Source of the DNA: Microglena sp. YARC
Lineage: Eukaryota; Chlorophyta; Chlorophyceae; Chlamydomonadales; Chlamydomonadaceae
Assembly: GCA_022414725.1 (NCBI GenBank)
Contig: CM039464.1
Location: forward strand, 46,509,481 to 46,573,480
Direction of reading: 5' to 3'
Length of the DNA: 64,000 nucleotides
Shown here: positions 1 to 64,000 of the stretch, one piece after another
Layout of the letters: each line of letters begins with the position of its first letter
How positions within the stretch are numbered: position 1 is the first letter of the stretch
Program-made: the position numbers and the translations under genes
Notes under the pieces: generated by a model
The model's database searches: none
What the model was told of the DNA's origin: nothing
What the model saw: only the letters and a program-made list of their open reading frames with translations

Positions 1-560
1 AGGCTAAAGTTACCATTTACACACAATATCATGTGATGCAATGTGTATGATATTGTATGATATCATACTGGCCTTTGGTCAGAATCATATGATTTGCGGA
101 TCCCTACTTATGCAACATGAACGCCAACCACATGGCACTGACCAAGGATGGTTAACGAGATTGGATCAAGTATATTTTTGATCACAATGCTTAGATTTTG
201 ATTGTGTATGATTATATTTTGGATCACAATGCTTAGATTTTGATTGTGTATAATCATGGTAATGATGATATTGTCTGGTAACTGCTTTTCCTGCCGAAGA
301 CAGCGAGCAGCCACATTTATGGCTGGAGCCATGTAACCTAGGTGAAGTTTGGTACCAACCTTAGGCTTCTTGTGTCTCACGGCTTGTGCTAGTAGGCGGT
401 CAACCACTTCGTAACTAAGGATTTTAGAAACTGGATCAAGTCTATGTAGATCCGAATGCTTTCTATATTACTGGTGACTGCTTTTATTGCCGACGAGAAG
501 GTGGCAAGCAGCCACATTGCTGGGTGGAGCCATGTAACAAAGATCAAGTTTGGTACTAAC
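1..560 (-). repeat. Intron 15 of TOG gene: exon-edge copy, dispersed repeats, MITE end
   Basis: Positions 1-108 are one arm of an AT-rich hAT-like MITE (ends in tcccta). Positions 278-350 and 476-550 are two copies of the gcagccaaattgctggctgg family (R3). About 270-415 is a diverged duplicate of 470-610, so it carries a copy of the exon 15 donor edge (ggtaccaaccttaggcttct against ggtactaaccttggggttct). Confidence 0.7.
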
Positions 561-785
561 CTTGGGGTTCTTGTGTCCCACAGCCTTCTTGTGCAATAAT
601 GCGGCCAACCACTTGGGCCCATGAGCATCACTGATGGACAGGAGAGCCTCTGAGGACGGCCCCTTGAGCTTCATGTCTGACAGCTTCTCGGTCAATGCAT
701 CAAGGGCAGAGAATGCATCTCGCTTCGAGAAGCTGGGGGCAGTATCAGCCGCAATCTTGACCACTTCAAACATCTTCGCCATCAC
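561..785 (-). CDS. MOR1: TOG gene exon 15 (TOG3, last exon in window)
   Basis: It encodes [19 protein letters not shown] through [12 protein letters not shown] to [10 protein letters not shown], matching FSEAVGPGFVF and YKIMKEHKNPK of MOR1 TOG3. The acceptor is cctgcag, the donor gttagt, phase 0. The next exon lies beyond the left edge. The donor side is copied at about 350-415, the acceptor side at about 945-975. Confidence 0.92.
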
Positions 786-2631
786 CTGCAGGATGGTTAT
801 GTCAGGTTGGGTTTTGTTATGTTTGTTTTATGTTATGTCTGTGTTGTGAAATTATGGTAAAAAAGAACGCCTGGGGGGGCGTGATGTTAAGGGGACCCTC
901 CTATACGCCGCAGCTGGGGAAAGTCACCATGGCAGGCACAACATCTCCGCCATGACCTGCAGGCTGGTAATGTGAAGCTAGGTTATGTTAAGTCAGGTCT
1001 GTTAAATGTTATGTTATGCATGTGTTGTATAATTATGCTACGTTATGTAATTACGGTATGTTATGTTATGTTATGTCTGTTATATTATGTTGCATTCCAG
1101 GAGGTAGCCAATTATGCTGTAGGGACTTGTCCAACCTCAAATAATCAAGCTAACCCTAGACCATCCAGAGGGGCTACAATAAAGGGTGTGTTGGTGTCCC
1201 CAATATGTCAAGTTCCAGAAGTAATGAGGTACACAAATGAATATTAGTAAGAGCTGCCACAGGACGTGAGATTGAGGCAAGGTCCAGAGGTAATGAGGTA
1301 CAAAAAGGACAAGTTCTAAGAGGTGTCGCAAGCGACTCGGAATATCGCTATAGCAGTCACCGGCAGGGAGTTTCGGAAGTAGTGGAGTAAGTACATCTGA
1401 GCTTGGACTACCGCGCAACAGCAGGTAGTGAGGTATACATGTCCACCCACCCCTCCAAGACAGATGGGATAGCTTTTTTTGTTTACATTCCATTCTTCTT
1501 GTTTGTGATGGTCATACGCCTAGGGACCAGCATATCATATGATGCTGACCAGAGGCGAGTATGATATCATACAAATTGCATCAAATGATATTGTATATAA
1601 ATGGTAACTTTAGCCTAGACGGCTAAGCCGTCTTACCAGAATCTTGAATATATTTGAGAAAATCATATTATTGTGACACTAAAATAAGATTAGTTCAAAA
1701 CAGTTTTTGGCGGAGCCCCCTCTTCAGGGGGGCGGTAGTCCCCATGTTTACCCATTTGTCCGTCCGACCATCCATCCATCTGACTGTGATGAAGCCCGAC
1801 ACGCCAGCCAACGGTCTCGGAACTAACTGGCTTCCGTTGCCACCTGTCGCTCCATCGCGACCACTCTCCGCCATTTTTGGGCGTCGCAGGCAACGCTGCA
1901 TAGAACTTGTCAGAAAATAGTATTAGATGCCTTTTGCCGTTCCCTAGTCATATGCCCCCCTTGACTTTGTTAAGCAGCAAGCATATTTGCAGCCAAGTAG
2001 GCGTCAATTAAAAGTAGCCAGAATGACCATCCTCATCATAATTGTCCGCATCGTTATCGTTGCACTCATTATCATCATTACTATACTCATCAGAATCATT
2101 ATCCTCATCATTATCGTTATACTCATCCTCATCATCATTATACTCATCATTATCACTATGCTCAGGATCACCATTATCCGTATCGTTATCCTCACCACCA
2201 CCATCATGATTATCAAGTAGCAAGTATCCGTTATTGCGCTCGCGAAACAACTGACCTGGCAAATTCGCAAAGCAACTGACCTGGAAATTCTTGTCGCTCC
2301 AACCAGGCATGTGCTGAAGTCCTTGCACCAGCAAGGAGCTCTGTTGCGACACCACCTCAAGGTCTCTTGCTTTGCCCACCACTTGCTCCATGGCACCTAG
2401 CCTCACCTGGTCAAGTAGGAATATATTGGGTTGGATTGGGTTAGGTTAGGTTGGGTTGATGATGGGGGGGGGGGGGGGGGGGGGGGGGGGAACGGCTAGT
2501 CTGACATCTGAAATTGTTGCGACAGTACCTAAAGGTCTCTTGCTTTGCCCACCACTTGCTCCATGGCACCTTGCCACACCTGGTCAAATAGGAATATATT
2601 GGGTTGGATTGGGTTAGGTTGGGTTGATGAT

Positions 2632-2667
<36 letters not shown>

Positions 2668-5600
2668 ATTGTGGTGGTGGTAGTGGTGCAGGGCTAGTCT
2701 GGCATACGAAATTATCGCGACACCACCACAAGGTCTCTTGCTCACCACTTGCTCCATGGCGCCAAGCCTCACCTGGGCAAGTTACAATATTGGGTTGAGT
2801 TGGGTTGATGATGGTGGTGATGATGGTGGTGGGGATAGTGGTGGGGATGATAGTGATGGTGGTGGTGATGGTGGTTGTGAAGGGCTCGTCTACCTACTGA
2901 AATTATTGCGAGACCACCTAAAGATCTCGTGCTTTGCCCACGACTTGCTTCATGGTGCCCAGCCTCACCCCGTCAAGTTAATAAGTGAGTGCGATGGAGT
3001 GCGGTGAGTGCAAAAGAAGGTAAAAATGTAGGTTGAATGCGATGTTAAAAGGTCATTTGTAATAATGCAGTAAAAGGATGTAAAAATGTGGTATACAGAT
3101 ACAGGAATGCGGAAAACGCAGAATGTAATGTTGTGATAATGGATGTAATCACGTGATGACATGATGTAAGAATGTGATTAAGTGATGTAAAAGCGCGATA
3201 CAATTATGTAATAATGTGATAACATGATGTAATAATGTGATTAAATGATGTAAACATAAGGTAGCTAATAATAAACCCAACCATGTAACCATGCTCAATA
3301 TTCAGGTAAAAATAAAGACCACAAAACCTTACATTCATCACTGCTCCATCCTTTGGGGGTATAAAAATAGAGAAACCGATAAAAATAGAAGATTAGCCAA
3401 TTACATTACAATACCTTCCAGTTGTTACTGCTCCATTCCTTGGGGGAATAAAAATAGAGAAACCGAGAAAAAATATAAGATTAACCAATTAGACTACAAT
3501 ACCTTCCAGTCATCACTGATCAGTTCGTTGGAAGTGGCCTCGCCCAAAAGGGCCGAGAAGCCAGCTAGGGCATCAGCCTTGATGATGGCCCCGGAAGACA
3601 AGCTGATCTCATCGTCGCCACCATCTGCATGGCAACAGTAAATATTGTTAATTTTGGTATTGTAAATTATTATATTGTTAATCTTTTTTCTCTAGTTTTT
3701 AAATAAATTTACACCAATTTAGATATAATTCAGTCTAAGGCTGGGAAAAGCCAGGTCCAACTCCAGGTGATGGTTTAGTTATTGTAACATACATTTTACC
3801 AATGGGTTGATTTTATTGCTAAAATTTACTAACCTCGCCATAGGTAGTAGGTAGGTAGTAGAGGGTAAGGGGGTGGGTAGGTAGTGGGTAAGTGGAGGTA
3901 GTTGGTAGTAGAGGTAGTGGGCAGTAGGTAGGTAGGTAGGTAGTAGAGGTAGTGGGTAGTAAGTAGGTGGTAGTGGTTAAGGGGGTAGGTAGGTAGTAGG
4001 TGGGTAGTAGTAGGTAGGTAGGTAGGTAGTGAGTAGTAGGCAGGGGGTAGGTAGTAGGTAGGTTGTTGTGGACAGGTAGTGGGTAGTAGGTAGGGGATAA
4101 GGGGTAGTATGTAGGGGGTAGGTATGTAGGGGGTAGGTAGGTATGGGGCTACCCATGGCCTGTAAGCGATATGCAACGCATGCAATACAATAAAGAAATA
4201 TAAATGCTGCAGCCTACCTCCAATCTATGGGGCTACCCATGGCCTGTTAGCGACATGCAACTCATACAATACAATAAATCGATCAAAATGCTGCAGGCAA
4301 CCTCAAATATATGGGGCTAACATGGCCTGCAAGAGACAGGCAACTCATACAATACAATAAATACATCAAAATTCTGCGGCCTACCTCCAGAGGCAACGGC
4401 TTTCTTGGCACCAGCCCCTTCTGCTGCAGGCTTGGCTGTCGCTGCACGTGAGAGAGACGACGTTACAGCAGCTCCTGCACGCAAGCATCAGAATCACAGG
4501 TTACGACAGAAGCAGACTAGAGGTTACAAAAAACAAAATAACATCAGAAGCAGAGGGAACAAAAAAAGAAATTACAAATACAAGGAGAGAGATGAAAAAA
4601 GAGCAGATCTTGCACGCAAGCACCATTTCATCAGGCCATCGATCAAGCAGAGGCTAAAAAAAGGAGGGAGGGATGACGATCCAGCAGATCCTGCACAGAA
4701 GCATCAGAAGCATAGGTTACGAAAAACAATAGACAGTGAAATGCAATCAAAATATACATATACACTGATATACAGTACAAATATACATATACACTGATAT
4801 ACAGTACAGATACACTGATATACAGTACAGATATACATATACACTGATATACAGTACAAATATACATATACACTGATAAACAGTACAAATATACATATAC
4901 ACTGATGTACAGTACAGATATACATATACACTGATGTACAGTACAAATATACATATACACTGATATACAGTACAAATATACATATACAGTACAGATATAC
5001 ATATACACTGATATACAGTACAAATATACATAAACACTTATATACAGAACAAATATACATATACACTGATATACAGTACAAATATACATATACACTGATA
5101 TACAGTACAGATATACATGCAACACATCCTGCACCTAAGCATCAGAAGTAGAGGTTGAGAAAAAGGACAAAAGCAAAAAGCGAAAGTTACCATCCAAACA
5201 TGTGCACATACATAGGTTAGGGAGCACAATTGTTGTCAAAATTTTGAGGCAAAAACATAAAAGCATCACAAGCTGTGTCAGTCAAACACCTATGAAAAGG
5301 CCAAAGATATGTCAAACCATATATACATGTATATGTACACAACAAATAACATACGAACATGTATATATGTTGTATGTTATATGTACATGTATATGTACAC
5401 AACAAATAACATACGAACATGTATATATGTTGTATGTTATAAGTACATGTATATATGTTGTATGTTATATGTACATGTATATGTACACAACAAATAACAT
5501 ACGAACATGTATATATGTTGTATGTTATAAGTACATGTATATATGTTGTATGTTATATGTACATGTATATGTACACAACAAATAACATACGAACATGTAT

Positions 5601-8600
5601 ATATGTTGTTTGTTATAAGTACATGTATATATGTTGTATGGTATATGTACATAACATACCGGTATATACATACCCAACCCCCAACCCCACACAAAGTGTG
5701 CTGTATCAGTCAAATACATGTCAAAACACGTATTAAAACAGCCAAACACCTGTCAAAACAGCCTAACACCTGCCAAACACCTGTCGAAACAGCTTAACAC
5801 CTGCCAAACGCCTGTCAAAACAGCCTAACACCTGCCAAACACCTGTCAAAACAGCCTAACACATGTAAAACGCCTGTCAAAACAGCCAAAGATATGTTGA
5901 AACAGTGAAATTCTCAACCCCCAACCCCACACAAACTGACCCGTGCGAGGGCGTGGGCGGGACATGGAGGCTGCCAGTCCCCTGGGACTGGAGCTTTTGA
6001 CAATCGACGACTGGTACACTGGTACAGCTAGCCCAGCAGGGGGTCCACCACCCCCTCCTCCTCCTCCTCCTCCTCCAGTGCCTCCTGGAGACAACTGGGA
6101 GATAACCAACTCCTCCATCTTCTTCTTGCGCCCTTCATCCATCTTGGTGGTGTACTTGTCCAGAATAGCAGGTTTGCCCACCTGCAGGATTGGATTGTTA
6201 CATGTTAGTACTTATCAAGAATAGCGAATTTTCCCACCTGCAGGATTGGATTGTTACATGTTTGTACTTATCAAGAATAGCGGATTTTCCCACCTGCAGG
6301 ATTGGATTGTTACATGTTTGTACTTCTCAAGAATAGCAGGTTTGCCCACCTGCAGGATTGGATTGTTACATGTTTGTACTTATCAAGAATAGCAGGTTCC
6401 TACCTGCAGAATTGGATTGTTACATGTTTGTACTTATCAAGAATAGCAGGTTTGCCTACCTGCAGGATTGGATTGTTACATGTTTGGGTGGGTGTGGGTG
6501 TGGGTGAGTGGGTTGCTGTGAAAGAGTGCACTATGTCTGCTGGCAACTTCCCATTGGAGGTGTAGGCTGCCAGAGTGGTTTCAGGCGCATCCCCCAACAA
6601 GAACGATTCAGATCAAACCAGCTGACCTTAACAGCAAAAGCCACCAAGAAACTCATAGTCCAGTTCTAAGTTGACTTGTGTGTCATGGGGGCAGCTGCCA
6701 CTACTGATGATCAGGTCCAAATACTACTGTCAGTACCGATTACCAGGTTCAATTACTACTAGTCAACAGGATATCAAGGCATGCCAGGACAACCGACCTT
6801 CACGGCGAAAGCCATCAGAAACTCATTGCTGCCTCACGTGCGGACGGGGCGGCATAGTCCAGTTATAAGCTGCCTTGTGTGTTGTGGGGACAGCTAGCAC
6901 TACTGATTATCAGGTCCAAATACTACCAGTCAATAGGACGCCAAGGATTGCCAGGACAACTGACCTTCACAGCGAAAGCCACCAAAAAGCTCATTGCTGC
7001 CTCGCGTGTAGAAGGGGCTGCATCCTCCGCGCACTTAGCGGCGGCAGGGAGGAGGGCGGGTGCAAGCTTGGCTAGTCCTTCCTTCTCCTTCTCTACGCCG
7101 ACCTCAATAGCAAGCCAAGCCAAGGTCTCCTCTCGTACCTTGGGAGTCACATGGCCCATGGCACCTGGAAGGGTTTGTGTGTGGGTTTGTGTGTGGGTTT
7201 GTGTGTGGGTTTGTGTGTGGGGTGGGGTGGGTGGGTGGGTGGGTGGCTGTGTGTGTGTGTGGGGGGGGGGGGGGGGGGGGGGGCATGTGTTCGTAGTTAT
7301 GAGTGTTTGTGTGCGTGTTTGTGAGTTTGCGCAAGTGTGAGTTTGTAAGTGTTTCCTTTAAAATGTATGCATGTTGGCAAGTGTGTGTGTACGTGTGAGG
7401 GGTCTGGCCAGTCAATCAGATCAGTTAACTGAATAACAGGAAACACTCTTTCCACAGCCTTACCTGAAAAATCTTCCGCTACGTCTGACAGGACCCAGCA
7501 GTGCTTGTGCATGATGGTCAGAGCCTCCGCTAAGGCTTTTGTAACGCCAACGTTCTTTTCCTTAAACTTTTCCAGCAGCACTGTCACAACATTCTGCAGG
7601 AGTGAGGGGTCGAATGCATGTTGGTGGTGATGATGATGGTGATGGTGGTGATGTTGATGAGGTTGGTGGTGATGATGATGATGATGATGAGGAGGAGGTT
7701 GGTGATGATGGTGATGGTACTGGTGATGATGATGATAATGATGATGATGGGGGGGGTGATGATGAAAATGTGAGGGGTTGATTGGGTTCAAGGCACATTG
7801 AAACAGGGTTATAAGCTAAGTCAGGGTATGAGATGGGACGAACCTAGTGGGAGTGAGGGTTTGATTGGGGTGACGCATACTGAAACAGGGTTATAAGCTA
7901 AGTCAAAGTAACTTATAAGCGAAGTCAAAGGAATGGGGCAGTGCTGGAAGGAGCGAAGGGGGTGCTTGGGTTGATGCATATTTTTTTTTCTTTTTTTTTA
8001 CTTATTATTTACTTAGCGGATAACCCTAAACAGGAATATCCGCTAAGTGACCGGAGCTAAGACCAATCAAAAACCCCAGCGTTAGCCAATGTTTCTTTTG
8101 GGGGCTACCTGTAGCAGCTTCTACACTTCTACTTCTATACTTCTACTTCTACACTTATACTTCTTCTTTCAGCTTCGGCAGTTCCCTTTCCTAGGGCCAA
8201 GCCTGAAACTTACCATTGTATGTAAAAGCTTACATGGCAGGCATTCCTGTGCAGCTGCAAGCTTTGGGTTCGACCCAGTGGCTGAAGCTGCCATGAATAA
8301 GCCAACAAATTAAAAATGGTGTTGACCCTAGACCCAAGAATATAAAAGAAACAAACAGAAAATGTACAGAATGTAACAGTTGTGTTGACTGAGGACCCAA
8401 GAAAATAAACAAAAAATAACAGTGGTGTTGACCCTAGACCCAAGAATATAACCCAAAATACACAGAACGTAACAGGGGTGTTGACCCTAGACCCAAGAAT
8501 ATAACAGAAAATACGCAGAACGTAACAGTGGTGTTGACCCAAGACCCAAGAAATGAACTGAAAATTAACCGAAAATAACAGTGGTGTTGACCCTAGACCC

Positions 8601-10816
8601 AAGAATATAACAGAAATTACAGTGGTATTGACCCAAGACACAAGAAATTAAACAGAAATAAACAGAAAATAAAGCAAAAATAACAGTGGTATTGACCCAA
8701 GACCCAAGAATATAACAGAAACAAACAGAAAATAACAGTGGTGTTGACCCAATATCCAAGAAAATAAACAAAAATAACAATGGTGATAACCCATGACTCT
8801 AGACCCAATTAAAAAGCGCAGAATGTGAGTTCACCTTGGCAGTTGCTGAGTATCCGTTTCGCAGTCCCTTAGCAAGGGCACCATAGCAATTGGCGGCCTC
8901 GGCAACGCACATCACATTAGCATCCTTGGCGATGCACTTGCGCAGCTCACGGTTGACGTCTCCGTAGTCAAATTCCCTACGTGTGTGTGTGTTGTGTGTG
9001 TGTGTGTTGAATGTGTGTGTTGTGCGTTTGTGTGTTGTGTGAGTGTGAGTGTGTGTTGGGGGGGGGGGGGGGGGGATGATGTGGTGATGCATCCTTGGCG
9101 ATGCACTTGCGCAGCTCACGGTTGACGTCGCCGTAGTCAAATTCCCTATGTGTGTGTGGTGTGTGTGTGTGTGTTGAATGTGTGTGTTGTGCGTGTGTGT
9201 GTTGTGTGAGAGTGAGTGTGTGTTGGGGGGGGGGGAGGGGGGGGATGATGATGTGGTGGTGATGATGTGGTGATGCATCCTTGGCGATGCACTTGCGCAG
9301 CTCACGGTTGACGTCTCCGTAGTCAAATTCCCAACGTGTGGGTGTGGGTGTGGGTTGTGTGGGTGTGGGTTGTGTGGGTGGGTGTTGTGTTGTGTGGGGG
9401 GGGATGATGTGGTGGTGGTGGTGATGATGTGGTGATGCATCCTTGGCGATGCACTTGCCTAGCTCCCTGTTGGCATCTCTGTAGTCGTACTCCCTTCGTG
9501 TGTGTGTGTTGTGTAGGGAGTTTTGTGTGTGGAGGGTGGTGTGTGGGGGTGGGGGGGGGGGGTGGGGGGGGATGAGGTGGTAGTGATGAGGTGGTGATGC
9601 ACTTGCCTAGCTCCCTGTTGACATCTCCGTAGTCGCACTCCCTTCGTGTGTGTGTGTTGTGTAGGGAGTTTTGTGTGTGGAGGGTGGTGTGTGGGGGTGG
9701 GGCGGGGTGGGGGGGATGAGGTGGTGGTGATGAGGTGGTGATGCACTTGCCTAGCTCCCTGTTGACATCTCCGTAGTCGTACTCCCTTCGTGTGTGTGTG
9801 TTGTGTAGGGAGTTTTGTGTGTGGAGGGTGGTGTGTGGGGGTGTGTGGGGGGGGTGTGGGGGGGGGGGGGATGAGGTGGTGGTGATGAGGTGGTGATGCA
9901 CTTGCCTAGCTCCCTGTTGACATCTCCGTAGTCGTACTCCCTTCGTGTGTGTGTGTTGTGTAGGGAGTTTTGTGTGTGGTGGGTGGTGTGTGTGTGGTGT
10001 GTGTGTGTGTGTGTGTGTGTGTGGTGGTGGTGGTGGGGGGGGGGGGGATGATGAGGTGGTGGTGATGAGGTGGTGATGCACTTGCCCAGCTCCCTGTTGA
10101 CATCTTCATGGTCGTACTCCCTTTGTGAGTGTGTGTTGTGTAGGGTGTTTTGTGTGTGGGGGGGGGGGGGGATGATGAGGAGGGGGGATGATGAGGAGGG
10201 GGGATGAGGTGGTAATGCATATGCGGGGACGCACTTGCGCAGCTCCCTGTTGACATCTACGTAGTCATATTCCCTATATGTGTTTGTGGGTGTGTTGTCT
10301 TGGTGTGGGGGGGGGTGCGGGGGGTGATGGTATGCTGGTGGTGATGCTGATGAGGTGGTGGTGTTGAGGTGGTGGTGATGCTGATGCTGTGGTGGTGGTG
10401 ATGTGGTGCTGGTGATGAGGTGGTGATGATGATGTGATACAACGACGCGGCGCACTTGCGCAGCTCCCTGTTGACGTCTCGGTTGTCTAATCCTCTACAC
10501 CCCAGCAGACATGAAGAATTGGAATTTGGATTGTTACATGGTTTTCCATCCAACTATAGGCAGCTCCACGCCTTCCAATTCCAATTCCAGACATAAAGAG
10601 TGGGTCAACATTGGTGGTGGTGGTGATGGTGGTGATGATGGTGATGATGGTGGTGATGATGGTGATGGTTGTGGTGATTGTGTTTGTGGTGATGGTGGTG
10701 GTGCTGATGGTAATGCTAATGATGATGGTGATGCAGATGGTGTTGGATGTGCGAATGGTGTTGGTGTTGGTGAAAGTGCTGCTGCTGATGGATGGTGGTG
10801 GTGCTGAAGATAGTGG

Positions 10817-10872
<56 letters not shown>

Positions 10873-13800
10873 GTGGTGGCGGTGCTGGTGGCCGCTATTA
10901 TACAGCAAGGTAATGGAAGATAAATATAATAATGACCACCGGGTCTGTGCACCCTCCAGCCGCTAGGCGTGGGTAGGGGGCCCTTGGCGTGGGTAGGGGG
11001 GCCCTTGGCGTGGGCAGTTGGCCGTTGCTTTGAGCTGAGTAAGAGAGGCTTTGCGTTCACTCCACCTCTTGGACTCCAAATGTCACTATTTCATCATTCA
11101 GAAAGATTCGTGGAGGTAAATATCATAATGACTGCAGCATTGTACAGCGAGACACGTGGATGTTGATATAATAACAACTACAAAAGTATGCATCAAATTA
11201 TGTGGAGGCAAATAAAATAACGACAACAAAAGTGTGCATCAAATTATGTTCAGGTAAATATAATATCGACTACAACAGTAGACATCAAGTTGTGTGAAGG
11301 TACATATGATAACGGCTACAGCATTGTGCAGCATTGTGCGGCATTGTGCGGCATTGTGCAGCATTGTGCAGCAAGAAACTTGAACATGAAGGTAAACGTA
11401 ATAACGACCCCAAGGTCTCGCACCTTCCAGCCGCGAGGCGTGGGTAGGTGGCCGCTTCTTTGAGCTGAGTGAGAGAGGCTTTGCGTTCGCTCCACTTCTT
11501 AGACTCCAAACCCTCCCAGAACTCCTTCTTCAGGCCTGGCAGGATGTCCTTAGGATCCGCAAACTCGTAGGGGTCCACCTGGGAGATGGTGTGCGGTGTG
11601 TGTGTGTGTGGTGGTGGTGTGTGTGTGTAGAGTGTGTGTGTAGAGTGTGTGTGTGTGGTGGGGGGGTGGGTAGGGGGTGGGGGGGTCACACACCAACATG
11701 GTGGGGGGGTGGGGGGGGGTGGGGTCACACACCAGACAAACATATGTCTTGTACCCCCTATGGCCCCTCATGCCCCCCATGCAACTCTGCACACCACCTC
11801 CATGTCCCCGCCACCTTGTCTTTCCCCCATCCTTACCCCACGTGAGCTCACCTGTGCCGGATGTCGACCCTCACATCGAGCGTGACTCAAGCGTGACAGG
11901 ACACAACGATGTATGTCCAGTCACGCTGACGAAGAGACCTGAACCTCGACCCAAACCCTAGACTCCGGGATGATGTAAGGAGTATATAGGTTCGGACCTA
12001 GAGACTCCAAGGCAGCCAACATCGGGGATCGTACCCTCGTCATCCTGTAACTTTGTATTCAAGCTAAGACGTATTCTATACGTTACATCACCTCCTCCTG
12101 AGGCTCCTGATTCCCCTCTCCGCCCCCTTCAGCATCAGCATCTGCCATGTCAAAATCCGCTCTATCCCACCCATCCGCCACCGCCCCAAATCTGCCCCAT
12201 CCAATTCGACCTCACCTCCTCCAGCACCTCCTCCTGAGGCTCCCGATCCCCTTCTCTGCCCCCATCAGCATCAGCATCTGCCATCTTCCCCCCCACCGCT
12301 CCTTTCCTCTCCCATCTCTTTACCCATCCCACTCAACCACCTCCTGATCCCCTTATCCGCCCCCATCAGCATCAGCATCTGCCATCTTCTCCCCCATCGC
12401 TGCTTTCCTCTCACCTTTCTTTACCTATCCCACTCGACCACACCTCCTCATCCTCCTCTCTGCCTCCATCAGCATCAACATCCCCCATGCCCATATCCGC
12501 CCCCATCCTACCCATCCACCACCGCTCCAAATCCGCCCCATCATATTTGACCTTACCTCCTCCTGTACCTCCTCCTGAGGCTCCTAATTCCCCTCTCCGC
12601 CCCCTTCAGCATCAACATTCCCCATCTCCAAATATCCTCCCCACTTCTGCCCCATCCCACCCATCCGCCACCGCCCAAAATCCGCCCTATCCCATTCCAC
12701 CTCACCTCCTCCTGAGGCTCCTGACCCTCCTCTCCGCCCCCATCAGCATCAACATCCCCCATGCCTATATCCACCCCATCCCACCCATTCGCCACAGCCC
12801 CAAATCTGCCCCATCCAGTTCGACCTCACCTCCTCCAGCACCTCCTCCTGAGGCTCCTGATCCCCCTCTCCGCCCCCATCAGCATCAACAACCCCCAAGT
12901 CCACATCACCCCCACTTCTGCCCCATCCCACCCATTCGCCACCGCCCAAAATCCGCCCTATCCCAATCCACCTCACCTCCTCCTGCACCTCCTCCTGAGG
13001 CTCCTGACCCTCCTCTCCGCCCCCATCAGCATCAACATCCCACATGCCCATATCCGCCCCATCCGCCCCATCCCCCACCGCCCTAAATCCGCTCTATCCA
13101 ACCAATCCGCAACTGCCCTAAATCCGCCCCATCCCATTCGACCTCACCTCCTCCTGAGGCTCCTGATCCCCTTCTGCGTCCCCATCAGCATCAACATCCC
13201 CCAAGTCCACATTCCCCCACTTCTGCCCCATCCCAACCACCCGCCACCGCCCCAAATCCGCCCCATCCCATTCAACCTCACCTCTTCCTGCACCTCCTCC
13301 TGAGGCTCCTGATCCCCTTCTGCGTCCCCATCAGCATCAGCATCCCCCATGTCCACATCAGCCCCACTCGCGCTTTCCGCAGCCAGACGGGCAGCTTCCT
13401 TCCTAGTCACCCGTTGGGGCTGGGGCCTGGGGCCAGCTACCTCCGTCATGCCACGCTCGATGTCGTCTTTCATGGCGTCCCTCATGGTCTTAGCAGTGAA
13501 TGCGGTACCGCGGATGAGGTCAGGTCCCACCCAGCGTGACATCTCCACCTGGCAGGACAAAAGCGGTACGTTAAAGGAGGCTGGCTTCTCAAACATTGTT
13601 GGCATCAAAACAGTGACACAAGGACGGAATACATGATGTGTGTGTATGGGGGGCGGGGGCAGGGGAGAGGGGGGGGGGGGGGGGGGGGTATACATTGCCT
13701 CGAACCGTTGGATGATACGGCGGCGGTGGAGGTGGTGGTGGTGTGGGATGTGTGTGTGTGTGTGTGTATGTGTGTGTGTGTATGGGAGGCGGGGGGGGGG

Positions 13801-16800
13801 GGGGGGGGGGGGGGGGGTATACATTGCCTCGAACCGTTGGATGAAGCAGCAGCGGCAGCGGCGGTGGTGGTGGTGGTATACATTGCCTCAAACCGCTGGA
13901 TGAAGCGGCGGCGCGGCGGCGGTGGTGTGTGTGTGTGTGTGTGGTGTGGTGGGGTGGTGGTGGGTATGCATTGCCTCAAACCGTTGGATGAAGCGGCGGC
14001 AGTGTGTGGTGTGTGTGTGTGGTGTGTGGTGGTGGGTATGCAGATGAAGCGGCGGCGGTGGGTGGTGTGTGTGTGTGTGTGTTGGTGGTGGGTATGCATT
14101 GCCTCAAACCGTTGGATGAAGCGGCGGCGGCGGCGGCGGTGGTGGTGTGTGGTGGTGTGTGTGGGGGGGGGGGGGGGGGGAGGGGGGGGGGGGGGGGTAT
14201 GCATTGCCTCAAACCTTTGGATGTGTGTGTGTGTTCGTGGGTGGGTGGGTGGGTGGGTGGGGGGGGCATGATACAAATGTACTACAAGGTTCTTCACTTA
14301 TGAAATCAATCAATAGTACGCCTTATTGTTGAGGGGGGCAGCTCATTTATTCGCACTGGGGCCAACCACCACGATGACCACGAGGTCCTGTTTATCCCTA
14401 GCCTTGCCGTTGTACTGCTTATCCGGTACAATGCTGGGTCCTGGATTCACATATTAATATATTCAACAACGCACCACGAGGTCCTTCACTGTATCCCTAG
14501 CCTTGCCATTGTTCTGCTTATCGAGTATAATGCTGGGTCCCGGATTCACATATTAATAGATTCAACAACGCACCACGAGGTCCTTCACTTTATTCCTAGC
14601 CTTGCCATTGTACTGCTTATCGAGTACAATGCTGGGTCCCAGATTCACATATTAATAGATTCAACAACGCACCACGAGGTCCTTCACTTTATCCCTAGCC
14701 TTGCCATTGTCACGCTTATCGAGTACAATGATGGGTCCTGGATTCACATATTAACAGGTTCAACAACGCACCACGAGGTCCTTCACTTTATCCCTAGCCT
14801 TGCCATTGTCACGCTTATCGAGTACAATGCTGGGTCCTGGATTCACATATTAACAGGTTCAACAACGCACCACGAGGTCCTTCACTTTATCCCTGGCCTT
14901 GCCGTCTTTTGTCTCGAACAACTTGGGGAGTGCCTTCAGCACAGGCTGAGGTGTTATCACTTTGGCTCCGAACAGGCTGCAGGCAAGAACACAAGGTTGG
15001 AGGGGACAGGGGACAAGGTTGGAGGGGACAGGGGACAAGGTTGGAGGGGACAGGGGACAAGGTTGGAGGGGACAGGGGACAAGGTTGGAGGGATGGTGTG
15101 AGTTTGTGTTGATGAGGGGTAGTTGTGAGATATTGTTCAATTGTTGACTTTGGCTCTGAACAGGCTGCAGGCATGGGGACAAGGTTGGGGGGGGCAAGGT
15201 TGGAGTGGACAGGGGGCAAGTTTGGAGGGATGGTGTGAGTTCGTGTTGATGTGGGGTAGTTGTGAGATATTGTTCAATCGTTAACTTTTCCTCAAAACAG
15301 GCTGAAGGCAAGGGGACAAGGTTGGGAGGGATAAGGTTGGAGGGACAAGGAAACAAAGGTGTGAATCTTGTGCTGATACGGGTTGGTGTGAGTTATTGTT
15401 CAATTGTTGACTTCGACCCCACACCACCCATGCCATACCCCACCAAACAACCACCCCCCCCCCACACACACACACACACACACATCCACCCTAACGACAC
15501 ACACACCACCCCACACACCCACATCCTCACCCAGCACCCACCCACACCCCCTGAGATAACTGGACAGCGAGGGCCTGGCTAGCTTGGTGAGTAGGGTGCA
15601 TGTAAACTGTAATGATGACGCCTGGTGGGGCGTGGGATTAAGAGAGCCCTGTCATACAGCGGTAGAGATCGGGCTGCTACTTTACCTGGACAAAGCTACC
15701 ATGGTGGTTGACAGCGACCGCGAACACTAAGGCACACCTGTAGGGATTCGAACCCGGCACCTTCTGCCTGATTTCAACGAACTCAACCATTGAGCCGATC
15801 ATCAAAATGGGAGATGTAAAATGTCTAAACATATGCGATTGCATTCTGAACTCATCAGTGTGGTGCAGGGTACTACTTCTTGCCAAATTGGTCAGCGCTT
15901 TAAGCGCACAAACGTCAAATTGGTCAGCGCTTTTTACTGCAAAAAAGTGCAAAAACTAATACTCACTCTGTACTCATCAGTGTGGTATAGTAGTGTTTAG
16001 GGAACAGCAAATCATATGATGTTGACCAAAGACGAGTATGATATCATATGATATCGTACAAAAATCATATGATTTAATATCATATGATATGGTGCCCCAG
16101 GCCAAAGTTACCTAGTCAGACTGCCGTCATCATATGATATCATATGATGACATGATATCATATGATATCATATTGCCCATCCCTAGTAGTGTTAATACTA
16201 CACAGGGTTACTCTTAGGGACCGGATATAATATGAATTTGACGAAAGGCGAGTTTGATATCATATGATACCATGATGCGAATTGCATCGTATGATATTGT
16301 CTATAAATGGTCACTTTAGCCTAGTCAGACTGCCGGCATCATATGATATCGTGTGATATCATATGATGACATGATATCTTATTACCGTTCCCTAGTTACT
16401 CAGCCTGCAGACGGTGAGCAGCACGAAGACTGGTGGGCCATGTAATCGATCCAACTCCAAAGCTAGGTTGGCAACTGAACTACTGGAGCACACTCTCCCC
16501 ACCACCACCCCAACCCACACCACACTCACACAGAACCAATCCACCCCCACACACCCACCCAACCCACACACTAAATCAAAATCTAGGTTGGTGAGATACC
16601 TGAACAGCTGGAGCACGGCACACCCACACCCACACCCAACCACACACACCAACCCCCTCACCCACACACACTAAATCTAAATATAGGTTGGTGAGAAACC
16701 TGAACAGCTGAAGCATACCACACACACGCAACCCCCTCACCCACACACACTACATCAAAATCTGGGTTGGTGAGATACCTGAACAGCTGGATCACACCAC

Positions 16801-17004
16801 ACCCACACACAACCCCCTCACCCAACCACACACCCACACACTAAATCAAAATATAGGTTGGTGAGATACCTGAACAGCTGGAGCACGGCTTCCAAACATG
16901 CAACTACTACTTTGGGGATCTTGTGAACGAAGCCCTCCACCAACGCAGACTGTAGGGGTGAAAGCACACAGGTATGGGTATGTCAGGCAGGGCTTTGCTT
17001 ACGT

Positions 17005-17035
<31 letters not shown>

Positions 17036-17053
17036 GCGTGTGTGTGTGTGTGT

Positions 17054-17086
<33 letters not shown>

Positions 17087-20000
17087 GTACATCAGGCAGT
17101 GCTTTGCTTTCGGTGTGTGTGTGGTGGTGTGTGTAGGGTTTTGTATGTGTGTGTGTGGTACGTCAGGCAGTGTTTTTTTTATGTTGTGTGTGTGTGAGGG
17201 GGGGGGGGGGGGGGGGGGGGGGATACGCCAGGCAGTGCTTTTCATACGGTGTGCGTGTGATGGTGTATGTCTGTGTGTGTTGTGTGGTGGTGGTGGTGGT
17301 GGGGTGTTTGGGGTGGGGGGTAGTGTGTGTGTGGTACGTCAGGCGGTGCTTTTCTCACGGTGGGTGGGTGGGTTTTGGGGTGGGTTTTGGGGTGGGTGGG
17401 TGGGTGTACGTCAGGCAGTGTTTTACTTACGGTGGGTGTGTGGTGGTGTTTGGTGGTGGTGTGTGGGTGTGGAGTGTGGGTGTGGGTGTGGGTGTGGGTG
17501 TGGGGGGGGGGGGGGATATGTCAGGCAGTGCTTTTCTTACGGTGTGCGTGGGATGGTGTGTGTTTGGGTGTGTGTTTGGGGGGGGGGGGGGGGGGTAGTG
17601 TGTGTGTGGTACGTCAGGCAGTCCTTTTCTTATGGTGGGTGGGTGGGTGGGTGGGTGGGTGGGTGGGGGTAGGTGAGAATAATCTGCGTGAGAATAATCT
17701 CTTTAGTGCTGTTGACATCTTGGGGCTTAGCCCAGTGGCTGGATCAGGGAGCTGCCTAGGAGCTGCCGGCCGCAGCTGAAAAGAAAAGCTATGAACTATA
17801 CAACACTAACCACTACGCTATCACTTTGTAACTTTTATCACTTTGTTACACTTTATCACTTTGTTGTACGTTATCACTCACCACTTCGTAAACACTTAGT
17901 TACACTTGATCACTTTGTTATACATTATCACTTTGTTACACGTTATTACTCACCACTACTTTATCACCTTGTCACACTTAATCACTTTGTTATGCATGAT
18001 CACTCTGTCATACGTCATCACTGCGTTAAACTTTATCACCTTGTTACACTTTATCACTTTGTCACACTTAATCACTTTCTTATGCATTATCACTCTGTTA
18101 TACGTTATCACTCACCACTACTTTATCACTTTGTTCGAGCTCCACAAAGCCCAACAGTACGTCAGTCGCACGCATGACTGTGCTGGCTCGCCCACTCAGG
18201 CATTTGGCCACAATGTTGGTGCAGATTCTGTCACAGTACCTGCGTCAGCCGGGTGGTAGGCAGGAATTAGGGTTTAGGGTTGTTGTTTGGTTGGTTGCTT
18301 GCTTGCTTGGTTTGCTGGTTGGTATTAGGTCACAATGTTGGTGCAGATTCTATCACAGTACCTGCGTCAGCCGGGTGGTAGGCAGGGTTTAGGGTTTAGG
18401 GTTGCTGGTTGGTTGGTTGCTTGCTTGGTTGGTTTGCTGGTTGGCATTTGGCCACAATGTTGGTGCAGATTCCATCACAGTACCTGCGTCAGCTGGGTGG
18501 TAGGCAGGGTTTAGGGTTTAGGGTGGCAGGGTTTAGGGTTGCTGGTTGGTTGGTTGCTAGCTTGCTTGGTTGGTTTGCTGGTTGGCATTTGGCCACAACG
18601 TTGGTGCAGATTCTGTCACAGTACCTGCGTCAGCTGGGTGGTAGGCAGGGATTAGGGTTTAGGGTTGTTGGTTGGTTGGTTGCTTGCTTGCTTGCATGCT
18701 TGCTTGTTTGGTTTGCTGGTTGGCATTTGGCCACAATGTTGGTGCATATTCTGTCACAGTACCTGCATGAGCCGGGTGTTTAATTTTGTGGGTGGGTGGG
18801 CGTGGGTGGGGGCAGTGTGTGTGTGTGCGGTACATCAGGCAGTGCTTTTCTTAGGGTGTTTGTGTGGTGGTGTGTGTTTGTGGGTGGGTTACCTGCCGGG
18901 TGTTTAATTTGATTAGCTATAAATTGCAGCTTCCATATTACAGACTATCCGTCCCTATTTTGTCACAGTGCCGGCGTCAGCCGGGAGGTTAATTTGTTTA
19001 GCTACATATGGCAGGTGTGGGTGAGTGGGTGGGGGTGGGGGCAGTGTGTGTGTGGTACGTCAGGAAGTGCTTTTCTTAGGGTGTGTGTGTGGTGGTGTGT
19101 GTTTGTTTGTGGGTTACCTGCGTCAGCCGGGTGTTAAATTTGTTTCGCTACAAATAGCAGCTTCCATATTACAGACTATCTGACTCTATTCTGTCACAGT
19201 GCCTGCGTCAGCCGGGAGGTTAATTTGTTTAGCTACATATGGCAGGTGTGGGTGAGTGGGTGGGGGTGGGGGCAGTGGGTGTGTGTGTGGTACGTCAGGC
19301 AGTGCTTTTCTTAGGGTATGTGTGTGGTGGTGTGTGTTTGTGGGTGGGTTACCTGGGCCAGCCGGGTGATAAATTTGTTTCGCTACAAATAGCAGCTTCC
19401 ATATTACAGACTATCTGACTCTATTCTGTCACAGTGCCTGCGTCAGTCGGGAGGTTAATTTGTTCAGCTACACATAGCAGGTGTGGGTGAGTGGGTGTGA
19501 GTGGGGGCAGTGTGTGTGTGTGTGTGTGTGTGTGGTGCGTCAGTTAGGTAAATCCTGGTTTCACATTCAGAAGTACTGGGGGGTGATCATTTTGGGGGGT
19601 GATCATGTTCCCTAAAGGGGTTAGGGGCCAATGCCTAAAGGCATAGCCCTTAAGGCATAGCCTTTTGTCTTCGCCCCATACTACCACTACCCCCCCTCAG
19701 GGCATGAATTGGTGTTGGACCTCATGGCTTTTTGTTTTTTTGTACATATAGCGATCTCTAGTTTAGACCCCGTTTTGGCAAAATTATCGCTATAAAATGT
19801 ACAAAAACGAAAGTTTTATTTTGCCCTGAACGGCCCTAAAAAGCTATTTAAGGCTATAAAAGCCATATAAGGCACCAGACCGCTGTCCCTTGAGGAAGTC
19901 TAAAACCATAAAGCTATAAAAAAACACTTTCAGATTTGAAAAAAAACTGTTAGACCTCCTCCTTCCCCAGAAGCTTACTTGGCTGTCGATGCTTCAGAGG

Positions 20001-22662
20001 CTTTGCTCTGGAACACCCGCGACGTTTCCAAGGCCTTGCCCTGAGCAGCTGCATTTGAACCCATGACAGCCTGGAGGCTGAAAGACCATGCAATCAAAAC
20101 AAAATAAGACAATTGAATGGAAAGCATACTTGGCTTCCAATGCTTCAGAGACTTTGCTCTGAAACACCAGCAATGCTTCCAGCGCCTTGTCCTGAGCAGC
20201 TGCATCTGAACCCATGACAGCCTGGAGGCTGACAGACCATGTAATCAAAACAAAAACAAAATCAGACAATTAAATGCGAAGCTTACTTGGCTGCCAATGC
20301 TTCAGAGGCTTTGCTCTGAAACACCAGCAATGCTTCCAGCGCCTTGTCCTGAGCAGCTGCATTTGAATCCATGACAGCCTTTCCAAAGAGGGGAGCTGCA
20401 AGTAAGCAAAGAGTAGGATATGGTATCATATATTTATAAGATGGTATTATAAATTTATGTGATGGTATTATTTATTTATGTGATGGTATTATATTTTTAT
20501 GAGATGGTATTATATTTATTTCTCTATTTGTATGGAAAAAACAAAAACAAAAAAAAGCAAGCAAAAGAGTAGGAGATAGTCATATATCATACATGACTAT
20601 GTAACGGCAAAAAAATTAATTGTTTGAAAACTAATATTAAACGGCAACTAATATAAGTGTTTGAAAAACTAATATTAACTAATATTATTATAGCGTCACA
20701 ATAATGTTAGTTTTCCAAATAAATTCGAAATTCTGGTGAGACGGCTCGTCCGACTAATTTTATATATTATAATCCTATATTATTTATTCCCAAATATTAT
20801 TTAACATAGCCGACCCCTACTTATATGGAGGAAGAAAGCAAAGAGTAGGAGATGGTCTTCAGCCTTGGATGGGATGGGATGGAGATGGGGATGGGATGGG
20901 ATGGATGGGGGTGGGGATGGGGATAGATGGGTTGGGGTTGGGAATGGGAATGGGGATGGGATGGGATGGGATGGGATGGGATGGAGAAGGAGATAGGGAT
21001 GGGATGGGATGGGATGGGGATGGGGGTTGAGGTGGGGTGGGGGTGGGGATGGGGATGGGGATGGGGATAGGACGGGATGGGATGGGTTGGGAATGGGGAT
21101 GCGGATGGGAATGGGGGTGGGGATGGGGATGCGGTGGGGATGGGATGGGGATGGAGATGGGGATGGGATGGGGATGGGATGAGGATGGGAAGGGGGATGG
21201 GATAGGATGGGATGGGGATGCGGATGCGGATCTGATGGGATGGGCTGGGCCAAGGGGTCACTACCTCGTGCTTCCCACCCAGGTTTTTTCTTTTCAGCGA
21301 TACATCGCTATTAGCTATCAAACCCATCATTTTCGAGATTAGCTTAGCAATGTAAGCGATGCAGCTAAGTCTAGCAGGCCCTGGATCTCCTGTATAAATA
21401 GCTGCAAACAGAGACTGGTCGGATCGCTCCTGAACCGAAGTAGCTATGAAGGGGGGGGGGGGGGGGGGGGGCTAAAAAAAACGAAAAGAAAGACCATGTA
21501 ATCGCCCTGCTGTGCACACGCAACAGCTCCAGGAACCAATTCAAGGCAAGTGCACTTTGTCAGGTATAAGATGGTGATTACATTTTTCCTGGTGCCCTAC
21601 TGGACTTCAAATGTTCCACAGCTTGTCGGAGCCAAGGGGGACTCATAAGGGTGGACAGGCGGTGTCAGGGAACAATTCAAGGCAAGTGCACTTTTTCAGG
21701 CATAAGGGTGGACAGGCAGTGCCAGGGACAGGTACTGTGTCCTTCAGCTCTGAACAACCGTAGGACTGTGTAACAAACACTTGTACTTTTCCATGCTTCC
21801 ATGCTGCCATGCCGTTGTAGTGAACGAATGGGGGTTTAGGTGTTGAGGATGCGCCCTTGAGCATTGAGGCACTACAGGACTGCATGGCCAACACTAGTAC
21901 TTTCCCATGATGCCATGCTGTTGTAGTGAATGACTGGGGGGGTTAAGTGTTGAGGATGCGCCCTTGATCATTCAGGCAGAACAGGACTGCATGGCCAACA
22001 CTTGTGCTTTTCCATGCTGCCATGCTGTTGTGGTGAATGAATGGGGGGGTTAGGTGGTGAGGAAAAGCCCTGGAGCATTGAGGCACTACAGGAACGTTTG
22101 ACAAACACTAGCTCTTTTCCATGATGCCATGCTGTTGTAGAGAATGACTGGGGGGGGTTAGTGGTGAGGATGTGCCCCTGAGCATTGAGCCACTACAGAA
22201 ACGTATGATAAACACTTATACGTTTCTTTACTGCCATGCAGTTAGAGTGAATGACCCAGGGAAGAGAAAAGTGAGATGACAGAACATGCACCGTTAAGTC
22301 TGGGATAGCATGTTAACACGATAGCCTGGAACCTATTAGGCATGGAGCGAATTCGAGCTCGGTCCGGTCGAGATAAGGTGAGGGAGCTACAAAGCGAGTA
22401 TGCTGCGGGACTTGGACAGCTACAAATAGGATGATGAATTATTTAGTATTGGGGACACCCTCTAGACATGGGCAACATGCTTATGTTTGTAGCACGGACC
22501 GTAAGTGAGAAGGGTGGAATCGCTGTCGTCAAAGATTCTGGCCAGGTTGACCTTGATAGCGTCATAGGCAGCGCTTCGTGCTTTCCAGTTGGTATGCACC
22601 ACTCGGTCCTCCATGTCCAGCTTAGCGGCATCCGCCAGAATTCGAACCTCATCATCGGCCAT
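561..22662 (-). CDS. MOR1: XMAP215/MOR1/ch-TOG microtubule polymerase, 5' 15 exons (gene runs off left edge)
   Basis: Proteins of this family bind tubulin dimers with TOG domains at microtubule plus ends and catalyse polymerisation. Coding exons (minus strand, 5' to 3'): 22500-22662, 20287-20395, 18122-18239, 16870-16949, 14871-14976, 13282-13560, 11424-11578, 8835-8976, 7464-7593, 6965-7164, 5941-6181, 4385-4441, 3503-3624, 2281-2406, 561-785. All introns are GT-AG and phases agree at every junction, giving 751 codons. TOG1 is about residues 1-240, TOG2 286-520, TOG3 from about 600. Each TOG has the tubulin-contacting Trp of its first HEAT repeat (W26 in TNWKARS, W314 in KKWSERK, W633 in DDWKVR). 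An acidic linker joins TOG1 and TOG2; a glycine-rich and basic linker joins TOG2 and TOG3. Plant MOR1 is about 2000 residues, so TOG4, TOG5 and the C terminus are missing at the left edge. Family assignment is from remembered motifs; the exon model is inferred. Confidence 0.9.
868..950 (-). repeat. Truncated SINE copy (3' half)
   Basis: The segment resembles the 3' part of the SINE at 15610-15802 (cgcctggtggggcgtggga and ctaccatggtggttgac) with substitutions; the tRNA-like half is absent. It lies between the exon 15 acceptor and that acceptor's copy near 945-975. Confidence 0.45.
1521..1946. mobile_element. hAT-like MITE interrupted by a nested repeat
   Basis: The outer element starts TAGGGACCAG and ends CCGTTCCCTA, the terminal inverted repeats of the MITE family in this window. 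Flanks gtcatacgcc and gtcatatgcc suggest a target duplication. The inner segment 1701-1913 is a separate dispersed family (R4), so R4 inserted into an existing MITE. Confidence 0.75.
1701..1913 (+). repeat. Dispersed repeat R4 (nested copy)
   Basis: It begins tttttggcggagccccctc and ends gcaacgctgcatagaacttg. Other copies are at 40822-41032 (same orientation) and 30197-30432, 38364-38572 and 58425-58560 (reverse). No coding capacity is shared between copies. The family is about 210-235 bp with a small internal palindrome (gagccccctcttcaaggggg) at one end; class unknown. Confidence 0.8.
1987..2220. repeat. CAT/ATC-type microsatellite in TOG intron 14
   Basis: Degenerate cat-cat-tat trinucleotide DNA. 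Both strands are open for long stretches only because the repeat has no stop codons; not coding. Confidence 0.8.
2281..2406 (-). CDS. MOR1: TOG gene exon 14 (TOG3)
   Basis: It encodes [19 protein letters not shown] and [13 protein letters not shown], matching ERLEAISSFKQQVEGL and AVPGWSEKNVQ of MOR1. The acceptor is gaccag, the donor gtcagt, phase 0. Three acceptor-side copies lie upstream (2520-2985) and one short donor copy downstream (2249-2262). Confidence 0.92.
2464..2985. repeat. Acceptor-edge copies of TOG exon 14 with poly-G tracts
   Basis: Three diverged copies of the 5' part of exon 14 and its acceptor (gcccaccacttgctccatgg near 2550, 2740 and 2940) lie upstream of the real exon. 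They are separated by pure G runs (2464-2491, 2637-2666) and GGT/GAT repeats. The copies break off after about 50 nt of exon sequence and carry stops or lose the frame. Confidence 0.8.
3320..3502. repeat. Donor-edge copies of TOG exon 13
   Basis: Two tandem copies, period about 83-92 bp, of acaataccttccagt plus flanking exon and intron (near 3325-3345 and 3405-3435), immediately downstream in the gene direction of the true donor at 3502. Confidence 0.8.
3503..3624 (-). CDS. MOR1: TOG gene exon 13 (start of TOG3)
   Basis: It encodes an acidic stretch ([12 protein letters not shown]) and then [12 protein letters not shown], the beginning of TOG3 (compare ISQLKSAVWKERLEA in MOR1). The acceptor is catgcag, the donor gtattg, phase 0. 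Two donor-side copies lie downstream at about 3320-3480. Confidence 0.85.
3838..4384. repeat. GTAG-type minisatellite and donor-edge copies of TOG exon 12
   Basis: Positions 3838-4150 are a ggtaggtagtgggtagtag minisatellite whose unit resembles the exon 12 donor (gcctacctccag, rc ctggaggtaggc). Positions 4193-4384 hold two copies of the intron start (ctgcagcctacctccaatct and a decayed one near 4284), period about 85-90 bp. Confidence 0.7.
4385..4441 (-). CDS. MOR1: TOG gene exon 12 (57-nt linker exon)
   Basis: A small exon encoding an Ala/Lys-rich linker, [20 protein letters not shown]. The acceptor is cacgtgcag, the donor gtaggc, phase 1 at both ends, so skipping it would keep the frame. 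The call rests on matching phases and splice sites, because linker sequence is not conserved. Confidence 0.72.
4455..5160. repeat. Acceptor-side copies of TOG exon 12 and a 29-31 bp satellite
   Basis: Copies of gatcctgcacagaagcatca lie near 4470, 4605, 4685 and 5125. Between them, 4745-5118 is a satellite with unit atacatatacactgatatac (about 30 bp, around 12 copies). Open frames here are repeat translations. Confidence 0.7.
5310..5900. repeat. ACATGTATATGT satellite and a CCTGTCAAAACAGCC minisatellite
   Basis: Positions 5310-5655 are tandem copies (about 60-110 bp) of a palindromic unit with acatgtatatgt and tgttgtatgttat. Positions 5705-5900 repeat aacacctgtcaaaacagcc every 22-30 bp. A copy of the exon 11 donor intron side (aacccccaaccccacacaaa) lies at about 5680-5698, the original at 5918-5937. 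Confidence 0.75.
5941..6181 (-). CDS. MOR1: TOG gene exon 11 (TOG2-TOG3 linker, poly-Gly)
   Basis: It encodes [20 protein letters not shown], matching VGMRPLEKSLEKLDDVRKKK of MOR1, then a run of 11 glycines made of GGA codons and a Ser/Arg/Pro linker. The acceptor is tcctgcag, the donor gtcagt, phase 1. The acceptor side is repeated five more times upstream with a 56-bp period. Confidence 0.88.
6182..6490. repeat. 56-bp acceptor-edge array of TOG exon 11
   Basis: Acceptor motifs (cctgcag on the plus strand) occur at 6181, 6237, 6293, 6349, 6403 and 6459. Each unit holds the first ~22 nt of exon 11 (encoding [10 protein letters not shown]), the acceptor and about 30 nt of intron. Only the unit at 6181 continues into the rest of the exon. 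Confidence 0.92.
6600..6875. repeat. Donor-edge copies of TOG exon 10
   Basis: Two copies of the exon 10 3' end with its donor (gctgaccttaacagcaaaag near 6620, cgaccttcacggcgaaagcc near 6790) precede the true one near 6962 on the plus strand. They retain about 50-70 nt of exon sequence, including the ctcattgctgcctc stretch. Confidence 0.85.
6965..7164 (-). CDS. MOR1: TOG gene exon 10 (end of TOG2)
   Basis: It encodes [19 protein letters not shown] and [16 protein letters not shown], matching KNKVPLVRSLTLNWV and VRDAAFSALAAIAK of MOR1. The acceptor is cttccag, the donor gtcagt, phase 0. Two donor-side copies lie downstream, near 6613-6655 and 6793-6860. Confidence 0.92.
7170..7300. repeat. 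GTGTGGGTTT and poly-G microsatellite, intron 9
   Basis: The intron carries a ttgtgtgtggg decamer-type repeat, a tggg run and a pure G run near 7261-7283. On the sense strand of the gene this is a pyrimidine-rich tract just upstream of the exon 10 acceptor. Confidence 0.85.
7464..7593 (-). CDS. MOR1: TOG gene exon 9 (TOG2)
   Basis: It encodes [20 protein letters not shown] and [19 protein letters not shown], a close match to LLPVLLEKLKEKK and LQAMHKAGCL of MOR1. The acceptor is cctgcag, the donor gtaagg, phase 1. No clear edge copies are seen next to this exon; its flanks hold GATGGT-type microsatellite DNA instead. Confidence 0.92.
7615..7775. repeat. GATGGT microsatellite, intron 8
   Basis: Imperfect gatgatggt DNA next to the exon 9 acceptor; the sense strand is CAC/ATC rich. 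Frames open on the minus strand (poly-His) are translations of the repeat. Confidence 0.85.
8090..8310 (+). repeat. TIR family R5, degenerate copy
   Basis: It begins tttcttttgggggctacctg and contains cttacatggcaggcattcctgtgcagctgcaagctttgg in diverged form, ending near ggctgaagctgcc. Related copies are at 32615-33470 and 58594-58975, with pieces at 17720-17785 and 41045-41220. Confidence 0.55.
8325..8800. repeat. About 45-60 bp minisatellite, intron 8
   Basis: About nine copies of a unit containing gtgttgaccctagacccaag and aatataacagaaaataacag. It is not recognisably derived from the flanking exons, unlike most arrays in this gene. Confidence 0.85.
8835..8976 (-). CDS. MOR1: TOG gene exon 8 (TOG2)
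   Basis: It encodes [15 protein letters not shown] and [17 protein letters not shown], matching CRTLKKLVTDVN and AIGNLARGLRTHFSA of MOR1. The acceptor is cgtag, the donor gtgaac, phase 0. This is the 3'-most of roughly ten tandem copies of the acceptor side and the only one that continues into the full HEAT repeat. Confidence 0.9.
9059..10500. repeat. Large acceptor-edge array of TOG exon 8 (about nine copies)
   Basis: Copies of the first ~54 nt of exon 8 (plus strand gcacttgcgcagctc, then ttgacgtctccgtagtc) with acceptor and TG/G-rich intron occur near 9100, 9290, 9455, 9600, 9745, 9898, 10080, 10230 and 10455. Unit length is about 145-190 bp. Many keep the open frame YGDVNREL. The intervening DNA is C-rich on the sense strand. 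Confidence 0.92.
10608..10880. repeat. GATGGT/GAT microsatellite, intron 7
   Basis: Trinucleotide-rich stretch ending in a near-pure GAT run (10818-10872). Long Asp, His and Ile frames on both strands come from the repeat. Confidence 0.9.
10925..11400. repeat. Partial copy of TOG exon 7 and intron-start repeats
   Basis: About 10945-11075 duplicates the 3' two-thirds of exon 7 with its donor, including an internal triplication of cccttggcgtgggtaggggg. Positions 11115-11400 repeat the intron start (aggtaaatataataacgac) about four times and cagcattgtg several times. Confidence 0.8.
11424..11578 (-). CDS. MOR1: TOG gene exon 7 (start of TOG2)
   Basis: It encodes [16 protein letters not shown] and [14 protein letters not shown], close to the start of MOR1 TOG2 (LVDPVDILTPLEKSGFWDGV). 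The acceptor is ctcccag, the donor gtgcga, phase 2. A partial copy of this exon with its donor side lies downstream at about 10940-11080. Confidence 0.92.
11853..12087. mobile_element. Solo LTR (235 bp) with 5-bp target duplication
   Basis: The sequence starts TGTGCCGG and ends CGTTACA, with TGT...ACA ends, and is flanked on both sides by tcacc (11848-11852 and 12088-12092). Inside are a TATA-like agtatatagg (11981-11990) and a later gtaactttgtattc, as in LTRs with promoter and terminator. No internal domain or second LTR is seen. It sits at the edge of the exon 6 donor-copy array. Superfamily is not determined; the size would suit Copia. Confidence 0.8.
12093..13281. repeat. Donor-edge array of TOG exon 6 (about ten copies)
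   Basis: Irregular units of about 90-150 bp contain cctcacctcctcctgaggct and cccccatcagcatcaacatc, the reverse complement of the acidic 3' end of exon 6 plus donor (gtgagg). Intron DNA between copies is rich in catccgcccatcc. Open frames on either strand here are repeat derived. Confidence 0.9.
13282..13560 (-). CDS. MOR1: TOG gene exon 6 (end of TOG1 and acidic linker)
   Basis: It encodes [14 protein letters not shown] and [15 protein letters not shown], matching LELCRWIGKDP and MRDTMKKELEAEL of MOR1, followed by an acidic Asp/Glu/Gln linker. The acceptor is ctgccag. Two in-phase donors are possible, gtgcag and gtgagg 12 nt later; the second fits the consensus better and is used. Around ten copies of the donor side fill the next intron. 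Confidence 0.88.
13680..14225. repeat. Orphan exon-like array, intron 5
   Basis: Seven copies of a block with attgcctcaaaccgttggat followed by GCG/GTG repeats occur near 13687, 13817, 13876, 13964, 14036 (partial), 14092 and 14198. The minus-strand reading contains RFIQRFEAM in one frame. The block matches neither flanking exon, so its parent is unknown. Units alternate with G runs up to about 25-35 nt. Confidence 0.75.
14376..14870. repeat. 99-bp donor-edge array of TOG exon 5
   Basis: caccacgaggtccttcac occurs at 14472, 14571, 14670, 14769 and 14868 (the true donor), exactly 99 bp apart, plus a decayed copy near 14376. Each unit carries about 50 nt of exon end, the GTGCGT donor and about 45 nt of intron. 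Confidence 0.95.
14871..14976 (-). CDS. MOR1: TOG gene exon 5
   Basis: It encodes [20 protein letters not shown] and then a segment ending VKDLV, matching DFGAKIVPPKRILKMLPELF of MOR1. The acceptor is gcctgcag, the donor gtgcgt, phase 0. Both edges are duplicated: the donor side as a 99-bp array at 14376-14870, the acceptor side as copies at about 15121-15420. Confidence 0.9.
14995..15420. repeat. Acceptor-side copies of TOG exon 5 and a GGGGACAAGGTTGGA minisatellite
   Basis: Copies of gttgactttggctctgaacaggctgcaggc lie near 15145-15175 and, more decayed, near 15275-15305 and 15400-15418. They are linked by gacaaggttggaggggacag repeats (15000-15095). Confidence 0.82.
15610..15802 (-). mobile_element. 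tRNA-derived SINE
   Basis: On the minus strand the head reads ggctcaatggttgag (A-box-like) and then ccgggttcgaatccc (B box), spaced as in a tRNA gene, followed by a body (tagtgttcgcggtcgctgtc, ccatggtagctttgtccagg) ending near ccccaccaggcgtcat. A second copy with the same body is at 30695-30877 in the other orientation. No intact tRNA cloverleaf with acceptor stem is present, so this is not called a tRNA gene. Confidence 0.8.
15998..16185. mobile_element. hAT-like MITE with perfect 8-bp target duplication
   Basis: It starts TAGGGAACAGCAA and ends CCATCCCTA, with an AT-rich, nearly palindromic core of tcatatgatatcat. Flanks 15990-15997 and 16186-16193 are both gtagtgtt, a perfect 8-bp duplication typical of hAT elements. 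No transposase is encoded. Confidence 0.9.
16215..16394. mobile_element. hAT-like MITE with 8-bp target duplication
   Basis: It starts TAGGGACCGG and ends CCGTTCCCTA. The flanks are gttactct (16207-16214) and gttactca (16395-16402), 7 of 8 identical. It lies 29 bp from the previous MITE in the same intron. Confidence 0.88.
16460..16869. repeat. Donor-edge copies of TOG exon 4
   Basis: Four copies of aggttggtgagatacctgaa with the adjoining exon end (cagctggagcac), near 16464 (decayed), 16583, 16685 and 16765, precede the true donor at 16868-16869. Spacers are CACAC/ACCC-rich. Confidence 0.88.
16870..16949 (-). CDS. MOR1: TOG gene exon 4
   Basis: It encodes [19 protein letters not shown] and then EAVLQLF, a HEAT repeat matching KAIKNKVSKAVVPAIDV of MOR1. 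The acceptor is cctacag, the donor gtatct, ending in phase 2. Four degenerate copies of the donor side lie downstream at about 16464, 16583, 16685 and 16765. Confidence 0.87.
16995..17670. repeat. TG microsatellite with repeated gtacgtcaggcagtgctttt block, intron 3
   Basis: About seven blocks containing cgtcaggcagtgcttttctt are embedded in TG- and G-rich DNA (near 17085, 17160, 17228, 17336, 17408, 17520, 17610). The same block recurs in intron 2 near 18832, 19056 and 19288, so it has spread across exon 3. Confidence 0.8.
17810..18121. repeat. Donor-edge minisatellite of TOG exon 3
   Basis: Units of tttatcactttgttacac, about 18-25 bp, some preceded by actcaccacta, fill this segment. The real exon end and donor at 18111-18133 read actcaccactactttatcac, so the array is built from the exon/intron boundary. 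Confidence 0.8.
18122..18239 (-). CDS. MOR1: TOG gene exon 3
   Basis: It encodes [20 protein letters not shown] through FVELEQSDK, matching MOR1 VCDAIVAKCLTGRPKTVEKA. The acceptor is gacgcag and the donor GTAGTG, phase 0. Several copies of the acceptor side lie upstream (18330-19450), and the donor side (rc of tttatcactttgtt) has expanded into an array at 17810-18121. Confidence 0.87.
18300..19460. repeat. Acceptor-edge copies of TOG exon 3 with TTTAGGG motifs
   Basis: About seven copies of tctgtcacagtacctgcgtc extend into intron (cagccgggtggtaggcaggg). Periods are about 122-145 bp early and about 235 bp later. Between copies are tttagggtttagggttgctg, short runs of the plant-type telomere heptamer, and cttgcttgctt repeats. 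Confidence 0.9.
19975..20240 (-). repeat. Two near-complete pseudo-exon copies of TOG exon 2
   Basis: About 19975-20065 and 20115-20215 reproduce about 90 nt of exon 2 with donor-like ends (taagct, gtatgc). Both carry a new acceptor (cctccag before GCTGTCATGG) instead of the true one. They start in phase 0 while the real exon ends in phase 2, so inclusion would shift the frame. Confidence 0.85.
20287..20395 (-). CDS. MOR1: TOG gene exon 2
   Basis: The exon encodes [20 protein letters not shown] and the rest of HEAT repeat 2, matching MOR1 VADSNAPVQDKALDAL. The acceptor is cttgcag, the donor gtaagc, ending in phase 2. Two nearly complete copies lie downstream at about 19975-20090 and 20110-20235, but they start in phase 0, so splicing them in would break the frame. 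The copy at 20287-20395 is therefore chosen. Confidence 0.88.
20600..20819. mobile_element. hAT-like MITE, second subfamily (decayed left end)
   Basis: It resembles 53288-53474 in order: gtttgaaaactaatatta, attattatagcgtcacaata, agacggctcgtccgacta, and a right end catagccgacccctac. The left end is duplicated or rearranged, and no clean target duplication is seen. Confidence 0.75.
20858..21245. repeat. GGGATG/GGGAT minisatellite, intron 1
   Basis: A purine-rich array of gggatgggat and ggggatggggat. The proline/histidine frame on the minus strand comes from the repeat. Copies of the exon 2 acceptor intron side (aagcaaagagtaggagatgg) lie near 20552 and 20828. Confidence 0.88.
21640..22260. repeat. 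About 125-bp tandem repeat, intron 1
   Basis: About five units contain catgctgccatgctgttgta, gtgaatgactgggggggtta and gcattgaggcactacagga. No link to exon 1 or 2 is recognised. The rest of intron 1 (21250-21640, 22260-22499) shows no gene. Confidence 0.8.
22500..22662 (-). CDS. MOR1: TOG gene exon 1 (start codon, first HEAT repeat of TOG1)
   Basis: The ATG is at 22660-22662 and reads [15 protein letters not shown], then [12 protein letters not shown], which aligns with the N terminus of plant MOR1 (KLPWEDRLLHKNWKVR). The donor is GTCCGT directly after TTACG, phase 1. Joining to exon 2 gives LLTY-APLFGKA, the expected continuation of the family. Confidence 0.9.
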
Positions 22663-22897
22663 TGTCGGTCTACTGAGCGTCTACAGATCGCAAGTAATTC
22701 AAAGTGGTCTCAGCAAAGGCGCGAGAGTGTTTGAAGGCCCGAGTAACGGAAAACGATGAGGAGGGAATGCTAGGAGACGGGTAGGAATTTGAGAAAGGGA
22801 GGGAGAGAGTGTAGAAGAGGAAAGGTTTGAATAAAGCAGCTAGGTTAGCCTCGCTGTTTCAATTGTTTGGTTGTCTACGCGCGACAGTCACGCAAAA
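22663..22897. promoter_or_regulatory. Putative divergent 5' region between the TOG gene and a weak plus-strand ORF
   Basis: The segment lies between the TOG start codon (minus) and an ATG at 22898 (plus). It has no repeats of the families seen elsewhere and no obvious TATA box. The promoter role is inferred from position only. Confidence 0.35.
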
Positions 22898-23080
22898 ATG
22901 GCGGCAACTGGATGTCGCGCTTATTTCTGCAGAACAACTTACGATAATATGATCGAGGAGGTTTGCGAGAGATTTCAATTTTGGTCAAACTGTACAAGTA
23001 CAGTTCGAGTACAGTTCCCCCCGGTACGGTGCCGGTCTATCCCACGCGGCTCAAGGGGCAGGAGGGCAGACCGGAGGTAG
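22898..23080 (+). CDS. Possible first exon or short ORF, unknown
   Basis: The ATG in cgcaaaaatggcggc is in good eukaryotic context and opens MAATGCRAYFCRTTYDNMI, a 60-codon ORF with mixed composition and no repeats. No downstream exon or family was recognised; it may instead be untranslated or intergenic. Frame after about 23000 is doubtful. Confidence 0.25.
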   Translation: MAATGCRAYFCRTTYDNMIEEVCERFQFWSNCTSTVRVQFPPVRCRSIPRGSRGRRADRR

Positions 23081-23149
23081 AGATTTGGCGCTTTATAACT
23101 TCCAGTCCTGTTGGTGGGGGGCTGAGGCCTCTTTTTTTTAGGTGTTAAA

Positions 23150-23260
23150 GGAATTTCACCCCGGGAGGTGGGTATCCCGACACAAACCAGCGACACTTGG
23201 GATTCAGTTCGAATAGCGTTGCCACTCCTTAAAGGAGTAGGCGCACTCAGGCAGAGGGGA
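23150..23260. repeat. Dispersed repeat R9
   Basis: ggaatttcaccccgggaggtgggtatcccgacacaaaccagcgaca is matched, with about 10% differences, at 28978-29070, followed in both by gattcagttcgaat and a gttgcc...aaaggagtaggc tail. Class unknown. Remaining DNA from 23260 to 24150 holds no feature I can support. Confidence 0.6.
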
Positions 23261-24159
23261 GAATGAGGCAAATAAACAGTAGCTTGGGGTAAATGCTAAG
23301 GGGAAGGTGCACTTGCATTGTGGTTTTGAAACACCTAAGGCAGCCGTAGTTAACATTACATGGTGGTACATTGCCATAGACTGTCCAGTTTTGGGCCAAA
23401 ACGGGGAGCAGGTCGTTTGGTCGTTCAGCCGCGTCTAGCCCAAGTGTGTACAGGGCAGTACACGTTTGAAATAGTTGACTCCCTCAAAAAGCTGCGCACT
23501 GCGTTTGATTTCCAGACATGTCATTCGATTGAACCAATCTGAGCCTGCGGAAAATGGCCAATGGTCTGGAGCGGTACTCAAATAAATGAATTCGCTTGGC
23601 AGTTGTCCTTTGCTACCTCATTTAATTGCCACAATTATGATAAGGTGCGCAATTATAAGACAGATACCATGGTGTGTTACATTCAAAATTGCTGGTAAAT
23701 GGTTTTCACCCTCCTCCCCCAATTTTTCCAATGCTAGAACCAAAGCCATACTTTGGTGCCCCTTTTCGACCTCTTGCCAACTTCAACTTCTGCCAACTTT
23801 TGGAGCGTCTACGGTAGATGAGTATGAACAGACTTGCCCAGCCTCATTATTGGAAAGGGCTACGTACAAAACAAGCACTCGTGACCGGTAATAAATAATA
23901 TAATAATAATTAAAAAGGGCCTCTATATTGGTGGTTTTCCCCGGTGCAATGAAACGGGCTGCTCCCCTCGACCTCAAACATCGTAATAAGGCATGTTGTG
24001 ACACTGTACACTGGTACCGTACTCATTTATTTATGTTAAGCCTCTCGTCGCAACGATGTACAAGTATCAGAGTAAACATCTGACTACCCAAGCTCGATAA
24101 TACATAGTAAAACCAATAGTAAACTCTGGTAAACTTGAGAAAAGCTAGATACTTGCAGT

Positions 24160-24300
24160 CCAGTATGTATGTATGTTACAGTACAGGGGTAGGCCAAATG
24201 GGCTAAAGAGACTTGCCCAACCGTGATACGGTAGTAAGGGCTTAAAAAGAAAGAGCATTGATGAACTGAACCCCAAACAATCGTTTTACCAACGGGGGCC
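24160..24300. repeat. Dispersed repeat R2 (best copy here)
   Basis: Consensus pieces: tacagtccaggggtaggcca, ggctaaagggacttgcccaa, gaactgaaccccaaacaatc and gttttaccgacggggg. Full or partial copies lie near 30113-30190, 31063-31130, 42185-42400, 43180-43240, 49562-49640, 52380-52430, 56275-56365, 56729-56850 and 59245-59360. Some continue into gagttcgtgctacagtgatcatttaattc, also seen alone at 24985-25012. Confidence 0.7.
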
Positions 24301-24450
24301 CTGGCCCCAGCAGAAGTACAGCAAGCCCTCGAGCAGCAGAAGAAATTAAGCTCTCGAGCAGCAGGAGCCGGAGCAGAAGCCGTGGCTCCACTGACGTCCA
24401 GACTTGTCAGGCGGGGGGAGGTTCAAAAGGAGGGGAAATTGAGAGGGGGG
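24301..24450 (+). other. Possible coding fragment, unknown
   Basis: The plus strand is open from the R2 copy onward and reads PAEVQQALEQQKKLSSRAAG and more charged Arg/Glu/Lys sequence, ending at a G run near 24445. Composition is protein-like, but no start, splice sites or family could be established. From 24480 to 25590 nothing further is supported. Confidence 0.2.
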
Positions 24451-25594
24451 GGGGGGGGGGTAGCTTCTGCAGTCTCAGAAGTTACCTCCTCTGGAGGATC
24501 ATATGTACTGGGCGCAGGCAGGAACATCCAACCAGCTTAGTCGGTGGCTCCAAACAGGAGGCAAAACTGCATCACAGTCACTGAAGATAACGTACCCCTG
24601 GATCTTGATGAGACCAAGTGGAACCATTTCTTCGAGTAAGTGGCAGGATTGAACTCGGGGAAGCATTATCGTCAAGCAGAGGAAGCGCGATGGACACCCA
24701 TGACCTGTCAGCTTCAATCTCTTCAGGAGTGGAGGAACGTTAAACAGCGGGAGCACTCTTGATCTTTATTACACAGAAGAGGTTAAACAAATGAAGACAG
24801 GTGCGCCCATAAGAGGCACACCGCTACGGGTGACGGAAAGACAGAGCCCTGCTAGATCAGGGTTTGGCTAAACAGAGTCATTAACAGCGAACATGCCAGT
24901 GAACATCAGGAGATCGTTCTAAGGACACATACAAGTATACAGCAAGTCATACACAGCGGGTGTAACACACCAGATGCTGACAAGTTCGTGCTACAGTGAT
25001 CATTTAATTCTACAATCTAATTAATCATCTCATCTGGGATTCTAACTAAATTTTGCGATTCGTATCGCATTTTTGTTTAGATTGTATGAAGTATTTCCAA
25101 GCCCAGTATATTTGTTGATAGTGATTTATGAAGTTGGCGCAGTAGTCTTGTTATAGGATTTCGTAATAAACCTCTCCCTAACTTGACTTTCCTAATTGCT
25201 GTTTCCCTTCTTTAGGTTCCCTAACTTATGGAATGGGTGTTGGGAATTAGGGAAGGGGTGTTAGGGAGAGCGCTTTTCATACCTAGTAGACTTTAACATG
25301 TAATGTAATGTAATGTAATACCTCAACCTTGAGAAAGGTTGGCATGGAAAGGTTGGGAGAAAAGGGGCTCTTCTTTCCCTAATATAGGGAGAGGGTGTTA
25401 AGGTACGTTTTATGGAGGAGACACCTGCGGAAACATGGCATAATTATTGGTACACCACTTAATATCACTTATTATTCGTTACCAATTATGAATTGCCTAT
25501 GCTTGTGTATATCAACCCGAGAGATATAAAATGATCAGGAGAACTAACAGATGATTGGCAGATCTGCCACGACATCCGAAGGGAGGTGATGGAG

Positions 25595-25765
25595 AGCCGG
25601 CATGGGGAGACTGGGGTGACTGGGGACTGGGGAGACTGGGTGACTGGGGACTGGGGAGATTGGGGAGACTGGGTGACTGGACTGGGTGACTGGGGAGACT
25701 GGGTGACTGGGGAGATTGGGGTGACTGGGTGACGGGGACTGGGACTGGGGAGACTGGGTGAAATA
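25595..25765. repeat. GGGGAGACTGGGTGACT minisatellite
   Basis: About ten units of ctggggagactgggtga with 12-30 bp variation, followed by a short A/G run. Not coding. Confidence 0.85.
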
Positions 25766-25909
25766 CCTTTCACAACCAAAAAAAGGGGGGGGGGGGCTAG
25801 CACGGGGGGCTAGCAAGCCCTGGATGTTTCACAAGTGACTAAGCGACGCAGAAAATTGGCTTTGCGGAGGGAGCATTTTTGTTGTTCTCAAAGGACGCCG
25901 CTGTTCCAG

Positions 25910-26515
25910 CTAGAAAACAAAATTCAATTACGCGCGACCTCTGTAGGTCCACCGTCCAGTCAATGGAGGTAGTAGTGGTTCTTGTTCTAAAAGGACACCG
26001 CTGCTCCAGCTAGACAACATAATTCAATCACTCCTGACCTCTGTAGGTCCACCCTCCAGTCCCTGGAGGTTGCAGTGGTTTTTTGTACTGAAGGTCTCGG
26101 CTGCTCCGAGTGGGAAACACAAGCCGATTGCATATGACTTCTGTAGGTCTACCGACCGGTCACTGGAAGTAGTAGAGGTTGTTGTTCTCATGGACCGCCG
26201 ATGCTTGGGTTGGGAAACACAATCCAATTGCACATGGCCACAATAGATCTACCCACCAGTCACTTTAAGCACTAGTGGTTGTTCTCAAGGACCGCTGTTG
26301 CTTCAAGTTGGCAACAAAGTTCAATTGCAAATGGCTTCTATAGATTCAGGCTCAATTCACTGGTGGTAGTAGTATTTGTTGTATTCGAAGGGCATGGCTG
26401 CACCAACTGGAGCATCCACCCAGATCTTCCCGGACTGCTTCACTTGCTTGGCCAGTAAATGCCTCTGCCCACTAACCTCAATGACGTCTCCCCTGAGCAG
26501 TGCCTATACGCTTCT
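25910..26515. repeat. Tandem copies of the 3' end of the gene at 26523
   Basis: 26350-26515 is a close copy of the last ~150 nt of the exon at 26523-26777 (gttgtattcgaagggcatgg, tgcttcacttgcttggccag). 25910-26345 holds about four more decayed copies, about 125 bp each, keeping ggtagtagtggttgttgttc. Only the copy at 26523 has the full open frame. Confidence 0.85.
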
Positions 26516-26522
26516 GCTCAAT

Positions 26523-26777
26523 TTACTCGAGGTAGTAGTGGTTGTTGTATTCGAAGGGCATGGCCGCACCAGCTGGGGTATCCACCCAGTTCTTCCCCGA
26601 CTGCTTCACTTGCTTGGCCAGCAGGTGCCTCTGCCCACTAACCTCAATGATATCTCCCCTCAGCAGTGCCCCATCTCGGGGCCAGTTGTCGTTCGAAGCT
26701 AGTTGAGTCTTTCCGGAGGGATCAGGCCTCCAGAACATTCCGGTGCATCCCCCGTGCCTCTTTTTCAGGGCTACCTC
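26523..26777 (-). CDS. 3' terminal exon of an unrecognised gene
   Basis: It is open for 84 codons after an acceptor (cacgcag) and ends in TAA. It reads EVALKKRHGGCTGMFWRPD through VNWPRD-like basic/acidic text to GAAMPFEYNNHYYLE and stop. Composition is clearly protein-like (Trp, Tyr, mixed charge), and the 3' end has been duplicated five times downstream, as happens to real exons in this window. The family was not recognised. The exon starts in phase 0, while the nearest upstream candidate exon (27586-27890) ends in phase 1, so at least one exon is missing between them or they are separate genes. Confidence 0.55.
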   Translation of the reverse strand, partial: EVALKKRHGGCTGMFWRPDPSGKTQLASNDNWPRDGALLRGDIIEVSGQRHLLAKQVKQSGKNWVDTPAGAAMPFEYNNHYYLE

Positions 26778-26944
26778 CTGCGTGAGGTAACGTGGTTTCA
26801 AAGGTCAGTCAGTCATATGATTATTATTATGATTATGGTCTCTCTGGTGGCAAGGTGCACTGTTTCTTTACAGTCCTGTGTTTGCTCAAAGCTGAAGGGC
26901 ACTCCAACATGAGCACGTGGTGAGATTGGTACATATCACATATG

Positions 26945-27105
26945 TGCAGTGCAGTTGTGCATGGTATGTGTACATGTAGGGTGCATGTGTGCATGGCATG
27001 TGCTCGTGATGCATGTGTGCGGTACATGTGTGCATGGCATGTACACGTGGTGCATGTGTGCATGGCATGTGCACGTGGTGCATGTGTGCGGTACATGTGT
27101 CACTT
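26945..27105. repeat. GTGCATGTGTGCATGGCATG minisatellite
   Basis: About seven alternating units of catgtgtgcatggcatgtgc and acgtggtgcatgtgtgcggt. Frames open on both strands are repeat derived. Confidence 0.85.
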
Positions 27106-27585
27106 TCACTTACACTTTCAACCATGTAATATTATCTTTGAAGTGTAATTTGTTACAACTTGAGTGTAAATTGGGCCATCTTGTATGGCCTTCCAGAACC
27201 TCTATTTTGCTACATTTAGTATGGCATGATCACGCTATGTCATATAATTGTCAAGAAGAAACCTTGGCTCTCGTAATGATGAAGAACGCAGTGAAATGCG
27301 TTATGTAGTGTGAATTGTAGAATGCTACATGCACATTCACATGCAAAGAAAGTGCCTTGCCTCTTGCATTCATCTGATGGGCGTCAAGAGGCCAAGAACA
27401 CTGGTTCAATCACATTTATGAGAGATGTTTATCCATGGGGAGAGATAAAGTGTTCAATTGGAGAGATGAAGTGTTCTATTGGAGAGATGAAGTGTTCTAG
27501 CGAGCAGGAAAATGCAAAAAAAACTACAACTCAAAACACTCCCCCTCCCTCCCTCCCCAGGCCAGGAGTATACCTAGGGCATACC

Positions 27586-27890
27586 TAGGGGAAACCCGTC
27601 TCCCTCGGCGAACCGTACAAAGAACATGCACTCGTATGGCCTTTGTCCGCTGCCCTCCCACCAGGATGAACGCACACTCACCGCGTTCGTCTTGAGGACC
27701 TTCGCCTCCTTAATTTGTTGAACCTTGGGCAGTTGGTTCCCCATGTTAGCTTGATGCGTCTTCTGGTACTTGCGTGGGGTGATTATGTTTGTATGGAGCG
27801 CTCGAAGATGCCAAAGATGAGTCAACCGATTGAGCTCGCGGACCACCCGTTTGTATCGTGGGCAGCAACGCGTTGCGCACCCTAAACCCG
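27586..27890 (-). CDS. Internal exon of an unrecognised gene
   Basis: The minus strand is open across about 100 codons and reads YKRVVRELNRLTHLWHLRAL, then KYQKTHQANMGNQLPKVQQI and RPYECMFFVRFAEGDGFPL. A likely acceptor is gtttag near 27890 and a donor CTAG|gtatgc at 27585; the donor is itself duplicated within 12 bp (CCCTAGgtatgcCCTAGgtatac). The charged, Trp/Phe-containing sequence looks coding, but no family is recognised. A short stretch near 27885-27920 (aacccgagtttccaa) recurs near 52285, so part of the region may be dispersed repeat. Confidence 0.4.
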
Positions 27891-28514
27891 AGTTTCCAAG
27901 GTATCGGAAGTGTGATGTTTGGGGTAGACTGTCCGATGTCCGAGTCGAGATGGGAGAGCAGGCCTGCCCCTGTCACAGGGTGGTAGAGCCCGTGGTAGAG
28001 TGACTGATCTGAGCTCGACTCGGGCTCGGGTCGACTCAGCCTGAGTCACTCAGGCCCTCGAGAACGAACTTTTGACTCAGGCTACCAACCTACAGAAACT
28101 AACAGCGAGTTGCCTTCCCATCACATGCCCCTAACAGCAAATTGCCGACCTATGCTCGCTTCAGGTCACGACTTCAAACGCAGTTCTTCGGCAAGATCCT
28201 TCGGCTCGGCAGATCATACTACCCAGCTTCCCTCCGTTTTTCGCATCTTCCATATCCAGGGAATTACCCATCTTCTACCCTGCTTCTACCCATCTCCTTA
28301 CCACTCCGACCACCCTGGCACCGTCACACCCAAGGGTCACACCACGCAGCCACGCAGCAGCCCCTCAACGCAAAATCCATCCCGCATAATCCAGCCCTGG
28401 CCCTTACGTTGCGTCTCCGTTCCGACAGCGAGGCAAAGCTGAGAGTCTGGATGTTGCTCTCAGTCGATTATCGTTATCCAATATCTGCTTCAGTGCACGG
28501 TGACCAGGGTTTTA

Positions 28515-28680
28515 TCTAGGGCGCTACTCGAGTACTTGTAGCATTGGTGCTAAATAATGCTCCTTGGTGTATTGAGGATGTTACGGTAGAGCCTTTGGGG
28601 GTTGCTTTGGGGGGTCAGAAAGCTGCTACTAAAACCCAAAGACTGCTAGGAGCACTATGGTGCTACATAAAAATACTTGT
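28515..28680. repeat. Dispersed repeat R6 (copy of the 33640-35090 family)
   Basis: It shares tttgggggttgctttggggg, gctactaggagcaccatggtgctac and tgtagcattggtgctaaat with the tandem copies at 33640-35090. It lies outside that locus, so the unit is mobile or was duplicated. 27980-28500 shows no supported feature. Confidence 0.55.
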
Positions 28681-28894
28681 TTTGTTTTACTGCCGATGAC
28701 GGCGAGCAGCCAAATTGCTGGCTGGAGCTATGTAACCAAGACCAAGTTCAAGTTTTGGGGGTATTACGTTAGATACTGTAATCCTGGCGTTGTTCGCGTT
28801 TGCATTTTTTCCTGGTAAATTTATTTGTACTGCCGAAGACGACGAGCAACCAAATTGCTGGCTGAAGCCATGTTACCAAGTTCAAGTTCAAGTT
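28681..28894. repeat. Two copies of dispersed repeat R3
   Basis: 28681-28755 and 28796-28894 each contain ctgccgaagacggcgagcag, ccaaattgctggctggagcc and atgtaaccaagttcaagttc. Further copies are at 278-350, 476-550, 29799-29880, 58195-58292 and 59419-59517. The preceding gcgtttacattttcctggta is shared by five of the seven, giving a unit of about 100 bp. The tail resembles a degenerate B box (gttcaagttc), so a SINE origin is possible. Confidence 0.7.
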
Positions 28895-30196
28895 TAAGAC
28901 CTTCGACAAATTAAAAAAAATCCTGGAACTTCACTGCTGCACCAGCAAGAGATCCAGAGTTCAAGCCAAGTTGTGGAAGGAATTTCACCCCCGAGAGGTG
29001 GGTCTCCCGACACAAACAAGCGACACCGAGGATTCAGTTCGAATGGTGTTGCCTTTCCTGCAAAAGAGTAGGCATGTATCAGCATAAGCCCATACAGCAG
29101 CGCCTGGGGGTCCTGAATGACAGCCTTTCGGCGCTCATTGTTTTACTGCAATAATTTTCACCCCAGGAAGTGGGACCCCGTACACAAACACAGCGCTCAT
29201 GGTGAGTCGGGAGCTTTCAATCCATAGAGTTGTTACACAGTGAAGACTGAAGAGCAGAGAGTTAACATCGCAACTCGTGCGGCTATATAGAATAGGAAGT
29301 CTTCAGGAAGATTCTGAAGACACGTGCAGGCCATAGCTAGCCTATAGCCTGGCGGCAGGCAACCCGGGTCCTGGGGCACCTGGACCCCGCGCGCACTTAT
29401 GCCAACTCAGTGTCCGACGCAACGGACAATAACAGGAGCCAGGGCACAACAAATACGACTAAGACTTGAATGCTGTAGCCGCAAGAGATGAAGAGATTCA
29501 GAGTGAAAGCCTGTACTGTTATGCTACGGCATGTAGCCGTAGTATAGCGTGTTACAAAGACGCACGTATTTGCCGCGTGACTGGCAGCGGTAACTACCTG
29601 CTGGGTCCTAGGCCAGTGCCAGCTATGGCTACGTACAGGCGCTGTCCGGTAAGCCCTGCTATAAAACCTACCCTGCTCTTCCATCTGCTATGGGAGCTAC
29701 TTAACTAGCTCCCATGTATGTAAAAGCATCTTGATTTAAAAAAACGAAAAATGAAAAAACAAATGGAAAAGTGAAAAAAGAAAAAAGTGATTTGTTCGCG
29801 TTTACACTTTCTTGGTGATAAATGTTTTACTGGCGAAGACGGCGAGCAGCCAAATTGCTAGCCAAGTTCAAGTTCAAGTTAATACCGAACTAAATGTACC
29901 AGCATCAGCCCATGCTGCAGCAAGAGCCATCATTCTAGCATGGTTAGTCAATAGCCACATTTATTAATGAACTTCTCAGACTTGACAGCTGCAGCTGCAA
30001 TAGATTCAGAGTGCAAGCCTGTACCAGCACAAGCCCATGCAGCAGTGCTTGGGGGTCCTGAATGACTACCTGAAGTCACTCACGGTGAGTCAGGAGCTAG
30101 GGCACAACGAACACTACTGTTTGTATTTTACAGTCCAGGGGCATCCAATTAAGCTAAAGGGACTTGCCCAACCTTAAAAACAGGAAGGGCAGTTTT

Positions 30197-30432
30197 AGCA
30201 AGTCCTATGCAGCATCGTAAGCGACGTGGAAAATTGGCGGAATGTGTTGGCAACAGAACGACAGCAGGCAACGATGGAGCTGACCGAAGCCAGTTAGTTA
30301 CGACAGGTGGATGTCGTGCCAGGCTTCATTTTTTTGGTCGATCGGTCGCTCCGTCGGTCGGACGCACAAACGGACAATGGGGTAGCCATGGGGGCTCCCG
30401 CCCACCAGAAGGGGGGGCTCCGCCAAAAACAA
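30197..30432 (-). repeat. Dispersed repeat R4
   Basis: A reverse-oriented copy of the 1701-1913 family, from ctatgcagcatcgtaagcga to gggggggctccgccaaaaac, with about 20% divergence and a small insertion of cggtcgctccgtcggtcgg. Confidence 0.75.
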
Positions 30433-30694
30433 GCACTAGTGAAATGAACCCCCCCAAATCGTAAACAGCGGGGAACGGAGTTCATGCTCTCTAGATAATT
30501 GAACATTATGTTTCTTGTCACATTTATTAATAAACTACTAAGACTTGACTTGACAACTGCAATAGATTCAGAGTGCAAGTCTTTATCAGCATAAGCCCAT
30601 GCTGCTGCAAGAGCCTTCATTCTAGCATGGTGAGTCAATAGTCACATGTATTCATGAACTACTAAGACTTATCTCCCGTTTCGACGATTAAATA

Positions 30695-30877
30695 TGATGA
30701 TGGAGGTCGTTATAATCTTGCAGAAGGTGCGGGGTTCGAATCCTAACGGGTGCGCCTTAGTGTTCGCAGTCGCTGTCAACCGCCATGGTAGCACTGTCCA
30801 GGTAAAGTAGCAGCCCGTTCTCTACCGCCGTAAGACAGGGCTCCCTTAATCCCATGCCCCACCAGGTGTTATCAGTA
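30695..30877 (+). mobile_element. tRNA-derived SINE, second copy
   Basis: It shares with 15610-15802 the B box (ggggttcgaatcc), the body tagtgttcgcagtcgctgtc, the ggtaaagtagcagcccg stretch and the tail catgccccaccaggtgt. The A-box region is more degraded. Confidence 0.75.
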
Positions 30878-31194
30878 CTACTAAGACTTGACAGCTGCAG
30901 CTGCAATAGATTCAGAGTGCAAGCCTTTATCAGCATACGCCCATGCTGCAGCAGCCTGCAGGTCCCGGATGCCAGCCTGTAGTCGCTCACGGTGACTTAG
31001 GACACTTAGACCCGTTAGAGCATCCCCTGAGTTGTAGTCACTTGCCCTCAAGCACGCTGCGGTGGGAATGTATGTATGTTGCAGTCCAGGGGTGGGCCAA
31101 ATAGGCTACAGGTGGGGGGAAAGGGCTTGGCAATTTGACTATTGCCGTGAGGTAGCTCAAAGCAGTAGGGGCCAGCCCACAACATTCAAGGAGG

Positions 31195-31870
31195 AACTTT
31201 CTCTCCCGGCTGCTTGCACCCCGAAGAAATGTATTTTTATACACCACCGGGCATTTATAAATCCCTGTACCTCCCCTCCCGGCTGCTTGCACCCTGGCAA
31301 AATATATATTTAGACACCACCGGGCATTTATAAATCCCTGTGCCTTCCCTCCCGGCTGCTTGCACCCTGGTAAAATGTACTTTTAGACACCACAGGGCAT
31401 TTATAAATCCCTGTACCTTCCCTCCCGGCTGCTTGCACCCAGCAAAACATATTTCCCGGCACCACCTGACATTCCCACCAGTTTATCTGATTAAAAAATA
31501 CATATTACCATAATCTTAATTTTGAAAATATACTTTCATCTTATCTTTGGAAATGTGAATTATACTAAAAATTGTATATTTTCAGGCACTAACTGACATC
31601 CCCACCTGTTTATCTGATTCAAAAATACATATTACCGTAATCTCATTTTTGAAAATATACTTTCATCTTATCTTTGGAAATGTGAATTATACTAAAAATT
31701 GTATATTTTCAGGCACTACCTGACATCCCCACCTGTTTATCTGATTCAAAAATACATATTACCGTAATCTTATCTTTGAAAATATGCGTTCATCATATTT
31801 TTGGGAATATGAATTATACTAAGACAAATGTATATTTTCAGGCACCACCTGACACCCCACCTGTTCATCT
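31195..31870. repeat. Donor-side tandem arrays of the exon at 31878
   Basis: 31200-31460 repeats tcccggctgcttgcaccctg with gcatttataaatccctgt every ~82 bp (four units). 31455-31870 repeats caggcaccacctgacatccc, cacctgtttatctgattcaa and gaaaatatactttcatctta every ~130 bp (four units). The last unit runs into the real donor region (cacctgttcatcttccttacctg). Confidence 0.85.
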
Positions 31871-31877
31871 TCCTTAC

Positions 31878-32174
31878 CTGTAAATTTGTTGACTGAGGCA
31901 TCCCCTACAAGCTCCAAGGGGGGCTGCCACTTGGGCTGCTCCACCACCTTCTGTAGATTCTGCACGCTCAGTGGCGAGTGCATGAGATGAGCGGAAGTGC
32001 CCCGAACAGATTTAACCGCCGCTGCTGAGGGAGCAGATGAGCCAGATGCAGAGGGTGGCCTGGAAGAAATGGACTGTGGGGAGTCGTCCTGATTAGGCTC
32101 GAGACTGCACCGACCTCGCAGCTCTCGGCACCTGGCCAGGGTGGCTTCTATCTGATTCTCAGTTGATTGCAGAT
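31878..32174 (-). CDS. Internal exon of an unrecognised coiled-coil gene
   Basis: It is open for 99 codons between acceptor catgcag and donor gtaagg, phase 1 at both ends. It encodes LQSTENQIEATLARCRELRG (heptad-like), a Ser/Pro/Ala-rich stretch, and VQNLQKVVEQPKWQPPLELV. It joins in frame to the exon ending at 35092, giving QLIQYLDR-D-LQSTENQ. Family not recognised; it is likely cytoplasmic or nuclear because no membrane segment or signal is seen. Acceptor-side copies (32180-32610) and donor-side copies (31195-31870) flank it, as for the recognised genes. Confidence 0.6.
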
Positions 32175-32179
32175 CTGCA

Positions 32180-32482
32180 TGTGAGTTTTACATCCACGGT
32201 TAGAGCGAATACACCACCCTCCTCCAACACGGTGGTGCACAGATACTGGGTGTGGGTGTGGGTTTGTTCGTGCGTTGTACATACAGTTAGCACTGTTTCT
32301 GTTGTGGGCCACACACACACACACACACCACGCACACACACACAAAAATAGAGTTGGAATAGTGAGCATTGGCGCTGAGTGAATACACCACCCTCCTCCA
32401 ACACGGTGGTGCACAGATACTGGGTGTGGGTGTTGGTGGGTCTGCACGTGCGTTGTACATACAGTTAGCAATGTTTCTGTTT

Positions 32483-32529
<47 letters not shown>

Positions 32530-32612
32530 ACACAAAATATAGTTGGAATAGTGAGCATTGGCACAGAGTGAATACACCACCCTTCTCCAACATGGTGGTG
32601 CACAGGTGTACA
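32180..32612. repeat. Acceptor-side tandem copies, upstream of the 32174 exon
   Basis: Three units contain gaatacaccaccctcctccaacacggtggtgcac and tgcgttgtacatacagttag, about 190 bp apart, separated by CACACA DNA and a pure C run (32484-32516). The units extend the intron but hold little exon sequence. Confidence 0.7.
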
Positions 32613-32614
32613 CT

Positions 32615-33470
32615 GTTTCTTTTTGGGGCTACACGTACTAGCTTCTATGCAGCTCCCTTTCCCCATCCTTGGGCCACACCAGAAGCTTGCTAGTGCGCCT
32701 GAAAGCTGACATGAGAGGCACTCCAATGCAGCTGACAGCTTTTGGGCTGGACACAGTGGCTGGCTGATGGAGCTGGCTGGAAGCTGCCATGCATGTGGGG
32801 GTGATGGTGTGCAGCTGACAGCTTTGGGCTGGACACAGTGGCTGGCTGATGGAGCTGGCTGGAAGCTGCCATGCATGTGGGGGTGATGGTGTGCAGCTGA
32901 AAGCTTTGGGCTGGACACAGTGTCTGGCTGATGGAGCTGGCTGGAAGCTGCCATGCATGTGGGGGTGATGGTGTGCAGCTGATAGCTTTTGGGCTGGACA
33001 CAGTGGCTGGCTGATGGAGCTGGCTGGAAGCTGCCATGCATGTGGGGGTGATGGTGTGCAGCTGAAAGCTTTGGGCTGGACACAGTGTCTGGCTGATGGA
33101 GCTGGCTGGAAGCTGCCATGCATGTGGGGGTGATGGTGTGCAGCTGACAGCTTTGGTCTGGGCACAGTGGCTGGCTTATGGAGCTGGCTGGAAGCTGCCA
33201 TGCATGTGGGGGTGATGGTGTGCAGCTGACAGCTTTTGGGCTGGGCACAGTGGCTGGCTTATGGAGCTGGATGGAAGCTGCCATGCATGTGGGGGTGATG
33301 GTGTGCAGCTGAAAGCTTTGGTCTGGGCACAGTGGCTGGCTTATGGAGCTGGATGGAAGCTGCCATGCATGTGGGGGTGATGGTGTGCAGCTGAAAGCTT
33401 TGGTCTGGGCACAGTGGCTGGCTTATGGAGCTGGATGGAAGCTGCCATGAGTAGCTCAAAAAAGAAACAG
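32615..33470. mobile_element. TIR element R5 with an internal 82-bp minisatellite
   Basis: The left end is cactgtttctttttggggct, the right end reads tagctcaaaaaagaaacagtg; the reverse complement begins cactgtttcttttttgagct, a clear terminal inverted repeat. The core holds eight to nine units of 82-83 bp (gccatgcatgtgggggtgat at 32785, 32868, 32950, 33033 and on). No transposase. The short copy at 58594-58975 has no expanded array, so the array grew inside this copy. A target duplication could not be defined. Confidence 0.8.
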
Positions 33471-33639
33471 TGATGGTTAGAGGCCCTATGTGTCTTTTCC
33501 GAGCTAACATACCGACACACAGACTTCCATTATGGACCTTCCATCTTTTTATTCCCTCAATGGCTTGCTTTTATTTTGGGGGTAAAGTTTCTCCTCACAC
33601 ACACTGAGATAGATATGCACACACACATACATTCTTGAA

Positions 33640-33866
33640 GGTGCTACGTGTATCACAAGTACTAACATATGTACCTCGGTGTTTTTGTGGTGCTACATTC
33701 TAAGCTTTTGGGGTTGCTTTTTGGGGGGCCAGAGAAGCAAACCAAAGTCTACTAGGAGCACCATGGTGCTATGTAAAGACAAAGCTTCATTTCCTTGAAA
33801 AACACCTGGGCCCACCTCGCCCCAAGTATTGAACCAGCTGCTTGAAGGTCCCAGGGTGGGGGCTTC

Positions 33867-33905
<39 letters not shown>

Positions 33906-35091
33906 AAAAAAACCAAGGGGCTCTAACGTAGCAACCCTAGAACACTGAGGTACATAGTTTAGCACTACAGGATCCAGCAGCTACAGACCCACCCAGGTTT
34001 TTCTTGAAGGTGCTGCTTGTAGCACAAGTGCTAAATTATGTACCTTGGTGTTATGTGGGGGCTACGTTCTAAGCTTTTGGGGTTGCTTTTGGGGGGGGGC
34101 CCAGAAGCAAAATAAAGGCTACTAGGAGCACCATGGTGCTATGTAAAGACAAAGCTTCATTTCCTTAGAAAAGCCTAGAACCACCTGGATCCAGCCTGGA
34201 TCACCTGGATCCAGCCTGGACCACCTGGATCCAGCCTGGACCACCTGGATCCAGCCTGGATCACCTGGATCCAGTCTGGACCACCTGGATCCAGCCTGGA
34301 CCACCTGGATCACCTGGATCCAGCCTGGATCATGCCTGGATGTCCCAGGGGGTTGGCTTCGTTGGCCCCGCCAAAACAACCCCAAGAGGCTCTAACATAG
34401 CAACCCTAGAACACTGAGGTACATTAGTTAACACTTGTGCTACGAGCAGCACCTTGAAAAAGGAGAAGCCTGTGACCCACCTCGACCCAAGGATAGAATA
34501 GCTGCCTGAAGGTCCCATGAATCACCTCGCCATCACCAAAAATCCAACCAACTCAGGGACTCAGCCACCAACCCTCCAACCAACTCAGGGGACTCAGCCA
34601 CCAACCTCCAAACCAACTCAGGGACTCAGCCACCAACCATCCAACCAACTCAGGGACTCAGCCACCAACCCTCCAACCAACTCAGGGACTCAGCCACCAA
34701 CCGTCCAACCAACTCAGGGACTCAGCCACCAACCCTCCAACCAACTCAGGGACTCAGCCACCAACCATCCAACCAACTCAAGGACTCAGCCACCAACCAT
34801 CCAACCAAATCAGGGACCCACCTCGATCCAAACATTGAATCAGCTGGGGGTTTCTTTTGGGGGGCCAGAGAAGCACCCCAAAGGCTACTAGTAGCACCAT
34901 GGTAAATTTCCTTAGAAAACAAAATTGGACCCACCTCAACCCAAGTATTGAATCAGCTGCCTGAATGTCCCAGGGGGGGATCTTTGGGGGTTGCTTTTGG
35001 GGGGGCAGAGAAGCACCACAAAGGCTACTAGTAGCACCATGGTGCTACGTAAAGACAATGCTTCATTTCATTAGAAAAAAACTGGACCCAC
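33640..35091. repeat. Donor-edge copies (R6) of the exon at 35092
   Basis: Four units of about 290-420 bp contain ttggggttgcttttgggggg, ctactaggagcaccatggtg, and a copy of the exon end with donor (ggacccacctcgacccaagt, then attgaatcagctgc) near 33805, 34485, 34820 and 34925. Between 34190 and 34330 the donor motif itself has become a ccacctggatccagcctgga minisatellite. Confidence 0.85.
34530..34820. repeat. 32-bp minisatellite
   Basis: About nine units of aaccaactcagggactcagc plus caccaacc(a/c)tcc inside one R6 unit. The Thr/Gln/Pro frame on the plus strand is repeat derived. Confidence 0.9.
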
Positions 35092-35416
35092 CTCGATCCA
35101 AATATTGAATCAGCTGCCTGAATGTCCCTGGGGGGGGCTTCCATGTTCCTTGACCACCCTTCTTGACACTCCCTGTGTCCCCATCTCCCCTACTTGACTT
35201 CGCCTGCTGCCTCTCTAACTCTCCCCCTTTCCACTGACCAACACGGAATTCTGGGCGGCTTGGTTTCGGAGCCAGCTTCTTGGCTAGCGCCCTAGCCCGG
35301 CTCTGCTCAGATTCCATGGTATGGCGCCTGGTCCCAAGTTTATCAGTTCCCAGCCTCCCAGCACTGGTGGTACCCAATTTATGAGGCATATGCTCGCTCT
35401 TCTGGATTCTCACCAA
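35092..35416 (-). CDS. Exon of the same unrecognised gene (upstream boundary uncertain)
   Basis: It is open for more than 100 codons on the minus strand and ends at a GTGGGT donor (35090-35091, phase 1) after TFRQLIQYLDR. The body is basic and charged: MESEQSRARALAKKLAPKP, then SRPEFRVGQWKGGELERQQA. The start is uncertain: possible acceptors lie near 35399, or the exon may continue from the Pro/Gln-rich frame at 35427-35755 through a frameshift. No family is recognised. Donor copies downstream (33640-35091) support it as a real exon. Confidence 0.5.
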
Positions 35417-35426
35417 ACTAGCACCT

Positions 35427-36020
35427 GGCTGGCTGGCTCTGGCTGGCTGGCTCTGGCCCCGGATGGCCCCTGGCTGGCTCCCAAACTGGCGCCTGGCTGG
35501 CTGGCTCTAGCTGGCTCTGGCCCCTGGCTGGCGCCTGGCTGGCTGGATCTGGCTGGCTCTGGCCCCTGGCTGGCGCCTGGCTGGCTCCCCAAACTGGCGC
35601 CTGGCTGCCCAGGACTATCAAATACAAGCTGCTTGCGTGCGTGTGTAGTGCCAAGACGGGGTTGCGCTGGTCCTGGCTGGTACCGAGGATTCCATCCTGG
35701 ATCAGCGACTTCATAGGGCAAGTAGTACGGGGTCTCATCTAGATCAGTTGGCTGATTGGGACGGTGGCGTGGGGTCTGCTCCATGTCAGTGCCTAAGTAG
35801 GGTGTGTAGTACGGGGTCTCATCTAGATCTGTTGCCTGATTGGGATGGTGGCGTGGGGTCTGCTCCATGCCAGTGCCTAAATAGGGTGTGTAGTACGGGG
35901 TCTCATCTAGATCAGTTGCCTGATTGGGATGGTGGCGTGGGGTCTGCTCCATGTCAGTGCCTAAATAGGGTGTGTAGTACGGGGTCTCATCTAGATCAGT
36001 TGCCTGATTGGGATGGTAGC
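35427..36020 (-). CDS. Pro/Gln-rich coding-like segment with 93-bp in-frame repeats
   Basis: The minus strand is open and reads TDLDETPYYLPYEVADPGW, then a QPGASQGPEPARSSQPG type low-complexity tract. Upstream (35755-36020) are three more copies of a 93-bp unit encoding DLDETPYYTPYLGTDMEQTP and HHPNQAT, that is 31 residues in frame. The unit contains a cccaatcag acceptor-like site, so the copies may be acceptor-edge copies, as elsewhere, instead of true protein repeats. Function unknown. Confidence 0.35.
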
Positions 36021-36059
36021 TTGGGGTATGTTCCATATCATTACCTTTGCCATGATGGG

Positions 36060-36210
36060 GAGAGCGTTGGTGGTTGGATGGTGTTGGTGGTGGTTTGTTG
36101 GTGGTGTGATGGGGTTGTGGTGGTGGTGTAGTGGTGGTGGTGTGGTGGTGTGGTGTTGGTGGTGATGTGGTGGTGGTGTGGTGGGGTGATGATGGTTGGG
36201 TGATGAAAAC
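36060..36210. repeat. GGTGGTGTGGT microsatellite
   Basis: Degenerate tggtggtgtggtggtg, His/Thr/Pro frames on the minus strand. Not coding on present evidence. Confidence 0.7.
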
Positions 36211-36474
36211 CATGCAATTCTGAGGACATCGGGGCTCGTCCATCTGCAGTTGATCAGGCTAGCTTGTAGCTGAGTCTGGTCAGTGGTCAGTGGCTTGTAG
36301 CTGAGTCTGTTCACTAGTCAGCTGCTTTGTAGCTAGCCTGTTCCGCTGCACCTGGGGCTGTGGAGTGTGTGGCCTGAAAGAAGAATGGGACTTCTGCCGG
36401 GATATTGGAGTGAATAAAGGACGGTGGAATAGTATGCACTTCACTTGAGAGAGGAAAGATGGACAGAAGATGCC

Positions 36475-37570
36475 AAAAGGGGGGCTCAAGGAGGAGGTCT
36501 GCCAAGAGGGGAGCTGAAGGAGGGGGACCCTCAAGAGGGGAGCTGAAGGAGGGGGGCTGTCAACAGAGGAGCTGAAGGAGGGGGGCTGTCAAGAGGGAGG
36601 TGAAGGAGGGGGGCTGTCAAAAGGGGAGGTGAAGGAGGGGGGCTGTCAAGAGGGGAGCTGAAGGAGGGGGGCTGTCAACAGAGGAGCTTAAGGAGGGGGA
36701 CTGCCAAGAGGGGAGGTGAAGGGGGGGGCTGTCAACAGAGGAGCTTAAGGAGGGGGACTGTCAAGAGGGGAGGTGAAGGAGGGGGGCTGTCAACAGAGGA
36801 GCTGAAGGAGGGGGGCTGTCAAAAGGGGAGGTGAAGGAGGGGGGATGTCAACAGAGGAGCTGAAAGGAGGGGGGCTGTCAAGAGGGGAGGTGAAGGAGGG
36901 GGGCTGTCAAGAGGGGAGCTGAAGGAGGGGGGCTGTCAAAAGGGGAGCTGAAGGAGGGGGGCTGTCAAGAGTGGAGGTGGAGGAGGGGGCTGTCAAAAGG
37001 GGAGCTGAAGGAGGGGGCTGTCAAGAGGGGAGGTGAAGGAGGGGGGCTGTCAACAGAGGAGCTGAAGGAGGGGGGCTGTCAAAGAGGGAGGTGAAGGGGG
37101 GGCAGTCAAAAGGGGAGCTGAAGGAGGGGGGCTGTCAAGAGGGGAGGTGAAGGAGGGGGGCTGCCAAGAGGGGAGGTGAAGGAGGGGGGCTGTCAAAAAG
37201 GGGAGCTGAAGGAGGGGGACTGTTAAGAGGGGAGGTGAAGGAGGGGGCTGTCAAAAGGGGAGCTGAAGGAGGGGGGCTGTCAAGAGGGGAGGTGAAGGAG
37301 GGGGAATGCCAAGAGGGGGTAACAAGGAAGGGTGCCAAGAGGGGGGCTGATGGAGGGGGGCTGCCAAGAGGGGGGCTCAAGGAGGGGGGATGCCAATAGG
37401 GGGCTGAAGGAGGGGGGCTGCCAAGAGGGGGGCTCAAGGAAGGGTGCCAAGAAGGGGGCTGAATTGGGTGGGGCTGCCAAGAGGGGGTCTCAAGGAGAGG
37501 GGATGCCAAATAGGGGGGCTGAAGGAGGGGGGCTGCCAAGAGGGGGGCTCAAGGAAGGGTGCAAGAAGGG
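36475..37570. repeat. About 1.1-kb minisatellite, 33-37 bp unit
   Basis: Around 30 units of gaggtgaaggaggggggctg plus tcaagagggga. Variants (ggctcaaggaggggggatgc) replace the unit after 37330. Extreme purine bias on the plus strand; the Pro/Ser/Leu frames on the minus strand come from the repeat. Confidence 0.92.
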
Positions 37571-38011
37571 GCTGAAGTGGGGTCGGGCAAGGTGGCTTTA
37601 GGACTTGGCAGCAGTTGGATATGCTCTCGCTGCCGGGTAAGTTGAAAAGGAGGAGTCCAGTGTAATTAAACGGGGAGGCGGTAGTATAGGAGTTCGCCTT
37701 TGCGGGGGTAGGGCAGAAAGTTTGTCGGTGGTTCGCAAAAAACACGAGGCCCCCGACTCTCAGGTACAGTAGGGCTAACGCAGGTAAACGGCTATAAAAT
37801 CGGCCGAGGTGGTATGAGGGGAGGAAAAACGTGCTGGAGGCTATAGTATACTGATAAGATTTCCTGTGGATCGTGCGAAGTGGTGCGATGGTCGGAATGC
37901 GAAGGCATGGGATGGGCTTTTTCTGATGAAATTGAAATGCTAAGGAATGTATATGCCAGCGTGGCACGGGTACTGCGGCCGTTTCCTGACCCGCGGACGC
38001 CCGCGGACCAT

Positions 38012-38206
38012 TTTACCCCTGTTATCGCGCGTATCATTGCGTATCTGTCCAGTGGCCAGCTGGGGCTGCTGGTCTTGCAGCTGTTGATGTCGTCGTTGCT
38101 GTTTCAGCTGCTTCTCTTGAGCTTTCTGATGCGCAACTGCGGTCAGCATATCCAGTCTCTCGTTGCACATGCTCAGCTGCGTCGCAACAGCTGGCGCGCA
38201 TTGCAT
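38012..38206 (-). CDS. Possible first exon of the coiled-coil gene
   Basis: The minus-strand ORF from an ATG at 38206 reads MQCAPAVATQLSMCNERLDM, then a Gln/Lys/His-rich helical stretch with KQQRRHQQLQDQQPQLATG. A gtaaaa donor occurs near 38011. Two other frames, one per strand, are also open here, so coding strand and frame are uncertain. It lies between the 36475-37570 minisatellite and an R4 repeat. Confidence 0.3.
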
Positions 38207-38363
38207 CTACATATTCTTCGGGTACAGTTGAGAAGTTGCATCTCGAATTGAAGGGGCGCGGTGGAGTTTCGAGGGAGTTGCCTTGCTCTAAGCATTCAGA
38301 AGACGCATTATATAGATTTTTACAGAATTGAAGCGGCAAAGGAATCCGTTGGGAATGAGAAAA

Positions 38364-38572
38364 GACAGGTTCTATGCAGCGTCGCATGCGACGCTAAAAA
38401 TGGGCGGATAGTGCTCGCGACGGAGCGACAGGTGGCAACGGAAGCGAGTTAGTTACGAGGCCGTTGGCTGACGTGTAAGGTTTCGTCTCGGTCAGACAAT
38501 CGGACACCCAGACGGACAAATGGGTAACCCTGGAGGCTCCCGCCCCCTTGAAGAGGGGGCTCCACCAAAAAT
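38364..38572 (-). repeat. Dispersed repeat R4
   Basis: A full-length reverse copy: it starts ggttctatgcagcgtcgcat and ends gagggggctccaccaaaaat. It is closest to the copy at 40822-41032. Confidence 0.85.
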
Positions 38573-38829
38573 GGATGCTCTGACCTGCTCCGACACAATA
38601 TTTCACTGACACTACCGTACTATAAGCTATAATATCCTGCACCGCTGGGTAGGAATGGTGCAAAAGGTTGCAATGCATTTCTTGTTATAATGTGCTTTAA
38701 ATGTATTCTTCGTCCGGAGGAGCCCAGGCTTGAAAATGCTTAGCAAGGCCGATCGTTTTTCTGAGAATGGCATGTATCATGGCGGTATTTTGAGTTACTT
38801 TTCAGGTCATTCTGAGCACCTCATTTAGG

Positions 38830-39300
38830 GGGTGGGGTGGGTGGGTGGGTGGGGGTCAGCCCTCATTTGTTTTTTTTGTTATCTATAGTACTCAGACTCC
38901 AAATGAAATGAATTTCTGAGACACTCACGAGTAGGCCTTGGTAAGGGTAGTCTATTGGCACTTTGGACCTCGTGCATAAGTATTTATCCCCCCCCCCAAA
39001 ACCCAACCCCAGCCCAGCCAGGACTACGAGTGGGTAAATGGCTGTGTGCCTATGTGAATGATAAGGGCAGTTCGTTGGCACCACTTAAGACCTAGGGGGG
39101 GGTTATGGGTGGATAATGTGGGTGGGTATGGGTGAGTGAGTATGAGTGGGTGAATGGTTGCTACAGATGGGTTTGGGTGGGTGGATGGGTTGGTAATGTG
39201 GGTGGGTGAATGGGTGAGTATAGGTGGTATGGATGGGTATGGATGGGTGGGTAATGTGGGGGTATGGGTGAATGTGTGTGTGTGTGTGTGAACTGATTTT
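38830..39300. repeat. GTGGGTGAATGGGT microsatellite region
   Basis: Degenerate gtgggtgggt / gggtgaatgggtgagtatg DNA with a TG run near 39275. No gene seen. Confidence 0.7.
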
Positions 39301-39416
39301 TGACTATCAAACAATCCCTATGTTGGAATTCCGAGGTTGCCATTATGTGGGCCATATTGTCAACCTCCAGAATCCATACGGTATCTAAGTTTCTTTTTCA
39401 CTGTATTTATATTTAG

Positions 39417-39462
<46 letters not shown>
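39417..39462. repeat. Poly-G tract of about 45 nt
   Basis: A pure G run on the plus strand, the longest homopolymer in the window. Flanking DNA (39463-39590) is open in two minus frames, but no gene could be assigned. 39600-40800 holds no supported gene; ctgcgtcctgcgacgcaac-type repeats occur near 40355-40395. Confidence 0.9.
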
Positions 39463-39463
<1 letters not shown>

Positions 39464-40821
39464 CTCTCCCGTCTTCGTATAGAAATTGCTTTTTAGGAAC
39501 TGAAACTCGAACCTGAGTTGGTTGATAAAGAATCCAGCCTGAGGCTTGCCATGAATCCTGATACCTTTGAAGAAACAAGCAGTGAGTTAAAGAATCTCAA
39601 CAAAATAACGAAACACTACTAATGCAATTTAGAATAGGACCAAGATTGGTGGTTGGCCCCAGTGCAAGCAAAAGGGCTGGCCCCCTAAACCTCACGCCTC
39701 ATAACAAGGCGTACTATTCATTTATTTAATAGGATCAAGACATCACTTGAGTGTACCTGCTTGGAAAGTGCTTTCTCCAGTGCACGCCCTAGCCCCAATT
39801 CATGTGTTAGCACTAGCATGCCCTTGCCTCAAACTTCTTTCAAATGGGTCTCTGTGTGGAGGATAACAATCCCCACATAGACACACCACGTGGTGGACAC
39901 TACTCCCCGTCGGAGGGAGAGTCCGTGTCTTAGCTAACGGCTAGCTATTCCTCGCTGTGCATTCCTCGCACATGCACTCCCAAGCTCCAGGTTCTGTACG
40001 CTATTTGCACACGCGCAGGCCAGGGTAATTCAGGAGGTACTCCAGTTTCAAGCTTGGTGTAGGTGGCCACATGGCATGCTTGGAGGGTGCATAGGTTACA
40101 TGGACATGTGGGGGGAAAGGTCTGGCTAGGCCTCATGGGCACCATGAGTAATTCCTATCTTGGCATGCTCAAATAGGGATGCTTAGAAAGGGTAATGTCA
40201 GGGGTAATGTGGCACATATTGGCTAGTGTGTGGCCCATGGTGCACACTTAGCAGCTAAGCTTCGGATGGATGTGTACTCCATGCATAACCAAAACATGCC
40301 TTCTGGCCACACAAACAAAGCCAGGGTACTTCAGGAGGACCCCCAGCTCTGCGTCCTGAGACGCAACCAATTGTATAGCCTGCGTCCTGCGACGCAACAG
40401 GCCCTTCCTTCTGGTCAACAGACCCTCCCCACGGCGGAGGACGCAGCGCTCTGAACAACCATGGTGCATGCGCGCAGGCACTAGGCACACACATGCAACC
40501 TAGACGAAACCTTCAGAAGAGAATACCTCTTGATATATCAACATGTATAACCTTAATACATTTCTTATTCATGTGGACCTGGACAAGTCTTTAAACTGTC
40601 CGATCCGCTTTGTCTGCTCCCTGGTTTCTGTGATAGTAACCAAGAGATCTACTATATGAGGGATCGCACGGGAGCAGTTAATTTCAACACATACATGCCT
40701 GCGTGTCAACACACACACTCCATAGGGGTGAGTGCGTGTTTACACTCATTTTGTGTGTGTGGGGGGGGGCTCTGCGTGTGGCAAATAAACTGCCAGAGGG
40801 GTTTTAACAACCCTGCATCAG

Positions 40822-41032
40822 TGTTTTTGGCGGAGCCCCCTCTTCAAGGGGGCGGGTGCCCCCAGGGATACCCATTTGTCCGTGTGTGTGTACGACCGAC
40901 TGTCTGGCCGAGACAAAGCCCGACACGTCAGCCAACGGCCTCATAACTAACTTGCTTCTGTTCCCACCTGTCGCTCCGTCGCAAACACTCTCCGCCATTT
41001 TTAGTGTCGCATGCGACGCTGCATACAACTTG
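40822..41032 (+). repeat. Dispersed repeat R4
   Basis: A full-length copy in the same orientation as 1701-1913, from gtttttggcggagccccctc to gcgacgctgcatacaacttg. It is followed directly by R5-like pieces (41045-41220: agcttctaggtagctcactg and its inverse). Confidence 0.85.
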
Positions 41033-41957
41033 TTCTTTTCAGCTACGAGCATCAGCTTCTAGGTAGCTCACTGAGCCAGCCATTGGGCAGAGCCCATAAA
41101 TTCAAGCAGCGCTAGAAAAGCGATTATACTGGCTTCCAGTTGCACCAGCCTGCTTTGGGTTTGGCTGAATAGCCAGGAAGAGGATCAACCTAGAAGCTGG
41201 TGCTTGAAGCTGAAAAGATAATATCTGCCCTGCATGTCTCACGACCCGACTACCCCCACCCCCCCTCCCCCCTCCCCAACCACACACATTCTTGCCAGAT
41301 CCACTACTCCCCACCCCCCACCCCAACACACACACATTCTTCCAGTACTCCACTACTCCCCCACCCCAACACAAACACACCCTCTTCCAGGACTCCCCGC
41401 CCCGCACACACCCACACCCACATTCTTCCAGGACTCTAGTGCTCAGGGATCTGCACGTCTTAAACTGTATAATCCGCTTTGTTTGCCCCCTGGATTCCGT
41501 GGGTATCGCCCAGGGGGATTTGGAATTGGGAGACAGCGAGCAGCCCAGAGTTTGCTGAAAACCCCTGTAACAATCCAATCCAATCCAACCCAGGGGTAGC
41601 TAAGCAGTCTTAAGGGAGAGAGGACTGGAATTGGAAGACAGTGAGCAGCCCAGAGTTGGCTAAAAAAACCCTTTAACAATACAATCCAGCAGTCTGAAGG
41701 GAGAGAGGACTTGAATTGGAGGAATGAGTACTACTACTACTATTACTTCTACTGCTAACCCTTCCCCCCTCCCTCCCTCCCCCACTTGCCTTGCTGCCTC
41801 CTTTCCCACAGAGTCAATATTGATAATCAAGACCCTCCCCCTCCCACCCCCCCCCCCAACCCCATACATGAATGCCTACTCATACACTCAGTACGTACAT
41901 GCAGTACATAATGCGTCAATTTTGCGACAAGTCCAAGGGGAAAAAGCTATTGAGTCA

Positions 41958-42094
41958 TCAATGCATTCTCTGGTAGAACAGCAGGTACGGCTTTTCAGAA
42001 AGTACAGTGTCCTTGGAAACAACCTCAACAGCAGCATCATTAAAGTGAAGCCATTGGCCATTGTGTTGCACCGCATCCGCCGTGTAGTGGCCAC
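41958..42094 (-). CDS. USP10: USP exon 6 (catalytic His box, stop)
   Basis: It encodes GHYTADAVQHNGQWLHFNDA through EKPYLLFYQRMH and TGA (41958-41960). The acceptor is tgtgcag. The LLFYQR ending is the usual close of USP catalytic domains, so nothing follows the domain. Acceptor-edge copies are near 42322 and 43150. No clear polyadenylation signal was identified. Confidence 0.93.
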
Positions 42095-45000
42095 CTGCAC
42101 ATACACATCGTAATACATTATTAGCATTATTATGTTATTATGTTTGGGGTTCAGTTCATCAGTGCTTTTTTCTTTGAAGCCCTTCCTACCGGTTGGGAAA
42201 AGTCCTTTAGCCTAGTTGGCATACCCTGGACTGTAGCATACATACATTATTAACAATGCTGTTGTTACTAAGCATCACACACACAAAGGAGAAGAAGAAA
42301 AATGTCCCATGTCGCAGCCGATGTATAGTGGCCTGCACATTGTAAAGGGACTTGCTCAACTGTGACAGGAAGGGCTACAAAACCCCAAACAAGCATTAAA
42401 GTCATTGAATGAATGAATAAACCGACGCATGAATGAATGAATGCATGAATGGACAGATGGATGAATGCATGCATGGATGAAAACATGGACGCATGAATGA
42501 ATGAATGAATGAATGAATGCATGAATGAAATCATGCAAACATTGGATGCATGCATGAACGAATCATGGAGCCAACAATGCATCATACTGATGTCACACAC
42601 GTAGCTTCTGATTTGTGTGATAATAAGTTTGTACGCTTATCAATTTGTATGCTTATCAGTTTGTATGTAGCCAGGCTGTGCTAGTCCAACATACAGTAAT
42701 GTCCTGACGAGGCAGGCAGTACATAGGTTTATGGACATCCTGGCAAGCTCAACCGCATGAAACATGCAGCTGGTGCGTGGTCACTTTGGGTTGACATACT
42801 AATTGCCACAACACGGAGGGTCCCCGAGAGGAGTTGTGGCAATACTCTACGCAACCCTTCTTTCTGCTATGATTAGGGGTCGGCATATCATATGAGATTG
42901 ACCAGACCTGTAAATGATATCTTACAATTTCATGATATGATATCATATGTAAGCAGCTGTTTTTTCCTAAGCAACATCATATTATATCATAATGCTTCTC
43001 CCTAGCTCTGATGTGCACTCCAATGCAACTTGATGAAACTTGCATCTTATATTATTGATATATTATTCGATATTATTAGCATAGTACATTACTATTGTTA
43101 TTGAAGCACACTGAACAAAAAGGAAAAGAAGAAACAAATCCCGTTGCATCCAATGTATGGTGGCCTGCACGAAAGCATCTGAAGGGACTTGCTCAACTGT
43201 GACAAGAAGGGCTACAAGACCCCAAACACACATTGAAGTCCTTGGACAAATGAATGAACAGACGGATGAATGAATGCATGAATGGACAAATGCTTGCATG
43301 CAAGAATACATGCATGGGCGCATGAATGAAAACATGGACGCATGAATCAAAATATGAACGCACGAATTAAAAATTGGATGCATGCATGCATGAATGACTG
43401 ACTGACTGAACAAATAAATGAGCCAACAACACATCTTACTGATGTCACACAATTAGCTTCTAATTGATCATCAGTTTTTATGCTTATCAGTTTGTATGTA
43501 GCCAGGCCGTGCTAGTCCAACATACGGTAATGTCCTGACGAGGCAGGCAGTACATTGGTTTACGGACAGCCTGGCAAGCTCAACCGCATGAAACATGCAG
43601 CTGGTGCGTGGTCACTTTGGGTTGACATACTAATTGCCACACGGAGGGTCCCCGAGAGGAGTTGTGGCAATACTCTACGCAACCCTTTTATATGATATCA
43701 TACACTCTCCATCCTATAATATCATACACTATCCATCATATGAGATCATACACTTTCCATCGTATGATATCATACACTTTACATCATATGATATCATACA
43801 CTTTACATCACTTGACATCATATGGAAGCAGGTGTTTTGGATTGAGTCACACAGCAACATTGTAAGCTACCATATTGCTTATCCCTAGCGATGATGTGCA
43901 CTACTCAATGCAACTTGATGAAACTTGTATCCTTAAATGTGTTGATATACTATTAGCATAAGCATTATTCCCAGTACTAATTTGTTATTATTGCTATCAA
44001 GCATCACAAACAAAAGGAAAGAAGAAAAAAGTTCCATGGCAGGATGGAAGCACCAGCAGCATGTCGGCTGTGGTGGCTTACAAGGCCGCAGAATATACCA
44101 AATATTTATAAAATACATATATATTAAATATGTATTTATGTCAGAATGGACGCACCAGCAGCATTTCGGCCGTGGTGGCTTACAGTGGCCACGAGTCGGA
44201 ACTCGGCCACACCGCGACAGTCTGGACAGTCTTCAGAGAGGACAGGCCTGCACAAGTCATTCACATGAGTTCGTCAGTTTGTCAGTTCATCAGTGTTAGT
44301 TATATTTTTAAAGTATATATTTCGAAATCATCTTCATGAAATTATCTACATGGCTACATCTGTACGAAATTATATACATGACTACATCTGTACGAAATTA
44401 TCTGTATGACTACATCTATATCACGGGACTCACTTGCGCGCGTGCAGTGTGAGGTCACAGTTGATATCTATATGACAATATCTTTATCTATTTGAACAGG
44501 CGCAGTGTGAAGTCGACATCTATATGGGATTATCTATATGACTACATCTATTTCTATGTGACAATATATCTATATCATAGGACTCACTTGCACAGGCGCA
44601 GAGTGAAGTCAAAATCAATATCTATGTGACAATATCTGTACGACTACCTATATCTGCATGCCGGTATCTTGCTTGCGCAGGCTCGGTGTGAAGTCGACAC
44701 ATACATGAAATTATCTATTTGACAACATCTATTTGACAACATCTATTTGAAATTATCTGTATCATAGGACTCACTTGCGCAGGCGCAGTGTGAAGTCAAA
44801 GTCGATAGGCTTGTGGATCTTGTGCACCCCAGAGCTGCGGTACTCGAAGCGGCTAATGTGAAGTACAAGGACCTCGGGAAGGCGGTACAAGGCTACACCC
44901 TTCTGAGCTCTGGTAGCAGTGCTTGCACCCTCAGCCTTGAATTCTGTGCCAACAATGTGTTCAGATTCAGTGCTAGGTGGAATTTGGCAAGTTAAGGTGA

Positions 45001-48000
45001 ATTTGGCAGAAGAAACATGGTGCAGTTGGCAAAAGAGGGATGAAGAGGTGAATTTGGGAAAAAATGAATTTGGCAGACAAGGGATGGTGAATTTGGCAAG
45101 TGAGGGAAGACGAGGTGAATTTGGCGTAACACCAAAATTTGACGGAGGGGGATTGGTGAATTTGGCAAAAGAGGCGTGAAGGGGTGAATTTGGCAATAAA
45201 ACTGGATTTGGCAGGAGAGGCATGGTGAATTTGGCAAAAGAGGCAAGAAGGGGTGAAATTGGCAATAAAAGTGGATTTGGTAGGAGAGGCATGGTGAATT
45301 TGGCAAAAGAGGCAAGAAGGGGTGAAATTGGCAAGAAAAGTAGATTTGGCAGGAGAGGCATCGTGAATTTGTTAAGAAGAGGTTCATGATGAGGGCAGTT
45401 ATAAAGATGACCATTACCAGAATGACATTAGCAGTACGGATTACAGCCTATTCGTCACAAATAAATTCCAAATAATAATACTAAATTATCATTTTTTTAG
45501 CAAATGCAACTGACTAACTAAATCCCGTCAACTACCAAACCATCCAACATAATAACTAGCCAACCAACCAAACAACCTAGTCAATCGATTGATAACTGAA
45601 TGAACACATACAAACGAATAAAAACATAGAACAAAGGCATACAATTAAAACATGCAAAAATTGACACATGCTGATAAGCCACTTACCAACTTCCTCATAC
45701 TTACGAAATAAAACACACGCCAAAGACATATAATTAACACATTCACAAATTAACACACGTTAATAAGCCACTTACCAACTTCCTCATGCGCACAGTACTG
45801 CGTCAGTGCTGTTTCCACACTGCTCACGTGCACGGGCAGGATGTCCAGGTGCAACATGGTGAAGGGTTGAATCGTGGCACTTGGCTTGCTGCCAGGAGCT
45901 CTGACAGTGGATCGAAGCGAGCCTCTGAAGATGGTTGACACTCGGGATTGGCAGTGGCTGGGGTCTTGGGCCTGGGAGCCACCAACCTGACGTTTGATGG
46001 TTGGTGAGTTGTGAGCGGTGAGTGGGAAGTGGGTGAGTGGGAAGTGGGTGAGTGGGAAGTGGGTGAGTGGGAAGTGGGTGAGTGGGAAGCCGGTGAGTGG
46101 GAAGCAATGAGTGGTGGGAAGCAGTGAGATGCATGTAGATGAGCATGGGCATGGGAATGAGGATGAGCAAAGATCAGGTTTTAGTCTAGAACTGTCTTGC
46201 TCACGCTATTTAAGGTTGTGCAAGCCCTTTTTCTTTTCCGACGGCGCGTCGCCATAGTGCGCTACCCTGTTGCTGCAAAGCGACGCATGGGTCTGGCTAA
46301 ACGAGTAAGAAATGCCTCCCCCTGGGGCAGTGCGTCGCACTGGGGTCGCACTGAGTCATTGAATTTGCGTCGCATTGCACAAACAAAACAGTATGTGCAA
46401 GTCCACTAAGCATAATTGCCTACCCTCTGGACTGTAACATTCTTACAGGCATACATACAGGTCCTAAATTTTCTCACCTGACGAGTGACGGCGGATTTGT
46501 TCTTCTTCCCAACCTGGGACCACTCCTCCTCGTCATCACCCGCGATACCGTTGCCTGCGCCTGCACCCTCCTGCTCCGTTGCTGCGTGCGCTTTCTTCAA
46601 CAACATCAACTCCTCGTGCGCTGAGTCCACTATGAATTGGAAGAACTCCTGAGCATCCTCCTGCTCCTGCTCGTGCGTCGACCCTGCGTTCTGGCTCGCC
46701 TTCATTGCGATGCGCTGGGCCATGGATGGCTTACCATCCGCTGACCCAGCCTCCGCCACCAGGGCTAGGGGCTTGTCGGCGGCAGCTGCTTGTCTGGGGC
46801 TGAACTTGCGAATCACCTCATTCAGCATAGAGGGGATGAGTGGTTGCCCGCCCTGGATGACCATACTCAGGGCCTTCTTCCCCACAGGGACGGTCACTGC
46901 TGCTACTGTGCCCTTCTGATTAGCCGCATTACTCCCCTTCTGGCTCTTTGCACTGACCGGGCTGCTCTTTGCAGCATCCTTTTGGCTGGAGGCCCCCCTC
47001 CCCTTGCGAGTGACCTTCACCTGCCACACCTCGTTGTCAGCACTCTGTTGCTGGGAGGAGTCAGTATCACTGGGCTCACCTAGCCCAGCGGCGGAGTCGC
47101 TCTCACCAGTGGTGCTGGAGGGGGCAGCAGGGGCTCCTACAGCCTTAGCTGGCTCAAACTCAGCCGCCAACAGGGCCAGCCCATGCAGGGTGGGGCTCTC
47201 CGAATGGCTGAGCAGGGGAAGGGCGGTGCGCAGTTGCTGCATGAGGCCACAGAAGGGGCCGCAGGCAAGCAGTGCCTGCAGGGTGCTATTGACAAAGCAG
47301 GAGTTGCCCGTGTTGGTGAATCCCCTAGGTTCCAGTGCCGCACCCTGATGTCTGGAAGTCCCATCTGGTGCTGAGTTGCACAGCAGCCGAAGGGCTTCCT
47401 CCGGCTCTAGCTTCTGTGCATCTACTGCGGCCGATCCACCGCCCACTTGGCTGCTCCCACCGTTGGTGAGGGGTGCAGAGTCAGCCAGCGCATCCCATGG
47501 GTTGCTGCCTGCCACAGTGCCCTCTCCACCTTCTTCTGCATCCTCTGTTGAAGCGGTGGGCTCCACTTGTTGAGCAGTGGGAGGAAGATCAGGAGAGAGA
47601 GTGGACGCGCTCTCGCTGTCAGCTGCTGGTATCAAAGGTGAAGCAGGCAAGTCAGCGATATCCCGGCCGCTGTCACTAGCAACGGGCTCGGCCTCGTTGG
47701 GCGGAGCTGAGGAAGGTGTGCATGGCGTTGTTGTTTCCAGATGACCTGCCAGCTCTAGGTCCTCTGCACCAGCCTGCTCCACAGGCAAGCTAGAGGGTCC
47801 TTGGCTGCTCACCTCTTCAGGAGGTGTGTCTACTGCACACACAGCATTATTGGCTGCGGTGCTGATGGGTGTCGAACTCGCGCTGTCATGGTAGTGCACA
47901 GGAGCAACAGTAGCCAGCGCCTCTGGGTGGAACATGGACACTTGGTCTGCCTTCCTAGGGGAATTGCAGATAGAGCTAGTGGCGGAGTGGAAACTTGCAC

Positions 48001-51000
48001 CGCCTTGGCTCGCACCACCTCCACTCCTTCGCTGCTGCAGCGGGGGGTTCTCAGGTCGTCCGTATTGATGACGCTGGCCTGCGTTGTCTCCAGTTCCCCG
48101 TCTCCCACCACGCTGTTGGGGATCCTGCTGCTTGAACTGCTTGCGCTGATGATGCTGGTTCTGTACTGCTGGTGGTGGCTGCTTCTTTGCAGGCTTTGCT
48201 GCTGCTACGACTGTCCACCCGTCATCTGGATCAGCCGCTGGTGTCGTTGCTGGTGGTGCCGTTGCTGTTGCTGGTAAAGCTGCTGGTGCCGTTGCCGGTA
48301 AAGCTGCTGGTGCTTCACTAGCGGCTTGAGGGGCAGTTTTTGGAGTGGGAGCTGCTGCCTGAGGTGCAGAGCTGGAGGGTGCGGGTGTGCTAAGCTTGGG
48401 CGTCGCAGCTGCAGTGCTGCTGCTTTCATCTGGTGCGCCATGTGCACGGATCTGAGCAGGCTTTGATTGTGCAGGATGGCTCTGCAGCTGCTGTTGTTGC
48501 TGAGCCACTTGTTGCTGCAGCTGCTGTGCCTGTGGCTGCAGCTGCTGTGGTTGTTGCTGCCGTTGCTGCTGAGCAACTCCTTGCGAAGGTTGAAGCACCT
48601 TCGGTTGCCACGGGGCTGCAGGCGCTCCAGCGCCCCGTTTGTTGTCTTCTCCACTTCGAGATCTAGATTGCAGGGGGGTTCCGGGGGACAAAGGAGGGTT
48701 TCCTACTGCAGGCGATGCAGGAGTTCTCTGCTGATGTAGTGCTGCAGTACCATGTTGAGCCGCTGTAGCTCTATGTGCTGCTGTAACTGCTTCAGACGCT
48801 CTCGTCGCCCAGGATATAGGCTTGTCAGGGGGGGCGGCCTTCTTGGGTGGGGTCATGGCTGGAGATAGTTGGTTGGATGCATCTGTGTTTGCCTGGGGGG
48901 CTGGACACACAGGACTAGCAGAGGCCTGATCTTTGGACTCGGCTTCTAAAGGTTGAGGAGTGAGTTCAACTTCGATCACAGTTGCCGACTGGGGATCAGC
49001 GGGAGACTTCTGGGCTGGTGAAGTATGAGTAACGCCCATGCTCTCTGTTGCTGGAGCTGCATGCCCTAAACCTTCAGGTATGGAAGGATAAGGCTGCTCT
49101 GACTGATCCAGCTGCTTAGTTATTTGCACACTGACGTTGGGAGTAGCTACCTCGGGTGCTTTGCTGGGTTCACTCGTGGGCGTCGTGCCGACGTCAGTTG
49201 TGGGTGCAGAAGAGGCAATTAAGAGCTCAGTAGCAGCTTGACCTGGTATTTGCGTCATAGCTGGCTCAGGTCGGGCTACGGTGCCCTGCTGGGAGTTGAT
49301 AGAAGCCTGCGGCTGCTGACAGGGAAATCCTGGTGCAGCCTTGCTACCCTGAGGAGGGGAGGCCATTGGGCCGGCTGGCACTCTTGATGGCTGTGATGAT
49401 GATGCTCCCCTGCCAGCAAATTTAGCAGCTGTACCTCCATTTGCAGCCCACACGTTGGCAGGCCTGGCCAGAACAAAGGCAGAGTGAGGGGACGTACGGA
49501 CATGGCATGCATACAAGAATCCCCAATTCAATAAGTGTGTGTGCCTGAGCCTTTGTAGCTTGAATGCGCGTTTGCAACAGTCCAGTGGTAGCCAAATAGG
49601 ATAGAGGGACTCGTCCTATCTCGAACAATCAAGATCACCTCTAGATAACCAGGAGGGAAAGAAACACTCTAAGATATGGTACCTTGCACAGCATCACCTG
49701 TTTCAGTAAGCCAACCTGCAAACTGGTGTACAAAGATTCATGAATATAATGGCATTTGTTACGATGTAATCTTAGGGAGCAATTCGCAGTCTAACACCGA
49801 GGTTATTTTAATAGAAGTAAAGGCGGAAGTGTTTTGAATTTCACTTGCCTTCATCGCACCTCACCCGTCAGAATACAGATTTATAGAGGACGAAGTTGGA
49901 CCAGGGTGAACCGTGCAAGCGTCTTGGGCGGATTTTGTATCTTGCCTGATTGTATCTTGCCAATACAGTTCAGGTCAACCTACATACAACTACATATCCT
50001 CATAAGGGGGTCCAGCCTAGTTTTCAATTATTGAGCAGGACTTCCTGGCTTGATCACACTATCACAGTGTGACCCAAAACAATCATTGGGCAACCATGGG
50101 TTAAAGAACACAAACACACCTGTCAGCAGGTGCACTTGCGATTGAGTGGGCAGCGATGAGTGAAAGTACACTAACACACCTGTCCAGGGGGTGCGCCCGG
50201 GATTGAGTGTGCAACCGTGAATAAAAGAACACGAACACACCTGTCAGGGGGTGCGCTTGCGATTGAGGCAAAGCTCTTGGAATCTGTAGGCTCTGCTGCA
50301 GGAACAACAGCCTCTGCAGGACTCCCCTCCCCCAAGTCTGTCATGCTGCTTGCACCTGGAGCATGTGATTGGTGCACTCTAGGCTGTGGGTGCAGACCCC
50401 TCGTTGGGGATGAGGCGGAGGGTGCAGTGTCTGCAGGACTGGGCGCCGCCACTCCAGCCGCTGAAAATACTGCTAGTTCAGTAGGCCCCTGTGTGGGGGG
50501 GGTTACATTGCAATCCACCCCTGATGCTGCTGAAGGCGCTGCAGTGGTCTGCGGCTGGATGGTTTTAATAGGACCAGGTGCATTGGTAGCTGTGTGCTCC
50601 CTCTCAGCAGCTGGCGTAGGGCTAGAAATGGATGGGCTGGATGTACGTGCTGACAAATGCAAGCTTGACTTCTGAGCCACAGTTTTCCCGATGTTTTGCA
50701 TGATACCGGAGGGCTGGGGTGTTGTTGCCTCAACGGCAGGTTCCGAGGTTGCTGGGGGTGGAGTGGTCCCCGTGGCTACTGGGCTAGACGAGGTTGAACC
50801 TTTCAACCTATTTGCTAGGCTGCCTGCCGCCGCACCCCAAACAGGCGTTCGGGGCTTGGCGCTCTCACCCACTGCAACCTCTGGAGAGTCTGCATATGAG
50901 GTAAGGGAGGGGGTGACAGTCTGGGGAGGCAGATCATCCACAGCTTTCTCTTCCTGAACCAATCCTGGTGATGGCTGGCCCGAAAATTCCTTCCGTCCAG

Positions 51001-51406
51001 GAGCAGTCGCCGCAACAGACCTGGGACCCGCCCCATGCTGTTGATGCTGACGGGGCGCCTGGGTGTGACTATCGTGGCTGTGGCTACTATCAGCATCTAA
51101 GTGCTGCCGAGGTCGGCTGTTCCGATGCCGTTGTCGCACATAATCGGTGCCTCTGTGTTGGTCTGTGGGTCTAGCTGGATGGCGGCCATCTGGAGTGTTC
51201 GGACCGCCGCTTCCTGGCTGCCCCCCAGAAGGCCTATGCTGCCCAGCCCCTACTCCCCCACCATCCCGGTTTGTTGGGCGCGGTCCTTCGCGTCTTCTGT
51301 CTCCGTTCCCCGATCTAGAGCTATCTGTGCGTCTCCATGTATCGGCTGAATCTGCTTTTGAGTCTAGTTCTTGAATCACCCGCTCCTGTGCACGAGGGAA
51401 ATGCAT
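41958..51406 (-). CDS. USP10: USP10/Ubp3-type ubiquitin carboxyl-terminal hydrolase (complete, six exons)
   Basis: A cysteine protease of the USP family that removes ubiquitin from proteins. Exons (minus, 5' to 3'): 50241-51406, 46478-49463, 45776-45986, 44775-44943, 44156-44247, 41958-42094. All are GT-AG and the frame holds at all five junctions, giving about 1586 residues. Cys box GFTNTGNSCFVNSTLQALL has C1111; QEDAQEFFQFIVDSAHEEL follows; the His box GGHYTADAV has H1544 and the third catalytic residue is in WLHFND (N1560 or D1561). The order EEEWSQVGKKNKSAVTRQ, then IFRGSLRSTVRAPGSKPSAT and EVLVLHISRF, is characteristic of USP10. The first ~1100 residues are Pro/Ser/Ala/Gln-rich with no domain I recognise; USP10 is about 800 residues, so this extension is long. 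Start choice (51406) is the first Met after upstream stops and is not certain. Confidence 0.9.
42119..44110. repeat. USP intron 5: two 0.9-kb tandem units plus a partial third
   Basis: Unit 1 (about 42119-43070) and unit 2 (about 43074-43950) share, in order: exon 6 acceptor-edge copy, R2 pieces, a GAATGAATGCAT microsatellite, ccatactaattgccacaac-like DNA, a hAT-like MITE, and gcaacttgatgaaacttg. A third partial unit begins at about 43952 and runs toward exon 5. The MITE is inside both full units, so it inserted before the duplication. Confidence 0.85.
42874..43004. mobile_element. hAT-like MITE (unit 1 copy)
   Basis: It runs from TAGGGGTCGGC to CTTCTCCCTA with a tatgatatcatatg core. The flanks gctatgat (42866-42873) and gctctgat (43005-43012) match at 7 of 8 positions. 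The unit 2 counterpart (about 43688-43888) has lost its left terminal repeat and gained tcatacactttccatcat repeats, but keeps the right end ccctagcgatgat. Confidence 0.82.
44156..44247 (-). CDS. USP10: USP exon 5
   Basis: It encodes PVLSEDCPDCRGVAEFRLVA and TVSHHGRNAAG, matching YRLFAVVYHHGNSATG of USP10. The acceptor is tgtgcag, the donor gtgcgt, and both phases fit their neighbours exactly. A donor-edge copy lies at about 44044-44085. Confidence 0.9.
44420..44700. repeat. Donor-edge copies of USP exon 4
   Basis: Four copies of ggactcacttgcgcaggcgc plus agtgtgaagtc, near 44425, 44495, 44580 and 44668, spaced 70-90 bp, precede the true edge at 44767-44800. Spacers are tatctatatgac repeats. 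Confidence 0.9.
44775..44943 (-). CDS. USP10: USP exon 4
   Basis: It encodes FKAEGASTATRAQKGVAL, then LPEVLVLHISRFEYRSSG and IHKPIDFDFTLRLRK (USP10: LPPVLVLHLKRFVYEKTG). Phase selects the acceptor ggcacag at 44944 over an upstream ctag. The donor is gtgagt, phase 2. Four donor-edge copies lie downstream at 44420-44700. Confidence 0.9.
44996..45380. repeat. 66-bp minisatellite in USP intron 3
   Basis: About six units of ggtgaatttggcaaaagagg and caagaaggggtgaaattggc. The Pro/Leu/Ser frame on the minus strand is repeat derived and is not joined to exon 4, because the phase does not fit. Confidence 0.88.
45776..45986 (-). CDS. USP10: USP exon 3
   Basis: It encodes VGGSQAQDPSHCQSR, then VSTIFRGSLRSTVRAPGS and ATIQPFTMLHLDILPVHV, matching IFGGHIRSVV and SATLQPFFTLQLDI of USP10. 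The acceptor is cgtcag and the donor gtaagt, ending in phase 1. A donor-edge copy lies at about 45672-45698. Confidence 0.92.
46010..46110. repeat. 16-bp minisatellite in USP intron 2
   Basis: Units of agtgggaagtgggtg, about six copies, ending close to the exon 3 acceptor. Confidence 0.85.
46215..46400. repeat. Dispersed repeat R8 (GCGTCGCA-rich)
   Basis: It contains gcgtcgccatagtgcg, gtgcgtcgcactggggtcgc and tgagtcattgaatttgcgtc. Related sequences are at 53740-54680 (tandem) and 57815-57990, where gattgagcgactcggtgtg is shared. The ends are followed by acaaaacagt. Class unknown. Confidence 0.6.
46478..49463 (-). CDS. USP10: USP exon 2 (2986 nt, Q-rich region and Cys box)
   Basis: By far the longest exon in the window. 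The acceptor is ctggccag, the donor gtgaga, phase 0. It contains a Gln-rich stretch (about 48470-48600), long Pro/Ala/Ser tracts, then the catalytic Cys codon at 47297-47299 in NTGNSCF and the QEDAQEFF motif near 46635. It ends ...KSAVTRQ, the USP10 signature before the central catalytic segment. Confidence 0.9.
50100..50215. repeat. Donor-edge copies of USP exon 1
   Basis: Two units of about 62 bp (cacacctgtcagcaggtgca near 50115 and acacctgtccagggggtgcg near 50177) copy the exon 1 end and donor; the true one is at 50235-50270. 49640-50090 holds no supported feature. Confidence 0.88.
50241..51406 (-). CDS. USP10: USP exon 1 (low-complexity N terminus)
   Basis: The ATG at 51404-51406 opens MHFPRAQERVIQELDSKADS, then Arg/Gly/Asp-rich and Pro/Thr/Ser-rich sequence to SKSFASIASAPPDR. 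A possible acceptor (gtgcacag) lies just inside the ORF at about 51390, so a further 5' exon cannot be excluded. The donor is gtgtgt, phase 2. Two donor-edge copies lie at about 50118-50215. Confidence 0.75.
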
Positions 51407-52058
51407 ACATCAAGATCTACCAACCAAGGAACGCAGCTGTACTGCGAATAATGGAGAAAGGTAGCAGAGACGTAAGGATGAAGACACCAACAACAGGAAA
51501 CAACATACCCGATTCATCTATCGCCACAGCAGGAAATGTCAATTGTCGAGATAACTATATTACAGAAGCATACACGGAAATCGTTTTATCGCACGGAAGT
51601 GATCTTATGCTGCAAAAAGCCAAGCCTGGATATAAAACTCAATGAAATAATCTCATGCTTCAACTTCAACCGATGAAAGGAAAACTTGCGACTGATCACA
51701 CAGATTCCCAGGGGATGCTGGCATTAAATATCCATATGGAAGGAGAGTGCGTTTGTACTGCCTACTGCCTGCAGGCGGGACTGCCAGTCCAAGAACGGCA
51801 GGTTCTCGGTCGACCTACTGGTGTCGACCCCAGTCGATGTCAGTTCCGTTTCATGTCAGCCGCGCACGCGTTAAATTATTCACACACTCTTCACACTGCT
51901 CTTATTACAATCGCTTTACACGAGTCCGCCCCCCACCATTATACTGAAAGGGTTCCAAGCTCCTCGGTTTCACCAGCGTAGGGCTATGCCCCTGCCACAA
52001 CAACCCCAGGGTTCAGTAGCCATGCAGTAACCAGGGCCTTGCCCGTCCTTCATTCCTA
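51407..52058. promoter_or_regulatory. Divergent region between the USP (minus) and VPS13 (plus) genes
   Basis: 652 bp separate the two start codons. There is no array of exon-edge copies, unlike the introns. Positions 51760-51850 have paired stretches (cgggactgccagtccaagaa; ggtcgacctactggtgtcgacc) that could form small hairpins. A promoter role is inferred from gene orientation only. Confidence 0.5.
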
Positions 52059-52152
52059 ATGTTTGAGGGCATATTGACTGAGGCTGTACTGGCTGCATGC
52101 GGCAAGTTTGTGGACGTGCAGAAGGATGCTCTTAAAATCAGCTTGTGGGGTG
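52059..52152 (+). CDS. VPS13: VPS13 exon 1
   Basis: The ATG at 52059 reads [20 protein letters not shown] and ends in LWGG; the donor gtaagt follows GGTG, phase 1. The start is set by alignment to the MVFE start common to VPS13 proteins. Confidence 0.85.
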
Positions 52153-52861
52153 GTAAGTCTCCTTACTAATCTATATACCGAGCTTCACTACTCTATCTAC
52201 TAAGCTACACTGCACCACCACAATGAAACTTGAGGTCTATCATCTAGTAGGACGTTGAATCCCCCCAAATTATTTACCGCTGAACCCGAGTTTCCAATGA
52301 TATAAAGTGTCACGTTCTTCAGTTACTACGGTTAGTTTCAATTAGCCCCCCTGTTAATCTAGGAATAACATTGATTAGTTGAGGGTGGGAAATTCCCTTT
52401 AGCCTAGCAGTCTACCCTCGGAATGTAGCATGAATACATGGAAAACTGCTGCTGCTCAATCTTGGGCACCCAGGACTGGTCAAGGCGAGGACATGAGTGG
52501 AAGGGTGGTGATCGGCTCAACTACCAAGCACCCTGCCATGAGTGACAGCAATAAGATACACACACACGCAACAAACACACACACTCAACAAACATACACA
52601 CACAACAAAAACACACACACAACAAACACACACACACAACAAACACACACACACAAAACACACACACCACCAAGCACCCTGCCATGAGTGACAGCAATAA
52701 GATACACGCAACTAAACACACACGCACGCAACAAAATAAAACACACAATAAAAAAACACAAGACAAAACACACACACACACAACAAACCACGTTCCCCCC
52801 CACCTCTATAGTAGTATGGTGGATGCGTTATTGCCTTATGTTTGGGAAGCTCTTGTGGGAG

Positions 52862-52894
<33 letters not shown>

Positions 52895-55800
52895 ATCCCA
52901 TACACACAAACATACACAAACACACACATATACAAATACACAACTAACCACCTATGAAAAACCACCCCTCAACCCTGTTTGGCAACATGCTTTTTGCCTT
53001 GAATAGCAGCCACAATGCACAAATGATGACCACTTTAACATGGCTTATATCTAGGGGTCGGCTATGTTATATAATATTAGTGAATACATAATATTATATA
53101 ATACTCTGTAATACTACATAATTTTAGTCGGACAAGCCGTTTCACCAGAATTTCGAATTTATTTGAAACAATTATATTATTGTGACATTATAATAATAGC
53201 AGTTAATATTAGTTTTTCAAACGCTAATATTAGTTGCCGTTCCCTACTTATATCACACCGCGCCGTGAGTGCACCCTGTCATACAATTAGTGAACGGCAA
53301 GTAATATAAGTGTTTGAAACCAATATTAACTTATATTATTATAGTGTCACAATAATACTAGTTCTTTTTTCAAATAAATTCGAAATTCTGTTGAGACGGC
53401 TCGTCCGACTAATATTATATAATATTATATGATATTATGCATTCACTAATATTATATAACATAGCCAACCCCTACATACAATACACATGCAATGCATTCA
53501 ATGATACGCACACAATGAATGCAATACTGCACACACAATGAATACAATGATACACACAATGAATACGATTGCACACACAATGATACACCTTGAGCAGGTC
53601 AAGGCGTTCTTGAAAACGTGAAGCTCAGACCCGAGGCTTTTGAATACCTTCAACTCCCATTCTCAGTCAGCGAAGGATGCATTGGGAAATTGAGGCTTCA
53701 GGTGGGTTTCACTGGCTTGTTTTGTGCGTGCCAATTGAGAGACTCGGTGTGACCCCAGTAGCGACGCACTGCCACCCGAAACCTGCGGAGCGCAAAATGC
53801 GGAGCTTGGGGGGTTTGGGGGGATGAGTTTCACTGGCTTGTTTTGTGCGTGCCAATTGAGCGACTCGGTGTGACCCCAGTAGCGACGCACTGCCCCCCGA
53901 AACCTGCGGAGCGCAAAATGCGGAGCTTGGGGGGTTTGGGGGGATGAGTTTCACCGGCTTGTTTTGTGCGTGCCAATTGAGCGACTCGGTGTGACCCTAG
54001 TAGCGACGCACTGCCCCCCGAAACCTGCGGAGCGCAAAATGCGGAGCTTGGGGGGTTTGGGGGGATGAGTTTCACCGGCTTGTTTTGTGCGTACCAATTG
54101 AGCGACTCGGTGTGACCCCAGTAGCGACGCACTGCCCCCCGAAACCTGCGGAGCGCAAAATGCGGAGCTTGGGGGGGGTTGGGGGGATGGGTTTCACTGG
54201 CTTGTTTTGTGCGTACCAATTGAGCGACTCGGTGTGACCCCAGTAGCGACGCACTGCCCCCCCGAAACCTGCGGGAGCGCAAAATGCGGAGCTTGGGGGT
54301 TTGGGGTGGGGTGTGTGTGTGTGTGTGGGGGGGTGAGTTTCACTGGGTTGTTTCGTGCAACACATCGCAAGTTGAGCGACTCGGTGTGACCCCAGTTGCG
54401 ACGCACTGCCCCCGGACCCTGTGGAGCGCAAAACGCGGAGCTTGGGGGGTTTGGGTGGGGGTGGGGGTGAGTTTCACTGGGTTGTTTCGTGCGACACATC
54501 GCAAGTTGAGCGACTTGGTGTGACTCCAGTTGCGACGCACTGCCCCTTGGACCCTGCAGAGCGCAAAACACGGAGCTTAGGGGGTTTGTAGAGACATTTC
54601 TGGGGAGATTAAGCAGAGCGATGCGTCGCCGTGCAGCGACGGAATGGCATGGCGTCGTCAAAAACAAAACAGTGTATAGTTTGTATTTTGTTTTAGGGAT
54701 TTATACCCATGTTGGACTTTCGACGCTAGATGAATGAATAAATGAATGCATGAGTAAATGGATGAATTAATTATTTAATTAATGATGTACTTATTTACTT
54801 TGTTAATTTATAAATCAATGAATGAATGCATGAATGAAAGAGTGAACTGATGAATGAATGAATGAATAAATGAACACTTGAATGGATGGATGGATGGATG
54901 GATGGATGGATGGATGGATGGATGGATGGATGGATGGATGGATGGATGGATGGATGGATGGATGGATGGATGGATGGATGGATGGATGGATGGATGGATG
55001 GATGGATGGATGGATGGATGGATGGATGGATGGATGGATGGATGGATGGATGGATGGATGGATGGATGGATGGATGGATGGATGGACGGACGGACGGACG
55101 GACGGACGGACGGATGGATGGATGGACGGACGGACGGACGGACGGATGGATGGAGGGATGGATGGATGGATGGATGGATGGAATAATGGATGGATGGATG
55201 GATGGATGGAATAATGGATGGATGGATGGATGGATGTGCTCTTCTGGAGGTCTTCTGGATGTAGGTCTCTAATGAGGCTATTTTATATGTAATTTAATGG
55301 GGATCTTCTGGAAGTTGTGCTCTATTGGGGGTCTTCTGGATGTAGTGCTCTAATGAGGGTCTTTTATATGTAGTTCTCTAATGGGAATCTTCTGGACGTT
55401 GTGCTTTAATGCGGGTCTTTTATATGCAGTTCTCTAATGGGAATCATCTGGACCTTGTGCTCTAATGAGGGTCTTTTATATGTAGTGCTTTAATGGGGAT
55501 CTTCTGGATGTTGTGCTCTAATGGAGGTCTTCTAGGTGTAGTGCTCTAATGAGGGTCTTTTACATGCAGTTCTCTACTGGGGATCTTCTGGACGTTGTGC
55601 TCTAATGCGGGTTTTTTAAAAGACAGTTCTCTAATGGGGATCTTCTGTACGCTGTGCTCTAATGCGGGTCTATTAAAAGGCAGTTCTCTAATGGGGATCT
55701 TCTGGACGTTGTGCTCTAATGCGGGTCTTTTAAAAGGCAGTTCTGTAATGGGGATCTTCTGGATGTTGTGCTCTAATGCGGGTCTTTTAAAAGGCGGTTC

Positions 55801-56587
55801 TCTAATGGGGATCTTCTGGATGTTGTGCTCTGAAGGGGTCTTCTGGATTTAGTGCTCTAATGCGGCTATGTTATATGTAGTGCTCTAATGGGGATCTGCT
55901 GGATGTTGTGCTCCAATGCGGGTCTTTTATACGTAGTACTCTAATGGGGATCTTCTGGACGTTGTGCTCCAATGCGGGTCTTTTATGTAATTATATGTAG
56001 TGCTCTAATGGGGATCTTCTGGACGTTGCGCTTCTATGCGGGTCTTTTATAAGGCAGTTCTCTAATTGGGATCTTCTGGATATTGCGCTCTGATGGGGGT
56101 CTTCTAGATGTAGTGCTCTAATGAGGGTCTTTTATATGTAGTGCTTTAATGGGGATCTGCTGGACATTGTGCTCTAATAGGGGTCTTTTGGATGTTGTGC
56201 TTTACTGGGAGCAAGCCTCGGTCTGTCTGTAGCCTTGCATTACAGTCTGTAGTTTGGGGGTCACTTCATCAGTGTTTTTCTTTATAAGCCCTTCATACTA
56301 CGCTTATGCAAGTTCTTTTAGCCTATTTGGTCTACCCCTGGACTCTCAACATGCATACAAACAGTCTGTGGGTATCAAAATACAGTCACTCCCCACACCC
56401 CGCACACCCCGCACACCCCAACCACCACCACAACAACCCATCCGCCCACCCATCCACCTACTCATTCTCCCCACCCCCTCTTTCAGATTCCTTGGGGACG
56501 CTGGGTTACCGGCAACCTCATTATCGAATTGTCTGATGTTACACTGTGCACAACCTCAAGAGAGGATGATGAGGTGAGATACAATTT

Positions 56588-56649
<62 letters not shown>

Positions 56650-57661
56650 TAGATAGATAGATGAATAGATAGAGAGAATAGATAGATAATATAGATAGAT
56701 AGATAGACTGACATATATTAATACTAAAAAAGCTAAAGGGACTTGCCCAACCGTGCTTGGAAGGGCTAAAAAGTAAAGCATTGATAACTGAACCCCAAAC
56801 AATCGATTTTCCGATGAGGGCCCTGAGTTCGTGCTACAGTGATCATTCAATTCCACGACGTCCATGTGTACCACATCTTGCAGTAGGAAGAAAGGCCTGC
56901 TCTTGAGGGCAAAAAATAAAAAGGTAAACAAGCAGAACTTGACCTTGCAGGCAGAACCATTGCACCATTGCTGGAAGAACCATGGATCCATTGCACCCTT
57001 GACCTTGCAGGCAGACTGGTGTCACATGTTTTAGGAAGATGTGTGGGAAGATGTTTTTTACAATCATCACAGAAGAGGAATTTCAAACAGGGTTTTTGTT
57101 AAGTGTGATTTATAGCTATTCAGCGGATGATTTGGGTTCAAGGTTTCTGAAGATCCCAGACTTCGTGCATGACATCGATAATTTGGCCTGGAAATCTGAG
57201 AATTCTCGCGAGAATTCTCGATAATTGGCCTGAGATTCTGAGAACCAAGTCCGCAGTACAAAGTGTGCTTCCCAAATCATCCCCTGAATTGCTTTAAGTA
57301 CCACATCTCTCAGGAGGGAGAAGGGCCTGCTCTAGACTGATATGCAATACAGTAAATCAGTATTCTACACGTGTCTGACTCACTCGACCTCTGTCACCAT
57401 GTGTACCACACCTCGCAGTGGGAAGAAGGGCCTGCTCTTGAGCGAGACCAGGCTGCTAAGCAAGCTGAGCTGGCAGCTGCTGAGCTTGCCAAGCTGTCAC
57501 GTCGCATGGCTCAGCACAAGGCTGCCAAGGGCAGGCGTGGCTCACTGGATACAGGTGACTGGTGGTTACCTTTTTGTGTGTGGTATTGTGTGTGTGTGTG
57601 TGTATGCAATGCGTCACAAATTGATACAGGTGACTGGTGGTTACCTTTTTGTGTGTGGTAT

Positions 57662-57700
<39 letters not shown>

Positions 57701-59677
57701 GTGCGTGTGTGTGTGTGTGTGTGCTTGCGTGCGTGCGTGCTTGCGTGCGTGTGTGTGTGTGTGTGTGCAACGCAGAACAAATTGATACAGGTGACTGGTG
57801 GTAACCTTTTTCATGTGCGCAAAGCGTCGCAAATTGCTTGGTAACCTTTTTGTGCGTGGGTCGCGTGGTAACCGTTTTGTGTGTGCAACACGTCGCTAAT
57901 TGAGCGACTCAATGCGTCCTCAGTGCGTTGCACTCCCCCCAAACCCAGAGGATTCGTGCGGAGCACAAGCACGGAGCCCGGGGAGGTTTGGGGCATTTCC
58001 GGCTTGTTCATCCATCTGACGACAAATAAATACATGCATATATAAAAAACAAAAATGGTACGTCTTATTTCGAGGTTTCAGGTCGAGGGGGCCAGCCCGT
58101 TTGCTTGCACTGGTGCCAACCACCAATCTGGGGACAACTTTCTTGTTTGCATGCTTTGGGGCAAGGCACTTGTTTCCTCTTTTTCTTTTCTTTTCACGTT
58201 TATATTTTCTGGTAAAATTATGTTTACCCCCGAAGACGGCGTGCAGCCAAATTGCTGGCAGGAGCGATGTAACCAAGTTCAAGTTCAAGTTTGGGCAAGA
58301 CATATTTTTAGGCTAGAGCATATCCCTTAGCTGTTATTGTCTTCCTCTGTCTTTTTTCCTTGGTCACAAAGGGCTAGGTTTGATCAGATGCGCCCTTTCC
58401 TGGTCCCGCCCCTTGTAACAAAACTAAGTTCTATGCAGGGTTGCAAGCGACGCTACAAATTGGCGGAGAGTGTTCGTAACGGAGCGACAGGCTTCGTCTC
58501 GGTCAGACAAACGGACAAATGGGTAACCCTGGGGAATAGGGGGCTCCCCCCCAAAAACTGTGCGACACAACTGACGTATTTGTAATCTATTTCTTTTGGG
58601 GGCTACACATGGCAGCTTCCAGCCAGCTCCAGTAGCCAGACACTGAGTAAAGACAAAAGCTTTCAGCTGCATTGGAATTCCCGTCATGCCGACTTTCAGA
58701 GTGTGCGACCCAGGTGCGACCCAAGTGCGACCCAGGGCACAAATCACTCACTCGCGGCCGCACATCGTGGTGACCAAGGGCTCATTTCGCCCTAAACTCG
58801 CACACCTGAGGGTCGCACAGGGGTCGCACCTGGGTCGCACAATGTTCGACTGGTCGCACACAAAATAACTGTTTCAGGCACACTAGCTGACTTCTGGTTT
58901 GGCCCTAGGACAGGGAAAGAGAGCTGCCTAGAAGCTGCCACAAGTATCCCCAAAAGGAAACTGCCTTGTTATAATCTATTTCAATTTGCCCCTTCTGCTC
59001 ATCTGGAGTTAATCTGAACTGTTTGATGTTGTTGGGTTGGGTTGGTTGGGTTGGGTTGGGTTGGGTTGGGTTGGGTTGGGTTGGGTTTGGGTTGGGTTTG
59101 GGTTGGGTTGGGTTGGGTTGGGTAGGGTTGGGTTGGGTTGGGTTGGGTTGGTTGGGTTGGGTTGGGTTGGGTTGTTGGTTGGGTAAGTTGTCCTTGTCTT
59201 GGCTTGGCTTGGCTTGGCTTGGCTTGGCTTGGGCAAATCCCTGTAGCTACAGCCTCTTTGGCTACCCCTAGAGGAGCTAAAACGAAAAGAAGCTGATGAA
59301 CTGAACCCCAAGCAATCGTTTTACCGACGGAGGACCTGAGTTTGTGCTACAGTGAGTATTTAATTTTCCATGCATTCTGACGATGTATAGAAAGAAAACA
59401 GAAAAAGAATAAAAAATCACGTTTACATTTTCCCTGTGATTTTTTTGTTTTTACTGCCTTCGACGGCGAACAGCCAAATCGCTGGCTGTAACCATGTAAC
59501 CAAATTCGAGTTCAAGCTCTGACAGTGCGCCCACCTTTCCCTCCAACTCAGCCTATGGTGCAGGTGGGCAGTCTGGAAGCATCTGGAGTCCCTTTCGCTA
59601 CATGGTTCAGCAACTAACCTCCTTCCTGCTCAACAGACTGCTGCTCACAGTGAGCAACGTGCATGTCATGTTTAAAG
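52059..59677 (+). CDS. VPS13: VPS13-type protein, first five exons (chorein_N domain)
   Basis: VPS13 proteins are long rod-like bridges that carry lipids between membranes at contact sites; the chorein N terminus caps the lipid groove. Exons: 52059-52152, 53598-53701, 56487-56573, 57419-57554, 59552-59677, GT-AG with consistent phases, 182 codons. The protein starts [20 protein letters not shown], then [56 protein letters not shown], an Ala/Glu/Lys helix and [17 protein letters not shown]. This is the family order LWGG, LKNLELKPEAL, LPFxVxxGxIGKLxLxIPW, SDVxL and the NVHI segment. Full VPS13 exceeds 3000 residues; nothing beyond exon 5 could be placed in the window, so the gene must continue to the right or through the C-rich region. 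ATG2-like proteins also have chorein_N but fit less well. Confidence 0.85.
52555..52960. repeat. ACACACAACAAAC microsatellite with a duplicated block and poly-C
   Basis: The block ccaccaagcaccctgccatgagtgacagcaataagata occurs twice (52525-52558 and 52670-52703) with CACA DNA between. A pure C run covers 52862-52893. All in VPS13 intron 1. Confidence 0.9.
53052..53246. mobile_element. hAT-like MITE with perfect 8-bp target duplication
   Basis: It starts TAGGGGTCGGC and ends GCCGTTCCCTA. The flanks 53044-53051 and 53247-53254 are both cttatatc. The core has ataatattatataat and tcggacaagccgtttcacca. Confidence 0.92.
53288..53474. mobile_element. hAT-like MITE, inverted copy, perfect 8-bp target duplication
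   Basis: The same family as 53052-53246 but reversed: it starts TAGTGAACGGCAA and ends GCCAACCCCTA. The flanks 53280-53287 and 53475-53482 are both catacaat. It lies 41 bp from its neighbour. Confidence 0.92.
53598..53701 (+). CDS. VPS13: VPS13 exon 2
   Basis: The acceptor is ttgagcag, the donor gtgggt, phase 0. It encodes [20 protein letters not shown] and [15 protein letters not shown], the strongest chorein_N match. Confidence 0.9.
53702..54600. repeat. 121-bp tandem array at the VPS13 exon 2 donor
   Basis: Seven units (actgcc at 53768, 53889, 54010, 54131, 54253, 54405, 54539) contain gtttcactggcttgttttgt, gagcgactcggtgtgacccc and gcggagcttggggggtttgg. The intron start gtgggtttcactggcttg is reproduced near each unit start, but no exon sequence is. 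It is related to repeat R8. Confidence 0.92.
54881..55238. repeat. (TGGA)n tetranucleotide array, about 350 bp
   Basis: A near-perfect ggat run with short ggac blocks at 55083-55145 and taatgga interruptions near the end. All three plus-strand frames are open because the unit has no stop; not coding. Confidence 0.97.
55240..56200. repeat. About 54-58 bp minisatellite, 17 or so units
   Basis: The unit is built of tctaatggggatcttctgga, cgttgtgctctaatgcgggt and cttttatatgtagtgc. It fills VPS13 intron 2 upstream of exon 3. Confidence 0.92.
56487..56573 (+). CDS. VPS13: VPS13 exon 3
   Basis: The acceptor is ctctttcag, the donor gtgaga, phase 0 at both ends. It encodes [20 protein letters not shown] and CTTSREDDE. 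Confidence 0.9.
56588..56708. repeat. GATA microsatellite
   Basis: gatagatagata with a few interruptions, at the start of VPS13 intron 3. Confidence 0.95.
56855..57340. repeat. Acceptor-edge copies of VPS13 exon 4
   Basis: Copies of gtgtaccacacctcgcagtg plus ggaagaagggcctgctcttgag occur at about 56867-56910 and, more decayed, 57299-57335. The true edge is at 57400-57445. Also in this intron is an exact 22-bp palindrome (see findings). Confidence 0.88.
57419..57554 (+). CDS. VPS13: VPS13 exon 4
   Basis: The acceptor is cctcgcag, the donor gtgact, phase 1. It encodes [20 protein letters not shown] and a basic helix to RRGSLDTG, like the WDEEAEERRxLAAKxAxL segment of VPS13. Two acceptor copies (56860-56910, 57295-57335) and two donor copies (near 57622 and 57783) flank it. 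Confidence 0.88.
57600..57990. repeat. Donor-edge copies of VPS13 exon 4, TG run and an R8 unit
   Basis: gatacaggtgactggtggtt recurs near 57622 and 57783 (true donor at 57555). 57660-57765 is a TG/TGCG microsatellite. 57815-57990 resembles the R8 array at 53702-54600 (gagcgactcaatgcgtcctc, cggagcacaagcacggagc). Confidence 0.85.
58195..58292 (+). repeat. Dispersed repeat R3
   Basis: It carries gtttatattttctggtaaaa, ccgaagacggcgtgcagcca and accaagttcaagttcaagtt. Intact length about 98 bp. Confidence 0.75.
58425..58560 (-). repeat. Dispersed repeat R4, internally deleted
   Basis: From gttctatgcagggttgcaag to gggctcccccccaaaaactg. About 75 bp shorter than the others, lacking the gttagttacgaggccgttgg middle. 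Confidence 0.75.
58594..58975. mobile_element. TIR element R5 with nested inverted repeat
   Basis: The left end tttcttttgggggctacacatggcagctt and right end agaagctgccacaagtatccccaaaaggaaa form a terminal inverted repeat. 58694-58863 is an insertion made of gtgcgacccaggtgcgaccc on the left and gggtcgcacctgggtcgcac on the right. No coding capacity. Confidence 0.8.
59035..59220. repeat. TTGGG and CTTGG microsatellites
   Basis: 59035-59175 is ggttgggttgggttg with length variants; 59195-59230 is a ttggc pentamer run. The frames are repeat derived. Confidence 0.95.
59419..59517 (+). repeat. Dispersed repeat R3
   Basis: It carries cgtttacattttccctgtga, gacggcgaacagccaaatcg and ccatgtaaccaaattcgagt. 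It ends about 35 bp before the preferred VPS13 exon 5 acceptor. Confidence 0.75.
59552..59677 (+). CDS. VPS13: VPS13 exon 5
   Basis: It encodes [20 protein letters not shown] and [13 protein letters not shown], matching the SFLxxLxTRIxxNxQVxIxNVHI segment. Two in-phase acceptors are possible, ccaactcag (59551, preferred) or gtgcag (59563), differing by four residues. The donor is gtagga, phase 1. The donor edge is copied about nine times downstream. Confidence 0.85.
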
Positions 59678-59689
59678 GTAGGAAAGATG

Positions 59690-60990
59690 TAGGACTGACT
59701 AAAACCATGTGCTTTTTTCCCCCCCATCCTCCCCCCCCCTACCCCCCCCCTACACACTTACCCTCTACCTCCTAACCCGGCCTGCTGCTCACAGTGAGCA
59801 ATGTGCATGTCCTCTTTAAGGTAGGAAAGATGTAGACTGGACTATACCATGTGCTTTTCCCCCCCCCCATGGCCTCCCCCCCCCCCCTACACCTTACCGC
59901 CTCTACCTCCTAACCCGGCCTGCTGCTCACGAGTGAGCAATGTGCATGTCCTCTTTAAGGTAGGAAAGATGTAGACTGACAAACCATGTGCTTTTCCCCC
60001 CCTCCCCCCCCCTACACGCTTACCCTCTACCACCTAGCCCGGCCTGCTGCTCACAGTGAGCAATGTGCATATCCTCTTTAAGGTAGGAAAGATGTAGACT
60101 GACAAACCATGTGCTTTTCCCCCCCCCCCCTCCCCCCCCTACACTTACCCTCTACCTCCTAGCCCGGCCTGCTGCTCACAGTGAGCAATGTGCATAATCC
60201 TCTTTAAGGTAGGAAAGATGATTAGACTGACTAACCATGTGCTTTCCCCCCCATCCCTCCCGCCCCCCCCCCCCCCCCCCCCCCCCCTACACCTCACCAG
60301 CTACCTCCTAGCCCGGCCTGCTGCTCACAGTGAGCAACAGGTGTGCATGTCATGTTTTAAGGTAGGAAAGATGTAAGACTGACGAACCAATGTGGCTTTT
60401 CCCTACACTCCATCCTGGAGTATCGAACCCCCCCCACACCTCCCGTACCCTAAACCCCCTGCCTCCTAACCGCCTACCCCTAACTAGCCCCAAACCTGTT
60501 AGCGAGAACAGACTGCTGCATGCTAGCTGTGAGGCAATGTCGCACATGTCCCTGTTGAAGGTAGGAGCCAGTCCCCTCCACCCACCCCTCCCGCCCCCCT
60601 ACTCCACCAACCCCAACCTGTTAGCAACAGACTGCTGCTTAGCTGTGAGCATGCGCACATGTCCTGTTGAAGGTAGGAAACGACCGTCCCCTCCCCACCC
60701 CTCCCCCCACCCACCCCAACACCACACACACCCTAACGCCCGTAACGACCCCAACCTGTTAGCCAACAGATTTTACAGTGCTGCTAGCTGTGAGCAATTG
60801 CGCCTATGCCCTGTTGAAGTAGGAAGCCGTCCCTGATCCTCCCCTCGCTTCCTCCCCCCTCCCCCACACACACACCTCCTCCCCCTAACTCCCTCTCCTT
60901 CTAACCCCGACACCGTACCCCCAAACTGCTAGTAACAGACTGCACTCACAGTGAGCAACGTGCATGTCCTGTTCAATGGTATAAGGAGCG
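59690..60990. repeat. Donor-edge array of VPS13 exon 5 (about nine copies)
   Basis: Copies of ctgctgctcacagtgagcaa, tgtgcatgtcctctttaag and gtaggaaagatgtagactga lie near 59785, 59922, 60042, 60165, 60318, 60510, 60625, 60770 and 60935, about 120-150 bp apart. Most keep the GTAGG donor. Spacers are C-rich, with C runs of 8-20 nt. Copies decay with distance from the exon. Confidence 0.93.
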
Positions 60991-61009
60991 ATGTCGACTG
61001 ACATACCAT

Positions 61010-62045
61010 GTGCTTTTTCTCCCCTCCCCTTACCCTCCCCTCCATCCCCCCCACCCTACCCCACCTAACCCTACCCCTTACCTCCCTAACCCTTGACCCT
61101 CCTTATATCGTATCTCTCCATTCCCCCTCACCCCGTGTATATCTACCTCCCCCTATCCCCCCCATTCCTACCACCCTCTGTACACCACTACCGCCGATCC
61201 CCCTAACTCTGTACCCTAACCCCTGTATTACCCCTCCTGTTATCCCTTCTCCCCCCTCACGCTCGACCGTAATCTGCCTCTCCCCTCCTTATCCCTCCAC
61301 TCCTAACCCCCTACCCCCTACCTCCTAACTCTATACCCCTAACCCCTGTTACCTCCCCTATATCCCTATTTTCCCCTCACCCCAATGTAGTATCACCTCC
61401 CCCTCCCACCCCCCCCTCTACCCCCCCTATCAACTCCCTCTACCATCATCCTAACGCCTGTACTCCCTAACCCTGTGCCCCCTCCCCCTATTTCATACCT
61501 TAGTCCCCCTCACGTTACCCGCGTCTGTAATCTAATATCCCCTCTCCCCCATTCCTACCTCTACCTTCTACACCCTGCCTAAGACCTGTCGTAGACCTCT
61601 TTACCACCCTACCCGTTAACCCTCGCTGTATCCCTAGTCCCCTCACCTCGCCTGTATCTAACTCCCCATGCGTTACCAGGCACTACCCTACCTTCCCCAC
61701 CGATCCCTCCTCTAGCCTACCCCCTACCCAACCCCTAACGCGCTTACCTTCCCCCTACCGACTGACCCCTAACGCCCCCTAACCCCTAACCCCTCACATA
61801 CCCTAACCCCTACCCTTACCTCTTTACCCCCATCCGGCCCACCTACCCCCTTACCTCTAACCCCTACCCCATAACCTGTACCCCTAACCCCTTTAACCTT
61901 ACCCTCCCTCCCACCCTACCCCCTACCTCTAACCCCTAACCCTGTACCCCTAATCACTCCCCCCTACCTACCCCCTGCTAACCTTCTAACCCCCGAAAGC
62001 CGCTAACCTTGTTACCCCTAACCGCTCTTAACCCCCAAACCCCCA
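61010..62045. repeat. C-rich CCCTAA-like tract
   Basis: One kilobase of ccctaacccctacctcctaa-like DNA with very few purine runs. It resembles degenerate telomere-type (CCCTAA/CCCTAAA) sequence but lacks long perfect runs. It continues the C-rich spacer DNA of the preceding array. One copy of an intron start (tgcgttaccaggcact, about 61671) matches the donor region at 62047-62063. Confidence 0.7.
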
Positions 62046-62064
62046 TTGCGTACCAGGCACTCAC

Positions 62065-62160
62065 AAACCCAAACCAGATGGCATCCTCCACAGTGTTGGG
62101 CCATGAAGCTCCATAAGTTGCAACTGTACCCGTCTCCTCACAGTCAGGACTGAGCTCAAC
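62065..62160 (-). CDS. Orphan minus-strand exon, unrecognised
   Basis: The minus strand is open and reads VELSPDCEETGTVATYGAS then WPNTVEDAIWFGF before a good donor (gtgagt at 62059-62064, phase 0). The three plus frames are closed. Acceptor candidates are gaacaag or gctcag near 62165-62150, so the 5' boundary is approximate. The composition looks coding, but no family is recognised. If real, a minus-strand gene runs opposite to VPS13 from beyond the AT-rich region. Confidence 0.4.
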
Positions 62161-62195
62161 CTTGTTCCGCATGTTTGGGGGAAGCGCAGAGACGG

Positions 62196-62290
62196 GATGG
62201 ATCATATGTAATGTAATGTATGTATGTATGTAATGTATGTATGTATGTATTATGTAATGTATGCATATGTAATGTATGTATGTAATCCTA
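62196..62290. repeat. TATG microsatellite
   Basis: tgtatgtatgtaatgta repeats directly upstream (in gene sense) of the orphan exon. Confidence 0.9.
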
Positions 62291-62479
62291 CGGGCCAACG
62301 TCCACATGTCCTTGTCCAGGTACGTTGTACTGCACACATCCATGTTTCAGGCGGCTTGTGCCGCATGCCTGGCATATGTACTTTCATGCTATATAACTAC
62401 TACTTTATTCATTTAGGTGCATGCATTTAATGGAAATTATTATGTTTGCATGTATTTGTGTACGTATCTCTATGTATGC

Positions 62480-62670
62480 ATGTATTTGATTTATTTATTT
62501 AATTTATTTATTTATTTAATTAATTTATTTTATTTATTTATTGCTTATTTATTAATTAATTACTGTACTTATTATTTACTTAATTATTGTATGTTTCCAT
62601 GTGTATTTATTTTATTTATTTTAATTGTTTATTTAATTTATTTATTTATTCATTTATCTCCAATGGTGCT
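62480..62670. repeat. ATTT/ATTA microsatellite
   Basis: tttatttatttaatttat DNA with few interruptions. Frames rich in Tyr and Leu are repeat derived. Confidence 0.93.
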
Positions 62671-62699
62671 AAATTATTGGCCTTTTGGGACAGACGGTT

Positions 62700-64000
62700 T
62701 TTGACCCATGGACTGCCAGTCCAGTGAAAACAAAAAAATGCTTACAAAAGTTCTTAACAACCACAATCACTCACAGCCTCAACATCTGAAAATAACTTTG
62801 GATTTGGGGTATGCTCAGGGTTTTGTGAACCAGATGAAGTAGACCCTTTTTTTTCCCTTCTCTATGGGGTCCCTAATTCGGACAGATTTTACAACCAATG
62901 TGGGAACAAGAGCCAAAAGCAGTCAATTTTTTAAATTTTTAAAATTGAATTAGATACTTAGGCGCTGTTTTTTCCATCTTCCCTTCAAGTTAATTGTCAC
63001 AGCAGGTTGTGGAGATACTGTGCAGGCAGTACGGGCTGTACAAAGCCAAAAATCACTGTAATACAATATTTGCACCATCATTTGGGCCAATTTAGGAGTC
63101 CCTAATGATATATAACAAGCTGCACAGGGACCGCAACTGTCAATCGTTTTGTGTCTTATTCGTCATTTCAGCAAAGGGAACGAAATCACTTTTCGAACAA
63201 ATTGGAATTTGAAATTTTGGAAAAATAAATAATAAAAACTTTTTTTCTTTTCTGCATCAAACATCCACCATCTGAAGTTAGATTTTTGATTAGGATTTTT
63301 TCATGTATAGACCATTGAGACAAGGTGGAAACGCTGGTATCAGCCGAAAATGGCAGATGGAATTGCTATTGCAAGTTCAATCAGACGCCGAGGCTGAAGC
63401 GCAGCCTCCGACCTTGCGGTAGGGCTAGAATGATGCCTTTCGTCCCGCGGAAACTCTGATTCGCGATAGTCTCCGCGCGACCTCGTACTTGGACGCGAAA
63501 TGGATTTGTCCCAAAATATTTCGTAACATCTCGTGTCTATTTGCCTATAACTGCCCTGTCCGGCCTGGGCTGCTCGCGACCGAATGCCCATCGGAACAAG
63601 AAAATAGCTGCGCGTCTAGCTGAAAGACAGCGTTTCGTGATGAGATATATCGCCTATCTGAACTCAGAATTCGTTCCGAGCATGTGTATGGTCCCACCCA
63701 AAAACCTTTCCTTCATAGCATATAAGTACAGAGTAAGAATATCACAAATCCATGGAGTTGAATGTATCGACCCTCTGTCCCACACGATCACTTGTCCGAA
63801 ATTAGGCGGGCGTTTTGGGGATCCTATTGAAAAGCACCATTGGGCGATGTATATATTAATATATTGATCTCATATTTATATACTTCTTTATTTATTTATT
63901 TGTGCAAAATCCATTTGCAAGGTACTCTCAGAAAGGCCGGCACCTGAAAGTAGAGGCAGCCTTACAGGCGTACATCCACTGCATTACCGGCCCAAGCACT
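62700..64000. other. Region without a supported gene
   Basis: Both strands have moderate ORFs: minus 63340-63591 (begins MGIRSRAAQAGQGSYRQID, 83 codons, Arg/Ser-rich) and plus 63541-63867 (includes AERQRFVMRYIAYLNSEFV). They overlap at 63541-63591 in opposite directions, and neither shows splice sites or a family I recognise. One of them may be a real first exon; the choice cannot be made from sequence alone. Confidence 0.3.

Follow-up and report, generated by a model that had tools for sequence, protein, structure and literature searches.

In the 64,000-nucleotide window of the Microglena sp. YARC genome analysed here, introns contain tandem copies of the ends of their own exons together with the adjoining splice sites. 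This raises the question of whether DNA is duplicated preferentially at exon/intron boundaries or whether introns are duplicated throughout and units that cross an exon edge are tolerated. We consider, with a probability of roughly 0.7, that intron DNA is tandemly duplicated with edges affected about as often as interiors, and that spare splice sites likely persist while splicing uses the copy joined to the exon.

Three genes in the window, designated TOG, USP and VPS13, were used to place the introns. The USP gene contains seven exons separated by six GT-AG introns; spliced alignment exactly reproduced EukProt protein P0001, and this predicted protein joins the exon-attached splice sites in all six introns. 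When ten ORFs of the window were compared with Pfam, the UCH domain was the sole match above the cut-off, and a search of the genome with the VPS13_N profile returned one match, located outside the window. The VPS13 label is provisional, being based on our reading of the sequence and on a low-scoring alignment to a human sequence.

Ten exon edges at which arrays had been claimed in the preliminary description were retested with a 36-nt probe; a copy was counted if it scored above the maximum of 50 shuffles, and the functional edge was excluded. For the junction test, a 30-nt stretch across the exon/intron junction was used and a copy was defined as a match of at least 24/30. TRF gave 262 rows over the window, and the units below are among the 150 rows listed. 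The features are as follows.

14377..14903, minus strand: TOG exon 5 donor array, 99-bp unit (functional donor 14870/14871; TRF 5.4 copies, 93%), with four junction copies at +99, +198, +297 and +396, spaced by exactly 99 bp
6151..6486, minus strand: TOG exon 11 acceptor array, 56-bp unit (functional acceptor 6181/6182; TRF 6.0 copies), four junction copies
8920..10506, minus strand: TOG exon 8 acceptor array, units of about 148–155 bp containing (CA)n, AG and the exon 8 start (TRF rows 8920-10058, 9444-9992 and 9673-10275); seven copies at 24/30, nine with the 36-nt probe
12239..13281, minus strand: TOG exon 6 donor array, five copies (30-nt) or six (36-nt probe); TRF 12769-13366, period 147
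18199..19524, minus strand: TOG exon 3 acceptor array, seven copies with both probes; TRF periods 122–235 bp
16639..16886, minus strand: TOG exon 4 donor array, 79-bp unit (TRF), three copies, the best 30/30
17881..18135, minus strand: TOG exon 3 donor copies at offsets +162 and +234
15053..15347, minus strand: TOG exon 5 acceptor region, 137-bp unit (TRF), one junction copy
6797..6964, minus strand: TOG exon 10 donor, one copy at +167
19971..20380, minus strand: the whole of TOG exon 2 inside a 157-bp unit, about 2.7 copies (TRF); each edge has one copy lying outside its own intron
41961..51406, minus strand: USP gene
50119..50240, minus strand: USP exon 1 donor, one copy at +121 with both probes (exons from P0001)
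45686..45775, minus strand: USP exon 4 donor, one copy at +89
44433..44774, minus strand: USP exon 5 donor, copies at +187 and +341
44053..44155, minus strand: USP exon 6 donor, one copy at +102
56872..57338, plus strand: VPS13 exon 4 acceptor, two copies (36-nt probe); intron outside the 69 counted below
57555..57803, plus strand: VPS13 exon 4 donor, one copy at 24/30, two with the 36-nt probe
59680..60990, plus strand: VPS13 exon 5 donor array, three copies above shuffle level; intron outside the 69 counted below

With the 36-nt probe, tandem units across exon edges were confirmed in all three genes and each of the ten edges had at least one extra copy, whereas several of the claimed copy numbers came out lower. 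At this stringency we identified one extra copy instead of five at the USP exon 4 donor, one instead of three at the USP exon 1 donor, three instead of about ten at the VPS13 exon 5 donor and six instead of about ten at the TOG exon 6 donor. The original observation is real but overstated.

The frequency of edge copies was determined in 69 introns, comprising the 19 window introns with both ends placed and a further 50 drawn from dynein heavy-chain genes (11 loci) at other places in the 568-Mb genome. The sample represents 14 genes, and 50/69 introns belong to a single gene family. The window introns around VPS13 exon 3, after VPS13 exon 5 and after TOG exon 11 were left out, as were two probable micro-exons in TOG introns 1 and 8. 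Thirteen dynein loci were taken as 10-kb stretches, 12 of which entered the first alignment. With one paralogue as reference, 34/122 candidate introns passed the identity and adjacency filters; with homologues as reference, and with L054 and the joined L040-L042 stretch excluded, 35/113 passed. The two sets agreed exactly for 27 introns with 0 in conflict, and their union was taken; L052 and L055 supply 16 introns. The decay, exon-interior and background-stretch analyses cover 61 introns, and the edge/interior, array, GT-context and cross-gene analyses cover all 69.

In the window, 12/19 introns carry a copy of their own junction 30-mer (10/19 donors, 4/19 acceptors), which narrows the earlier wording of “nearly every intron”; shuffled window junctions (20 shuffles each) never scored above 21/30. 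Across the full sample, 48/69 introns in 12/14 genes carry copies of their own exon edge and splice site, with donors copied in 37/69, acceptors in 22/69 and both edges in 11 introns. Junction probes matched randomly drawn introns of other genes in 0/1380 comparisons and 0/340 shuffles of the first dynein set reached the threshold, which points to a local origin of the copies. Edge copying is therefore widespread and local to each intron. Introner elements provide similar sequence common to introns of different genes; the same cross-gene comparison, which covers junction probes, gave no sign of them and to that extent speaks against them. The nearest copy lies 56–342 bp from its edge (median 157, 59 edges). 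Introns with edge copies have a median length of 995 compared with 756 for those without (p=0.022), a difference to be read with the greater match room that longer introns give.

The comparison between edges and interiors was central to the question of targeting. Over the 69 introns, copies were found for 43% of edges and 44–47% of interior 30-mers (46.5% of 5270 probes), with a 95% bootstrap interval for all edges minus interior of -0.08 to +0.06. The earlier argument that the regular straddling of junctions speaks against slippage is thus not borne out, edges being copied no more often than intron interiors. By contrast, exon interiors were locally duplicated in only 8/432 probes (14 window exons). 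Edges at the interior rate combined with nearly spared exon interiors are better explained if tandem duplication affects the whole intron and is tolerated where it crosses an exon edge than by a boundary-aimed mechanism; of the explanations offered in the preliminary description, it is tolerance that fits. Local copies were also found for 44% of intron probes compared with 0–16% in four of the five stretches of the window to which no exon was assigned, the fifth reaching 57%, and introns may therefore be more than merely unprotected. The 0.9-5.5k stretch (27%) lies within the TOG gene and so was excluded from this comparison.

Array placement bears on several alternatives. Collapsing 126 arrays reduced the total intron length from 78,084 to 42,236 nt (46% lost; 69 introns). 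A dedicated process of duplication at exon/intron boundaries, perhaps one linked to transcription or splicing, would account for the denser copies in introns than in most window stretches without placed exons, for the donor rate of 54% against an interior mean of 44% (difference interval -0.01 to +0.21) and for the 42 donor-anchored arrays where one random-placement model expects 23.4. At acceptors, 25 anchored arrays were observed against the same expectation of 23.4. We did not use the model as proof: its expectation varies with the ancestral intron length that is assumed, and arrays are more readily detected at edges, where the functional copy is conserved. Acceptors fall below the interior rate, the pooled edges show no base-level excess, and 59/126 arrays lie wholly within introns, contrary to the idea that only edge-crossing duplications are kept. 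The longer units of edge-anchored arrays (median 153 bp compared with 107 bp for the others) are what random placement predicts. We therefore rejected boundary targeting as the main account and regard such a process as quite improbable, although donors may be favoured beyond mere tolerance if the placement model holds. The Rogers model of intron gain proposes that exon segments bearing AGGT are duplicated in tandem and give rise to introns, both edges of which derive from one duplicated segment. The exon ends present in tandem copies here are in line with it, and the amphioxus authors put forward a related route (PMC3087553). A one-step origin would place the two edges of an intron within a single duplication, whereas 0/126 arrays detected here are anchored at both edges; old, decayed events would escape this test, and we consider this origin extremely improbable. 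Assembly error is hardly more attractive: long tandem arrays are error-prone and these are known from the assembly alone, yet the copies differ among themselves, their spacing varies between introns, the pattern recurs in 12/14 genes on four contigs (C1, C2, C3 and C5) and the sparing of exon interiors is not expected of such error.

Selection maintaining extra splice sites, such as additional U1 docking sites at donors, has to be weighed against the state of the spare sites. GT is intact in 101/104 donor copies, which shows no purging of spare donor GTs, and AG in 48/53 acceptor copies; donor copies outnumber acceptor copies. The GT identity of spare donors (0.994) exceeds that of generic intronic GTs (0.889, p=5e-5), which is unexpected under pure neutrality. 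Copy-to-copy identity is likewise higher at the donor GT than in its flanks (0.981 compared with 0.897; 22 arrays, p=7e-4), and GTs in AGGT contexts elsewhere in introns are intact in only 150/183 copies. However, the excess was borderline against GGT contexts (p=0.073, with two further thresholds giving 0.009 and 0.046) and, per intron, not significant against AGGT contexts (p=0.38; 0.38–0.81 over three thresholds), and on this gradient we do not claim selection on spare GTs. The copy-to-copy excess has no clear counterpart at acceptor AGs (p=0.17), repeated seeding from a constrained master would alone lower GT divergence, and 21/69 introns have no edge copies; selected spare sites are thus unlikely. 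The reported decay of copies with distance was not seen in arrays with at least three copies: the match to the functional edge is similar for the nearest and the farthest copy in 12 donor arrays (27.2 and 27.6 of 30, p=0.51) and in six acceptor arrays (27.0 and 26.7 of 30, p=1.0), only copies of at least 24/30 being visible. It is conceivable, if rather doubtful, that introns grow by a ratchet with exon edges as its protected seeds, in which purifying selection would preserve the functional donor, duplication would re-seed it into the intron and rows of intact 5′ splice sites would be retained, perhaps because extra U1 sites stabilise the first, exon-attached donor; such a ratchet would set the long introns of these algae.

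Under duplication throughout introns with tolerance at their edges, each event would be an ordinary minisatellite-type duplication of roughly 60–340 bp, arising by slippage, flap-mediated copying or unequal exchange. Duplications that damage exons would be purged, whereas those crossing an edge would be tolerated because the intact exon retains its own splice site, and repeated tolerated events would lengthen the intron. The spliceosome probably passes over spare sites, which would leave introns free to grow. Because spare donors are located downstream of the real site, the latter is transcribed before them; spare acceptors are located upstream, so that the spliceosome could encounter a spare AG before the real one, and acceptor duplications would consequently be purged more often. 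A preference for the earliest transcribed donor and the earliest encountered AG would lead one to expect such an asymmetry, and it was observed, with the donor alone copied in 26 and the acceptor alone in 11 discordant introns (p=0.020; p 0.003–0.090 across eight probe settings). Nearest-copy spacing showed no clear frame bias (mod 3 classes 0/1/2: donors 14/13/10, acceptors 8/5/9) and so gave no sign of frame-preserving use of spare sites.

The phenomenon itself is already known from the “mirage” minisatellites of amphioxus, described in the globins BflGb6 and BflGb9 and in Adh3, with PGBD5 duplications likened to them (PMC3087553, PMC3902484). As far as these reports are available, they describe tandem duplications across exon-intron boundaries at 5′ and 3′ edges, with units of 10–72 and 150–160 bp (around 150–160 bp in globins), AG/GT kept in many but not all copies, and RT-PCR suggesting normal splicing. 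Mirage arrays are further characterised by repeat numbers that are unstable between haplotypes or in soma and by concerted evolution within arrays; the observation here that bears on the latter is the similar match of near and far copies to the functional edge. The introns analysed here are similar in their boundary-spanning duplications, in the involvement of both boundaries, in the retention of GT or AG by most copies and in a minisatellite-sized spacing, the upper range of which exceeds the reported sizes. Whereas the lancelet cases were reported gene by gene, the pattern here affects about 70% of sampled introns of a green alga, is known from DNA sequence, and comes with measurements of the base rates, of the difference between donors and acceptors and of the fraction of intron length involved. 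The array density (46% of intron length) and the asymmetry are new, as is the presence in an alga as far as our searches reached; no such report was found in the open-licence papers searched. In Chlamydomonas and Volvox, repeat density is highest in introns, GT/AC motifs occur, and the repeats cluster near the ends of introns (PMC3887541). Tandem repeats in green-algal introns are common to both, but the crossing into exons and the copied splice sites found here are not described in the accessible part of that report. A boundary-crossing tandem duplication has also been reported to give a new intron (PMC4974935), whereas here existing introns lengthen and no array found spans both edges.

Core-Reinhardtinia (Chlamydomonas and close relatives) have conspicuously long introns, for which the accessible part of one report calls the advantage unknown and the driver probably ancient (PMC8226300). 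Tandem duplication amounting to about 46% of sampled intron length offers a concrete, testable cause of long introns in one genome. Should the rate in this sample extend to the whole genome, these arrays would form a large natural test set for splice-site choice, with near-identical donors or acceptors side by side and position as their main difference. Spare exon ends could also mislead gene predictors and RNA-seq aligners. A Pfam AAA_6 search, independent of our own gene models, showed exon ends recurring downstream of exons, with profile positions about 63–108 appearing seven times past the exon at C1:61043188-61043517.

Extra tandem copies of an intron's own exon/intron junction (edge copies) are present in 48 of the 69 introns that could be placed across 14 genes. 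Each junction served as the centre of a 30-nt probe, which was searched without gaps against its own intron and required to match at 24 or more of the 30 positions. By this test the donor was copied in 37 introns, the acceptor in 22 and both edges in 11. In the window these copies occurred at 10/19 donors and 4/19 acceptors (12/19 introns), and none of the 20 Markov shuffles per window junction reached the threshold. Over eight probe settings, 40 to 50 of the 69 introns carried edge copies. Of the 14 genes, 12 had them, and the remaining two, dynein loci L049 and L051, contributed one intron each. The large arrays reported in the preliminary description are present, although several copy counts are smaller under a stricter test.

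The assembly searched spans 568 Mb in 2390 contigs, with the window at C3:46509481-46573480. USP is composed of 7 exons and 6 GT-AG introns, and spliced alignment exactly recovered its EukProt protein (P0001). TOG, an XMAP215/ch-TOG-like gene on the minus strand that extends past the left end of the window, and the VPS13-like gene on the plus strand were modelled from reading frames, GT-AG ends and likeness to human sequences, and some ends were adjusted by eye. Together the three genes yielded 19 introns for which both ends could be placed. The other 50 introns all belong to a single gene family, the dynein heavy chains, and were obtained from 11 of 13 loci taken as 10-kb stretches. They were placed using two independent kinds of reference, a same-genome paralogue and other-species homologues, and the union was used; 27 introns were identical by both kinds, with no conflicts. 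Two dynein heavy-chain exons matched best to chains of PDB 8glv, presumably the Chlamydomonas axoneme. For 4 of the 13 stretches (L043, L044, L047 and L052) most of the nearest matches among the 120 listed were green algal proteins (74-85% identity), and for other stretches fungal, plant or animal sequences ranked first among the matches listed. On this basis we take the genome to be that of a green alga.

The pattern is also visible independently of our gene models. In a whole-genome Pfam AAA_6 search, an exon on another contig (C1:61043188-61043517) matched profile positions 1-110 and was followed by seven more matches covering only about positions 63-108. When each junction probe was compared with one randomly drawn intron of another gene, 0/1380 matches were found, so the edge copies look like local duplications rather than dispersed elements. 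On its exon side the copied segment has a median length of 42 nt. The nearest copy lies at a median spacing of 157 bp (range 56-342; quartiles 121, 157 and 188 bp), and the quartiles fall near nucleosome or Okazaki-fragment size. The suggestion that copies decay with distance was not borne out, as the nearest and farthest copies were equally like the edge.

Of 5270 non-simple 30-mers taken from the interiors of these introns, 46.5% likewise had a copy in their own intron (per-intron mean 43.7%). The 95% bootstrap interval over introns for the difference from this interior rate was -0.08 to +0.06 for all edges, -0.01 to +0.21 for donors and -0.23 to -0.01 for acceptors. Exon interiors were nearly without local copies (8/432 probes in 14 window exons). 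Edges resemble intron DNA in copy rate and exon interiors differ, which fits free tandem duplication in introns with removal of exon-damaging events. Window introns (44% copied) were denser in copies than four of the five window stretches in which no exon of the three genes was placed (13, 14, 57, 16 and 0%). At the array level, 59 of 126 arrays were interior, 42 donor-anchored and 25 acceptor-anchored, and none was anchored at both edges of an intron. A random-placement model gave 23.4 arrays per edge, an expectation that shifts up or down with the assumed ancestral intron length; under this model the donor excess counts against a plain tolerance reading. Edges are also more readily detected than interiors because one copy is conserved. 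Donor copies alone occurred in 26 introns and acceptor copies alone in 11 (p=0.020; 0.003 to 0.090 over eight probe settings), from which we infer that a spare donor 3' of the real one is more often harmless than a spare AG 5' of the real acceptor.

The GT was intact in 101/104 donor copies and the AG in 48/53 acceptor copies. Spare donor GTs appear conserved relative to generic intronic GTs (p=5e-5), with copy-to-copy agreement of 0.981 for the GT versus 0.897 for its flanks (p=7e-4). At the three thresholds used, the excess was borderline against intronic GTs in GGT context (p=0.009, 0.073 and 0.046) and not significant against those in AGGT context (p=0.81, 0.38 and 0.58), although in plain counts the AGGT-context GTs were intact in 150/183 copies. 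We therefore claim only that the spare splice sites are not eroded. Nearest-copy spacing showed no visible bias modulo 3, and hence no sign of copies acting as frame-preserving alternatives.

Introns with edge copies were longer (median 995 versus 756 nt, p=0.022), though longer introns give matches more room. With each detected array reduced to a single unit, the combined length of the 69 introns falls from 78,084 to 42,236 nt.

Similar arrays are described in amphioxus as "mirages", tandem duplications across exon-intron boundaries in Adh3 and the globins BflGb6 and BflGb9; RT-PCR suggests normal splicing, AG/GT is retained in many but not all copies, and length is unstable (PMC3087553). Lancelet PGBD5 carries similar repeats (PMC3902484), and a new intron in potato arose from a boundary-crossing duplication (PMC4974935). 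In Chlamydomonas and Volvox, tandem-repeat density is highest in introns, with repeats clustered toward intron ends (PMC3887541); what drives intron length in the long-intron core-Reinhardtinia is left open there and termed probably ancient (PMC8226300). In the papers listed by our literature searches, we saw no mirages described from an alga. The arrays are a new, very dense occurrence of the mirage type and, judged from sequence, are best interpreted as that part of intronic tandem duplication which crosses exon edges and is presumably tolerated by splicing.

Further features were recorded in the window and in one dynein stretch:

1-64000: introns with abundant (GT)n/(CA)n repeats and runs of G or C
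15711-15800, minus strand: GGTTCGAATCC in TOG intron 4, which we take to be a tRNA T-arm-like motif
19971-20380, minus strand: TOG exon 2, entirely within a 157-bp tandem unit
27246-27386, plus strand: 5.8S rRNA-like match between TOG and USP (46.8 bits, cut-off 42)
L046 (dynein stretch) 3927-5569: predicted GC-AG intron of a dynein gene, donor edge copied ten times

ARAGORN found no tRNA genes in the window. Since 26000-32000 held no further Rfam family at E 0.01, the 5.8S-like match is probably a diverged or isolated copy. In TOG exon 8 and similar acceptor arrays the unit includes the microsatellite immediately 5' of the AG. The reading frame is also open in the downstream copy of TOG exon 2, which could represent a duplicated, possibly mutually exclusive exon.
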